Virus record (IMG/VR): IMGVR_UViG_3300047469_000099
Location: 1 to 42,035 of that record
Length of the DNA stretch: 42,035 bases
Direction: 5' to 3' (one strand)
DNA from: a virus
The position numbers and the translations under genes were made by a program. The notes beneath the pieces were generated by a model that did no database searches, was not told the DNA's origin, and saw nothing but the letters and a program-made list of their open reading frames with translations. Each line of letters starts with the position of its first letter. The stretch's first letter is position 1. Shown one piece after another: positions 1 through 42,035 of this stretch.

Positions 1-321
1 TTGGGGCACCGTCAACCGCAGATTGTCGCCGAGGATCTGGTAACCAAATTCGATCTTGCACGGATCGGACGACGGCGGAAAGAAGCCTAGGGGGCGATCG
101 TTGTATTTCGCGACGATCAGCCGCCCCCAATCCGACGGCAATGCGACGAGATCCTTCGACGGGGTAATTGCGAAGCTCTCGCGCCGCGAACGCGTCTTGA
201 TATTACGGTCGAAATTCCGCTCCGCGAGCATGATGAAGTCGGGGAAAAGCGCTGTCAGATCGCCGCGCTTGAGCCACTTTGCCATCGACGCCTGCAAATC
301 CGAATAAGACTGAATCGCCAT
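1..321 (-). CDS. Head-tail adaptor protein, SU10-type, partial (C-terminus beyond window), left copy
   Basis: Only the first 107 residues are in the window. The protein begins MAIQSYSDLQASMAKW and stays open to the window edge. It closely matches the complete 192-residue protein at 36651-37229. Proteins of this kind connect the portal ring to the tail nozzle in SU10-like podoviruses; I assign the family from sequence resemblance and from its place before the nozzle gene. The ATG at 319-321 is preceded by AAGGAG. The nucleotide sequence differs from the right copy at about one base in ten, so this is a variant rather than an exact duplicate. Confidence 0.7.
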   Translation of the reverse strand, partial: MAIQSYSDLQASMAKWLKRGDLTALFPDFIMLAERNFDRNIKTRSRRESFAITPSKDLVALPSDWGRLIVAKYNDRPLGFFPPSSDPCKIEFGYQILGDNLRLTVPQ

Positions 322-427
322 TTTTGCTATACTCCTTTCGTGGCCCTACTGTGTAGACACCCGGAGGCTGGCGAAAGCTGGCTCCAGCGCTCGGCAACGA
401 GTAGTTCTGGACGATCCCCGGGCACAG

Positions 428-1144
428 TCAGGGCCCTTTCTTTTTTTTGCGGCCGTCGCCGCGCGGAATGACGGAAAACAGTTCCGGCTTCCCAGAAGGG
501 CTGCTGTTCAATACAGCTGTGTCATTGACAGGCACACCACTCTCGTTGAGGCGCTTCGCCTGGTTCTGTAATACCGGACTGCGGCCGCCTGTGACCACCA
601 CCGACTGATCCGACATACCGCTCTGAATCTGCTGCACCAGGTCGTCGATGCCGTACGGCGGGTCCTGTTCTGTCACGCGGCTGTTGTAATGGTGCGTGCC
701 CTTATAGAACACGTCCGGGCTATCGAATTCGGGCATGCCTAGCTGGCTGCGTGCCTTGTTGATCGCCTGGAATTGCTCCGGAGTGAGCGACCCGATGTCG
801 ATTGGCCTCGCCCGATCGCCGCGCTGAAGCGCCTCTAGCAGCGTGCGCGCCTCGCCCAGCGCGCCTGGCTTTAGTGGCCCGGCGAGCATCGGAATCAAGC
901 CGCCAACGGCGTCCGCTGTAGTGCCGGGCTGGTCGGACAATATCCCTGCGTCGCGCATCTTCTGAGCAATCCAGTCCGAGCCGCCGACCGGGTTCGTGAC
1001 CTGCGGAAAGCCTTGCGGCAAGAACTGGCCTGCCGTCGCCATCAGCGCATTGATCGCATCCGCCGACAGATCGACAGGCGCGCCCAGCGCATCAGCCGTG
1101 TAGCCGCGTGAGGCGCCGCCCATGAGCGCGTCGAGTATGCCCAT
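428..1144 (-). CDS. Virion-associated protein with toxin-like C-terminal domain (left copy)
   Basis: 238 residues. The N-terminal part (about 1-105) has a Gly/Ala-rich start with GYTADALGAPVDLSADAIN and a PVGGSDWIAQKM segment, resembling segments I associate with phage virion proteins. The C-terminal part (about 115-238) contains FYKGTHHYNSRV, IDDLVQQIQSG and ends ELFSVIPRGD plus a Lys tail. This layout recalls the PBECR group (phage barnase/EndoU/colicin E5-D/RelE-like nucleases), but I cannot confirm the fold. The right copy (37344-38048) keeps the N-terminal part and the ending but differs strongly between them, as toxin tips do. The start overlaps the stop of the HslV-like gene (TGATG). 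Function otherwise unknown. Confidence 0.6.
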   Translation of the reverse strand: MGILDALMGGASRGYTADALGAPVDLSADAINALMATAGQFLPQGFPQVTNPVGGSDWIAQKMRDAGILSDQPGTTADAVGGLIPMLAGPLKPGALGEARTLLEALQRGDRARPIDIGSLTPEQFQAINKARSQLGMPEFDSPDVFYKGTHHYNSRVTEQDPPYGIDDLVQQIQSGMSDQSVVVTGGRSPVLQNQAKRLNESGVPVNDTAVLNSSPSGKPELFSVIPRGDGRKKKKGP

Positions 1145-1578
1145 CAGTTACTCGCGCAGTTGGCATCGAAGGCCATGACTTCGCCACCGGTGAAAACGTC
1201 ATACAGCGCGGCAATCTCGATGGCCTCGCGCGCGGTGCGACCGCAATGCATGGCCGCCATCGCAAAATCGCGGCCACTTCCCATCGCGTGAAACGACTCG
1301 TGGAGGGGAAGTCGGATCAGCATTTCCTCGAGCCGGAAGGCTTCACCCGTGGGAGCTATAAGCAGCCCAGCAAAGTCATCCGCTTTCGGCTTAAGCGCAC
1401 TCGGATCGGCCTTCTCCAGCCACTCCTTCACCGCACGAATTTGCCCATAGTCACCGGATCCGGCGAAGAGCGCGCCGTCAGGCAGCGCGAACAGTTTCAC
1501 GGCCCTGTATGGCATGCCACTGGACGTCGCCCGAGTATCGGCCGCAAGCGTCTTGCCGTCCCACGCGATCGTCGTCAT
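1144..1578 (-). CDS. HslV/proteasome-beta-like Ntn-hydrolase (left copy)
   Basis: 144 residues beginning MTTIAWDGKTLAADTRAT. Removing Met leaves an N-terminal Thr, the catalytic nucleophile of HslV and proteasome beta subunits. The AAD motif (D14), a Lys at about 28 (YRAVKLF) and the glycine loop FAGSGDYG fit the Asp17, Lys33 and Gly47 positions of that family. It is shorter than bacterial HslV (about 175 residues), and no HslU ATPase gene is in the window. The ATG at 1576-1578 overlaps the stop of the upstream gene as ATGA, which fixes the start. It lies among the head genes, so a role in processing virion or host proteins is possible, but the target is unknown. Confidence 0.72.
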   Translation of the reverse strand: MTTIAWDGKTLAADTRATSSGMPYRAVKLFALPDGALFAGSGDYGQIRAVKEWLEKADPSALKPKADDFAGLLIAPTGEAFRLEEMLIRLPLHESFHAMGSGRDFAMAAMHCGRTAREAIEIAALYDVFTGGEVMAFDANCASN

Positions 1579-1865
1579 ACCTTGCCCGGCGCCACGCGGA
1601 AATAAGCCATGCCCGGATCGTTGCAGATCGCCTTGATGTGCGCCGGATCGCGAAAGAACTCCTGCCACGTCATGCCGCGCGTGTAGCAGTACTGTTCGAT
1701 CACGATGCCGGGAATGTTCGCGACGTGGCGCATGTCCTTGTCGCCGAACTGCTGCGTCGCGCGCAGCTCGGCGTTGTGATCGAGCAAACCGTCGAAGCGC
1801 GCGGTGTGCACTACGACCGTTTCGTCTTTGTCCGGGTTCGCGATGAATTCGGTCGTCGAGTGCAT
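1575..1865 (-). CDS. Conserved phage protein of unknown function, 96 aa (left copy)
   Basis: 96 residues with the segments TEFIANPDKDETVVVHTARFD and VANIPGIVIEQYC, no membrane segment and no motif I recognise. It sits between the 142-residue protein and the HslV-like peptidase, in the stretch where phages often encode small head-completion proteins. The start has AAGGG upstream. The change from diverged to identical repeat sequence falls inside this gene: its 5' half matches the right copy exactly and its 3' half differs (EQYCYTRGMTW here, EAYCFRIGITW in the right copy). Confidence 0.7.
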   Translation of the reverse strand: MHSTTEFIANPDKDETVVVHTARFDGLLDHNAELRATQQFGDKDMRHVANIPGIVIEQYCYTRGMTWQEFFRDPAHIKAICNDPGMAYFRVAPGKV

Positions 1866-1873
1866 ACCGACCC

Positions 1874-2302
1874 TTACAGCAGCGCTTTCGCGCGGTCGAT
1901 CACAGCGATGATCTCGCTCTTGCCCATGTGCACGATGCCTTCGAGATCATCCAGCATCGTTTGCAGAATGGACTTGTGATCCGGCTCAGCGACGACGGCG
2001 GAGCCGGTGGCATCTGCGGCAGAGGTCGACGCCGGCGACTGCGCGGCCGAGACACCACCAGCAGCGTTTCCCTCGTCAGCCGTAACCAAGCCTGTCGCAG
2101 ACACACCCGGGGCCGCGGCAGCCGATGCACCGTTTCCCGCGTCGACCGGCGCGAGCAGCGAGTCGGCGCTCGGATCGACCGTCGCGCCGTTGGCGATCAA
2201 CCCCGGCACGCCACCACTGTCGATAACCACGATGCCGACGAGCTGCTCAGCTTCGCTCGCAAAGATGATCTTCGTATCCGGGTTGTAGTAGAGCCTTTCC
2301 AT
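1874..2302 (-). CDS. Small head-region protein of unknown function, 142 aa (left copy)
   Basis: 142 residues. The first 50 (MERLYYNPDTKIIFASEAEQLVG onward) look folded; the middle is an Ala/Gly/Ser-rich linker; the end (about 108-142) is a predicted helix, HKSILQTMLDDLEGIVHM. A folded domain, flexible linker and terminal helix would suit a capsid decoration or completion protein, but no family is recognised. GGAG precedes the ATG at 2300-2302. It is the first gene after the terminator that follows the coat gene, so it is probably expressed by read-through at a lower level than coat protein. Identical to 38772-39200. Confidence 0.7.
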   Translation of the reverse strand: MERLYYNPDTKIIFASEAEQLVGIVVIDSGGVPGLIANGATVDPSADSLLAPVDAGNGASAAAAPGVSATGLVTADEGNAAGGVSAAQSPASTSAADATGSAVVAEPDHKSILQTMLDDLEGIVHMGKSEIIAVIDRAKALL

Positions 2303-2319
2303 TTCGAATCTCCGTGCGT

Positions 2320-2348
2320 CAAATGAAAACAGCCCCTACGCGAGGGGC
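2320..2348 (-). terminator. Intrinsic terminator after the coat gene (left copy)
   Basis: On the minus strand the stem GCCCCT/AGGGGC (2332-2337 with 2343-2348, loop of five) is followed by TGTTTTCATTT. It begins about 15 bases after the coat stop codon, and probably lowers transcription of the downstream genes relative to coat. The same hairpin is at 39218-39246. Confidence 0.78.
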
Positions 2349-2362
2349 CGTTCCCGTTGCAA

Positions 2363-3319
2363 TTACGACAGGTCGCGAACCTGCGCGGAACTGGCTTCGT
2401 TCCGGGCTTCGAGCGTGCCTTCCCAGGTGATCTGGAAGTTGCGCGCGTCGCCCGTCTTCGCCAGTTCTTCCTTGTCGAACGGGCGCAACGTGGCGAGAGC
2501 CCACAGGTCAGTATCGACCGCGTACGCCGCGTTGTCCGGCGTTGCTACGCCACCCATGACGCGATTCGGGATGATCGACACGTTGCCGAAGTCGCCCGCA
2601 TAGACCGCAAAGGCCGAGTTGAGCACCGCGGCTTTGCCGGTTCCGGCCACCTCGACCTGACGGACTGCGTTGCCCACGAACGTCGACGTCACCTGCTTGT
2701 CGACCGGACGGACGTGCAACTGGCTGACGTTGCCGCCAGCGTTGTACGCGCCGAGCAACGCGGCTTTCAGCAACGGCTCGGCCCACGCGCGATTCGTACC
2801 CGCGACCGGCGCGGTATTCGTCGACGGAACCGGCGCGGCCGAACCTGTGCCACCGCTGAAGTTGGTCGCGATCCAGCCCTTCAGGCCACGCATCGTGCGG
2901 GCGACGGACGCAGAGCCAACAATCGAGGTGGCGTTCATGATGGTGGCCGCTTCGATGTCCTTCTTCAGCTCGACAGCCTTCTTCGCCGACAAACGGGCGA
3001 TTTCCTTGGGGCCGGCCTTCTTCACTGCTTCCTGCGTGCCCGACACGCTGAACGTGTCCTGCACGATCTGGCAGCGGTTGCCGATCCGAACAGTCGGGTT
3101 CTGTGCGGTATAGGTCGCATCAGCACCTTCGACTGCTGCATTAGCTGCGTTCGGCGCGCGCAGCGCGTCGGTTTGCCACTCGTGCAGCACAGCATCAGCG
3201 CCCACCTTTTCGAGGGCCGACGTGAACGGCGTATCGGCCGGGCTGATCATGAAGACCTTGTCGATGAGGTCTTCGCGGTTACCTACGGTCGAGTAGGTCG
3301 TGACGGTATTGGCGGGCAT
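2363..3319 (-). CDS. Major capsid protein, SU10/DUF5309-like (left copy)
   Basis: 318 residues. The N-terminus (TYSTVGNREDLIDKVFMISPADTPF) matches the conserved opening of the DUF5309/SU10 major head protein family: a short lead, then NREDL, then SPxDTPF. The rest is mixed alpha/beta as expected of an HK97-fold coat protein. Its position directly after a scaffold-like gene and its own terminator (2320-2348) support a highly expressed coat gene. The ATG at 3317-3319 has AAGGAG seven bases upstream. It forms the capsid shell around the DNA. Identical to 39261-40217. Confidence 0.85.
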   Translation of the reverse strand: MPANTVTTYSTVGNREDLIDKVFMISPADTPFTSALEKVGADAVLHEWQTDALRAPNAANAAVEGADATYTAQNPTVRIGNRCQIVQDTFSVSGTQEAVKKAGPKEIARLSAKKAVELKKDIEAATIMNATSIVGSASVARTMRGLKGWIATNFSGGTGSAAPVPSTNTAPVAGTNRAWAEPLLKAALLGAYNAGGNVSQLHVRPVDKQVTSTFVGNAVRQVEVAGTGKAAVLNSAFAVYAGDFGNVSIIPNRVMGGVATPDNAAYAVDTDLWALATLRPFDKEELAKTGDARNFQITWEGTLEARNEASSAQVRDLS

Positions 3320-3351
3320 TTTGCTCGCTCCTTATGCGAAGTCCGGCGCGC

Positions 3352-4335
3352 TTATTCGAAGAAAGCGGCCAGCGTATTTACGGATGGAGCCGCCTTGAAT
3401 GCCTTCCCAGCGTTGGCCTTCGCCATCTGGTTTCTGTTCGGCACCTGGCTTGCTCCGGGTCGCTCGGTGCGCGGCGCGGGTCGCACGCCTTGTTGCACCG
3501 CTTTTTGCTTGGCCTTTGCCTGGTCGTACAGCATTGCCTTGCGGGCAATCAGAAACACCTCGGCGGTATCCATTTGGGCCTGCATTTCTGCGGTAATCCC
3601 TTGGGTTTCGAGGTATTTGCCGACCGCCTGTGCGCCTTCCGCTGCCTTCGCCGGGTCCTTCCATTCCGGGATAGCCTCAACGATTTTCTGCGTCGCTTCG
3701 GTGAGACGTCCCTGGAGGCTTGCCGCCTGCTGCTCTGCGTTGCGCTGTTCGAGTGTCTGCTGCACCTGCATGGCCTCATGCAACTGCGCCTGGCGCTGCT
3801 CCCACTGATGCCGGATCCGAACATACTGATTCGGGTCTTGGGCCAGCAGAGCTTCCCAGTTTGGCTGTTGCGAAGCCATCAAGGCTTGCGACTCTCGAAT
3901 GTAGTGCTCCAGTACTGTGCCCAACTGCTTTTCCCGTTCGGGAACCTGGGCTAACTTGGCCTCGGCGTCCTTCCGGATAGCCGCGGCTTCTTCAAACTTG
4001 CGATTCGCGCCGTGATATTTCGACGCTTCAGCGATCAGTTCAGATTGCGTCTTCGTGATCGTCTTGCCGTCGCCGACAGGAATCTCGAAAACCGGATCCT
4101 GCCCGCCGTCTTCGCCGTCACCCTGCTCGCCCTCATCGGCGTTTTCATCGCCGGAGAGAACCAACTCGTCACCGGCGGCGGCATTGTCACCGCCAGCCGC
4201 ATGCGTGCTGCCATCGTCGTCTTCACCGTCTCGCGCTTCGAACATCGCTTCGAGCGACGGACCACCGCCGTCATCATCGGCAGCATGAAACATGAACGAC
4301 AGCAGAACACGCTTGAGCAACTTGGAAATATTCAC
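3352..4335 (-). CDS. Capsid scaffolding protein (left copy)
   Basis: 327 residues from a GTG at 4333-4335. I chose this start because AGGAG lies six bases before it; the TTG six bases earlier would abut the AGGAG. Residues about 15-80 are very acidic (Asp/Glu/Gly), the middle (about 105-220) is a long charged, Gln-rich coiled coil, and the C-terminus is basic and Pro-rich. This is the usual plan of podovirus scaffolds, which line the procapsid and leave before or during packaging. It lies between portal and coat, the standard place. No protease motif is visible in it. Identical to 40250-41233. Confidence 0.78.
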   Translation of the reverse strand: MNISKLLKRVLLSFMFHAADDDGGGPSLEAMFEARDGEDDDGSTHAAGGDNAAAGDELVLSGDENADEGEQGDGEDGGQDPVFEIPVGDGKTITKTQSELIAEASKYHGANRKFEEAAAIRKDAEAKLAQVPEREKQLGTVLEHYIRESQALMASQQPNWEALLAQDPNQYVRIRHQWEQRQAQLHEAMQVQQTLEQRNAEQQAASLQGRLTEATQKIVEAIPEWKDPAKAAEGAQAVGKYLETQGITAEMQAQMDTAEVFLIARKAMLYDQAKAKQKAVQQGVRPAPRTERPGASQVPNRNQMAKANAGKAFKAAPSVNTLAAFFE

Positions 4336-4395
4336 GCACAACTCCTATTCGCTCGCTTCAGCGCGGCGGTTTTCAGGGAATATAAGACTTCACCA

Positions 4396-6864
4396 CTACT
4401 GCATCAACTGTTCAGCAATGCGAAACTCGCGGTTGATCGCCTGCTGTTCGTCGGATTGCTGATCTTGCTGAATAGCGTTGTTCATCGCGACTTCAGTAGC
4501 GGGGTCTGTAACCTTGGCTGCGAACGCAGCTTTCTCACGATCCGCAGCCAGTTGCGCATAGAACTTCTCGCGCTCCCAGGCAAGATTTTGCGTAGCGGCA
4601 TCGCGTTCGCGCTTGTCGAGCAACGCTTCGTGCTGCGTCTGCAACTGCGCTTTCAGATTGGTCTCGCGCACGCTTTGCTGTTCCTGCTGCTGAATCTTCG
4701 CGGCGTCCGTCTGTTGCTGCAGCTGTGCCTTGGTCGTCTCGATCTGGACCTGACCGTTGATGAGCTGTTGCTGCGGATCTGGATGCGGCGGCTGCGGCGG
4801 CGGCGCTTGCGGCGGCGAGAAGAACTGTGACGGCTCGCCAAGCTGCAAAGCCTGCACGAGCTCGGTCGCCGACTTGTAGATGTTCTGCGGCGTCACCGTG
4901 CTCGCAACGGCAGGATTCGGGCTCTGCGCGATGGTCTGCTGCACACCGAGCAGATTGGTCAACTGCTGAACACGCCGGCCGCTGTCGCCGGTCCCGGTCC
5001 CCACGTCGGCTTTCATCGAATACTGGTTGCGCCACACGCGCGGATCAACGTCGACCCAACTGCCGTTGAGTTGGAACGTCATGTTCTTGTCCTGATAGTT
5101 CGCGAGCAGCTTCTGGATCAACCGGAACAGATCTTTCACGCCGGTCTCGGCGAACGTCCGCGCGATCAGCTTCACGCGCAGATCGGCGCGCTGCGTGATG
5201 TTTTCAATACCGGTCGCCGTATGGTTCAGCGTGTCGCTGTCGAGCCCCTGACTGTATTTCGTGATGCCAGTGCGTTCCTGCGACATGCTGTCGACGTACT
5301 GCAGCAACTGATATGCGCCGGCGCTGTCCGACATACCTTGCTGGATCGGCCCGATTGCATTCATGCCGGCGCCGCCCTTTACGCGAACCGGTCGGCCCGG
5401 CGCGTTATTCAGGAAGTCGGACATGTTGACCTTGGTCTCGTCGACCCACGAACGCCCGTTGATCTGAATGTTCATGTTGTCCTGCAGCCCGCGAAGCATT
5501 CCAGTCTTCAGCTTCTGGATCGGCATAGCGAGATCGGCAATCGATCTACCATGCAGCAAGCCGGGGATGCGCACCGGGCACAGCACAGCATACGGCGGCC
5601 CGTCGCACACCTCGTTATCGAGGATGACGTCGCCGGCCTTGGTGATCTTGCGCCACTCCGAAATGCCATCGCCGTCGCAGTCGATCGGCAGATAGCATTC
5701 GTACAGCCAGACCTTGCGCTGCGACTCGTCGCCGTTGCCATCGTCTTCGACCATCGTGGCGAATGCGTCCTCGAGCGACGTGCGCGCCTGCGAAAGCCCA
5801 TTGAGCGTGGCCGTTTCTGCGCTCGGATCGGACGAAATGTCGTCGACATTCGCGTAACCGGCAGCGCGCAACTCCGAAATCGACTTCTTGACGCGATCCG
5901 CACAAAAGCCGTCGCGGATCCGGCGCGACGTCTGCGCGACAAGGAAGTCTTCGGAGTTCAGCGCTTCGATCGCCACGTGGCCGGTCTTCTTCGAGATCGT
6001 CAGAACAACGTTGTGCAGCTGCGGCAGCGCCGAGACGTCAACCGGCGGCGGTGGCTGCATCGGTGCCTGCGGTTGCGGCGGCTGGCCCGACGGCATGGCA
6101 CCAGACGGCGGCATACCGGCACCCGGTGCCGGGTTCGGATGTGCGACTTGAGCCTGATAGGCCTGCTGAGCCTGCTGGAACTGCATCATCGTGGCGCGCT
6201 CGGCAGCTGGATCGACGTAGCTAGTGATGCTGGTGATCGTCACGCCGGCGTCGTTCGTGAGGATGGCCAGTTGCTCGTCAGTCAGACCGGTGTACTCTTC
6301 ACGCGTCGTCTCGGTTTCTTCTTCCCACCAGCATTTCGCAACGCCGATCTTGAAGATCAACGCCGTCTTGAACCAGTCCATGAACACTTCAAAACCGGGG
6401 TTCTGCTCGTTCACGACGTGATTAGCCAAGTGTGTCATCTGCTCGGCGCCCTGCTCGTCGCTGGGTTTGCGCGGGCAGAACTTCACTGGCTTTCCAGAGG
6501 CGAAGAAAATCTCCATGAGCGACGGCATCAACCACTCGACCTGATCGCTCACGACGGTGTCGACGACTGCAGACCGCCCTTCGACTTCGGGAGCCGCCAA
6601 ATCACCCTCAGCAAGGCCGAGGTAGTACTGCATCGCCTTTTCCTGCTCTTTGGCAATGCCAGTCCCTAGCCAGCTCTGCGACTGCGAGATATGACTCTCG
6701 ACGATTGCCGAGATTTCCTCGTCAGACATCTTGACAGGCGCTTCACCATCGCTGCCCATCTGCGTGATCTGCTGGACCGGAACACCCGGCTCCGGAACGC
6801 CGGCCGGCGATGAGTCAGGCAGCATCGACAGCGCGACTTGCTCGAGTAGTTGGTTTTGGTCCAT
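4396..6864 (-). CDS. Portal protein, SU10/phiEco32-like
   Basis: 822 residues, within the range of podovirus portals. The N-terminal 60 residues are acidic and Gln/Met-rich. The core includes MDWFKTALIFKIGVAKCWWEE and a long helical region, with a Pro-rich insert at about 235-270. The last ~130 residues are a Gln/Ala-rich coiled coil, probably the barrel reaching into the capsid. Twelve copies would form the DNA channel at one capsid corner. The start overlaps the large-terminase stop (TAATG), tying translation of the two. The C-terminal 247 residues are encoded again, identically, at 41294-42035. Confidence 0.85.
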   Translation of the reverse strand: MDQNQLLEQVALSMLPDSSPAGVPEPGVPVQQITQMGSDGEAPVKMSDEEISAIVESHISQSQSWLGTGIAKEQEKAMQYYLGLAEGDLAAPEVEGRSAVVDTVVSDQVEWLMPSLMEIFFASGKPVKFCPRKPSDEQGAEQMTHLANHVVNEQNPGFEVFMDWFKTALIFKIGVAKCWWEEETETTREEYTGLTDEQLAILTNDAGVTITSITSYVDPAAERATMMQFQQAQQAYQAQVAHPNPAPGAGMPPSGAMPSGQPPQPQAPMQPPPPVDVSALPQLHNVVLTISKKTGHVAIEALNSEDFLVAQTSRRIRDGFCADRVKKSISELRAAGYANVDDISSDPSAETATLNGLSQARTSLEDAFATMVEDDGNGDESQRKVWLYECYLPIDCDGDGISEWRKITKAGDVILDNEVCDGPPYAVLCPVRIPGLLHGRSIADLAMPIQKLKTGMLRGLQDNMNIQINGRSWVDETKVNMSDFLNNAPGRPVRVKGGAGMNAIGPIQQGMSDSAGAYQLLQYVDSMSQERTGITKYSQGLDSDTLNHTATGIENITQRADLRVKLIARTFAETGVKDLFRLIQKLLANYQDKNMTFQLNGSWVDVDPRVWRNQYSMKADVGTGTGDSGRRVQQLTNLLGVQQTIAQSPNPAVASTVTPQNIYKSATELVQALQLGEPSQFFSPPQAPPPQPPHPDPQQQLINGQVQIETTKAQLQQQTDAAKIQQQEQQSVRETNLKAQLQTQHEALLDKRERDAATQNLAWEREKFYAQLAADREKAAFAAKVTDPATEVAMNNAIQQDQQSDEQQAINREFRIAEQLMQ

Positions 6865-8123
6865 TACACAGTCACCACTGATTTGAAGTTGAGCGAGCCG
6901 CCCCAGTTCGAGCGGTTGTTATGCATCTTCGGCGCGTGCACCGATTCGTACCGCACCATGTCGCAGGCATGCGAATGCTCATCGTGCAGCGGATGGCCGG
7001 TCTTCGTGCGTTGGTAGCGCTTCAGATGCTCGATCAGCGGCGCGCAGCGCGTCTTGTCCATGTAGGTCTTGGGCAACGACTCGCGCACCAGCCGAATGCC
7101 GTGCTCTACAGGGATGTTGTCGACGATCTCGACCTCCCAGCCGAACGCCTCCATCTGCTCTTTCATCGAGACGCCGTTCGCTTCCATGCGTTTGGCTTCG
7201 GCGTCGTGAGGCATAACGATGATCGCGCCGTCGTAGCCGCGCGCTCTGAACTCGTCGCTGAACCACTTCAGGCCGACGCGATGGTTCTCGACGAAGTCGA
7301 TATATCGGCGCTCGCCTGCTACCTGCTGCACAACACCGGCGGACGTGTAATCGTTGAATCCCAAGTCCATGATGATGTACACGTTCAGTTGCTCGTCGTG
7401 CACCATGTTCAGCATCCGGCCTTCCCGCTCCATCCGTGCAATTTCGTCGAAGTAGATCGCGCCTTCGACGGCCGGAAGTGGCTCGCCAAGCCAAACATGT
7501 CGATGCATCACAGGATCCAGAGCCGCCATGTGCTGCTCCTGCCGCCGCAATACATCCGGAAACCACGGATTCTTGTCAAAGTTGACGAACAGGTTCGCGC
7601 ACTCAGGCAAACCCTTTTTCACGATCAGATCGAAAATGAAATCCGTCTCTAACTCCGGGTTCCAGCTCAAGATGATCTGCGAGCCTGCTGCGCGGATCGT
7701 CGGGTCTAGCTTGTTCCAGCTTTTCGCCGAAAGGTATTGCGCCTCTTCGATCCAGCACCAATCGATATTCGCCATCGACTTGACGGCCGACACGCTAAGA
7801 TCGTTCAGGCCTTTGAAGATGAATGCTCCGCCGATCTTCGGCCGTATCTCGTCGCGCAGAATGTCGAACTGAGACACAAGTCCCAATTCCTCGATCTCAG
7901 CAACGATCTGCGCGTAGACGGATTCCTTGATCGAATCCTGTATCTCGCGGGTGCACAAACCACGCAGCGGCTTTTCGAGCGCTTTCAGTACCCGCGAACG
8001 AGCCACGTTCTTCGTCTTACCCGAGCCGCGGCCACCGCGCAGACTGATGTAACGCCATTGCTCCTCGAACAGCACCCGCGACCACTTGGGCATTTCCGCT
8101 TCAGTCCAACCGCCTTTCGCCAC
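6864..8123 (-). CDS. terL: Terminase large subunit (Terminase_3 family)
   Basis: 419 residues from a GTG. Walker A is GGRGSGKT (30-37). Walker B with the catalytic acid is IDWCWIEEA, and the coupling motif is ILSWNP. The C-terminal RNase-H-like nuclease domain has IIMDLGFNDYTSAG (first Asp) and HSHACDMVRY (last Asp). It pumps DNA into the procapsid through the portal and cuts the concatemer. It follows the small proteins and small terminase and overlaps portal by one base. All key residues are present. Confidence 0.95.
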   Translation of the reverse strand: MAKGGWTEAEMPKWSRVLFEEQWRYISLRGGRGSGKTKNVARSRVLKALEKPLRGLCTREIQDSIKESVYAQIVAEIEELGLVSQFDILRDEIRPKIGGAFIFKGLNDLSVSAVKSMANIDWCWIEEAQYLSAKSWNKLDPTIRAAGSQIILSWNPELETDFIFDLIVKKGLPECANLFVNFDKNPWFPDVLRRQEQHMAALDPVMHRHVWLGEPLPAVEGAIYFDEIARMEREGRMLNMVHDEQLNVYIIMDLGFNDYTSAGVVQQVAGERRYIDFVENHRVGLKWFSDEFRARGYDGAIIVMPHDAEAKRMEANGVSMKEQMEAFGWEVEIVDNIPVEHGIRLVRESLPKTYMDKTRCAPLIEHLKRYQRTKTGHPLHDEHSHACDMVRYESVHAPKMHNNRSNWGGSLNFKSVVTV

Positions 8124-8124
8124 G

Positions 8125-8463
8125 TCAGTACACCACCCACTCGCCCTTCGGCGTCATCACCCGGGCTTGTTCGTGATGGAGGACCGGCACGCCGCACCAG
8201 ATCGTCTCGATCAGGTCAGCGGGTGCGTCCGGATAGCTGGCTCGCACGTACTGGTTGCCGTTCTCCATGACGAACGTCCGGAACTCGGCCCACGACGGCA
8301 GCGCGTATTCCTCGACGAATTCCGACGCCTCAGAAACCGCGAGGTCATCAACCAACGCCGCGCCCACATCGCCTTGCGAGCCTTGCTGGACGGACGTTTC
8401 GGGCAATGATGCTTGTAAATTGACCGAATCCGACGCCGCGATATTGCCCTTAGCTCTGCCCAC
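8125..8463 (-). CDS. Hypothetical protein between the terminase genes, 112 aa
   Basis: 112 residues from a GTG at 8461-8463, with the start overlapping the previous gene by 14 bases. The first 45 residues are Ser/Ala/Val-rich and probably flexible. The rest (EFVEEYALPSWAEFRTFVMENGNQYVRASYPDAP onward) looks folded and ends in VMTPKGEWVVY. No motif is recognised. It ends one base before the large-terminase start, so it is surely co-translated and probably late. Confidence 0.65.
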   Translation of the reverse strand: MGRAKGNIAASDSVNLQASLPETSVQQGSQGDVGAALVDDLAVSEASEFVEEYALPSWAEFRTFVMENGNQYVRASYPDAPADLIETIWCGVPVLHHEQARVMTPKGEWVVY

Positions 8464-8734
8464 GCTTCACCCGTTCAAGTTCTTGGGCAGCCATGCGCCC
8501 AGTATTCACAATCGACTCAAGCGCGCCTTTCAACGATTCGATAGCGCGCAAACGAAGCCACGCGTCCGATTCTAATGACTTGTGGTAGTCCTCACTACTG
8601 CGCCACTCGGAAATCGCTTCCGCTTCCAGGCGATCGAACACACCTTTCAGCGTTTCGTTTTCGAGCAACTCAGAAACGCGCTCCGCTTCGAGCACGTCGG
8701 CGCGCAACTGCGCGATCTGCGCGGCATCAGCCAT
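8450..8734 (-). CDS. Hypothetical coiled-coil protein, 94 aa
   Basis: 94 residues from the ATG at 8732-8734, preceded by GAGGAAG; a longer frame upstream lacks such a site. Mostly helical and charged: repeated Leu/Ala/Glu heptads (IAQLRADVLEAERVSELLE) suggest a coiled coil. It overlaps the end of the small terminase by eight bases and the start of the next gene by 14. No family recognised; its position suggests a packaging accessory, but this is inference. Confidence 0.65.
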   Translation of the reverse strand: MADAAQIAQLRADVLEAERVSELLENETLKGVFDRLEAEAISEWRSSEDYHKSLESDAWLRLRAIESLKGALESIVNTGRMAAQELERVKRGQS

Positions 8735-9317
8735 TCGCTTCTTCCTCTGTTTGGGCGGCACCGGGTGCCGGGTTAGATTGCGCCGGCGCATCGACGAACA
8801 TCACCTTCACAAGCGACCCGCCCGCGGGAAGATCGACCTTCAGCGAGTCTTTCAACATGCCCAGGTGGCGCATGGCGTTCGCGAGTGCCGTGTTCTTGTC
8901 CGCGATCTTGTACTTCTTCGTGTAGCCGACGAATTGCCGATCCTCTCCGCTGCCCTCAAACTCTTCAAGCACATCGAGTCCAACGAGCGCGGCTGCAGTG
9001 TCGTCGTCAAGCTGGTTGATTGCGATCGGCTTGCCGTCGGCATCGAACAGTTTGCGGGGATCGAAGAACGCGATGCGCGCCAACTCGACGAGCACACGGT
9101 CCTGCGAAATCGCCATGCGTTCAGCACGAGCCTTCTTCGCGGCGCGCACCGCTTTGGCGACTTCAACATGTTTCAGCAGTCGCTGGCCTTGTGAATAGGC
9201 GGTTGCAGCCGAATAGCCCGCGCGCAGCGCCGCCTGAGTTGCGTTCAGATCGATCAGATATTCCTCGACGAATCGCTGGTGCTTCTCCGACAGCGGTGGC
9301 TTTTTACCTCGTTGCAT
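8727..9317 (-). CDS. terS: Terminase small subunit (Terminase_2 family)
   Basis: 196 residues. The N-terminal region (LSEKHQRFVEEYLIDLNATQAALRAGYS) is the classic Terminase_2 DNA-binding helix-turn-helix, followed by the helical oligomerisation region and a disordered Pro/Ala/Glu tail. The small subunit recognises the phage DNA to be packaged and activates TerL. The start is either ATG 9315-9317 (TGATG overlap with the upstream stop) or GTG 9318-9320 (GTGA overlap); GGGGAAAG lies just upstream of both. It stands three genes before terL, an ordinary arrangement. Confidence 0.9.
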   Translation of the reverse strand: MQRGKKPPLSEKHQRFVEEYLIDLNATQAALRAGYSAATAYSQGQRLLKHVEVAKAVRAAKKARAERMAISQDRVLVELARIAFFDPRKLFDADGKPIAINQLDDDTAAALVGLDVLEEFEGSGEDRQFVGYTKKYKIADKNTALANAMRHLGMLKDSLKVDLPAGGSLVKVMFVDAPAQSNPAPGAAQTEEEANG

Positions 9318-9490
9318 CACTTTCCCCGATAGATACTGAATGCTTTCACTTCACCACCGCGCAGTCGATGGCCCGCGAGCACGATGAATTTGCCAGTACG
9401 CTCGACGAAGCGATCAATGATCACCTCGCCCGAGCGAAGGACCACACGAACGCGCGTGCCACGCATGCAACTCGTGTGGGGTGTTTTCAT
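9317..9490 (-). CDS. Small basic hypothetical protein, 57 aa
   Basis: 57 residues beginning MKTPHTSCMRGTRVRV. It is basic and beta-rich: VRVVLRSGEVIIDRFVERTGKFIVL reads like a small barrel, with paired hydrophobic strands around GE and GK turns. No family assigned. GGAG lies upstream of the ATG at 9488-9490, which overlaps the end of the previous gene. It ends at the TerS start, so the two are translationally linked. Confidence 0.6.
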   Translation of the reverse strand: MKTPHTSCMRGTRVRVVLRSGEVIIDRFVERTGKFIVLAGHRLRGGEVKAFSIYRGK

Positions 9491-9768
9491 GCTGGGCTCC
9501 ACTCCGGCTCACCGCTCAAGATGAACGCAGCGAGCGACCGGCGGTTATGGCGCACCATCGCCTCAACGCGATAGGTGCCGTCCGGGTTCCAGTCGCGCGG
9601 CCGCGCAAGATCCACGTATTTTTCAGGCAAGTCGATGTCGACGAAAATGAAACCGTGGCGCGAATCCCGATGCAGAACTGGTCCGATCAGACGCCGAACC
9701 ACGCACTCGAACGTTTCGTATGGCTCGACGTCAGGGTATGGGCGCGACATCTGGACCAGAAGCCGCAT
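9487..9768 (-). CDS. Hypothetical protein, 93 aa
   Basis: 93 residues beginning MRLLVQMSRPYPDVEPYE. I chose ATG 9766-9768 because it overlaps the upstream stop as TGATG; an internal ATG at 9748-9750 is possible. It contains HGFIFVDIDLPEKYVDLARPRDW and RHNRRSLAAFIL, and looks like a compact alpha/beta protein. No family recognised. It overlaps the next gene by four bases. Confidence 0.55.
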   Translation of the reverse strand: MRLLVQMSRPYPDVEPYETFECVVRRLIGPVLHRDSRHGFIFVDIDLPEKYVDLARPRDWNPDGTYRVEAMVRHNRRSLAAFILSGEPEWSPA

Positions 9769-9968
9769 CAGAATTTGCCGATACGCCAGCCGCAACCCGA
9801 GACACGCGTGACTCGAAAAGAGCGAGCGCGTCGAAACGGCAATTTGAACCATGCGTCGAAGAAGCCCGACGACACCGAAACAGTGAGCCCAGAAACAAAG
9901 CCACCTTCGTTCAAACAGATTGCGCGCGGGCTGAACTGCCAATAGCCACCAAGGAATTTTCCGTGCAT
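9768..9968 (-). CDS. Small hypothetical protein, 66 aa
   Basis: 66 residues beginning MHGKFLGGYWQFSPRAICL, basic at the C-terminus. Support comes from a good ribosome binding site (TTGGAG about seven bases before the ATG at 9966-9968) and from the TGATG junction with the next gene. Composition is not obviously that of a conserved protein, and it may mainly couple translation. The 121 bases upstream (9969-10089) hold only very short frames. Confidence 0.45.
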   Translation of the reverse strand: MHGKFLGGYWQFSPRAICLNEGGFVSGLTVSVSSGFFDAWFKLPFRRARSFRVTRVSGCGWRIGKF

Positions 9969-10089
9969 TTCGATCTCCAATGAATGAGGGTGGCGGCTTA
10001 CCCGCCAGCATCCGCTCGGCACATTAGGCGCTGCGGCTCGCTACCTCATGGCCGGGCATAAGCCCACGCATGTGCCATACGCTCTTTGT

Positions 10090-10635
10090 TCATTTGGACT
10101 CAGGCAGCGCGCCGCTCATCACGTACTTGACGGCTTCGTCGACGTGCTTCAGCAATCCCGCGCGGCCGGCTGGGTTCATCGCCAGCAGCACCGAATGACG
10201 AAGCGAGCGAGCATCGAGGCCGGCCGCGTTCGTCCACGAATTCGCCTTCTCGAGATCGCGCAGGCGTTCGTTCTCAGCTTCGAGTTCTGCGATGCGATCG
10301 TCACGCGTGCGCACCTCCGAACGGTGGCCGCTCAGTTCAAGCGACAACGCCAGCGTGTCGAAATCTTCGTTCGGCTCGATCGCTCGATACTTGCGCTCAA
10401 ACACCGCCTTCGGGTTGATGTACTGATAGCCGTCTTCCTGCGTAACCAGGTAGTCGCCTGGGCCGGGGATGAAACGGGAGACCATTTCATCGCTGAGGTG
10501 AACGTCTTTCTGCGTGCCGTCGGCTAACGAAACGATGATGTCTACGCCACAGTCGGGAATCGGGCCCGTGATGTCGACGTCCACGATTACCGCAGCTTCG
10601 ACGCGGACCGGGTTTGCAATGTGTGTGAATTCCAT
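10090..10635 (-). CDS. Hypothetical early protein with coiled coil, 181 aa
   Basis: 181 residues. The N-terminal ~105 look like a beta-rich domain (VRVEAAVIVDVDITGPIPDCGVD, then GDYLVTQEDGYQYINPKAVFERKY). Residues about 113-130 form a short coiled coil (DRIAELEAENERLRDLEKAN), followed by a helical tail. GGAGAAG lies just before the ATG at 10633-10635. A perfect small hairpin, CCGGC-TAA-GCCGG (10650-10662), sits in the leader between this gene and the sponge gene. Function unknown; co-transcribed with the Acb2-like gene. Confidence 0.65.
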   Translation of the reverse strand: MEFTHIANPVRVEAAVIVDVDITGPIPDCGVDIIVSLADGTQKDVHLSDEMVSRFIPGPGDYLVTQEDGYQYINPKAVFERKYRAIEPNEDFDTLALSLELSGHRSEVRTRDDRIAELEAENERLRDLEKANSWTNAAGLDARSLRHSVLLAMNPAGRAGLLKHVDEAVKYVMSGALPESK

Positions 10636-10665
10636 TTCTTCTCCAATTGCCGGCTAAGCCGGTAA

Positions 10666-10890
10666 TTAAAACGTCGTCGGTTGCGCGATCGACCGGATGA
10701 CCGCCATAAAACCTACCTGCAACTCCGTCTTGCCGATCGCAAGCCAGCGCTTGTCGACGCCCGGCAGAGTCTCAAGCGCTTCCAGTTCGACGCGCAGGTT
10801 CTCCGCAAAATCTTTGATCACATTCATCGACGAAATCTCTTCCGGCGACAGGTCGCGATAGCCCTTGATCTGCTTATGCTGGTTGTCCAT
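10666..10890 (-). CDS. acb2: Acb2/Tad1-hairpin family protein, predicted cyclic-nucleotide sponge (anti-CBASS)
   Basis: 74 residues beginning [18 protein letters not shown]. The conserved parts of the Acb2 family are all visible: the QIKGYRDLS helix start, a central charged helix ([19 protein letters not shown]), then [19 protein letters not shown] followed by SIAQP at the C-terminus. Known family members form hexamers that bind CBASS signals such as 3',3'-cGAMP and cyclic trinucleotides, which stops CBASS effectors. I assign the family by these motifs; ligand and activity are inferred. TTGGAG precedes the ATG at 10888-10890, so I prefer it over longer frames. It lies in the early minus-strand operon, as an anti-defence gene should. 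Confidence 0.78.
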
Positions 10891-10987
10891 CAGTTCTCCA
10901 ATTCCCATTTCTGAGGGGTTAGGGGGTTTGCTTTTGTTGGGTTGCACGGAAATCGTTTTTTCTCGCACAGGTTCCAGTTCGCATTTG

Positions 10988-11521
10988 CTAGAGCCATAGC
11001 GCTGAACAGGTTTTCTCTACCGCGACTGCCTGACCACTTTCATATGATCTCAACCACACCCGTATGCGCATCCCGAAAAATCTGGAATACGGTAGCGGCG
11101 GGTTTATTCCTGAAAACGTAGACTGCTGCGCCCTAGTGCGTTCAGCCATTCCATCTACGCTGGGCCTTCTTTGCTTTCGCAGCCCACTAATCTCGTTTAT
11201 CGCGGTAGGCGCTACGCCAAGCTCGCCAGTTACGGCGAACCTTTGTTCCGCTAGGGCTGGGTTATGGCCCCCCGTCGACTTTTCTTTTATCCCGCTATGT
11301 CTATTCGCGGCTGGCAATAAAAAAACCCGATACGCTTTAGTCGGGCTTGGGCTGGCATGCCGTGAAACCAAGTTGCGATGGGAGAGACGCCCAAACCTGT
11401 TTTCACTTTCAAGCCCGACTAAAAAGTACCGGGTTACCGTCTCTGTTTTCGCGATATCAGCAATGCCGTACTGATGGGAAAACAATAAATGTTCACCACT
11501 CAGGCGGCAACCATATTTCAT
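10988..11521 (-). CDS. Uncertain ORF running through a nested hairpin/terminator; possible P4-ash-like or regulatory RNA region
   Basis: 177 residues if coding. Its ATG overlaps the primase stop as ATGA, which supports translation, but there is no clear ribosome binding site and the composition is unusual. The frame reads straight through an intrinsic terminator (11319-11345): the two hairpin segments give the peptides TRYFLVGL and [11 protein letters not shown]. That is more typical of a structured RNA that happens to be open. The arrangement reminds me of the P4 immunity/ash region, where short complementary segments control termination; I cannot verify homology. Either a protein or a control RNA, or both. 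Confidence 0.4.
11319..11345 (-). terminator. Intrinsic terminator inside the ORF at 10988-11521
   Basis: On the minus strand CCCGA (11345-11341), a ten-base loop and TCGGG (11330-11326) are followed by seven T. The stem is short but the T-run is complete. It would end transcription about 175 bases after the primase stop and so limit expression of the sponge gene and others downstream, unless the larger pairing at 11326-11433 changes the fold. Confidence 0.6.
11326..11433. repeat. Inverted repeat, 24-bp arms around a 60-bp loop
   Basis: The arms are 11326-11349 and 11410-11433. Their inner 14 bases are perfectly complementary (TTTAGTCGGGCTTG at 11336-11349, its reverse complement at 11410-11423), and over 24 bases there are three mismatches. 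Each arm can also fold on itself through CCCG/CGGG. On the minus strand the downstream arm is the terminator hairpin, so the two folds exclude each other, as in attenuators. Confidence 0.75.
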
Positions 11522-12348
11522 TTCGTTTTCCGAAATAGATCCCGCATAAGCACAATGAGAGCGTGAATTCCCTCTCGCATATGGAAGTCGTTGGCATCCT
11601 CTCCAACAACAGGCGGCATCGTCCACGGCAATCCGGTCGCTGTCGCAACCCGGCACCCGGTGCCGCTTTGATCGTTATCCGCCATCACGAACCGACGTCC
11701 GCCGACCATCTCTGCGACTTTCGGTATATTCCCTGCAGAAAAGCAAACGATCACACGCGCCTGGCGATGCATTTTCTCGAGCGCCGACCGAACACTTAAA
11801 CCAGTCGCGTATCCCTCGACGATCCAAGATTCACGACCAACGCCGATCGAGAATCCAGCACCGCTAGCCTCGCCATTCTTGAGGAACAGTTTTTTTCCCG
11901 ATTCCGGAATCCACTGGAGGCTAGTTACCCGCTGGTAGTCGCGCATGTTCCTCATTGGAATCACAAGACGGCCATCGGTATCGATAAGGCCGCGCTGATC
12001 GGGGAAGCCCTTCTTCGCCAGATAAGGGTGAGTGTCATAGCTGCAGCGAGCGATGACCTGCTGGGCGGCTGCGGCTGCCGCGGCCCTTTCTTCTGCTTCG
12101 CGCTGCCGCGCCGCCTGGATGTCACGCTTGGGGGGCGCGTTTTGAACGCTACCCTCGCCGCCGGGACGCCACGCAATAGCCTTCTCGTGAACGGCCCAGT
12201 TCTGCACCCAACCCGAGTGGCCATCGAACATGTACGCGCCGTTGCGCTTCTTCGGGTGATCCTCGGTCGGCACCCGGTGCGTGCGACCGTCGTCGTTCAG
12301 TGAGCGGATAATCAGGCCGTGTGCCTGCGCGAAATCACCGAACTGCAT
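11518..12348 (-). CDS. Toprim-domain primase-like protein
   Basis: 276 residues. The toprim signature is present: WIVEGYATGLS with Glu178, then FVMADNDQSGTG with Asp224 and Asp226. An N-terminal region (about 1-60) is followed by an Arg/Glu/Ala-rich helix (75-97). I see no zinc-finger cysteines at the N-terminus and no helicase domain, which is supplied by the next gene upstream. It would make RNA primers for phage DNA replication, like the primase part of phage P4 alpha-type proteins. GGGGAGG lies four bases before the ATG, and the start overlaps the helicase end by 14 bases. Confidence 0.82.
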   Translation of the reverse strand: MQFGDFAQAHGLIIRSLNDDGRTHRVPTEDHPKKRNGAYMFDGHSGWVQNWAVHEKAIAWRPGGEGSVQNAPPKRDIQAARQREAEERAAAAAAAQQVIARCSYDTHPYLAKKGFPDQRGLIDTDGRLVIPMRNMRDYQRVTSLQWIPESGKKLFLKNGEASGAGFSIGVGRESWIVEGYATGLSVRSALEKMHRQARVIVCFSAGNIPKVAEMVGGRRFVMADNDQSGTGCRVATATGLPWTMPPVVGEDANDFHMREGIHALIVLMRDLFRKTK

Positions 12349-13876
12349 TCGCCCTCCCCACTTGATGCGCGCGTCGAATCAGCAGCGACTGAACCTTGCC
12401 CTTCAATTCGGTCGTCGGCGCCTCAAGGCTCGACGTCGAGAAATCTGACTTCGGCCAGTGGCCATAGATGTTCTTGAACTGCGCGAGCGCGAACTTGCGC
12501 GCGGCATCAGGATCTGTCGGCTTACGCTCAACGGCGAGACAGCATAGTTGCCGCCACACGGAGTCCTTGTCCTTCAGATAAGCGGGCGTCTTCGATGCCG
12601 CGGCCTTTACGTCGCCCACAACTTCCATCACGCCAGCCACGTTCTCGACAAGCGACTGCCGCGTGCGCTCCTTGCCGCAAGCCGGGCACACCTTGCACGC
12701 CGGTGGCAGCACGAACCCGCATGAGCATGTGATTTCCTTCTTTTCCTTCTCAGTCGGTTCTGGCCGCACCTTGGCATCGAGCGCACCGTCGTCCAGTTTG
12801 TCGAGGCCTTCTGCGAAGATGCGCGCCGTATCCTCCCCGAACCGAACCACGTTGCCGCAGTGATCGAGCCACAGGCCGAACGTCTTGCCCTCGGCGGTGC
12901 GCATCACGCGCCCGAGCTGCTGGATGTGACTCGACAGGCTCTTGCGATACGGTCGCGCGCCGATGCCGCACAGAATGTCCGGAACGTCGAAACCTTTCGT
13001 GAAGACCTCGCACGAGACGAGTCCCGTGATCGTGCTGTCGGGCTTGCGGAATTCTTCGATCAGCTCGCGGCGCACATCGTCGCTGCCGTCGAGATAGCTG
13101 ATCTGCTGGAAGTTATAGCCGTGCTCGTTGAACTGGCGGCAGAGTTCATGCCCGTGCTCGACCGTCGCGCTGAAGACGATCGTTTTGACCGGGCCGCCAA
13201 AATGAAGCGTGGTTTTGTCGATCCATTCGGAAACGATGTCGCCGACGATCGCCATGCCGCGCTTCTCGATTTCCTTCTCGGACCACTCGCCAGCAACGAC
13301 CGGCGCGCCCGTCATGTCAACAGCACGCGCGGCGTACATCTGCAACGGCACGAGAAACCCTTCCTCGACGAGTTCATTCGTCGTGCACACGTTCACGAGG
13401 TTCGTGTACAGATCGGCCATGCCCTTCGAAAACGGCGTGGCACTGAGACCGATAACGCGCAAATCCGGACGATTTTTGATCAGCGCCGCAGTGGCCTTGC
13501 GCGTCGCGTGGCATTCGTCGACGAGCAGAAGATCGAGATCCGGAAAAAAGCCGCGCTTCTCGATCGTCTGTGCCGAACAGATCTGGATGCGCTCATACAG
13601 GCGCTTGCGCCAATGATTGGCCTGGATGACGCCGTGCGGAATGCCGTATTTGTCGAACACAGCGCTGGTCTGGTCTACCAGGTTGACGCGGTCCACCACA
13701 AACGCCGCGCGGCGACCTTTCTTGTTGACCTCGTCAGACAGGTGCGCGCCGATGATGGTCTTGCCTGCACCGGTCGGCGCCATCAGCACCTGAGCCCGAT
13801 GACCTTCGCGCGCACCTTTGCGCAGGCCATCGATTGAAGCGAGCTGGTACGGTCGCAGTTTGATTTCGTCAGGCAT
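12335..13876 (-). CDS. SF2 DEAD/DEAH-type helicase with C-terminal zinc ribbon
   Basis: 513 residues. Motif I is APTGAGKT (33-40), motif II DECH (120-123), motif III SAT (145-147). Motif VI region is HIQQLGRVMR. Residues about 386-405 hold four cysteines as CSCG and CKVCPACG, a zinc ribbon likely to bind DNA. The fold is that of restriction-type/UvrB-like SF2 helicases often found beside phage primases. It should unwind DNA during phage replication. It starts eight bases inside the end of the ParB-like gene and overlaps primase, so the three form one translational unit. Confidence 0.88.
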   Translation of the reverse strand: MPDEIKLRPYQLASIDGLRKGAREGHRAQVLMAPTGAGKTIIGAHLSDEVNKKGRRAAFVVDRVNLVDQTSAVFDKYGIPHGVIQANHWRKRLYERIQICSAQTIEKRGFFPDLDLLLVDECHATRKATAALIKNRPDLRVIGLSATPFSKGMADLYTNLVNVCTTNELVEEGFLVPLQMYAARAVDMTGAPVVAGEWSEKEIEKRGMAIVGDIVSEWIDKTTLHFGGPVKTIVFSATVEHGHELCRQFNEHGYNFQQISYLDGSDDVRRELIEEFRKPDSTITGLVSCEVFTKGFDVPDILCGIGARPYRKSLSSHIQQLGRVMRTAEGKTFGLWLDHCGNVVRFGEDTARIFAEGLDKLDDGALDAKVRPEPTEKEKKEITCSCGFVLPPACKVCPACGKERTRQSLVENVAGVMEVVGDVKAAASKTPAYLKDKDSVWRQLCCLAVERKPTDPDAARKFALAQFKNIYGHWPKSDFSTSSLEAPTTELKGKVQSLLIRRAHQVGRANAVR

Positions 13877-14849
13877 GGCCGCGCTCCAGCTGACGCTGCA
13901 GACGCTTGATCTGCTTCAGCGCTTCGGCATGCTTGTTCATCCAGTCGTCGCGGATCGCTTCGAGGCGACGAATCTCGCCTTCCAGCTTCGCAATGCGCTG
14001 GTTGGCTTCCACGAGTTGTTTCTCGCCTTCGCCGCGATCGCCAGCGCGATAGGCCTCAACTTCGGCTTCGAGCTCACGAGCCGTTGTCGCGACGTCGTTC
14101 AATTGCTCGCGCAGCTCGTCGCGTTCACCGGTGACAATCTCCAATGGAGACGGATTAGCCGGTGAGGAGTCCTCATCGGCGCGCTGACGCAAAGGCGGCT
14201 TGGTGGCAACTGCGTCGGTCCGCGACGCCAGTTCCGCGGCGCCTTCGTGCGGCGCACCGGCCTTCTGCTCGCGGATCGTCGGGGCTTTCTGTAATCCGAT
14301 TACAGGCTCCGTAGTCGAACCTTCGTCCCGTCCAGTTGAATCCGATTCAACGCCAGCCCGTTTTTTGTCGGCGCTGCGATCGCGATTCTCTTGCTGTCGT
14401 TTTGCGGCTTCGGGATAACGTATGGCGGCGACAAACGGATGTGAGACTCCACACGCCTTGGCAATCTGGTTGTCGCTCCACTCAGCCCATGCGGGGATGC
14501 TCAGGATGGTCTGAACGGCCCGGCGCTTATCGTCGTTCGTCCGGCGCAAACCGTGCTTTGAGTTAGCCCCTACGCTGGCGAGCAGTGCGTCCTGAAAATG
14601 CCCTTCCGTGACGAGTGCATTAATTTCGCCAAGATTCGCGGCTGTTGTGGCGTCAAAGCGATGAAAGCCGTCGACCAGGTAGTAATACACTTTGTCGAAC
14701 ACGACAGCGACGGGCGGCAGTTTCTCGCCAGCGAGAATCGCATCCCGGTATTCGGCAACCACATCCTGATTAATCTCGACGCGTGACTGCAGGCGATGAT
14801 CGAGGCGAATCTCAGACAGTTTCAAGCACTTAGGCTGCGGCTTTTGCAT
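13869..14849 (-). CDS. ParB-like nuclease/partition-domain protein
   Basis: 326 residues beginning MQKPQPKCLKLSEIRLD. The N-terminal domain has the ParB signature: SRVEINQDVVAEYRDAI, then LPPVAVVFDKVYYYLVDGFHRFDAT. A central helix-turn-helix-like stretch follows (WSDNQIAKACGVSHPFVAAIR). The second half is a disordered linker and a coiled coil (about 238-320). Phage proteins of this class are often replication or segregation accessories; no ParA partner is present, so classic partitioning is unlikely. ATG 14847-14849 lies 20 bases inside the upstream gene; longer starts lack a ribosome binding site. Confidence 0.75.
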   Translation of the reverse strand: MQKPQPKCLKLSEIRLDHRLQSRVEINQDVVAEYRDAILAGEKLPPVAVVFDKVYYYLVDGFHRFDATTAANLGEINALVTEGHFQDALLASVGANSKHGLRRTNDDKRRAVQTILSIPAWAEWSDNQIAKACGVSHPFVAAIRYPEAAKRQQENRDRSADKKRAGVESDSTGRDEGSTTEPVIGLQKAPTIREQKAGAPHEGAAELASRTDAVATKPPLRQRADEDSSPANPSPLEIVTGERDELREQLNDVATTARELEAEVEAYRAGDRGEGEKQLVEANQRIAKLEGEIRRLEAIRDDWMNKHAEALKQIKRLQRQLERGHA

Positions 14850-15096
14850 CACTGAGTCTCTTGCGGGAAATGGTTGCGGCGGGACGATTGGGGAATTGAC
14901 GGACGATGCGCTCATCGAAAGCCTGATTGAATGCTGCGCGCGCAACGATGGTCTGTGCGCCGTCTAGGCCCATACTCTTGCGCTCGAATTCGAACTGGCT
15001 ATCTCGGTAAAGAGTCGCGCCTTGCAATCCGTCGAGCCTGAGGCCGATCCGGTTGGCGTGCGCCGCGAAGTGGCGCTTGAGGTCGGGGGAGATCAT
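14830..15096 (-). CDS. Hypothetical early protein, 88 aa
   Basis: 88 residues beginning MISPDLKRHFAAHANRIGL. Basic and helical; no motif recognised. Its ATG overlaps the stop of the Cro-like gene as ATGA, and its end overlaps the ParB-like start, so it is the second gene of the leftward early operon. In that position lambdoid-type phages often encode CII-like or replication-linked proteins, but nothing in the sequence shows which. Confidence 0.6.
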   Translation of the reverse strand: MISPDLKRHFAAHANRIGLRLDGLQGATLYRDSQFEFERKSMGLDGAQTIVARAAFNQAFDERIVRQFPNRPAATISRKRLSDAKAAA

Positions 15097-15287
15097 GAAC
15101 TCGCCACCGTTGCTGCCTTTGCGCCGAGCAATGCCTCAAGCTTGCGATGGGTGTCGATCAGTACGCTTTTCGAGCGGCCGGTTTCAATATGGCTAATAGC
15201 GCCCTGCGAGAGTCCGCAAGCCTCTCCGATTTCCTTCTGAGAGAGCCCCAAGGCCCGGAGTGCCGTCACAAGTTCATTCGCTTCCAT
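15093..15287 (-). CDS. Cro-like XRE-family regulator
   Basis: 64 residues. Residues about 5-50 form a helix-turn-helix of the XRE/Cro type (LSQKEIGEACGLSQGAISHIETGRS). It has no peptidase or dimerisation domain. It is transcribed away from the CI-like repressor from the promoter at 15321-15349 and is the first gene of the leftward early operon, which is the position of cro. It would compete for the shared operators and shut off the repressor. ATG 15285-15287 is the first in frame after the promoter; only a GTG lies before it. Confidence 0.82.
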   Translation of the reverse strand: MEANELVTALRALGLSQKEIGEACGLSQGAISHIETGRSKSVLIDTHRKLEALLGAKAATVASS

Positions 15288-15312
15288 CGTCTGGCGTCGC
15301 ACATTCGTTGAA

Positions 15313-15341
15313 TTGACACCAGATTAATAGCATTGTATTTT
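15313..15341 (+). promoter_or_regulatory. Rightward promoter for the CI-like repressor, with operator half-sites
   Basis: TTGACA (15313-15318), a 17-base spacer and TATTTT (15336-15341) on the plus strand. ATTGACA at 15312-15318 and TGTCAAT at 15344-15350 are exact inverted copies, so the two -35 boxes are also symmetric half-sites. A second imperfect palindrome, GTATT-8-AATAC, covers 15335-15352. A repressor bound here could touch both promoters. Confidence 0.7.
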
Positions 15342-15349
15342 TCTGTCAA
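15321..15349 (-). promoter_or_regulatory. Leftward early promoter for the cro-like operon
   Basis: On the minus strand TTGACA (15349-15344), a 17-base spacer and TAATCT (15326-15321). This is close to the sigma-70 consensus, with a perfect -35. Transcription would start near 15314, about 27 bases before the cro-like ATG. It overlaps the rightward promoter almost completely. Confidence 0.75.
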
Positions 15350-15386
15350 TACCACATTGTTCGTCGTGAGTAGCAAAATCCAATAC

Positions 15387-16073
15387 ATGACTAATTTAGC
15401 CGAACTGATCCGCACCCGCCGCCTGGATCTCAACTTGTCGCAGGCGGAACTCGCGCGTCGAGCGGGCGTTACCCAAGGAACTATTGGCCATTTGGAGAGC
15501 GGACGCAGCAATGCAACGACAAAGCTTCCGCAAATAGCGAAGGCGCTAGGGATAAGCGTCGAGAGCCTGATTCAAAACAAGGCCGTCGCTACTTCCTACG
15601 GTGCCAAGATGATCATGGCTGAGGCCCTCGGAGAAATCCCACCGATCGAACTTCCGACTAAGGACAGGTTGATTTGGAAGAGTGTTTGCGAATGCCGCGT
15701 TGCGCCGGATGGCGATTCCGTTGAGTGGGTAAAGATAGCGGATCAGCGCTTTTGCTTTGACCGCGGCTTCTTCGAGAAAAGAGGCGTAGATCACAATCTC
15801 TGTGGCCTTGTGCAGTTCCAAGCGGACAGCATGGAACCTTGGGTCGACAAGGACGGGATCTTGATGGTCGATACAGGCGATCAGCGGTTGCTCGACGGAG
15901 CGACATATTTGATGCGGATTGACGATGAAATATACGTAAAGCAGGTTTTTAAGCAGCCTGGAAGCGGCCTTTTGCTGCACGCTCACAATCCGAAATATCC
16001 CGACATACCCGTTCCTGCAGACTCGTTGGCCTCGGTCATCATCGTCGGCAAGGCTATCTGGCGCGCTTCGTAG
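15387..16073 (+). CDS. CI-like repressor (XRE helix-turn-helix plus S24 peptidase domain)
   Basis: 228 residues beginning MTNLAELIRTRRLDLNLSQ. Residues 1-60 are an XRE DNA-binding domain (SQAELARRAGVTQGTIGHLESGRS). Residues about 95-228 are a LexA/S24 domain with the catalytic Ser148 (QADSMEP) and Lys185 (IYVKQVF). Both catalytic residues are present, so RecA-stimulated self-cleavage is plausible, although I see no clear Ala-Gly cleavage site in the linker. It keeps the prophage silent. The leader lacks a good ribosome binding site, as for many repressor mRNAs; an in-frame GTG 21 bases earlier (15366) is an alternative start. Confidence 0.88.
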   Translation: MTNLAELIRTRRLDLNLSQAELARRAGVTQGTIGHLESGRSNATTKLPQIAKALGISVESLIQNKAVATSYGAKMIMAEALGEIPPIELPTKDRLIWKSVCECRVAPDGDSVEWVKIADQRFCFDRGFFEKRGVDHNLCGLVQFQADSMEPWVDKDGILMVDTGDQRLLDGATYLMRIDDEIYVKQVFKQPGSGLLLHAHNPKYPDIPVPADSLASVIIVGKAIWRAS

Positions 16074-16087
16074 CCAAAAATAGTTAT

Positions 16088-16120
16088 GTATTTGCCACTG
16101 GACAAATACGATGCTATTAT
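16088..16120 (+). promoter_or_regulatory. Promoter with overlapping 22-bp palindromic operator
   Basis: GTATTTG (16088-16094) and CAAATAC (16103-16109) are perfect inverted arms eight bases apart. They overlap a good promoter: TTGCCA (16092-16097), 17 bases, TATTAT (16115-16120). It drives the small gene at 16156 and perhaps the plus-strand genes beyond. The arms resemble the GTATT/AATAC palindrome at 15335-15352, so the CI-like protein may bind both. Confidence 0.68.
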
Positions 16121-16155
16121 TCCCTCACCGTGTCCTACCGCACATTGAGGCCCAA

Positions 16156-16344
16156 ATGAACCTGATCCGCTTGCACTACGCCATGCAGCGCGCCGCCGCC
16201 CACGTCTCGGCGCCCGTCATGCGCGCCACCGGTTTCCGCTTCTCGAAGGCTTCCCGTGACAATCGGATCGTCAATGCTCTGATCTGCCGCGTGTCCGCGA
16301 ATCTTCTTGCCGACGGCATCAAGCCCAATCGCGTGATTTTCTGA
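16156..16344 (+). CDS. Small basic hypothetical protein, 62 aa
   Basis: 62 residues beginning MNLIRLHYAMQRAAAHVS, rich in Arg, Ala and Asn, ending in NLLADGIKPNRVIF. GAGG lies six bases before the ATG at 16156. No family recognised. It has its own operator-covered promoter, so it may be expressed when the repressor is absent, possibly as a small regulator. It may be lysogeny-related given its place after cI. Confidence 0.6.
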   Translation: MNLIRLHYAMQRAAAHVSAPVMRATGFRFSKASRDNRIVNALICRVSANLLADGIKPNRVIF

Positions 16345-16912
16345 CTAACCTCTCGGGTACTTTCTCTGGTGACGGGTCGATGCTGGCCGGCGCAGGCCGA
16401 CATAATCAACGTCACACAGAGCATCAACGTGTCGCTAAAGTTTTCGCCGGACCCATTGATTTAAAAGGACATTTCCGACTTGTGACCAGCAATGACGCGC
16501 GTCACTAGTCGAAAAGGGCTTTTTGTGCTGTAGAGTTTTGAAAAAGTAGATGAGCAGAGCGGGGTTGGTAATTTGCTGGCTTATACTCGCCATCAAGAAA
16601 TACCCGAGGTCGATCCAACGATCGCTCTTATCCTGATCGGGAAGTTGTTATTTGGACCCGATTACCGGAACATGATTGTCACAACGTAGCAAGACGAACC
16701 AAGGAGCGTATCTAGCGAATACAGAAACACCCGAAACCATCGAACCGTAGCGTCACCAGCTTACTTGGCAGTCCTGCCTAGTTGGGCCGGCTCATGCCTA
16801 CGATTTGAACAACAAGGATTTTTTAGGGGGTTGCCAGAAATGGCAGCTTGGATGGGTGCGCGCCGAATGCCTGAGAACAGTCGGCGCGCGGATACAGCAG
16901 AGGCAAAACGAA
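16345..16912. other. 568-base stretch without a recognised gene
   Basis: No frame here has both a ribosome binding site and plausible composition. A TATACT box at 16582-16587 could be a -10 element but lacks a matching -35. The AT-richer parts around 16500-16560 and 16620-16720 differ from the neighbours and could be a promoter region or decayed gene. The following operon must be started from here or from 16092. Otherwise I see nothing. Confidence 0.5.
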
Positions 16913-17308
16913 ATGAACAAGCCGAATTCTAGTGCACAGCAGCAAGATGTCAACACCTGTAACGCCGAACCGCATAAGTTCGGTCCCTGCACTCCCTCGA
17001 GTGTCCTGACTTATTTGTGGGGCCGCGGCGAGAAGTGGGACACGGAAGAACTTGAGTTTTTTTCTCGCTCGACGGAATACGCGGCCCACATGGCCGAAAA
17101 CCTCGCCGACACCCTAAGCAATGTTGGCTGTTTGATCGATGCGGATTTCACTCCGGGCCAAACGCGCTCCGGCAATTTCGAGATGGGTGACAACGTCGCG
17201 CGCCTTCTGTTCGTCGCCGCCGACCAGCTGCGCACCATCAGCGCCCTTACGGAAATCGGCGACGAAGCTCAATTCGCGCTCCGTGAACGGGGGGCCGCAC
17301 ATGTCTGA
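16913..17308 (+). CDS. Hypothetical helical early protein, 131 aa
   Basis: 131 residues beginning MNKPNSSAQQQDVNTCNAE. After a polar lead the rest is helical: FFSRSTEYAAHMAENLADTL, then DNVARLLFVAADQLRTISAL. GAGG lies nine bases before the ATG at 16913; the frame extends upstream only to a TTG without a site. It is the first of three consecutive small proteins with the same two-helix plan and overlaps the next by eight bases. No family recognised. Confidence 0.62.
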   Translation: MNKPNSSAQQQDVNTCNAEPHKFGPCTPSSVLTYLWGRGEKWDTEELEFFSRSTEYAAHMAENLADTLSNVGCLIDADFTPGQTRSGNFEMGDNVARLLFVAADQLRTISALTEIGDEAQFALRERGAAHV

Positions 17309-17627
17309 CACTCAAAAATCGCATCCGCTCACGACGGACTATTGGAATGGCGACGACGCCGACGAACTTTCGACCATTCACTCGCACCGCGTTGCCAATG
17401 TCAGCCGCGCCGCCGATGGCATCAAGTCCATCTCGCGGATCGTGCACAACAGTCTCTGCGAGCCAGATATGAGCGACGGGCAACCGCTCGATCGCGGCAC
17501 GGAACTGGCGCTGCTCTACGCACTGGAGTGCCTGGGCGACTACATATTCGACCAGGCGGAAGAGATGCGCGAAACGGCGACGATGCATGCCAAGTTCCAG
17601 CGTGAGCAGGCGGTGTCCCATGGATAA
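17301..17627 (+). CDS. Hypothetical helical early protein, 108 aa
   Basis: 108 residues beginning MSDTQKSHPLTTDYWNGDD. Helical core ANVSRAADGIKSISRIVHN, a polar link, then ELALLYALECLGDYIFDQAEEM. The start lies within the end of the upstream gene, with a G-rich run as ribosome binding site. Plan and spacing resemble the flanking genes, so the three may be distant paralogues. No function can be given. Confidence 0.62.
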   Translation: MSDTQKSHPLTTDYWNGDDADELSTIHSHRVANVSRAADGIKSISRIVHNSLCEPDMSDGQPLDRGTELALLYALECLGDYIFDQAEEMRETATMHAKFQREQAVSHG

Positions 17628-17889
17628 ACGCTCCGCCGCCGTCCCGCCAGGCGACATCGCCGCAGTGGCGTTTCGCTGCGAACAATCGTTTCACGCCGTT
17701 ACGGCGCTCCACGAACTTTGCGATGACGCTATCAGCAACGCGGGTCCCAATGACAGCGCGGTCCACACGTTCGTAATAGTTCGCGAGGTGCTCCGCGGTC
17801 TTGCGCGAGACATGGAGAACTGCACAGACCTGTTGCAGACCGACCATACCCGACTCGGCTACTTTGCCGCGCACTACGGGAGCCTGTGA
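17620..17889 (+). CDS. Hypothetical helical early protein, 89 aa
   Basis: 89 residues beginning MDKRSAAVPPGDIAAVAF. Contains CEQSFHAVTALHELCDDAIS and a second helix, FVIVREVLRGLARDMENCTD, and ends LGYFAAHYGSL. The ATG lies eight bases inside the upstream gene. Third member of the run of two-helix proteins. No family recognised. Confidence 0.6.
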   Translation: MDKRSAAVPPGDIAAVAFRCEQSFHAVTALHELCDDAISNAGPNDSAVHTFVIVREVLRGLARDMENCTDLLQTDHTRLGYFAAHYGSL

Positions 17890-17890
17890 T

Positions 17891-18199
17891 ATGGACCGTT
17901 TCATGTCCTTCCCCATATCGAACGGCGATATGCGCCCGCGCTTCAAGATTGGCGAGGCCGTTATTTACGACACGCAGAGCGAAGCCGTCCCGGGTGACGA
18001 CGTCGTCATCGAGCTAGTCGATGGCGCGTGCATCGTTCGCGAGCTTATCGCGCGCACCGCCGACGGCTTGCGGCTCAAATCGTACTCGCCTCAGGCTGTC
18101 GGTGCTCTGCCCATGGCGCGCGTCGCTGCGGTGTATCCAGTCATCGCGCGAGCGCGCCCATCGTTCATGAAGGAAATCGAAGATGCGAACGCTCATTAA
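17891..18199 (+). CDS. Orphan S24/LexA-like C-terminal domain protein, 102 aa
   Basis: 102 residues beginning MDRFMSFPISNGDMRPRFK. The segment RFKIGEAVIYDTQ, then PGDDVVIELVDG, IVRELIARTADGLRLKSYSP and MARVAAVYPVI reproduces the strand order of LexA/CI C-terminal domains. There is no helix-turn-helix before it, and where the catalytic Lys is expected the sequence reads IVREL. It is therefore probably a non-cleaving S24-fold protein. It could pair with the full-length repressor's C-terminal domain, as small antirepressor-type proteins do; this is inference. Confidence 0.62.
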   Translation: MDRFMSFPISNGDMRPRFKIGEAVIYDTQSEAVPGDDVVIELVDGACIVRELIARTADGLRLKSYSPQAVGALPMARVAAVYPVIARARPSFMKEIEDANAH

Positions 18200-18290
18200 G
18201 CGCGCCACCATCGCCGCTTTCAATCATGGCCTGATCAGCGACACCGCTACGGCCGCCGTCTTCCGAATTTTCCGATTGCGAGAACACTAA
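18183..18290 (+). CDS. Very small basic protein, 35 aa
   Basis: 35 residues: begins MRTLIKRATIAAFNHG and ends AAVFRIFRLREH. GAAGGAAAT lies just before the ATG at 18183, and the gene overlaps the upstream one by 17 bases and ends four bases before the lipoprotein ATG. It is amphipathic and basic. Similar tiny proteins occur in early operons of beta-proteobacterial phages as far as I recall, but I cannot name a family. Confidence 0.5.
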   Translation: MRTLIKRATIAAFNHGLISDTATAAVFRIFRLREH

Positions 18291-18294
18291 AACC

Positions 18295-18516
18295 ATGTCG
18301 AAAAAACACATAGCGGCACTCGGTGCCGGTTTCATGTTGCTCATGCTTGCCGGATGCGATGTCGGTGACGACACCGACGACCGGACCAACAACCACGCAT
18401 CGGGCATGGCGCTTTATACCGACTACGGAACTGGTTGCCAGTATGTGCGCGCCGGCGGCGGTGGCATCACACCTCGCATGGGCGCAGATGGAAGGCAGGT
18501 TTGCCATGGCAAATAA
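18295..18516 (+). CDS. Small lipoprotein, DUF6440-like
   Basis: 73 residues. A lipoprotein signal peptide is clear: MSKKHIAALGAGFMLLMLAGC with lipobox LAGC and Cys21. The mature part (about 53 residues) ends with a domain YTDYGTGCQYVRAGGGGITPRMGADG, which matches the DUF6440 pattern (TGxxY, GGG, TP, DG). It would sit on the inner face of the outer membrane or in the periplasm. A prophage lipoprotein expressed in lysogens is a candidate for superinfection exclusion or host-surface change; that role is inferred only from type and position. Confidence 0.72.
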   Translation: MSKKHIAALGAGFMLLMLAGCDVGDDTDDRTNNHASGMALYTDYGTGCQYVRAGGGGITPRMGADGRQVCHGK

Positions 18517-18853
18517 CCGCCGCTCAGCGATCGTCGATCTGTTGGCGTCCAAGGGCAAGCCGATGTCCACGAAGGCGATCGCTGAAGCTTTGGGCGTCGA
18601 TGCTGGCGTCATGGGCACCCGCGTTCGCCAGCTTGAGGAATCCGGCAAGCTGGCACCGGTTGGGACGGCCACCCGCACGCGCGACGTGCGCTGGATACCC
18701 GCAGACCCTGACGTCATTGGCCGGCGCCCGAAGATCGCTATCAGCTACCGCGCCGCCGAAAACATCGAGGCCATGCGCGCCGCCGCGCTCGAGCGGATGC
18801 TCGAAGGCAAGCCGGCGAACTGGGTGCAGGAACCTGACGAGGTCACAGCATGA
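18506..18853 (+). CDS. Winged-helix-type DNA-binding protein, 115 aa
   Basis: 115 residues beginning MANNRRSAIVDLLASKGKP. Residues about 4-60 fit a winged helix (MSTKAIAEALGVDAGVMGTRVRQLEESGKLAPVG followed by the wing and RDVRWIPA). The rest is a helical tail. GGAAGG lies upstream of the ATG at 18506, which overlaps the lipoprotein end by 11 bases. Probably a regulator of the lysogeny or excision genes that follow. Confidence 0.65.
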   Translation: MANNRRSAIVDLLASKGKPMSTKAIAEALGVDAGVMGTRVRQLEESGKLAPVGTATRTRDVRWIPADPDVIGRRPKIAISYRAAENIEAMRAAALERMLEGKPANWVQEPDEVTA

Positions 18854-19035
18854 ACAACGTTATCGACTGGAGCAAGTACGGCCGCGGCAAGAAGCGCGAG
18901 CAGCCGGACGCCGAGATAACTTTTTATGGCGACGATGGAAAGCTTCGCATCCGTGCCGATTTTCCCGCTCACGGACTTGACGAGGTGGTCGAGCGAATCC
19001 GCAGGCAGTTGGACTACTGGAAGAACAATCCATGA
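18850..19035 (+). CDS. Hypothetical protein, 61 aa
   Basis: 61 residues beginning MNNVIDWSKYGRGKKREQP. A basic N-terminal lead is followed by AEITFYGDDGKLRIRADFP and a helix GLDEVVERIRRQLDYW, a small beta-hairpin plus helix plan. ATGA overlaps with both neighbours fix its ends. No family recognised. Confidence 0.6.
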   Translation: MNNVIDWSKYGRGKKREQPDAEITFYGDDGKLRIRADFPAHGLDEVVERIRRQLDYWKNNP

Positions 19036-19226
19036 ACGGCGTCCAGCGACATTACCGCATATTAGAAGCGGCCGAGCTGCTCGGCATATCGAAGTGGACT
19101 GTCTATCGCCTCGTCAAGGAAGGGCGCCTGACACTCGTCAAGGTTGGCAAGCGCGCTAGCGGCATCCCTGCGGATAGCCTGCGCGCGTTCTTGCAGGATG
19201 TGCAACGGGAGGCAGAAAAAGCATGA
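19032..19226 (+). CDS. Excisionase-like MerR-type helix-turn-helix protein, 64 aa
   Basis: 64 residues. HYRILEAAELLGISKWTVYRLVKEGRLTLVKVGKR is a typical excisionase-family DNA-binding domain, and GIPADSLRAFLQ completes it. Such proteins bend DNA at attachment sites and steer the integrase towards excision. It lies one gene before the AlpA-like protein and the integrase. ATGA overlaps join it to both neighbours. Confidence 0.78.
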   Translation: MNGVQRHYRILEAAELLGISKWTVYRLVKEGRLTLVKVGKRASGIPADSLRAFLQDVQREAEKA

Positions 19227-19465
19227 ATACAGCGGTCAAACCCATCTATCTCGACCTCCGGACGGTCGCCCAATTCATATCGATGTCGACGGCTAGCGTC
19301 CAGAAGATGGTCCGCGAGGATCGTTTTCCAAAGCCGAGGATGCTATCGGGACGCCGCGTGGCTTGGCTCACTCGAGAAGTCGAAGAGTGGGCGGAACAGC
19401 GGCCGGTGTCGGACATCTTGCCACCGGACAACACCGGCGCTCCCAAGCGCAGGGCTATTGCTTGA
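19223..19465 (+). CDS. AlpA-like excisionase/regulator, 80 aa
   Basis: 80 residues. LDLRTVAQFISMSTASVQKMVREDRFPKPRMLSGRRVAWLTREVEEWA is the AlpA-family helix-turn-helix with its typical FPKP turn and the REVEEW ending. AlpA-type proteins activate integrase expression or promote excision in P4-like elements. Its last 11 bases overlap the end of the convergent integrase gene, an arrangement that would let transcription of one interfere with the other. Confidence 0.8.
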   Translation: MNTAVKPIYLDLRTVAQFISMSTASVQKMVREDRFPKPRMLSGRRVAWLTREVEEWAEQRPVSDILPPDNTGAPKRRAIA

Positions 19466-20735
19466 TGTCTGCGGCTGACAGGCTCTCTAGCTTCTCGGAG
19501 AGCTTCGTCAGCCATTCGCGCCTTTCGTGGTCATATCGATACAGGTTGTAAACGCCCTCCACGCCCTCGAGCATGTGGCCGATAATCAACTCGGCTGCAT
19601 CCTTCGGGCAATTCATCGAAGCCAGCATCGTACGCACCGTGCGGCGGAGATCATGCGGCGCCCAGTGCGTCACGGTCAGGCGCGGGCGGCTGTTGTTCGG
19701 GTAAGTTTTGCTGTATGGCTGGTGATAGAAGACGCCGGTTTGTACGGTCTTCTGCTCTATATGTCCCCCGCCTCCGCGCTTGGGGAAAAGATAGCCGTCC
19801 CCGGACAGTTGCTTGCGTCGACGCACCGCTACTTCCGCCCTGCCGACCAGCGGGACGCGATGATCGAACGCCTCGGGATGATGCGCGTTCTTTGTCTTGG
19901 CTTTCGGGATTGTCCACCACAGGCCGTCCTTCTCTTCCGTAATCTCCTTTCCTTCCATGGAGACAATCTCCGCGCCGCGCGTGCCAGTCCACAGATACAA
20001 CAGGACCGCGTCTGAGACGGTCCGGCTGAAGTTTGGAAGCCAATTTATCAGTCGCCCCGTTTCCTCAGGACTCAGGACGCGCTTTTTCGTGCCGATGTGC
20101 TCGCCCTCGATCTTCTTTCCCTTGCTGCGCAACTTGCCGCGCATGATCTGACGCCACCAATTCGGTGTGTTGTCAGGAACTCGCGCAGCGTCGATGGCAT
20201 GGTCCCACGCGGCCCCGAGCTCCGTGCGTAGGCGCTTGGCCTGTGATGGGATGTGACGATGTGATTCGATCAGCTGGAACGCCTGGTTGCGCTGGATCGA
20301 CGCCGCAGGCAGATGCTCGATTGAGCCAAGCATCGTCTTGAGCATACGGCGAATTTCCCGAGAGCCCCGGCTCGTCCGATGTCGGTCTAGGTGTTCGTGC
20401 GCGTAGTCGTCGCAAAGTTCACGGACAAGGTATGGCGCGCTAGGGTCTCGTTTCGCTGGCGTTGCTGAGCGTGCTTCTCGCTTCTTTAGCGCAACATCAC
20501 TGCCAGCGCCACGCGCCTGCCGTAGTTGCTCCCACTGGGCCGCCGCGGCGACCGGAGACATCGCGGGCCATTCGCCAATCTTGGTCTGTCGCATCCGTCC
20601 GTCAACCGGAGATTTGTACCGATAGATCCACGAACGAAGGGATTCGGTGGCGACCAGGCGTAACCCCGGGCAACCGTCGATAATCAGATGGGTATTGGGT
20701 TTGAGCGACTTTGCAGCGCGGGCGTCAAATCTCAT
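19455..20735 (-). CDS. int: Tyrosine recombinase integrase (DUF4102/P4-like)
   Basis: 426 residues. The N-terminal DUF4102 arm-binding domain (PGLRLVATESLRSWIYRYKS) precedes a core-binding domain and the catalytic domain. The catalytic set is present: Arg253 (GTRGAE), His361 and Arg364 (HDLRR), His387 (GHMLE) and Tyr396 (GVYNLY). It integrates and excises the phage at attP/attB. In this class the gene usually reads away from the attachment site, which would put attP in 20736-21018. The gene is intact; its 3' end overlaps the AlpA-like gene. Confidence 0.93.
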   Translation of the reverse strand: MRFDARAAKSLKPNTHLIIDGCPGLRLVATESLRSWIYRYKSPVDGRMRQTKIGEWPAMSPVAAAAQWEQLRQARGAGSDVALKKREARSATPAKRDPSAPYLVRELCDDYAHEHLDRHRTSRGSREIRRMLKTMLGSIEHLPAASIQRNQAFQLIESHRHIPSQAKRLRTELGAAWDHAIDAARVPDNTPNWWRQIMRGKLRSKGKKIEGEHIGTKKRVLSPEETGRLINWLPNFSRTVSDAVLLYLWTGTRGAEIVSMEGKEITEEKDGLWWTIPKAKTKNAHHPEAFDHRVPLVGRAEVAVRRRKQLSGDGYLFPKRGGGGHIEQKTVQTGVFYHQPYSKTYPNNSRPRLTVTHWAPHDLRRTVRTMLASMNCPKDAAELIIGHMLEGVEGVYNLYRYDHERREWLTKLSEKLESLSAADIKQ

Positions 20736-21018
20736 CTTTGGTCTCGGCGTAGGTTCTGCTGAATGATACTTGAAAACCTACGCTACCGGCGTAAGTGTCG
20801 TTCATATCAACAACGCATATCTACGCGCACCCAAAATCGTGAGATCGAAATTCTACACCCTTAAACAAGAGGTTTTCCGACACCCATCCTTACTGGGCAA
20901 CGCTTCTCGTTCGATCAAAAACATCATCAACCGCCTCTGCGTCGGCGGCATCTGAACCTTTGCTGGCGGGGCTCAGATTCATGACCTACGCTAGAAGCTA
21001 CGCCGCAACAGGTAGCTT
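20736..21018. other. Probable attachment (attP/hybrid att) and integrase promoter region
   Basis: No gene in these 283 bases, which are AT-richer than the surroundings. The heptamer CCTACGC occurs at 20777-20783 and 20985-20991 and inverted at 20747-20753. GTAGGTT (20749-20755) and AACCTAC (20775-20781) form an inverted pair just before the integrase ATG. Such repeats are typical of integrase arm sites. I do not see a tRNA end, so the crossover core cannot be named. If the window holds two tandem prophages, this is their junction. Confidence 0.5.
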
Positions 21019-21023
21019 CTAGC
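20990..21023. repeat. Perfect 12-bp inverted repeat at the 3' end of the Arc-like gene
   Basis: GCTAGAAGCTAC (20990-21001) and GTAGCTTCTAGC (21012-21023) around a ten-base loop. The stem covers the Arc-like stop codon. No T-run follows on either strand, so it is not a standard terminator. It contains TAGA half-sites of the kind Arc-type repressors bind. Confidence 0.7.
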
Positions 21024-21390
21024 GATGCGCACCTAGAGCGTTGATCAACTCTCGTGCGAACTCTACTTCCCTCTTAAGCGATGCTGCGGAGCCGTCCGGC
21101 GGCACTTGGGACATTGCACTGGCAACGTGTTCGAGAGTGCCGTTCGCCCGGTCCAGGGCGCCCCAGAGCACCGCTATCTGCTTTCGAAGACCCTCAATGA
21201 TCACCGTATCGCGCGCTTCGATCTGCCTTAGCACCGCTTTGGCGCTTTCCTCGCGAGGGTCGTGCTGAAGCCGAAACACCGCTTCTTTGTTTACGTTCGA
21301 ACCGGCACGCGCGGCCGCCTGCTCCAATTCCGCATGAACGCTCCTTGGAAGTCTGAAAGATGTCTTAATAATCGGGTCGTCGGCTGGCAT
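21019..21390 (-). CDS. Arc-family ribbon-helix-helix DNA-binding protein
   Basis: 123 residues beginning MPADDPIIKTSFRLPRSVH. Residues about 8-48 are an Arc-type ribbon-helix-helix (IKTSFRLPRSVHAELEQAAARAGSN, then NKEAVFRLQHD). The rest is a coiled-coil-like helix that could hold it as an oligomer. Arc represses lytic genes in phage P22. Palindromes with TAGA motifs stand just upstream (21399-21408) and across its stop (20990-21023), suggesting autoregulation. It lies on the other side of the attachment region from the integrase. Confidence 0.8.
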   Translation of the reverse strand: MPADDPIIKTSFRLPRSVHAELEQAAARAGSNVNKEAVFRLQHDPREESAKAVLRQIEARDTVIIEGLRKQIAVLWGALDRANGTLEHVASAMSQVPPDGSAASLKREVEFARELINALGAHR

Positions 21391-21398
21391 GCGCCGAT

Positions 21399-21408
21399 TC
21401 TAGCTAGA
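21399..21408. promoter_or_regulatory. Palindrome TCTAGCTAGA upstream of the Arc-like gene
   Basis: A perfect 10-bp palindrome nine bases before the Arc-like start codon. It contains TAGA and TCTA, the half-site of P22 Arc, so it is a candidate self-operator. The evidence is position and sequence only. Confidence 0.4.
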
Positions 21409-21545
21409 CCGCAATTAGGGCGCTATTCCCAGCGAGCTCGCCTTACAAAAGCCACCCATTTACATCACTAATCGGTCAATTGGGATGGCGAGATGGATTA
21501 CACAATGCCTTCTCCGGGGCACTGATCGCCCAGACAGGAGATGAA

Positions 21546-21767
21546 ATGGATTGGAATCGGGACGCAATAGACGCTGCGCAGACGGCTTTGAAGACCGTCA
21601 ACGAAGCGATCGACTCAATAACGATGCGCGCGACGCAGCTCGAATCGCTTTTTGCGCTACTGGCCATAGCAAGCGCCGACGCGCCGTTCAACCACGTGAA
21701 CAACGTCTGTCTGCTCGGTGCAGATTTAGCGACCGAGATCAGCGCTGCAGCCGCGCGGCTCCTTTAA
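21546..21767 (+). CDS. Small helical hypothetical protein, 73 aa
   Basis: 73 residues beginning MDWNRDAIDAAQTALKTVN. AGGAG lies five bases before the ATG at 21546. Two helices (AAQTALKTVNEAIDSI and NNVCLLGADLATEISAAAARL) are joined by a polar stretch, the same plan as the proteins at 16913-17889. It stands alone on the plus strand and ends in a four-base convergent overlap with the methyltransferase. Function unknown. Confidence 0.6.
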   Translation: MDWNRDAIDAAQTALKTVNEAIDSITMRATQLESLFALLAIASADAPFNHVNNVCLLGADLATEISAAAARLL

Positions 21768-22738
21768 GGTTTGCGAATGATCAGGCCAATCGACGTTGCA
21801 ACGTAGCCTTCGAGCATAATTTTCAGGTGCGGCGTGGCTGCGTACGGCGGCGCATCGATGTGATGGTCCACGGGCGCGGAGCCAGCATTGAAATTGAAGG
21901 GTGCGACGCTGCACCCTTCGCGCTCCAGTTCGGCGCGCAACTGCTCCATGTCGCGCTTTCGGAAAATCACGCATCCAGGATCTTCCAGCGTGTCATCGTT
22001 CGAAGACAGATTGAATTCAGTGGTATGCACCGCGACGCCACCAGGCCGCAGCACCTTCATCGAGTTCTTGACGAAGTCCAGGCCGTGACGGATCGAGCCA
22101 AGGTGTTCGAACGCGCAGCATGACCAGACGAAATCGAATTGCCCGGTGAATTTCTCGGGGATCGCGTTCATGTCGGCGAACTGAAATGCGACGCGCTCTT
22201 TGAACTGCCTCATCCCGCAGATTCCATAGCTGTTCAGCGCGCTCAAATTTGCCGCATGCTGGTTAGTGTCCACCCACCCTTTCGCAGTCGCGGCCGCCGT
22301 GTCCAAATCGCTGGCGACCACTTCGCAGCCGTGCTTCGCCATGACGGCAGCCAGCGGTTCACCTCCGCATCCAAAACCAAGGCCACGCTTTCCAGCCGTC
22401 AGCATGCCATTCCGCGACAGGGCTTCGAGCGCGAACACGAACTCCCACTGCTTCCGAGCGAGTCGAGCTGGCGTCTTCATCTCGCGGCACCAATAGCGAT
22501 ACCGGTCATCAAGACACTGTGCGGCAGTGCAAAGCTGTGACGTCAAATGCGCCAGCGTTGGCTCGAATTCGAGTTGCCCTTCGATGACAAGGGGCGCGGC
22601 CGCATAGCGAGCGCTCCATTCTTTAGCTGTCCGTGCCCGCCAATACCGCTCATATAACGCAAATTGCATGGAGCCGATTATCGGAGCCTTCTTTGACGCC
22701 TTGACTATTCCGCTAAGGGCGCTGCGAACCGAAACCAT
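21764..22738 (-). CDS. Class I SAM-dependent methyltransferase
   Basis: 324 residues. Motif I is GLGFGCGGEPLA (119-130), followed by the acidic end of strand 2 (VVASDLD, Asp144). FDFVWSCCAFEHLGSI and VLRPGGVAVHTTEFN give motifs IV-VI of the class I fold. It is not a DNA methyltransferase: there is no NPPY/DPPY or PC motif. It resembles sugar or small-molecule methyltransferases found beside O-antigen genes. It is the last gene of the tail-fibre operon, where it might modify the fibre, the receptor or the host surface; the substrate is unknown. Confidence 0.8.
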   Translation of the reverse strand: MVSVRSALSGIVKASKKAPIIGSMQFALYERYWRARTAKEWSARYAAAPLVIEGQLEFEPTLAHLTSQLCTAAQCLDDRYRYWCREMKTPARLARKQWEFVFALEALSRNGMLTAGKRGLGFGCGGEPLAAVMAKHGCEVVASDLDTAAATAKGWVDTNQHAANLSALNSYGICGMRQFKERVAFQFADMNAIPEKFTGQFDFVWSCCAFEHLGSIRHGLDFVKNSMKVLRPGGVAVHTTEFNLSSNDDTLEDPGCVIFRKRDMEQLRAELEREGCSVAPFNFNAGSAPVDHHIDAPPYAATPHLKIMLEGYVATSIGLIIRKP

Positions 22739-22779
22739 TCATTCCCCGCGTTCAATATCTGGAAAGGCGACATGGTAGC

Positions 22780-22977
22780 TCAGAAGACGTTCGGAAAAGG
22801 CGGTGGCGGAGGGGGCGCCGTGAAATTTAAGCCGTCATACGTGTAGCCTAGATCGACGGGAGAGTTTTCAGGCAGGAGTACTGCCCCTTCGTTACCGTCC
22901 CATTCAGTCGTACCGTCCCATAGTGCGACATTGGCGACAGTGCCATCTTCGACGATTGCGTATCTATTTATCATCAT
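22780..22977 (-). CDS. Small tail-fibre-associated protein, 65 aa
   Basis: 65 residues. The plan MMINRYAIVEDGTVANVALWDG, then PVDLGYTYDGLNF and a run of seven prolines is common in small proteins encoded after phage tail fibres, where they resemble fibre-assembly partners. The ATG overlaps the fibre stop as ATGA. Its role as fibre chaperone or cap is inferred from position. Confidence 0.65.
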   Translation of the reverse strand: MMINRYAIVEDGTVANVALWDGTTEWDGNEGAVLLPENSPVDLGYTYDGLNFTAPPPPPPFPNVF

Positions 22978-24461
22978 GCGATCTCATAGACGATCACGAT
23001 ACCTCCTGAGCCGTTGCCGCCCTTCACTGCGGGGAGGTTGAACCCTTGAAGCGTGCCACCACCACCAGCGCCGAATCCACTGGCGTTTCCAGCGTTGGTA
23101 TTGATGCCATACATACCCCCGGACCCCAACAAAGAATTTGCTCCAGTAGCAGAAAGATAGACAGAGCCATTACTGAAAGACCAGTTTCCCGGCGCACCGG
23201 GAACATTGACGATATTTCCACCGCTTGCGCTACCGCCACTGCTACCACCGCTCACGGAATTGGTGCCCGTTGCTCCTGTTACCCCCGGGCTGCCGCCTCC
23301 TGCGGTTAATGCGCCGAAACTGGTGTTTCCGCCTGACCCTCCGGCTGCACCCGTTCCACCTGATCCTCCTGATCCAATTGTCACAGTGGCGCCGTTGAAG
23401 CCAGAAGTCATACGATGCTTGATATAGCCGCCCGCCGCGCCGCTTGACGCCGCACTTACATTCGTGCCCGAGTTGGCGAGAGAGCCACCGCCACCACCAC
23501 CACCACCTTGGATTTCGACAATAACGCTGCTCGTTCCGGCGGTCGGCGTGTAGGTGCCGCTCGACGTAAAGACTTGCACGCCGATCAATCGGCCTTGCGC
23601 GTTCGCTGCAATGTTGCCGGTGTCGATCGCGGTATTACCGGCGAATGTCGGCCGCTGCAAGAGCGCGACTACGCCGGTCGATCGGACAATGCTGATAGGG
23701 TTGTCGATCGACGCGCCCGCGTCCGTATAGCGGGTTAGCAGCAGATTTGAGCCCGCATTGCTGCCTGATTCGGTCGTGTTATTGCGCTGCAAAGCCCAAC
23801 GTAGGGAGCCCGCCGTTTTGAACTGCAAAGAGCCCGTATTGCCCGCTACAGAATCAATCGCGAGCACACCATCGCCCGAGGTCGGCGAGAGCGTTACCGG
23901 GCCCGTAAATGTGTCGCCTGCTTTCGCGACAGTGCCGAGCGCAGTACGGGCCGCCGAGGCCGTTGTCGAGCCCGTACCGCCGCTCGTGATCGGAAGCGGG
24001 AGCGTAATGGCCGCTGCGCTCGCTGCCGCCTGACCCGCGTAGTACTTCGCAGAATAGCTGACGCCGTCCACGGTGCCGCTCGCCTGCGAGGCCCAGTTCT
24101 GCGCCAGCGTCGCGGCCGCCGAAGCGTTTGCCGCAGACGTCCCGGCGTTGCCGGCCTGCGTCGTCGCCGTACCGGCCGCGCCGGTCGCGATTCCCGCCTG
24201 CGTGGTCGCCGTGCCTGCGGCTCCCGTTGCAACTCCCGCTTGAGTTGTTGCCGTCCCGGCCGCCTCCGTCGCTGTGCCAGCTTGCGTCGTGGCGGTCCCG
24301 GCTTGCGCAGTCGCAATACCTGCCTGCTGAGTCGCCGTCGTCGCCGCAGCTTGAGCCGCAAGCCGATCCGCCAAAGTGTCGGCGACATTGACGGCGAGGA
24401 ACTGACCCAAGATCGTCTGATATGTGCCGGTGTCGTCTGTGAGAACGAGTGATAGTTCCAT
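22974..24461 (-). CDS. Tail fibre with repeat stalk and glycine-rich tip
   Basis: 495 residues. A short N-terminal attachment region is followed by nine seven-residue repeats of the type QAGTATT (about 46-108), a likely trimeric coiled-coil stalk. A shaft with PLPITSGGTGSTTASAARTALG, a common fibre motif, comes next. The last ~190 residues are very glycine-rich (for example IQGGGGGGGGSLANSGTNV and ASSGAAGGYIKHRM), resembling glycine-rich adhesin domains, which stack polyglycine helices in phage adhesins. It should bind the bacterial receptor. It overlaps the small protein downstream and lies after two other fibre genes. Confidence 0.85.
   Translation of the reverse strand: MELSLVLTDDTGTYQTILGQFLAVNVADTLADRLAAQAAATTATQQAGIATAQAGTATTQAGTATEAAGTATTQAGVATGAAGTATTQAGIATGAAGTATTQAGNAGTSAANASAAATLAQNWASQASGTVDGVSYSAKYYAGQAAASAAAITLPLPITSGGTGSTTASAARTALGTVAKAGDTFTGPVTLSPTSGDGVLAIDSVAGNTGSLQFKTAGSLRWALQRNNTTESGSNAGSNLLLTRYTDAGASIDNPISIVRSTGVVALLQRPTFAGNTAIDTGNIAANAQGRLIGVQVFTSSGTYTPTAGTSSVIVEIQGGGGGGGGSLANSGTNVSAASSGAAGGYIKHRMTSGFNGATVTIGSGGSGGTGAAGGSGGNTSFGALTAGGGSPGVTGATGTNSVSGGSSGGSASGGNIVNVPGAPGNWSFSNGSVYLSATGANSLLGSGGMYGINTNAGNASGFGAGGGGTLQGFNLPAVKGGNGSGGIVIVYEIA
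24138..24326. repeat. Nine 21-bp repeats encoding the fibre stalk
   Basis: The codons for residues 46-108 of the fibre form nine heptads (QAGIATA, QAGTATT, QAGTATE, AAGTATT, QAGVATG, AAGTATT, QAGIATG, AAGTATT, QAGNAGT), largely in a 42-bp double unit. Such repeats can gain or lose units by slippage and so change stalk length without changing the tip. Confidence 0.8.
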
Positions 24462-24464
24462 TGA

Positions 24465-24773
24465 TCAGCTCAAGGGAGACTGCGCAATGCGCAGATAGGT
24501 AGGAGGTCCAAGCACCACCTCGCCTTGAGGGGTCACGAGTTTGCAGTCGATGCGCGCCTTGCACGCAGCCCAGTTTTCCGTCGACGCTGCCGACAGGGCG
24601 AGAAGCCCTTTGGTGATGTCGACCCACAAGACAGAGAGCGGAGAAATCAGGGTCTTGCCCGTCTGATCATAGAGATTGGCCGTGAACGACCAGCCGGAAA
24701 AATCAGCCGGTGCGCCATCCTGCTGCAGCCCACCAACGAGGTTGAAAGTTGCACCGATATAGACGGTCAGCAT
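24465..24773 (-). CDS. Tail-fibre-region protein, 102 aa
   Basis: 102 residues beginning MLTVYIGATFNLVGGLQQD. A beta-sandwich-like sequence (GWSFTANLYDQTGKTLI, VDITKGLLALSAAST, ARIDCKLVTPQGEVVLG) of the type found in phage baseplate and fibre-linker proteins. It starts two bases after the collar-fibre stop and is followed by the main fibre. A linker or adaptor for the receptor-binding complex is likely but not proven. Confidence 0.65.
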   Translation of the reverse strand: MLTVYIGATFNLVGGLQQDGAPADFSGWSFTANLYDQTGKTLISPLSVLWVDITKGLLALSAASTENWAACKARIDCKLVTPQGEVVLGPPTYLRIAQSPLS

Positions 24774-24775
24774 GA

Positions 24776-25579
24776 TCAGGCTGCCCCTGTGTAATAGATC
24801 GGCACCAGCGCGAAGTATGGCGGCCGGTTTTCGTGCGCTGCGCCAGAACCGGTGTTTTGCGTGCCAGAGATACCGGTTGTGGCCGAGGCGATTGCAATGT
24901 CGGCGTATGCACCCGCGATGGATACACCAGTGCCAGCGACTTGGGTACTGTTGATCGAGCTGCTGTTTGGTGTGCCAGTCAACCCCAACGCGCTGCCTGG
25001 AATGTTATTCGGCACCGCCGTGCCGAGGCTATGGGCGTGACCGGGATCGTTAACGCCGTGTCCGTGGGGGTTTTGGGCAACTCCGTGAGCATGACCCGGG
25101 TCATTAATGCCATGGTTGTGTGCGGGCAGTTGCGCAATGCTCAGTGACACGGTCGCAGCGCCGCCGACCGCCGCATTTGGATACGATAGCCCCGCGCCCA
25201 CCAGAAACCGGTCGCGTAGATCAGGGGTTCCATGCGTGCCGTCCGCGTAGTGCCATCCAACCGGCCACGCACCCACGACCGCCGCTTCCGTCGGCGGTCC
25301 GTACCAGTAACGGACTTCGCCCACGATGTAGATTTGCGATCCAAGGACGAAATCCTTGCTCGTCGTAGAAACTATGCCGGCCGCGCCGTTTGTGATCTTC
25401 TGGCCGTTGACGTCCAACGCGGCAATGGGCTTGATCCCATTTCCGTTCGCCAACTTTTTGATGAATGCAAACGCGGCCTGCAAGTAGTCGTTCGCGTTCG
25501 GGCCGACAGGCTCGCTGCCAAGCGGTGAGTTTGAGCTCGGTGTCTCGGAGATGTCGTCAAAGCTGCTCGGTACCGGCAT
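24776..25579 (-). CDS. Tail collar-domain fibre protein
   Basis: 267 residues. The middle (GWHYADGTHGTPDLRDRFLVGAG) is the phage tail collar signature. It is followed by His-rich loops LPAHNHGINDPGHAHGVAQN and HGHGVNDPGHAHSLG, which in T4 gp12-like fibres coordinate metal along the trimer axis, and by the ending HENRPPYFALVPIYY. This is a receptor-binding or short-fibre protein. AAGGGA lies nine bases before the ATG. It is the first of three fibre genes downstream of the lysis cassette. Confidence 0.85.
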   Translation of the reverse strand: MPVPSSFDDISETPSSNSPLGSEPVGPNANDYLQAAFAFIKKLANGNGIKPIAALDVNGQKITNGAAGIVSTTSKDFVLGSQIYIVGEVRYWYGPPTEAAVVGAWPVGWHYADGTHGTPDLRDRFLVGAGLSYPNAAVGGAATVSLSIAQLPAHNHGINDPGHAHGVAQNPHGHGVNDPGHAHSLGTAVPNNIPGSALGLTGTPNSSSINSTQVAGTGVSIAGAYADIAIASATTGISGTQNTGSGAAHENRPPYFALVPIYYTGAA

Positions 25580-25581
25580 TT

Positions 25582-26286
25582 TTAGTGTCCCTTGAAAATG
25601 TCATTCGCGCCGCCCTGAACTACGACAGCTGGCTCAGTTCCGCTCGTTTGCACAGTGGCGGTCGTCTGCGGCGCCGAAGTGACAGCTCCCGGTGTTACTG
25701 CGAAGTCCCGCACGACCTGATTCGTACGCGCGCCGTCCTGTGTCATGCCGAAGTAAAAGCCGAGAACCTGCTTGTTCTCGCTGAGCACGTAGCCGATCAG
25801 CGTGCCGACGGTGAGCGCCGCGGTCGTGTCCTTGATGACGCTGTCCGCGTGGCCGCCCATCACGGCCCAAACGATGTATGCGGTCATCGTCATCAGCACT
25901 AGCGCGAGCAGCGGCCGCATGAAGTCGTTCGGCTGCTGCGTGGCGAGTTTTCGCGCGCTGTCGCGGTCCGCCGCTTCGGCCGCATACTGCGCGGTGCGCT
26001 GGGCGTCGGCGGCAGTCTGAGCGGCCAGCTCGGCCTGTTTCTGCTGAAGGGCCACCTGCGCGAGCGTGGCCTGATTCGCCAACTCCGCTTCGCGCAGCTT
26101 CTCGAGCAGCGCCGGATCCGCGGCGATGGCGGCAGCGGCCGCGTCTGGATCATCGGCCGGCGTGCCGGTCACCGACGAAATGATGGCACCCACCGCGCCG
26201 CCGGCAATCGTGCCGATCGGGCCGAGCGCCGAGCCGAGCAGCGGCGCCGCCTTGGCGATGATGGGTGCGAGGTCGGACCACTTCAT
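25582..26286 (-). CDS. Holin, 3TM GTA-type family
   Basis: 234 residues beginning MKWSDLAPIIAKAAPLLG. The opening, the hydrophobic glycine-rich segment (ALGPIGTIAGGAVGAIISS), the Ala-rich acidic helix (DPDAAAAAIAADPALLEKL) and the membrane part (FMRPLLALVLMTMTAYIVWAV, then TAALTVGTLIGYVL) match the three-membrane-segment holin family of gene transfer agents. The C-terminal ~50 residues are a polar extension. It would make the inner-membrane holes that free the endolysin. The ATG overlaps the endolysin stop as ATGA, with AAGGGAG upstream. Confidence 0.83.
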   Translation of the reverse strand: MKWSDLAPIIAKAAPLLGSALGPIGTIAGGAVGAIISSVTGTPADDPDAAAAAIAADPALLEKLREAELANQATLAQVALQQKQAELAAQTAADAQRTAQYAAEAADRDSARKLATQQPNDFMRPLLALVLMTMTAYIVWAVMGGHADSVIKDTTAALTVGTLIGYVLSENKQVLGFYFGMTQDGARTNQVVRDFAVTPGAVTSAPQTTATVQTSGTEPAVVVQGGANDIFKGH

Positions 26287-26798
26287 GCTGTTGCTCCCTT
26301 GATCAGATTGCCTGCGATACGCAGCGCCCAGCCTTTCGAGTAGGTCGGCCACGCGGCGGCTTGCGTCATGAATTGCAGACGGTAGCCATTGAAGGCGGCG
26401 ATCAGCGCCTTGGGCTCGTGCGCGGCGATCGCGGCGGCGGTCACCGGCCCGAGCACTCCGTCAGCCTTCACGCCGGCCGCCGATTGGAGCCACTTGATAG
26501 CCGGGCCGACTCCACTATTGACTGCACCGTCGAACACCTGAAACGCGAGCGCCGAGTCGAGCAGATCACCGCCAAACTTCGTCCAGTAGTCGGCGCGGTA
26601 GATCTGCTTGGCCTGATCGAGCGTCAGATTTTTGATGTCGAGCGTCGGGTACGACATGGCGCTGATCCCATATTTCGTGCCGTTCAACTTGCCGACACCA
26701 ACCTGACCGCTCGTCCAGTTACCGCGATCTTTCGGGTCGGCCGTGAAGCTGCCCTCGTTGCCTATCAGCGCGGCAAACGCATCATCGAAGCTCGACAT
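26283..26798 (-). CDS. Endolysin, glycoside hydrolase 108 (N-acetylmuramidase)
   Basis: 171 residues. DAFAALIGNEGSFTADPKDRGNW carries the GH108 signature with the catalytic Glu15, followed by GTKYGISAMSYP. The C-terminal part (GVKADGVLGPVTAAAI and on) is the peptidoglycan-binding half of the family. It cuts the glycan strand between MurNAc and GlcNAc. There is no signal peptide, so export depends on the holin. AAGGGGAG precedes ATG 26796-26798, which overlaps the upstream stop as TGATG. Confidence 0.92.
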   Translation of the reverse strand: MSSFDDAFAALIGNEGSFTADPKDRGNWTSGQVGVGKLNGTKYGISAMSYPTLDIKNLTLDQAKQIYRADYWTKFGGDLLDSALAFQVFDGAVNSGVGPAIKWLQSAAGVKADGVLGPVTAAAIAAHEPKALIAAFNGYRLQFMTQAAAWPTYSKGWALRIAGNLIKGATA

Positions 26799-27280
26799 CA
26801 CTTGCTCCCCTTGCTGTCTACGTTGTTCGCCCGGAACTCCAGCACCGTCAGGCGGTTGTCGTCTTTGCGCAGTTCATTCCCGACGTCGAACTGGTATTTC
26901 GCCAACTGCTCGTCCCGCCGTTGCCTGGCGGCATCGAAATCGGCCTGCCAAGGCTTCCACTGCGAATACAAGCCGCCGGCCGCCGCGACGACCATTGCGC
27001 CGACACCCCCTAGGACCCGAAGCGCGCGGCGATTACCAACCATGTCGTCGCGAAGCGGTTGGATTTCCTTGTCGCGCAATTTCTGGATCGCGTCGTCAAC
27101 CTCGTCGGATTTTTCGAATAGGCGCCGTTGGCCGTTGTCCAGCCCTTTGATCTGCTCTTGAACAGAAGCGAGGGATAGCTGCATCTGAACGAGCATTGCA
27201 AGCTGCCCTTCGATACGCTTTTGCCCATCGAGGTAGTTGTTCATGCGCTCGACGAGCACCTTCACTTCGGCATCGTTCAT
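26798..27280 (-). CDS. Membrane coiled-coil protein, spanin-like
   Basis: 160 residues beginning MNDAEVKVLVERMNNYLDG. A long N-terminal coiled coil (to about 85), one membrane segment (LGGVGAMVVAAAGGLYSQW, about 90-108) and a charged C-terminal helix. It lies directly before endolysin and holin, where an inner-membrane spanin is expected, but the membrane segment is central rather than N-terminal as in Rz. It could instead be a lysis accessory protein. I start it at ATG 27278-27280; only a TTG lies upstream. Confidence 0.6.
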   Translation of the reverse strand: MNDAEVKVLVERMNNYLDGQKRIEGQLAMLVQMQLSLASVQEQIKGLDNGQRRLFEKSDEVDDAIQKLRDKEIQPLRDDMVGNRRALRVLGGVGAMVVAAAGGLYSQWKPWQADFDAARQRRDEQLAKYQFDVGNELRKDDNRLTVLEFRANNVDSKGSK

Positions 27281-27295
27281 TTGTCCGTTGTCCAA

Positions 27296-30142
27296 TCACA
27301 TGCCCCGGTTGCTCTGTTTTCTCTGTGTGCGGCTCGCTTCGTATGCCTGAACAGCGCGCACGCCGGCGCGGCCTGCTCCGGATGCCTTTTGCTTGAGTGC
27401 GTCGACGAAGACCTGCTTCGCTTGAGGTTGCCCCTTGAAATCCTCGAGCGCCCTCGCCAGCTTCTTCGGATTCAGCAGCAGATCGATCGCCGCTTTCTCT
27501 GTCTTTGCCGAGACACGCGCTACGGCTGACTGCACGGCCTGACCGATCGCCCATCCGTGCGCGCCGCCGGCGATCGCGCCACCAACCGCGGTCTGCCGCG
27601 CGCCGCCATTGATGAATCGACCGAGCAGGCCGCCGCCGAGCTGCGCGTTCGCAAAGGTCTGGCTACCGGCCGCGCCGAGCGGGTTGTTAGCTGCTGATGC
27701 GCGCGTCAGATCGCTGATCAGCGTGTCAGCGTACGCACGCGCGCCGCCGGTCAATGGCTGCTGTCCGGCAAGCAGACTCTTGGCGCCGTTGAGCGTGATG
27801 ATCGGATCGCCGGCCGTGTTGTGCGCGCCGAGGCCGAGCTTCTGCAACGCCTGCTGCAATTGCTGGCGCGACTGAATATCGGACCCAGTGCTTGCAGCCT
27901 GCGTCATGTATTCGTCGTAGCTCGGCGAGTTCTGGCGAAGGTACTGATTGAAGTTGTCGGATGCCTGATTGGCTTCGCGCTTCATCAGCGAATCAGCGCT
28001 CGCCCGCACGCGGTCCTGCAGCGCCTGCCGAAGATATTCCTGCCCCTCTCCTTCGAGGCCGACCATGTTCGTTGGCGTGCGCTGCGCCTGCTGGCCGAGC
28101 GCGCGCAACTGATCGATCATCTGCGGCGTGACCTGATCGGCCGCGCGAATGCCGGGCTTCATCTGCTCGCCGACCACGCTGTTGATCGTCTGCCGTAGCT
28201 TGTTCGGGCTGACGGAACCGGTGAGCGGGTCCACGGTTCCATTCAGGCGGGTTTGCAATGCCTGCTGCGCGTCGATCGGCGCAGAGTCTGCCTGGAACTG
28301 CGCGCGAGCCGGCGCATAGTCGGGGCTCGCCCGATCCATCAAGCCGACAAGCTGATTCTTCACGTTGATCAGCGCGCGGGCCTGCGTGTTCTGCTCCTGC
28401 TGCAACGCGCGGTTGATCTGGTCGTCGAGCACGCCCTTTGCATACAGCAAGCCATGACCAGAGACCCATTGGCCACCGCCGTCAGCCTCGGTGCGAACAA
28501 TCGGACCCTCGCCGAGGTTATCGGACATGGTCTGCGCGATGCGCATGGCGTCCTGAAATGCAGGCTTCGAATTCAAGGACGTGAATTCCGGCCAGTTCGT
28601 CGGAACCGATACGTCTGCGGCGGCGAACATGTCGTCAGCTGTCTGGCCGCGCGCTGCCTTCAGAGAATCGATCGTGTCCCGCGTTCCGGCAACGTTGTCG
28701 ATCCCCTCGCGGAGTGATTGCAGAAGCGGCGTTTGCTGATTCTCGAACGCTGCGCTCCCGCGGTTCTCTGCCAGCCCTGCTGCATTCTTCATCGCCTGCG
28801 CGTAGGCCGGCGTCTGCATGACGTCAGCTTGAGCCTGCGTCAGCGGCGGCAATTCACCTTGGCCGGCGGCAATGCGAGCAGCCTGCTGTTGGGTGAATGC
28901 TTCCGCCTCATTCGAGAGATCCGGGCCGACCGCTCCATTCGCTGCCTGCCACCGTGCGGCGTTGTTTGCGTTTTGGCGATCGGTGAATGCAATTTGCCCC
29001 TGCTCAGTGTTCTGCAGGCGGCGTTGGATGCCGACCAACTGCGTGTTTTGCCCCGCTTCGGCCGCCGTCGGCAAGCTGCCCGGGATCAACTCGTCAGAAT
29101 TGGATCGCAGCGCCGCGATCGTGCTGTCAAGATCACCGCCGAGACTCTTGCCGATGCCTGCGGCCGCCGCATTCTCGCCGCCGCGCAACGTGTTCCATGC
29201 CCGCGAGACCGCCGGCGTCGCCGCGGCCGTTGCAGCGCTGATTCCCTTGCCGACGCCATACCCTACCGCGCCGAGTCCAGCTCCTTCCACCCCGCCTGAA
29301 AGAATCCCGGTGTCGTTGAGCGCCCCCTGCGTAGCACCGAAGGCGGCACCGGTCGCGATCTGCGGCAGAAGCTCGGGCCCGGCGAAAAGCATTGGCGCCG
29401 TGCCGCCGATGATGCGGCCTGCCGTACCCCATCCACTATCCGGCCCGGCGCCGACGTCCGCTGCCTGCTGTGCAAAGCGAGCAGCAGCAGTTCGCGCATC
29501 ACCCGTGATCGCATTACCCGCGTCGGTTGCGCCAAGCGCAGACACGCCCCTGCCCACCAGCGCCTCGACGCCAGCCGCCGCGGTGCCGAGACCTTGCCCG
29601 GCACCCGCGCCCAGCTTGACTAGAAAATTCGAATCGTTGCCTTGTTGCGGCGGCAGAATAGGATTGTCGGTAACGCCAGGCACGCTTTGCGATCCAGTGT
29701 CTCCGAGCTGCTGCTTGAACTTCAACGCGTATTTCAACGTCTCGTCGGGCAGCTTCGAGAGATCAGCGCCGGCGGCAAGCCACTTGTCGGTGTTGCCCGG
29801 CCCCCAGTTGTAGGCAATCGCCGCAAGATCGGGTGCGCCATACTTCTGACGCATCGCGGCGTAGTAATCGCGGCCGGTACGCGCATCATCCTGAGGCGTT
29901 CCGTTCGACGGTTTGACGCCGAAACCGGGATCCGAGCTGCCGGCACCAGTCGGCGTGATTTGCATGCTGCCGCGCGCACCCGATGCGGGGTTGACGATGT
30001 CGGCGCGCGCGTCCGATGCGCCGCTCGACTCATTCCGGTGAATGGCCGAAGTTTCTGCCTGCAAACCGGCACCCGGTGCCGTGTTGGGCCCCGCGTTCAA
30101 GATGTCGACCAGCTGCGCGTCGGAAAGGTTTGTGAGATCCAT
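27296..30142 (-). CDS. Large internal virion protein with lytic transglycosylase domain
   Basis: 948 residues. Residues about 30-135 are an SLT domain: HRNESSGASDARADIVNP with Glu38, GARGSMQITPTGA, and AAIAYNWGPGNTDKW. The remainder is Ala/Gln-rich and helical, with a glycine-rich hydrophobic stretch at about 225-300, as in ejection proteins. In podoviruses such proteins are packed in the head, pass into the cell envelope during infection and open the peptidoglycan for DNA entry. It is joined to the next virion gene by TAATG. Probably the functional equivalent of P22 gp16/T7 gp16. Confidence 0.82.
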   Translation of the reverse strand: MDLTNLSDAQLVDILNAGPNTAPGAGLQAETSAIHRNESSGASDARADIVNPASGARGSMQITPTGAGSSDPGFGVKPSNGTPQDDARTGRDYYAAMRQKYGAPDLAAIAYNWGPGNTDKWLAAGADLSKLPDETLKYALKFKQQLGDTGSQSVPGVTDNPILPPQQGNDSNFLVKLGAGAGQGLGTAAAGVEALVGRGVSALGATDAGNAITGDARTAAARFAQQAADVGAGPDSGWGTAGRIIGGTAPMLFAGPELLPQIATGAAFGATQGALNDTGILSGGVEGAGLGAVGYGVGKGISAATAAATPAVSRAWNTLRGGENAAAAGIGKSLGGDLDSTIAALRSNSDELIPGSLPTAAEAGQNTQLVGIQRRLQNTEQGQIAFTDRQNANNAARWQAANGAVGPDLSNEAEAFTQQQAARIAAGQGELPPLTQAQADVMQTPAYAQAMKNAAGLAENRGSAAFENQQTPLLQSLREGIDNVAGTRDTIDSLKAARGQTADDMFAAADVSVPTNWPEFTSLNSKPAFQDAMRIAQTMSDNLGEGPIVRTEADGGGQWVSGHGLLYAKGVLDDQINRALQQEQNTQARALINVKNQLVGLMDRASPDYAPARAQFQADSAPIDAQQALQTRLNGTVDPLTGSVSPNKLRQTINSVVGEQMKPGIRAADQVTPQMIDQLRALGQQAQRTPTNMVGLEGEGQEYLRQALQDRVRASADSLMKREANQASDNFNQYLRQNSPSYDEYMTQAASTGSDIQSRQQLQQALQKLGLGAHNTAGDPIITLNGAKSLLAGQQPLTGGARAYADTLISDLTRASAANNPLGAAGSQTFANAQLGGGLLGRFINGGARQTAVGGAIAGGAHGWAIGQAVQSAVARVSAKTEKAAIDLLLNPKKLARALEDFKGQPQAKQVFVDALKQKASGAGRAGVRAVQAYEASRTQRKQSNRGM

Positions 30143-31722
30143 TACTTGATCAGCCCCCGTCGACGTGCCTCTGCGAGTGCAGCGCTGTACGGCACAGCAC
30201 CGGCATTACTCGGCCGTTGCTGCGGCGCACGGCCGGTCAGCGCATCGGCGAATGTCGTGCCGGCCGGGAACTGAACGCCATTGATGGTCGCGTCTCGCTT
30301 GAGCGGGCCCAGATCGCCGCGGTTCGCCGTCACGTAGTCGGACTTGGCGTTCTGATACAGCGCACTGACCTGCTGCACGCGGCCCACCGCCGAGAGATAC
30401 GCTTGCCACGTATCCTTCGATGCGGTGTCACTCGGTACACCGCTACGCACTAGCTGAATGTCCTTGTCGGATGCTGAACCGGGCGGTAGTTCACCAAGGA
30501 TCGAGCTGTTTGCAAACTGCGCAAGTTGGCCGCGCAATTGCTGGCCAGCGTCCTTGTTGCCGGTCAGCTTCGTCAGCGTGTCGTTCACCGACGCGCCGAA
30601 GCCGCTCGAGAAGTCCGGTGCGCTTGCGAGCTGATTCGCGAGATATGCAGTGTTCTGGTACGTTTGCCGAGCGCTCGCGGCGGCCGTCTGCGCGTCATTC
30701 ACCGTCTTTTGTTGCGGGTCGCCGAGCGGCCCGACGTTCGGGTTCGACTTGAGCAACGGTTGCCCGACGATGTTGCCAGTGCGATCGAGCTGCACCGTGT
30801 ACGTGTTGCCGTCCGGCCCTTGCACGTCCGCCGTGCGCGCAACGCCGGGCTGAGCCTGCACGATCGGGCGGCCGGTGCGCGGGTCAACCAGAGACTGATC
30901 TTGCCCGACGCTGACCGGCTTTCCTTCCTCCCACATTTGCTTGCGGGCCGCCAGCGCGTTATCGAATCCCTGCTGCTGCGCGGTCTGCTGCAGTTTCTGT
31001 GCCGCGAGCGCGTTCTGCATCTGCTGCTCGCGATTGGCGTTGTACGAATTGAGGCCCGAGATTCCACCAAGGCCGACAAGCTGCCCGAGATTCCGCGTGC
31101 CGTCGTTGCCCGCCAGCATCGTGAGGCCGGACGCGATGATCGCTTGGCTCGCGTTGGGGCTGAGGTTCGTCAGCTTGTCGCCGATGCCAGAAATCGAAGC
31201 GCCGAGCGCGCCAAGTAGCGTCTTCGACTTCTCCGGCGACGCTGCCGCGTCGGCTGCGGCCGGCGCAAGCGCGCTCAGAATGCCGCCGCCGTTCGGATTC
31301 GGTTGCCACGCGTCTGACGCGTTGCCCTGATCGTCGACCATCACGTCCGGCGCACCTTGGGCCTGCGCAATCTGAATCGGAAGTTGGTTGCTAGCCGCCT
31401 GTGCCGCCATAGGCGCATTGGCAGGCTTCGCGACCATTGACAACGCCGCCGGCGTGACCGCCGCAGGCTGCTGAGCAGTTTGCAGCGTGCCGCCACCGCC
31501 GAAACCCATCGGCGCGCCCGCGCTCGCCGACTGTTGAGCCGGCGCGGACCCGAGGCTCGCATATGGGTTGCTCGCCGATCGGCCAAGGAGGTCAATCAAC
31601 GTGCTAACTGGCACCGCCGGAACAGAGGTTGAGTCGTTTGCCGGCAGAATAGGCTGCGTCGTTGCGTAGGGATTGCTCGCACCGTTGCCGTACTGAGCGA
31701 TAAGCTGATCGATGAGGGCCAT
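30142..31722 (-). CDS. Internal virion/DNA-ejection protein, 526 aa
   Basis: 526 residues. Ala/Gln/Asn/Pro-rich N-terminal half, a glycine-rich region (about 170-230: LLGALGASISGIGDKL, GLGGISGLNSYN), then a Gln-rich helix and a long helical C-terminal half. This composition is typical of podovirus ejection proteins such as P22 gp20. It lies between the small glycine-rich virion protein and the transglycosylase protein, in line with that role, but no named domain is seen. Confidence 0.62.
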   Translation of the reverse strand: MALIDQLIAQYGNGASNPYATTQPILPANDSTSVPAVPVSTLIDLLGRSASNPYASLGSAPAQQSASAGAPMGFGGGGTLQTAQQPAAVTPAALSMVAKPANAPMAAQAASNQLPIQIAQAQGAPDVMVDDQGNASDAWQPNPNGGGILSALAPAAADAAASPEKSKTLLGALGASISGIGDKLTNLSPNASQAIIASGLTMLAGNDGTRNLGQLVGLGGISGLNSYNANREQQMQNALAAQKLQQTAQQQGFDNALAARKQMWEEGKPVSVGQDQSLVDPRTGRPIVQAQPGVARTADVQGPDGNTYTVQLDRTGNIVGQPLLKSNPNVGPLGDPQQKTVNDAQTAAASARQTYQNTAYLANQLASAPDFSSGFGASVNDTLTKLTGNKDAGQQLRGQLAQFANSSILGELPPGSASDKDIQLVRSGVPSDTASKDTWQAYLSAVGRVQQVSALYQNAKSDYVTANRGDLGPLKRDATINGVQFPAGTTFADALTGRAPQQRPSNAGAVPYSAALAEARRRGLIK

Positions 31723-31731
31723 GTCCGATCC

Positions 31732-32049
31732 TTAGAACAGAGTGCTCAACGCACCTATGATGCCGCCGCCCACCGCCCCGATGGCTGTGCCGATACCCGG
31801 CACAATCGAGCCGATGGCCGCACCCGTCCCCGCGCCCTTGAGCGCGGCGCCACCGATATTGCCGGCGCTATTGCCGCTATGGTTCTGATTAACGGTGCCC
31901 TGCAGCAGGCCGCCGGTCACGTTGCCCAACATGCCCCACGGCCCAGACGATCCGCCGACCGATGCACCGATGCCGCCGGCACTATTGAGTTGGCTGCCGA
32001 CTTGCGTTCCGGTCGTCGGCGCACCATTTGCGTTATGGCTTGCGCTCAC
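31732..32049 (-). CDS. Small glycine-zipper virion protein, 105 aa
   Basis: 105 residues from a GTG. Gly/Ala/Ser-rich; the last 45 residues (AALKGAGTGAAIGSIVPGIGTAIGAVGGGIIGALSTLF) form a glycine-zipper membrane segment of the type found in ejected podovirus proteins (like P22 gp7) and in pore-forming bacteriocins. It probably inserts into the host membrane during genome delivery. The GTG overlaps the upstream stop as GTGA and has GGGGAG before it. Confidence 0.6.
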   Translation of the reverse strand: MSASHNANGAPTTGTQVGSQLNSAGGIGASVGGSSGPWGMLGNVTGGLLQGTVNQNHSGNSAGNIGGAALKGAGTGAAIGSIVPGIGTAIGAVGGGIIGALSTLF

Positions 32050-32498
32050 GAGGTGCTCCCCGGTTTAAGCTTCTGCAGCAGTTGCAGAAGTGAATTCCCT
32101 CCGGCGCTTCCGCCCACAGGCACGTAATCCATGATTGGGACCTGAAAGTTCTGCGCTTGCAGCCGCACACCACCGCCAGCGCCTCGCGCGCCGCCGCCCG
32201 TCGATGAAGTCGGGGTTCCGAGTGCTTTGCTGGTCGATCCTAGGGCGCTTTGCATGCCTTGCAGGCTCGGCAGTCCACCCGAACCGCTCGTGAATCCATA
32301 GCTGTTCGAACCGGCATCCTGAGTCGGAAGAGACATGCCCGAACCGACACCGGAGAGTCCGGCAAACGAGTCTCCCGCGCCGCTGCTGAAATCGCTGGGC
32401 ATGGTGAACCCGAAGCTGTTCGAACCCACTCCCGAGCTGCCGCTGGAAAACGCGCTGCCAAGATCGGCCATGCTGCTTGCGTCGCCACTTGAACTCAT
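32046..32498 (-). CDS. Ser/Gly-rich virion protein, 150 aa
   Basis: 150 residues beginning MSSSGDASSMADLGSAFSS. Low-complexity Ser/Gly/Thr sequence with two similar segments, SNSFGFTMPSD and SNSYGFTSGSG, then a more ordered end QAQNFQVPIMDYVPVGG and LLQLLQKLKPG. AAGGGG lies before ATG 32496-32498, which overlaps the previous stop as TGATG. Probably a structural or tail-tip component; no family recognised. Confidence 0.6.
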   Translation of the reverse strand: MSSSGDASSMADLGSAFSSGSSGVGSNSFGFTMPSDFSSGAGDSFAGLSGVGSGMSLPTQDAGSNSYGFTSGSGGLPSLQGMQSALGSTSKALGTPTSSTGGGARGAGGGVRLQAQNFQVPIMDYVPVGGSAGGNSLLQLLQKLKPGSTS

Positions 32499-33502
32499 CA
32501 CGACCCCTTGAGCAGGCTGGCGACACCCAGCCCGGTTTGACCGATCCCAAGCAGCGTGGCGAGCGAATTGCCGCTGCCAGCGGTGGACGTCTGAGTGGTG
32601 ATACCGGCGCCACTGCCGAGCGCGCCCGAAAGAGCGCTCGAAAGAGTCGAAAGGTTCGAGTAGGGCTGGTTCACCTGGTTGTACCACTGCTGATACAGCG
32701 CATTGAGCTGATCCTGGTTGTTGCTCTGCGCAGCCGTGCCGCCGGTCAGCTGGTTGCCATAGAGGCTCGACGCCGCGGTATTGGCCGCAGTGGATCCATT
32801 CAGCGCATTGGCAATATTGCTCTGCTGGTTGTTGTAGTTCGAGCTTGCCTGCGTGTTGTAGGCCTGATTCGCACTCGTACCGACAGACTGGTTCGCCAGA
32901 TTCACGGCGTTTTGCTGCGCGGCGTTCTGCGACGCGACGCCTGCGGCCGTGTTGTAGGCCGAGTTGTACATGCCAGCGGTGTTATTCGAGAGCGTGTTAG
33001 CGAGGCTGTTTTCATTCGCCGTCGTCGCCTGCTGCTGTGCGCTGCCACCGAATGCGCCGGCATTACGGAACTGCGCAAGCGTATTCGCGGCTGTGCCGTT
33101 CTGATACGCGTCCGTGATCTGTTGGTTTGAAGCCGCGACCGTTTGCGCGAGATATGGATTGTTCGACGGATCGGCGTAAGAGTCAGCCGCCGTCGACGCG
33201 TTCACATTCCCGGTGTACGGGTTCGTGATGGAATATCCGTTCGCATTCCCAAGCAGAGAGTTGTAATAGCTCTGCGCCGCGCTGGAGGTGTTCGCCTGAT
33301 TGCCAGCCGCGCTCGTCAACCCGGAAATTGCACCGGTCTGCGTGCCGTTCATATCTGCAACGGTCTGGCCGGTGTACTGCGGCGTGGTCGTGTTCGACAA
33401 ATCAGCGCCACGCTGGAGCAATTGCTGGGCAAACGGCTGCGCCCATGACGGCAACTCTTGTGTCGTCGTCGTGCTGCCGCCACCACCACCGCCCGAGCTC
33501 AC
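32498..33502 (-). CDS. Asn/Ala/Gln-rich virion protein, 334 aa
   Basis: 334 residues from a GTG, beginning with a seven-residue Ser/Gly run and TTTTQELPSWAQPFAQQLL. That opening and the long Asn/Ala/Gln/Ser-rich helical body are seen in podovirus tail or ejection proteins encoded next to the internal virion genes. A short hydrophobic end (LATLLGIGQTGLGVASLLKGS) may touch membrane. The exact role is not known. GTGA joins it to the HNH gene upstream. Confidence 0.6.
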   Translation of the reverse strand: MSSGGGGGGSTTTTQELPSWAQPFAQQLLQRGADLSNTTTPQYTGQTVADMNGTQTGAISGLTSAAGNQANTSSAAQSYYNSLLGNANGYSITNPYTGNVNASTAADSYADPSNNPYLAQTVAASNQQITDAYQNGTAANTLAQFRNAGAFGGSAQQQATTANENSLANTLSNNTAGMYNSAYNTAAGVASQNAAQQNAVNLANQSVGTSANQAYNTQASSNYNNQQSNIANALNGSTAANTAASSLYGNQLTGGTAAQSNNQDQLNALYQQWYNQVNQPYSNLSTLSSALSGALGSGAGITTQTSTAGSGNSLATLLGIGQTGLGVASLLKGS

Positions 33503-34014
33503 GCAGCCTCCGCGAAGTTGTGGTTTGCAAACTCGCCATGATGTTCACGGCGCAGCCGAATTGCCGCAGCGGCAGCATCAAGTAACGACGCATGACGCTC
33601 GCGGAACATCCGACCAGCGACACGGACGCGCACATCCCACTTTTTCGCAAGCTCGTGCCACGTCACTCCTTTGACGCCGGACGCAGCCACCGTCTTATGG
33701 CCCACGTTCCACGAACTTTCGGCGGGATTTGCTGCGCGGAGGTTCTTCCATCGATTGTTAGAGGGGTGTGTGTCGCGATGATCGACGATGTGATCGGGCC
33801 AGGCGCCAGTCATGAATGCCCAAGCTAGGCGATGGCCATATGCGCGCATTCCATCGCACCGGATGTCAACGTAGCCGTGCGCATTGAGCCCCCCGACCAT
33901 GTCGCCAGCAATGCGCCGGGCGTTCGCTTTTGCGGCAGCCTTCGACCACGTGAACGCACCCGTCTCCGGGTCATAATCGATCAGCTCTCTAAATCGCGCC
34001 AGCTTCGCATCCAT
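33499..34014 (-). CDS. HNH endonuclease with AP2-like domain
   Basis: 171 residues. The HNH core reads YGHRLAWAFMTGAWPDHIVDHRDTHPSNNRWKNLR (60-93), with His61, His79, the Asp-His pair and Asn87. NPAESSWNVG and GVTWHELAKKWDVRVRVAGR (about 116-135) follow, an AP2-type DNA-binding segment. Such proteins are homing-type endonucleases common in phage structural regions. It is not inside another gene but heads the virion operon, translationally joined to the next gene by GTGA. GGAG lies upstream of its ATG. Confidence 0.88.
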   Translation of the reverse strand: MDAKLARFRELIDYDPETGAFTWSKAAAKANARRIAGDMVGGLNAHGYVDIRCDGMRAYGHRLAWAFMTGAWPDHIVDHRDTHPSNNRWKNLRAANPAESSWNVGHKTVAASGVKGVTWHELAKKWDVRVRVAGRMFRERHASLLDAAAAAIRLRREHHGEFANHNFAEAA

Positions 34015-34030
34015 TTCCTGCGCTCCAAAA

Positions 34031-34064
34031 ACAAAAACGGCCCACCCCCGGAGGGATGGGCCGT
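34031..34064 (-). terminator. Strong intrinsic terminator before the HNH gene
   Basis: On the minus strand ACGGCCCA/TGGGCCGT (34064-34057 with 34044-34037) around a 12-base loop is followed by TTTTGTTTTT. It lies 17 bases before the HNH start and about 23 bases after the predicted start of transcription at 34087, so that transcript would end after roughly 60 bases unless terminator read-through occurs. Confidence 0.82.
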
Positions 34065-34085
34065 CTGTGACGATAGGCTACTTGC

Positions 34086-34121
34086 TGGCTAGAATTCTAG
34101 CCACAAGTTTAGGAATGTCAA
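34086..34121 (-). promoter_or_regulatory. Promoter under an 18-bp palindrome
   Basis: On the minus strand TTGACA (34121-34116), 16 bases, TAGAAT (34099-34094): a perfect -35 and a five-of-six -10. The -10 lies inside the perfect palindrome TGGCTAGAATTCTAGCCA (34086-34103), which extends further with CTTG/CAAG and one bulge. A protein bound there would block RNA polymerase. The start of transcription would be near 34087. Confidence 0.72.
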
Positions 34122-34134
34122 CGAATCGTGGTTG

Positions 34135-34413
34135 CTAATCGCGAATGACAATGCTGGCTAGCCATATCGCGACCGGTGCCGCAAAAATAATGGAAACTAC
34201 CCAGTTACCGCCGATGAGAAAGATGACCGCCGCGGCAAAAAGCAGGACCATGATCGAGCGCAGACCGCGACCCACGGAAACTGCGCCGCGCACGCCGGCA
34301 TCGGCAACAACTGCAGCACCGGCAGCCACGTCACTGGGCTTTCTGAGGTAGTAAATGAAGAGTGCCGCCAGAATGACAAGCATCACAACAAAAGCAGGGG
34401 GAAACGTAATCAT
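34135..34413 (-). CDS. Small membrane protein, 92 aa
   Basis: 92 residues beginning MITFPPAFVVMLVILAALF. One N-terminal membrane segment (about 5-24), a short soluble Ala/Gly/Val-rich loop, and a long hydrophobic end (SIMVLLFAAAVIFLIGGNW, then SIIFAAPVAIWLASIVI) that fits two more. GAGAAG lies before the ATG. No family recognised; it is too far from the lysis genes to call it a holin. It is the last gene before the palindrome-controlled promoter. Confidence 0.65.
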   Translation of the reverse strand: MITFPPAFVVMLVILAALFIYYLRKPSDVAAGAAVVADAGVRGAVSVGRGLRSIMVLLFAAAVIFLIGGNWVVSIIFAAPVAIWLASIVIRD

Positions 34414-34457
34414 GGTCTTCTCGTGAGTAGTTATTCGTATCCGAATAATAGACCAAC

Positions 34458-34889
34458 TCACGCTGCGTTCAAGGGGTCAACGTCACATTCAAACGTGACA
34501 TGCCGCAGTCTGAAGCCGTGCCGCGGCGCGACCTTCTCCCAGCCGCGCCGCGAAGAACCGAACGTCAGTTTGAGCGCCGGGTGAGGCGTCGCGTTGCGCG
34601 CGATCATCATAAGATCGTCTCGAAAGACCGACATCGGATCGAAACCGGGCCGGGCGTAGAGTAGCCAGATATGCAGGTCGCGGCCAAGCAGCCGCAGGAC
34701 CATCCAGCCGATCCGCTCGTCGTCGACGTGCAGCAGGAAAAGCGTGGCATCGCCTGCTCGACACATCGCGTAGGCATCTTCCGGGATAAATCCGTCTGGC
34801 GCTTCCACGATCGCAACTTCGTCTCTGATCAGCGGCCATACCCGTTGCAGGTCAGCAGGGGCGATTGCCTCTAGTTTCCGGTCAGGCAT
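34458..34889 (-). CDS. GNAT-like phage protein, 143 aa
   Basis: 143 residues beginning MPDRKLEAIAPADLQRVW. The sequence runs FIPEDAYAMCRAGDATLFLLH, GWMVLRLLGRDLHIWLLYARPGFD, LKLTFGSSRRGWEKVAPRHGF: the strand order of an N-acetyltransferase (GNAT) fold, ending in the usual GWEKVAxRxGF pattern. The acetyl-CoA loop (Q/RxxGxG/A) is not clear, so it may be a structural relative. GGAG stands seven bases before the chosen ATG; two earlier ATGs (34895, 34904) are possible. Similar proteins occur near tail genes of podoviruses. Confidence 0.6.
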   Translation of the reverse strand: MPDRKLEAIAPADLQRVWPLIRDEVAIVEAPDGFIPEDAYAMCRAGDATLFLLHVDDERIGWMVLRLLGRDLHIWLLYARPGFDPMSVFRDDLMMIARNATPHPALKLTFGSSRRGWEKVAPRHGFRLRHVTFECDVDPLNAA

Positions 34890-35188
34890 CGGCATGCTCT
34901 CCATGTCCCCGGCGCGCCGGCGCTAACGCAGATCCACCCTAGCACGACGTATTTTGCGCCCGTCGTCCCCAGTTCGGTAGGGGAACTGTTCCTGATGAAA
35001 TCACCTTGGGCGTATGCCACCACGCCGCCAGCGGCCGGCGGCGCCGTCGTCGCGTTAGTCGCGCCCGCAATCTGTCCTTCTGACGCGGCGTTGAGCTGTC
35101 GAATGATCGGGTCCATTGCGCGCTGCAAAGCGGCACCGAGTGCCGGGAGAGACGCGGGCGCGCCGATGTTCCAATTTGTGATGCGCAT
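34871..35188 (-). CDS. Small tail-associated protein, 105 aa
   Basis: 105 residues beginning MRITNWNIGAPASLPALGA. A short helix is followed by an Ala/Thr/Gly linker and a C-terminal module AQGDFIRNSSPTELGTTGAKYVVLGWICVSAGAPGTW, a form seen at the ends of phage tail and fibre proteins. Its TAATG junction with the nozzle gene and its place suggest a fibre-docking or tail protein. Function inferred only. Confidence 0.62.
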   Translation of the reverse strand: MRITNWNIGAPASLPALGAALQRAMDPIIRQLNAASEGQIAGATNATTAPPAAGGVVAYAQGDFIRNSSPTELGTTGAKYVVLGWICVSAGAPGTWRACRCLTGN

Positions 35189-36651
35189 TAGATACTCCCC
35201 GCCGGCATGATCCGCGGCACAGCGCCGAGAATTTCGTGATTGCCGGTGAAATTGAGCGTTACCTGGGCATAGCGACAGGAGAAATCGGCCGGCAATTCGC
35301 CGTCGTACATATCGCCGAGACTTTGGACCGTCGATGCCGCGCCGAGAGCAGCCACCGCGGATGCCGAACCCGAGCATGCCGTAGGCTGCGCGGCGAACCG
35401 AGGCAGAATGCCCTGCACGTACATGTAATCGCTGTCATCTCCGAACCATCCGCTCGTGAGCGAACTGTTTTCCGAAACACCGCTCAGCGCCTGGAGTGTA
35501 TGGGTCGTATCGATGATTGCGGGAAGCTCGCTCGCCTGGCTCCAGAACGAACTGTTGTAGGGAATTTGCGGGAGCGAGTCCCATGTCGAAACATTCGGCA
35601 GGCTGCCGAGCACATCCCATGTGATCTGTCCGGAAACGTACGCAACGGCCGCTTCGATCTTCGCATCGGCGCGGCCGAATTTGCCGGTTCGATAGTTCAA
35701 TACGAGGCACTTGTCGGGCACCGGCTGGCCTGAACTGCTTGAACAGAAGTACCAGAAAACGAGCGAGTTTTCCTTGTCGTGATAGCTCTCGACGCGATCG
35801 CGGTTTAGCTGCGACCAGTTGGCGTATAGCCATTCCTTCACCTCGTCGCCGATCGGCGTCACGGCCGACCCGTCATATTGATACACCTGTGCGTCGCTGC
35901 CCAGGAACACATGTCCGGTTCCGATCGCGACTACTGCCTCCTGACAGGGCGTGCCGACCACTGGCGAGATCTGGCTGAAGCCCCAGATAACCGGTGTCCC
36001 CTGATAGCTGCCATAGAACATTGAGTCCTTCTTGTACGCGACGATGTTCGTTCCGAGCACGCGGCCCGCCGTGATCTTGCCGGGCGTGTCGACGATGCGG
36101 CCTTTCGCACACTGCGTGGCCTGGCTCGGCGTCCACACGGTCTGGTCATAGATCCCACTGCAGAACCAACCGTCCGGACGATGTCCATCCGTCAAATCTG
36201 TCGTATCGAATGCGAACACAAAGCCCTGCGTCACCTCGACGATCAGCGCGGCCGGCGCGCCAGCGATGGAAGCGAAATTGCCTGCGCTGATCGACTGTTG
36301 CAGCGGATCCGCACCGTTCGACGCGATCGTGGCGTTGCCCAATTGGGCATAGCGCCAGCGATTTGCCCCGCCGGAATAAGCCATCCCGGACACGTCATTC
36401 TGTGCGGAGCCGACGATCTCGTACAGCTTCGTGGCCGTTCCAGCGATCGTGCGATACGAGCCCGACAGCAACTCTGTTGAAACTGCGCCAGTCACTTCGC
36501 TGGGGAAAGGCGCGGCTCCGATGCCAGACGCCGACGGCGCGGCCTTCATCCCACGCAGCGTAGGAACCATGTTCACACAATCGAGCACTGCGCCCGGCGT
36601 CGTCGGATCGACGCTCGGCGTGAAGCCGCGGAATGGAATGGTTACAGCCAT
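35188..36651 (-). CDS. Tail nozzle/stabilisation protein, P22 gp10-like
   Basis: 487 residues beginning MAVTIPFRGFTPSVDPTTP. Repeated beta-strand blocks with Trp/Tyr and Gly turns (GVFVFAFDTTD-like, GTPVIWGFSQISPVVGTPCQEAVVAIG-type strands, ending FWSQASELP and YMYVQGILPRF) fit a beta-propeller tail nozzle as in P22 gp10 and SU10-like phages. It follows the adaptor gene (TAATG junction), the usual order. It would close the tail channel and carry the fibres. Identity of the family is by resemblance; no catalytic motif is seen. Confidence 0.65.
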   Translation of the reverse strand: MAVTIPFRGFTPSVDPTTPGAVLDCVNMVPTLRGMKAAPSASGIGAAPFPSEVTGAVSTELLSGSYRTIAGTATKLYEIVGSAQNDVSGMAYSGGANRWRYAQLGNATIASNGADPLQQSISAGNFASIAGAPAALIVEVTQGFVFAFDTTDLTDGHRPDGWFCSGIYDQTVWTPSQATQCAKGRIVDTPGKITAGRVLGTNIVAYKKDSMFYGSYQGTPVIWGFSQISPVVGTPCQEAVVAIGTGHVFLGSDAQVYQYDGSAVTPIGDEVKEWLYANWSQLNRDRVESYHDKENSLVFWYFCSSSSGQPVPDKCLVLNYRTGKFGRADAKIEAAVAYVSGQITWDVLGSLPNVSTWDSLPQIPYNSSFWSQASELPAIIDTTHTLQALSGVSENSSLTSGWFGDDSDYMYVQGILPRFAAQPTACSGSASAVAALGAASTVQSLGDMYDGELPADFSCRYAQVTLNFTGNHEILGAVPRIMPAGSI

Positions 36652-37229
36652 TAGCCGGCCCTCATCACAAGGGGTTGGTCTTCTGCCGTCTTGGACTCGC
36701 TATCGTCATCCACGAAATCGTCGATTGCCTGGTCGCGGCGTGCCATCCATTTTTGCTGGCTCGCCGTGTCGCGAATATAGTCGGCGGCTTCGGCAAGTGC
36801 GCCAAAGAAATAAATGTCGGGCGCATCCTCGAGCAGCCAATTGCTTTGGTTCGTGTCGGAGAGCGCCTCGATCGCCGTGTAGTACTCGACGAACAAACGC
36901 TGGCCAAGTTGCGGCACCGTCAGCCGTAGGTTGTCGCCGAGGATCTGGTAGCCAAATTCGATCTTGCACGGGTCGGACGACGGCGGAAAGAAACCGAGCG
37001 GCCGATCGTCATATTTCGCGACGATCAATCGCCCCCAATCCGCCGGCAACGCGACGAGATCCTTCGACGGGGTGATTGCGAAGCTCTCCCGCCGCGAGCG
37101 AGTCTTGATCTTGCGGTCGAAGTTCCGCTCCGCGAGCATGATGAAGTCGGGGAAAAGCGCTGTCAGATCGCCGCGCTTGAGCCATTTCCCCATCGACGTC
37201 TGCAAATCCGAATACGACTGAATGGTCAT
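36651..37229 (-). CDS. Head-tail adaptor protein, SU10-type (right, complete copy)
   Basis: 192 residues beginning MTIQSYSDLQTSMGKWLKR. The form FPDFIMLAERNFDRKIKTRSRRE, then GYQILGDNLRLTVP and LFVEYYTAIEAL is that of podovirus adaptor proteins joining portal and nozzle. The ATG at 37227-37229 has GGGAG upstream; a longer frame has no site. The left copy (1-321) is a variant of the same gene with different residues in its first 107 (for example MTIQS/MAIQS, TSMGK/ASMAK). Confidence 0.75.
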   Translation of the reverse strand: MTIQSYSDLQTSMGKWLKRGDLTALFPDFIMLAERNFDRKIKTRSRRESFAITPSKDLVALPADWGRLIVAKYDDRPLGFFPPSSDPCKIEFGYQILGDNLRLTVPQLGQRLFVEYYTAIEALSDTNQSNWLLEDAPDIYFFGALAEAADYIRDTASQQKWMARRDQAIDDFVDDDSESKTAEDQPLVMRAG

Positions 37230-37320
37230 TTCTATTACGCTCCCAGCCTGTGATACACTTGTTCCTGCATTGGCGCTGCCGGACAGGAGTTGAAGGACGG
37301 TTCCCGGAGGTCGATGCAAC

Positions 37321-37344
37321 AAGCCCGCCCACAGCGGGCTTTTT
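37321..37344. terminator. Hairpin after the toxin-like gene (right copy only)
   Basis: AAGCCCGC (37321-37328) and GCGGGCTT (37334-37341) with loop CCACA. On the plus strand the stem runs into five T, but all nearby genes are on the minus strand, where TTGTTG follows instead. It may end transcription weakly after the gene at 37344-38048. The left copy has no such hairpin in its spacer. Confidence 0.45.
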
Positions 37345-38048
37345 CATTTCCCGTTTGGCTTTTTGAAATCGCCCTTTGGAATGACGGAGAAAAGTTGGGG
37401 ATTCTTCGAGCCTGACGTTTCAAACGTCACCGTATCGCGCACGTTGTTGCCATAACCGTCCGCCCGTGGCGTCTGGTTCACGAGATTTGGTCTGCCGAAT
37501 CGGTCAACCGTGACCTGTGATGTCGGCGATAGCCCGTTTTCGATCTGCGCAAGCATGTCGTCGATCGAATAGCCGTCCGCCGACCTGCTCGCATAGTGAT
37601 GCGTCCCGCGATACCAGAGATCAGCGCCAACGGCCGGTTGTCCGTTTGCTGCACGCGCTGAGTTCAACTGCGTTAGCTGCCGGTCCGTCAACGAACCAAT
37701 GTCAATTGGCTTGGGCTTGCCTCCAGCCGCAATCGCCTCGAGCAATGTGCGCGCTTCGCCGAGTGCGCCAGGCTTAACAGGCCCGGCAAGCAACGGAATA
37801 AGACCGCCGACCGCATCCGCAGCGGTGCCCGGCTGATCGGACAGCATGCCGGCGTCGCGCATCTTCTGCGCGATCCATGCCGAGCCGCCGACCGGGCTAC
37901 TGATCTGTGGGAACCCTTGGGGGAGAACCTGGCCGGCAGACGCGGTCAACGCATTGATCGCATCCGCAGACAGATCGACGGGCGCGCCCAGCGCATCGGC
38001 CGTGTATCCGCGTGAGGCTCCGCCCATGAGCGCGTCGAGTATTCCCAT
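37344..38048 (-). CDS. Virion-associated protein with toxin-like C-terminal domain (right copy)
   Basis: 234 residues. The first ~105 are close to the left copy (GYTADALGAPVDLSADAIN, PVGGSAWIAQKM). The C-terminal part reads LWYRGTHHYASRS, YSIDDMLAQIENGLSP, NLVNQTPRADGYGNNVRDTV and ends PQLFSVIPKGD; several of these blocks are quite different in the left copy. If this is a PBECR-type nuclease domain, the two copies could differ in activity or immunity. It overlaps the HslV-like gene as TGATG. Confidence 0.6.
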   Translation of the reverse strand: MGILDALMGGASRGYTADALGAPVDLSADAINALTASAGQVLPQGFPQISSPVGGSAWIAQKMRDAGMLSDQPGTAADAVGGLIPLLAGPVKPGALGEARTLLEAIAAGGKPKPIDIGSLTDRQLTQLNSARAANGQPAVGADLWYRGTHHYASRSADGYSIDDMLAQIENGLSPTSQVTVDRFGRPNLVNQTPRADGYGNNVRDTVTFETSGSKNPQLFSVIPKGDFKKPNGK

Positions 38049-38476
38049 CAGTTACTCGCGCAGTTGGCATCGAAGGCCATGACTTCGCCACCGGTGAAAA
38101 CGTCATACAGCGAGGCAATCTCGACGGCCTCGCGGGCGCTGCGACCGCAATGCATTGCAGCCATCGCAAAATCTCGGCCGCTGCCAATAGCATGGAATCG
38201 CTCATGAATCGGAAGGCGGATCAATGTTTCCTCGAGCCTGAACGCCTCGCCAGTCGGCGTCACGAACAGACCCGCGAAATCATCCGTTTTCGGCATCTGT
38301 GTGATCATGTGTTCAAGCCATTCTTTTACCGCGCACACCTGCCCATAGTCGCCCGATCCAGCGAAAAGCGAGCCGTCAGACAACACGAACATTTTCACGG
38401 CCTTGTACGGCATACCGCTCGACGTCGCCTGGGTGTCTGCCGCCAGCGTCTTGCCATCCCATGCGATCGTCGTCAT
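38048..38476 (-). CDS. HslV/proteasome-beta-like Ntn-hydrolase (right copy)
   Basis: 142 residues, beginning MTTIAWDGKTLAADTQATSS. It keeps Thr2, Asp14, Lys28 and the AGSGDYGQ loop of the left copy, but differs elsewhere (for example EHMITQMPKTDDFAGLFV against EKADPSALKPKADDFAGLLI) and is two residues shorter. Conservation of the catalytic set across two diverged copies supports a working enzyme. ATGA overlap with the gene upstream. Confidence 0.72.
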   Translation of the reverse strand: MTTIAWDGKTLAADTQATSSGMPYKAVKMFVLSDGSLFAGSGDYGQVCAVKEWLEHMITQMPKTDDFAGLFVTPTGEAFRLEETLIRLPIHERFHAIGSGRDFAMAAMHCGRSAREAVEIASLYDVFTGGEVMAFDANCASN

Positions 38477-38763
38477 ACCTTGCCCGGCGCCACGCGGAAA
38501 TAAGCCATGTCCGGATCGTTGCAGATCGCCTTGATGTGCTTCGGATCTCGGAAGAATTCCTGCCACGTGATGCCGATGCGGAAGCAATACGCCTCGATCA
38601 CGATGCCGGGGATATTGGCGACGTGCCGCATGTCCTTGTCGCCAAATTGCTGCGTCGCGCGCAGCTCGGCGTTGTGATCGAGCAAACCGTCGAAGCGCGC
38701 GGTGTGCACTACGACCGTTTCGTCTTTGTCCGGGTTCGCGATGAATTCGGTCGTCGAGTGCAT
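38473..38763 (-). CDS. Conserved phage protein, 96 aa (right copy)
   Basis: Same length as the left copy (1575-1865). Its first ~38 codons are identical at the DNA level (38648-38763) and the rest diverged, so this gene carries the mosaic boundary of the repeat. Function unknown. Confidence 0.7.
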   Translation of the reverse strand: MHSTTEFIANPDKDETVVVHTARFDGLLDHNAELRATQQFGDKDMRHVANIPGIVIEAYCFRIGITWQEFFRDPKHIKAICNDPDMAYFRVAPGKV

Positions 38764-38771
38764 ACCGACCC

Positions 38772-39200
38772 TTACAGCAGCGCTTTCGCGCGGTCGATCA
38801 CAGCGATGATCTCGCTCTTGCCCATGTGCACGATGCCTTCGAGATCATCCAGCATCGTTTGCAGAATGGACTTGTGATCCGGCTCAGCGACGACGGCGGA
38901 GCCGGTGGCATCTGCGGCAGAGGTCGACGCCGGCGACTGCGCGGCCGAGACACCACCAGCAGCGTTTCCCTCGTCAGCCGTAACCAAGCCTGTCGCAGAC
39001 ACACCCGGGGCCGCGGCAGCCGATGCACCGTTTCCCGCGTCGACCGGCGCGAGCAGCGAGTCGGCGCTCGGATCGACCGTCGCGCCGTTGGCGATCAACC
39101 CCGGCACGCCACCACTGTCGATAACCACGATGCCGACGAGCTGCTCAGCTTCGCTCGCAAAGATGATCTTCGTATCCGGGTTGTAGTAGAGCCTTTCCAT
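38772..39200 (-). CDS. Small head-region protein, 142 aa (right copy)
   Basis: Identical to 1874-2302: folded N-terminal part, Ala/Gly/Ser linker and C-terminal helix. It lies just after the coat terminator, as in the left copy. Confidence 0.7.
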   Translation of the reverse strand: MERLYYNPDTKIIFASEAEQLVGIVVIDSGGVPGLIANGATVDPSADSLLAPVDAGNGASAAAAPGVSATGLVTADEGNAAGGVSAAQSPASTSAADATGSAVVAEPDHKSILQTMLDDLEGIVHMGKSEIIAVIDRAKALL

Positions 39201-39217
39201 TTCGAATCTCCGTGCGT

Positions 39218-39246
39218 CAAATGAAAACAGCCCCTACGCGAGGGGC
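39218..39246 (-). terminator. Intrinsic terminator after the coat gene (right copy)
   Basis: Identical to 2320-2348: stem GCCCCT/AGGGGC (39230-39235 with 39241-39246) followed on the minus strand by TGTTTTCATTT. Confidence 0.78.
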
Positions 39247-39260
39247 CGTTCCCGTTGCAA

Positions 39261-40217
39261 TTACGACAGGTCGCGAACCTGCGCGGAACTGGCTTCGTTC
39301 CGGGCTTCGAGCGTGCCTTCCCAGGTGATCTGGAAGTTGCGCGCGTCGCCCGTCTTCGCCAGTTCTTCCTTGTCGAACGGGCGCAACGTGGCGAGAGCCC
39401 ACAGGTCAGTATCGACCGCGTACGCCGCGTTGTCCGGCGTTGCTACGCCACCCATGACGCGATTCGGGATGATCGACACGTTGCCGAAGTCGCCCGCATA
39501 GACCGCAAAGGCCGAGTTGAGCACCGCGGCTTTGCCGGTTCCGGCCACCTCGACCTGACGGACTGCGTTGCCCACGAACGTCGACGTCACCTGCTTGTCG
39601 ACCGGACGGACGTGCAACTGGCTGACGTTGCCGCCAGCGTTGTACGCGCCGAGCAACGCGGCTTTCAGCAACGGCTCGGCCCACGCGCGATTCGTACCCG
39701 CGACCGGCGCGGTATTCGTCGACGGAACCGGCGCGGCCGAACCTGTGCCACCGCTGAAGTTGGTCGCGATCCAGCCCTTCAGGCCACGCATCGTGCGGGC
39801 GACGGACGCAGAGCCAACAATCGAGGTGGCGTTCATGATGGTGGCCGCTTCGATGTCCTTCTTCAGCTCGACAGCCTTCTTCGCCGACAAACGGGCGATT
39901 TCCTTGGGGCCGGCCTTCTTCACTGCTTCCTGCGTGCCCGACACGCTGAACGTGTCCTGCACGATCTGGCAGCGGTTGCCGATCCGAACAGTCGGGTTCT
40001 GTGCGGTATAGGTCGCATCAGCACCTTCGACTGCTGCATTAGCTGCGTTCGGCGCGCGCAGCGCGTCGGTTTGCCACTCGTGCAGCACAGCATCAGCGCC
40101 CACCTTTTCGAGGGCCGACGTGAACGGCGTATCGGCCGGGCTGATCATGAAGACCTTGTCGATGAGGTCTTCGCGGTTACCTACGGTCGAGTAGGTCGTG
40201 ACGGTATTGGCGGGCAT
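39261..40217 (-). CDS. Major capsid protein, SU10/DUF5309-like (right copy)
   Basis: Identical in DNA and protein (318 residues) to 2363-3319. The absence of even silent changes in a pair of copies whose downstream genes have diverged points to recent exchange or to an assembly overlap. Confidence 0.85.
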   Translation of the reverse strand: MPANTVTTYSTVGNREDLIDKVFMISPADTPFTSALEKVGADAVLHEWQTDALRAPNAANAAVEGADATYTAQNPTVRIGNRCQIVQDTFSVSGTQEAVKKAGPKEIARLSAKKAVELKKDIEAATIMNATSIVGSASVARTMRGLKGWIATNFSGGTGSAAPVPSTNTAPVAGTNRAWAEPLLKAALLGAYNAGGNVSQLHVRPVDKQVTSTFVGNAVRQVEVAGTGKAAVLNSAFAVYAGDFGNVSIIPNRVMGGVATPDNAAYAVDTDLWALATLRPFDKEELAKTGDARNFQITWEGTLEARNEASSAQVRDLS

Positions 40218-40249
40218 TTTGCTCGCTCCTTATGCGAAGTCCGGCGCGC

Positions 40250-41233
40250 TTATTCGAAGAAAGCGGCCAGCGTATTTACGGATGGAGCCGCCTTGAATGC
40301 CTTCCCAGCGTTGGCCTTCGCCATCTGGTTTCTGTTCGGCACCTGGCTTGCTCCGGGTCGCTCGGTGCGCGGCGCGGGTCGCACGCCTTGTTGCACCGCT
40401 TTTTGCTTGGCCTTTGCCTGGTCGTACAGCATTGCCTTGCGGGCAATCAGAAACACCTCGGCGGTATCCATTTGGGCCTGCATTTCTGCGGTAATCCCTT
40501 GGGTTTCGAGGTATTTGCCGACCGCCTGTGCGCCTTCCGCTGCCTTCGCCGGGTCCTTCCATTCCGGGATAGCCTCAACGATTTTCTGCGTCGCTTCGGT
40601 GAGACGTCCCTGGAGGCTTGCCGCCTGCTGCTCTGCGTTGCGCTGTTCGAGTGTCTGCTGCACCTGCATGGCCTCATGCAACTGCGCCTGGCGCTGCTCC
40701 CACTGATGCCGGATCCGAACATACTGATTCGGGTCTTGGGCCAGCAGAGCTTCCCAGTTTGGCTGTTGCGAAGCCATCAAGGCTTGCGACTCTCGAATGT
40801 AGTGCTCCAGTACTGTGCCCAACTGCTTTTCCCGTTCGGGAACCTGGGCTAACTTGGCCTCGGCGTCCTTCCGGATAGCCGCGGCTTCTTCAAACTTGCG
40901 ATTCGCGCCGTGATATTTCGACGCTTCAGCGATCAGTTCAGATTGCGTCTTCGTGATCGTCTTGCCGTCGCCGACAGGAATCTCGAAAACCGGATCCTGC
41001 CCGCCGTCTTCGCCGTCACCCTGCTCGCCCTCATCGGCGTTTTCATCGCCGGAGAGAACCAACTCGTCACCGGCGGCGGCATTGTCACCGCCAGCCGCAT
41101 GCGTGCTGCCATCGTCGTCTTCACCGTCTCGCGCTTCGAACATCGCTTCGAGCGACGGACCACCGCCGTCATCATCGGCAGCATGAAACATGAACGACAG
41201 CAGAACACGCTTGAGCAACTTGGAAATATTCAC
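40250..41233 (-). CDS. Capsid scaffolding protein (right copy)
   Basis: Identical to 3352-4335, including the GTG start with AGGAG six bases upstream: acidic N-terminal region, Gln-rich coiled coil and basic end. Confidence 0.78.
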   Translation of the reverse strand: MNISKLLKRVLLSFMFHAADDDGGGPSLEAMFEARDGEDDDGSTHAAGGDNAAAGDELVLSGDENADEGEQGDGEDGGQDPVFEIPVGDGKTITKTQSELIAEASKYHGANRKFEEAAAIRKDAEAKLAQVPEREKQLGTVLEHYIRESQALMASQQPNWEALLAQDPNQYVRIRHQWEQRQAQLHEAMQVQQTLEQRNAEQQAASLQGRLTEATQKIVEAIPEWKDPAKAAEGAQAVGKYLETQGITAEMQAQMDTAEVFLIARKAMLYDQAKAKQKAVQQGVRPAPRTERPGASQVPNRNQMAKANAGKAFKAAPSVNTLAAFFE

Positions 41234-41293
41234 GCACAACTCCTATTCGCTCGCTTCAGCGCGGCGGTTTTCAGGGAATATAAGACTTCACCA

Positions 41294-42035
41294 CTACTGC
41301 ATCAACTGTTCAGCAATGCGAAACTCGCGGTTGATCGCCTGCTGTTCGTCGGATTGCTGATCTTGCTGAATAGCGTTGTTCATCGCGACTTCAGTAGCGG
41401 GGTCTGTAACCTTGGCTGCGAACGCAGCTTTCTCACGATCCGCAGCCAGTTGCGCATAGAACTTCTCGCGCTCCCAGGCAAGATTTTGCGTAGCGGCATC
41501 GCGTTCGCGCTTGTCGAGCAACGCTTCGTGCTGCGTCTGCAACTGCGCTTTCAGATTGGTCTCGCGCACGCTTTGCTGTTCCTGCTGCTGAATCTTCGCG
41601 GCGTCCGTCTGTTGCTGCAGCTGTGCCTTGGTCGTCTCGATCTGGACCTGACCGTTGATGAGCTGTTGCTGCGGATCTGGATGCGGCGGCTGCGGCGGCG
41701 GCGCTTGCGGCGGCGAGAAGAACTGTGACGGCTCGCCAAGCTGCAAAGCCTGCACGAGCTCGGTCGCCGACTTGTAGATGTTCTGCGGCGTCACCGTGCT
41801 CGCAACGGCAGGATTCGGGCTCTGCGCGATGGTCTGCTGCACACCGAGCAGATTGGTCAACTGCTGAACACGCCGGCCGCTGTCGCCGGTCCCGGTCCCC
41901 ACGTCGGCTTTCATCGAATACTGGTTGCGCCACACGCGCGGATCAACGTCGACCCAACTGCCGTTGAGTTGGAACGTCATGTTCTTGTCCTGATAGTTCG
42001 CGAGCAGCTTCTGGATCAACCGGAACAGATCTTTC
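41294..42035 (-). CDS. Portal protein, partial C-terminal part (right copy)
   Basis: The last 247 residues of the portal, identical to the matching part of 4396-6864, including the Pro-rich stretch and the Gln/Ala coiled coil. The 5' part lies beyond the window end. The frame is open to the edge, so this is a cut gene and not a pseudogene. Confidence 0.85.
   Translation of the reverse strand, partial: KDLFRLIQKLLANYQDKNMTFQLNGSWVDVDPRVWRNQYSMKADVGTGTGDSGRRVQQLTNLLGVQQTIAQSPNPAVASTVTPQNIYKSATELVQALQLGEPSQFFSPPQAPPPQPPHPDPQQQLINGQVQIETTKAQLQQQTDAAKIQQQEQQSVRETNLKAQLQTQHEALLDKRERDAATQNLAWEREKFYAQLAADREKAAFAAKVTDPATEVAMNNAIQQDQQSDEQQAINREFRIAEQLMQ

Follow-up and report, generated by a model that had tools for sequence, protein, structure and literature searches.

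The doubling of the head genes at the two ends of the 42,035-bp stretch of DNA analysed here (the window, an entire IMG/VR virus record classed as "linear") is, with high confidence, explained by the overlapping ends of a single circular genome of a temperate phage, 36,898 bp long, together with a stretch of a sister strain at the start. The contig has the form of a lasso: a lead-in of 1,749 bp is followed by a circle of 36,898 bp (one full turn, 1750–38647) and a 3,388-bp overlap. To produce it, the assembly would have run one full turn of the 36,898-bp circle plus 3,388 bp; the left end would carry 1,749 bp of the sister strain, with a different allele between the adaptor and head genes; and lead-in and circle would have been joined within a 451-bp tract common to both strains, leaving the head genes present once per genome. 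We infer that the switch has its origin in the assembly or in a recombinant variant actually present in the sample, and that no second prophage adjoins the first on one molecule.

The repeat itself is real. An earlier note on this DNA had claimed two head-gene copies at 1–5137 and 36909–42035, and both blastn of the window against itself and global alignment bore this out. Blastn paired 1–323 with 36909–37231 (90.7% identity) and 827–5137 with 37731–42035 (96.2% identity), with no match for 323–827 in this self-comparison. When left and right copies were aligned globally, identity per 100 columns was 90–93% over the first 300 columns and 41–52% over the next 500; up to ~1786 the bins ranged over 66–96%, and all later bins to the end were at 100%. 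Missed by the earlier note, and altering the interpretation, is the fact that 1750–5137 and 38648–42035 are the same 3,388 bp, with 0 mismatches and an offset of 36,898. Each "copy" thus consists of one identical portion and one allelic portion, 1–1749 versus 36909–38647, which is the sole part where the two differ. Other exact same-strand runs of at least 31 bases common to both copies measured 62, 69 and 47 bp.

The shared gene order was likewise upheld: an adaptor-like gene, a phrog_29528 gene, an HslV-type peptidase, the major head protein, the scaffold and the portal are found in both copies, the left adaptor-like gene being a partial piece recognised by DNA match only and the second portal copy being severed by the right end of the contig (residues 577–822 only). 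In the left copy, the overlap (1750–5137) encompasses a 142-aa protein (1874–2302) with no family assigned, the major head protein (2363–3319), the scaffold (3352–4341) and the 3′ part of the portal; the right copy (38648–42035) is delimited by its identity to this segment. Once the 1,749-bp lead-in is set aside, the contig has the identical ends of a circular or terminally redundant viral contig.

The origin of the lead-in could be traced through a relative, the sister phage G003. The lead-in (1–1749, allele A of the adaptor-head gene block) holds the adaptor homologue piece, the phrog_29528 gene (428–1144) and the HslV-type peptidase (1144–1668), as assigned with PHROGs, and is identical to G003 at 1749/1749 positions; against two other records, G001 and G004, the same stretch was 82–91% identical or unaligned. 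The equivalent block on the right (36909–38647, allele B) matched G001 and G004 at 1739/1739 positions. Counted from window base 1, the exact run with G003 was 2,200 bp long, i.e., it continued 451 bp into the overlap, and against the right copy G003 was exact over 451 bp starting at 38648. The two copies and G003 therefore all share the tract 1750–2200 without a difference, and because G003 and the circle are indistinguishable over these first 451 bp of the overlap, the strain switch must fall inside it. Judged from sequence, the lead-in is derived from a G003-like sister strain. The complete agreement of the two copies over the overlap is unexpected for two strains, since G003 and a further relative, G002, differ from it at 90 and 87 of the 3,388 sites, respectively (G001 at 0). 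The phrog_29528 alleles have crossed affinities: the allele A protein (428–1144) shares 69% identity with G006 and 80% with a Paraburkholderia prophage, and the allele B protein (37344–38048) shares 81% and 62%, respectively.

An IMG/VR search with the head protein returned 26 loci; 16 of the 26 were compared further, 7 of these being retrieved whole. G003 (IMGVR_UViG_3300047321_000164, 37,236 bp) is a unit-length genome that runs collinear with the circle and carries allele A, and its structural genes share 77–100% DNA identity with the window per 500-bp bin. Its record opens at window ~34231/34263, which differs from the opening of our contig and lies away from the integrase, with the 31 bp between its ends absent from the record; it is the one relative for which circular permutation was found. 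With all matches per protein retained, each of five structural proteins occupied a single place in 6/6 relatives tested (G003, G005, G006, G012 and the prophage regions of two isolate genomes), while the window has head protein and scaffold at two places and the portal at one and a part. Searching isolate genomes with the head protein gave 12 loci, two of which were followed up (L116 and L117), and the nearest named hosts of relatives were Paraburkholderia sp. Ac-20340, at 89% identity in this protein, and Burkholderia pseudomultivorans, at 71%. All matching phage records were below 60% identity, both for the portal (334 records) and for the head protein (199 records). The phage is thus a new representative of an established type, related to Paraburkholderia/Burkholderia prophages.

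Near-identical records from elsewhere retrace most of the circle, join included. G001 (data set 3300047322, 17,836 bp) corresponds to 28333–42035 with 2 mismatches and, going on, reproduces 1750–8741 exactly over 6,992 bp, so that it crosses from 42035 to 5138 and passes through the join (28333–42035 into 5138–8741). G004 (3300046533, 5,274 bp) corresponds to 34901–40174 with 1 mismatch; L096/G018 (3300046690, 9,972 bp), from a helicase search, to 6884–16855 with 2 mismatches; and G017 (3300046642, 13,620 bp), from a tail-fibre search, to 24138–37633, its locus L110 (10,324 bp) showing 3 mismatches. Summed from their coordinates, these four records tile 29,616/36,898 bp of the circle (80%), and they stem from four data sets, at most one of which could be the window's own. 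The earlier note had offered as its second option a circular genome with contig ends drawn from two different variants, and it is this option that the 3,388-bp overlap, the G003-identical lead-in, G001 and the single-copy G003 favour.

For 16856–24137, the interval with the integrase and attachment region, searches with the integrase, a 41-base pattern, the tail fibre and a methyltransferase-like protein gave no near-identical record, and its sequence is provided by our contig alone. The integrase search gave 56 loci, all at 46–64% identity and none near-identical (4/56 aligned: L040, L041, L053 and L055); the exact 41-base pattern at 20776, used in the search for a record closing the integrase gap, had no match; and the methyltransferase-like protein (21764–22738) had no relative in viral contigs. 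Aligned from the other searches were 6/13 helicase loci (L096, L098, L099, L102, L103 and L104) and 3/7 tail-fibre loci (L110, L112 and L114). A near-identity search of window 1–25000 against 50,697 phage records gave no match. One of the tail-fibre loci, L114, belongs to a 278,988-bp virus record (3300047322_001237) from the data set of G001 and has several consecutive matches to the tail-fibre stretch 24016–24175.

Two of the tiling records depart from the window near their own ends. G001 parts from it after 8741: its final 636/636 bp, from 17201 on, are those of G003, about the first 200 of them being common to the window as well, and its end is 61–76% identical per 100 columns to window 8838–9237. 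The shift to G003 sequence (L029, 17404–17836) follows a 240-bp tract common to all three (window 8502–8741). Either another joint like that of the window or genuine recombination in G001 would account for this departure. G017, near its contig end (L136, G017:1–3400), jumps from 37633 to 38194 without ~560 bp of allele B, its final 124 bp matching allele B past the jump, and no microhomology was found at this joint; the gap is either a deletion or a contig-end joint. Both G001 and G017 show that records of this phage group switch or break close to their ends, and neither yields a second prophage.

Within the circular reading, the switch might stem from a real recombinant, with two circular variants, carrying alleles A and B on the same backbone, both in the sample; the assembler would have entered the circle by one variant and left it by the other. 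We consider this possible, if on balance somewhat doubtful. Window bins at 98.2–100% identity to G003 (10001–11000 and 25501–28500) sit between bins at 77–96%, and other records repeat the same window sequence at those high-identity bins, which together show that the strains have exchanged DNA. Against it, no record was found in which allele A is followed by window bases beyond 2200: a search for allele A gave 4 hits, among which only G003 carries the full allele, the piece in G002 (92% over 49 residues) being cut by the end of that record.

The first choice of the earlier note was a different one, namely two related prophages lying in tandem at a single attachment site, with their meeting point near 20.9 kb and the left one leaving the window at 1, the right one at 42035. 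The gene order and the single integrase midway do fit such an arrangement, which gives the same gene order as a circle, and tandem prophages are on record, for example in Mycobacterium abscessus (PMC9934374). Nor does G001 by itself refute it, since the right-hand prophage would also continue past 42035. Yet two such prophages would have to be identical over 1750–5137, and to 8741 if G001 represents the right-hand one, and differ before that, although ~2.6% divergence from the overlap is seen in two other strains. They would be distinguishable over 1–1749 only and identical over the other 3,388 bp, and the G003 identity of the left one ends at 2200, within the identical part, where a change of strain would be needed. 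The one copy of each of the five structural proteins in 6/6 relatives tested argues in the same direction. We thus regard tandem prophages as very unlikely and rejected them as first choice on the 3,388-bp identity and the sudden divergence before 1750. The form such prophages would take, with 3.4 to 7 kb of their head genes homogenised by recombination while the alleles beside the head module were kept different, is one to which we assign very little probability.

The circular genome, which we prefer, contains a single tyrosine integrase midway along the contig, as the earlier note had it (19455–20735, minus strand; PF00589 and PF13356 over cut-off, phrog_1 E 2e-38). That note had also placed an attachment region near 20.9 kb, and the position of the integrase at the record end in G005, G006 and G012 puts the region at 20.7–21.0 kb; these record ends and the local repeats point to a presumed attP region at 20736–21018. 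In G003 the integrase is internal in its record. The 10-mer ACCTACGCTA is directly repeated (20776 and 20984), and 20989–21024 holds a perfect 13-nt inverted repeat; these might be integrase arm sites or a terminator. A comparison for the att core with four relatives gave one notable match, a 58-bp stretch of G006 that falls within the adjacent gene (21019–21390), the remaining matches being 11–19 bp and chance-like. The window integrase (19455–20735) had no tblastn match (E 1e-4) in G003, which is otherwise collinear, or in G005, G006 and G012; all four carry a different integrase, located either at the corresponding position or at a record end. This pattern suggests that the integrase module has been exchanged. 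Adjoining the attachment region, the methyltransferase-like protein shares 72% identity with a protein from the prophage region of Paraburkholderia sp. Ac-20340.

Family searches covered 40 proteins against PHROGs and 20 against Pfam. On the minus strand, the genes are ordered adaptor-like (36651–37322, SU10 adaptor family), phrog_29528 gene, HslV-type peptidase, 142-aa protein, major head protein, scaffold, portal and terminases, with the whole portal protein at 4396–6864 (phrog_1216, E 7e-139), the terminase large subunit at 6864–8123 (phrog_3717, E 6e-51) and the small subunit at 8727–9320 (phrog_51, E 3e-36). Further minus-strand genes encode a primase-like protein, a DNA helicase (12335–13876; phrog_16, E 6e-78), a ParB-like protein, the tyrosine integrase and the methyltransferase-like protein, and the remaining ones tail fibres, an endolysin, a transglycosylase-bearing protein and a DNA ejection protein. 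No tail sheath or tape measure was named by PHROGs among the 40 proteins, several of which have no family, and ARAGORN detected no tRNA or tmRNA in the window. From this gene content, the phage is probably temperate and podovirus-like in morphology. An HNH endonuclease gene (33499–34014; PF13392, phrog_99) has no counterpart at the corresponding site of G003 and G006, in which the flanking matches nearly abut; it looks like a homing endonuclease insertion. The earlier note had also stated that no host DNA separates the copies. This stood insofar as neither the 40 proteins searched against PHROGs nor the 20 against Pfam included a recognisable host gene; at 14.9–19.4 kb it amounts to absence of evidence, most of the small ORFs there being outside the scans or without a family match.

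Comparable end structures have been described. As the CheckV paper has it (PMC8116208), end repeats often arise from assembling circular or concatemeric genomes, and some IMG/VR contigs contain the same genome repeated. Like the direct terminal repeat contigs described there, the window has a repeat at both ends; unlike them, its overlap starts after a variant lead-in rather than at base 1, and the record is classed as linear. In the viralFlye paper (PMC8862349), one component is read as a pair of strains set apart by one diverged region (2.5 kb and 1.5 kb, respectively), a difference of about the size seen in the window, where, unlike in that component, the variants have been flattened into one contig. 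Tandem prophages are called unusual in the M. abscessus report mentioned above (PMC9934374). Among the relatives, the prophage region of Paraburkholderia sp. Ac-20340 (NZ_JAAGPR010000006.1, L116) shares with the window a head protein at 89% and the order from terminase to tail fibres, but lies inside a 439,705-bp host contig and has an integrase without a match to that of the window. G003, although collinear with the window, has a different integrase and lacks the HNH gene at 33499–34014.

Taken as overlapping ends, the doubling is most likely not a feature of the phage genome, and as such it is unimportant: one genome has been read slightly more than once round, an ordinary assembly effect. 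It does call for caution, as the record is classed as linear though it apparently holds a complete genome, and its length overstates that genome by 5.1 kb. Were the tandem reading true instead, the window would document gene conversion that had occurred in nature between two adjacent prophages.

Follow-up and report, generated by a model that had tools for sequence, protein, structure and literature searches.

In lambda, the late operon is headed by pR', a sigma-70 promoter with a conserved spacer that is served by Q and whose default product is a short RNA ending at the promoter-proximal intrinsic terminator tR' (the 6S RNA region), with the late genes lying behind it. In T7, the T-phi attenuator, a terminator placed after the major capsid gene, limits expression of the late genes downstream. 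The pR'-tR' region of Stx phages is constitutively transcribed and is terminated in lysogeny, yielding the small RNA StxS (PMC7873438). At PalpB-tB of Pseudomonas aeruginosa, AlpA uses an element located between the -35 and -10 hexamers (PMC7969949, PMC9371919), which reads GGGACG (PMC9371919), and the first gene under its control is directly preceded by an intrinsic terminator. Likewise, a putative site for GafZ is positioned between the -35 and -10 hexamers of the promoter of the Caulobacter gene transfer agent cluster, where virion genes lie behind terminators, the leader is long, and the factor works alongside the activator GafY (PMC11150451).

The locus analyzed here lies in a 42,035-nt IMG/VR record (the whole of this stretch is called the window), and its anatomy, as far as it can be read from the sequence, matches that of promoter-into-terminator systems; for the Q type it is at most a candidate. 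Like pR'-tR', it has a predicted sigma-70 promoter with a conserved spacer that runs into a promoter-proximal intrinsic terminator ahead of late genes and would yield a short RNA by default, but whereas pR' heads the late operon, the unit described here sits inside the morphogenesis operon before the ejection genes, leaves only about 25 nt between the -10 hexamer and the terminator stem, and belongs to a phage without a detected Q-family gene and without a clear sigma pause element. With PalpB-tB it has in common the conserved spacer element and an intrinsic terminator directly ahead of the first gene that would be controlled; its spacer, however, reads TTCCTAAACTTGTGGC instead of GGGACG, no AlpA relative was identified, and the genes that follow encode ejection and fibre proteins. 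It resembles the GafZ promoter in having a putative factor site between the two hexamers and virion genes that lie beyond a terminator. Like T-phi, it places an intrinsic terminator inside a late operon, but here a strong promoter lies just 5' of the terminator and the two are conserved together. Our best reading, by analogy, is that this is an attenuated late promoter like lambda pR'-tR' or Pseudomonas PalpB-tB, with regulated read-through that would act as a locked gate opened late in infection, and we give this reading a probability of roughly 0.5.

Judging from the gene content of the window, the record derives from a temperate, podovirus-like phage. The minus strand carries terminase, portal, DNA ejection, and stabilisation-type virion genes, and the window also holds an integrase gene and, on the plus strand, a gene for an S24-type repressor. 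The two ends of the window (827-5137 and 37731-42035) form an inexact repeat with 96% identity over 4.3 kb, which suggests a genome of about 36.9 kb, circular or redundant, that was assembled from two strains. A second intrinsic terminator, which has no promoter, lies directly 3' of a 318-aa likely capsid gene on the minus strand (2352-2328) and is retained in two related genomes (G001 and G005). No near relative of the phage clade was found among the isolate records searched.

Table 1. Positions in the window of the promoter-terminator unit and the genes beside it
Feature	Position	Strand	Remark
-35 hexamer TTGACA	34116..34121	-	Invariant in the five clade A sequences compared
Spacer block TTCCTAAACTTG between -35 and -10	34104..34115	-	Invariant in clade A
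-10 hexamer TAGAAT	34094..34099	-	Fits consensus TAnAAT
18-bp perfect palindrome TGGCTAGAATTCTAGCCA	34086..34103	.	Probably incidental; arms not conserved
First transcribed bases (predicted) AGCAAGTAGCCTATC	34072..34086	-	Start predicted by distance to the -10
C[T/C]A[T/C] motif, CCTAT in the window	34073-34077	-	7 nt 5' of the stem
Hairpin of the intrinsic terminator with 14 pairs and a loop of 4, then TTGTTTTT (34034-34027)	34035..34066	-	
Ribosome-binding region GGAG...AGG of the next gene	34017..34026	-	Right after the U-tract; alike in relatives
HNH endonuclease gene	33499..34014	-	phrog_99, E = 2.7e-53
DNA ejection protein gene, conserved downstream neighbour	32498..33502	-	phrog_4287, E = 3.9e-21
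Membrane-protein-like ORF, upstream, variable	34135..34461	-	

The promoter, TTGACA-16-TAGAAT on the minus strand (34121-34094), was already recorded in the initial annotation, and its coordinates were correct when the sequence was rechecked. It matches the consensus at 11 of 12 positions with a spacer of 16, its -10 hexamer agrees with the mapped -10 consensus of Burkholderia cenocepacia (PMC4603805), and the spacing from the -10 predicts a transcription start near 34087. Chance expectations come from 100 dinucleotide-shuffled versions of the 36.9-kb unit: 7% of them contained an 11/12 promoter somewhere, 2% a promoter of at least 10/12 followed by a terminator, and 29% a palindrome of 18 bp. 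In view of these frequencies, the promoter-terminator pair calls for an explanation, while the palindrome calls for none of its own. A second TTGACA-16-TAGAAT on the minus strand (16953-16926) was set aside, as it is antisense to the opening codons of an early gene on the plus strand; it is partly retained in G001 and G005 and tracks the coding sequence in relatives, and its retention is probably due to coding constraint.

Relatives were collected with the stabilisation and ejection proteins as queries in scans of viral and bacterial contigs, which gave loci ranging from near-identical to about 25% protein identity. The promoter and terminator are kept as a unit in at least ten related phage or prophage loci, always directly 5' of the DNA-ejection gene, and the named hosts of these loci are Burkholderiaceae. 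Two of the loci are located in bacterial genome assemblies (L017 in Paraburkholderia sp. Ac-20340, L018 in Burkholderia pseudomultivorans), and the unit thus exists in prophages. A strong hairpin with a U-tract directly precedes the ejection gene in the window and in L006, L007, L031, L017, L026/L018, L011, L027, L030, L028, L032, L029, and L021, and in every one of these except L021 a promoter-like -10 ends 19 to 36 nt 5' of the stem. Taken one by one, the promoter matches reach significance against shuffles (p < 0.05) in the window's clade, L028, L030, and L032; those of L026, L027, and L029 are weaker, and that of L011 does not reach significance. Stem and loop sequences have been replaced between lineages, with predicted stabilities of -15 to -27 kcal/mol and long U-tracts, and the promoter-terminator order is preserved. 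In more distant loci (L033, L034, L035, L036, and L020), there is no such unit, and the ejection gene directly follows the preceding gene. The pair therefore exceeds chance, as its conservation confirms. That functionless promoter-like and terminator-like sequences merely happen to stand side by side, as they do in the few shuffled genomes noted above, is extremely improbable, given that about ten divergent loci have kept both parts in this position.

Within clade A, which comprises the window, L006, L007, L031, and L017, conservation of the promoter is much finer. The -35 hexamer and spacer (TTGACATTCCTAAACTTG) are invariant at 18 of 18 positions, as are TAGAATTCT and the leader AGCAAGTAGCC, and over the 50-bp block that begins with the -35 and ends with CCTATC, 45 to 50 positions agree with the window. 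At its four-fold degenerate sites, the ejection gene of L006 is 85% identical to that of the window; the block still holds 45 to 46 of 50 positions in sequences where such sites are only 41 to 50% identical. Lineages outside clade A have other spacers, and the complete promoter motif is confined to clade A and to this locus alone. Exact matches to the 18-mer elsewhere (L041-L043) lie in unrelated coding sequence and were discarded. The conserved spacer coincides with the position of the AlpA, lambda Q, and GafZ elements (PMC7969949, PMC11150451), and the spacer block may possibly be a factor-binding element.

The palindrome behaves differently. A repressed promoter, with a dimeric repressor bound to the 18 bp that cover the -10, had been suggested at first and would make sense of the perfect symmetry and its overlap with the -10 hexamer. 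The arms, however, have changed in L007, L031, and L017, all of which retain the promoter, and among promoter-keeping relatives the palindrome shrinks from 18 to 12, 10, and 8 bp. They are in fact the least conserved part of the promoter block in clade A and hold most of its differences, with TGGC, TCTC, CCTC, or CCTA on one side and AGCC or GACG on the other. The CI proteins of phages carrying the promoter are at most about 40% identical to that of the window or give no detectable match, and another genome, G014, with a CI 90% identical to the window's, lacks the promoter-terminator site. In this test for an immunity operator, the site neither co-varied with the repressor nor recurred in the immunity region, and the divergence of CI among carriers, together with G014, shows that the site is not an immunity operator. 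With such palindromes also arising so often in shuffled genomes, we consider repression through this symmetry very improbable, and the palindrome itself is probably incidental.

The terminator had been described as an 8-bp hairpin followed by a T-run; both elements are present, and the stem is longer, with 14 pairs. At about -25 to -27 kcal/mol, it is the best terminator-like site of the genome. Promoter and terminator coordinates together predict an RNA of about 58 nt (from about 34087 to about 34030), in agreement with the earlier estimate that transcripts would end near 60 bases. Between the two, [C/T]CTA[C/T] is found 5 to 7 nt 5' of the hairpin in 9 of 11 sequences, with CCCAT at this position in L031 and L017. 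The motif lies anywhere between 7 and 24 nt from the -10 in these 11 sequences, and C[T/C]A[T/C] is coupled to the terminator and not to the promoter. It is not accounted for by base pairing between the leader and the ribosome-binding site (mean z of 0.13, no signal), nor by a sigma pause element: the -10-like TATCGT occurs in the first transcribed bases of the window, and such elements were not above chance in any lineage. Leader-peptide attenuation was dismissed, as the leader contains no ATG. Possible roles for the motif are those of an sRNA seed, a site where a protein binds the RNA, or a component of a loading signal.

These features raise the question of whether the locus is primarily a phage small-RNA gene, whose product of about 58 nt would work in trans on mRNAs of the host or the phage and whose location before the ejection gene is secondary. 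A 5' single-stranded stretch followed by a terminator hairpin and U-tail is a typical sRNA layout, the leader is invariant in clade A, the C[T/C]A[T/C] motif keeps its distance from the stem in almost all lineages, and StxS, made between pR' and tR', provides a precedent (PMC7873438). Against this, pairing of the leader to phage gene starts, the only targets covered, did not go beyond that of shuffled leaders, and the window gave no Rfam match that reached the gathering score. A small RNA would also be insufficient by itself, since the terminator would block the downstream genes unless it were bypassed, and it leaves the invariant spacer unexplained. We therefore regard this explanation as unlikely; under an attenuated late promoter, the short RNA would be a default by-product.

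The genes around the unit bear on what it controls. The initial annotation had counted the HNH endonuclease gene among the genes served by the promoter, and this did not hold for the conserved unit: the gene is an insertion precisely at the junction of terminator and ejection gene, where it takes the place next to the terminator, and is present only in the window and near-identical records and absent from L006, L007, L026, L031, and others. Where it is missing, the ribosome-binding site of the ejection gene adjoins the U-tract, and the terminator leads straight into that gene. On the other side, the gene varies among relatives, being the membrane-protein-like ORF, an acetyltransferase-like gene, or another ORF; in L017 and L026 the membrane-protein-like ORF is not beside the unit, which travels with the ejection gene when the upstream genes change. 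The unit is placed between the head-tail genes and the ejection-fibre block, and the genes behind the terminator serve DNA injection, host attachment, and probably lysis.

On the late strand of the window, no promoter-like site with at least 9 of 12 consensus matches lies between the terminator and position 20,001, and the downstream genes would thus depend on read-through, as had been proposed on first inspection. In the mechanism that we favor, host sigma-70 RNA polymerase would start near 34087, make about 58 nt, and then halt, presumably efficiently, at the intrinsic terminator. Production of the ejection proteins, a 948-aa transglycosylase-type virion protein, the fibres, and the products of later genes would then require read-through by polymerases that may come from this promoter or from the upstream late genes. 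By analogy with lambda Q at pR' and AlpA at PalpB, a late factor might modify the polymerase at the promoter through the invariant spacer and leader. Presence of a terminator in every unit-bearing lineage, despite replacement of stem and loop, supports such a gate, and the partly weak promoter scores outside the window's clade count against it. This locus would offer a conserved gate, defined by its sequence, between the head-tail genes and the ejection-fibre block, and regulated read-through, if it occurs here, would show that an antitermination checkpoint can divide a late operon from within.

A simpler arrangement would be a passive attenuator, in which a constitutive promoter and a partly leaky terminator fix the output of the ejection-fibre genes at a low level relative to the head genes without any dedicated factor. 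No co-inherited factor was found, the genome carries the promoterless terminator after the likely capsid gene, and ejection proteins are needed at low copy in P22, about 12 to 30 per virion (PMC8402733), all of which would fit. Yet hairpins of the stabilities given above, with long U-tracts, should terminate strongly, and a fixed output requires neither an invariant spacer nor an invariant leader, and so we think passive attenuation rather unlikely.

A factor for the attenuated late promoter was sought among known families and by gene content. Members of the Q families PF06530, PF03589, and PF06323 gave no match in 11 records, the PF06323 search being one without a positive control. Known antiterminators of this kind have no mutual sequence similarity (PMC7969949), so an antiterminator of another type is possible. 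Comparison of gene content between records with and without the invariant promoter yielded no factor cleanly co-inherited with it. A winged-helix ORF (18506-18853) is the only DNA-binding gene that co-occurs with the invariant promoter, being found in all five clade A genomes checked (the window, G001, G004, G005, and the L017 prophage region) and absent from genomes with other spacers; it was rejected as the factor, since G014 carries a 79% identical copy without the site, and its structure model was too poor for use (pLDDT of 47.5). More speculatively, and in our estimate quite improbably, the C[T/C]A[T/C] motif in nascent RNA or DNA and the promoter might be recognized by an undescribed type of antitermination factor, encoded by the structural module or the host, that would open a second gate to late genes within the morphogenesis operon. 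A new antiterminator in Burkholderiaceae phages could be sought with the invariant 18-bp promoter block as bait.

G014 (L086/L087) has the same immunity and lysogeny module as the window, with the closely related CI mentioned above, and a largely unrelated structural module (TerL, 26% identity), which by sequence is a clear case of module exchange. The promoter belongs to the structural module and not to the immunity module. Elsewhere in the window, a small protein encoded on the minus strand (10666-10968) contains an Acb2/Tad1 hairpin domain (PF24729, E = 8e-15) and is likely an anti-CBASS or anti-Thoeris sponge.
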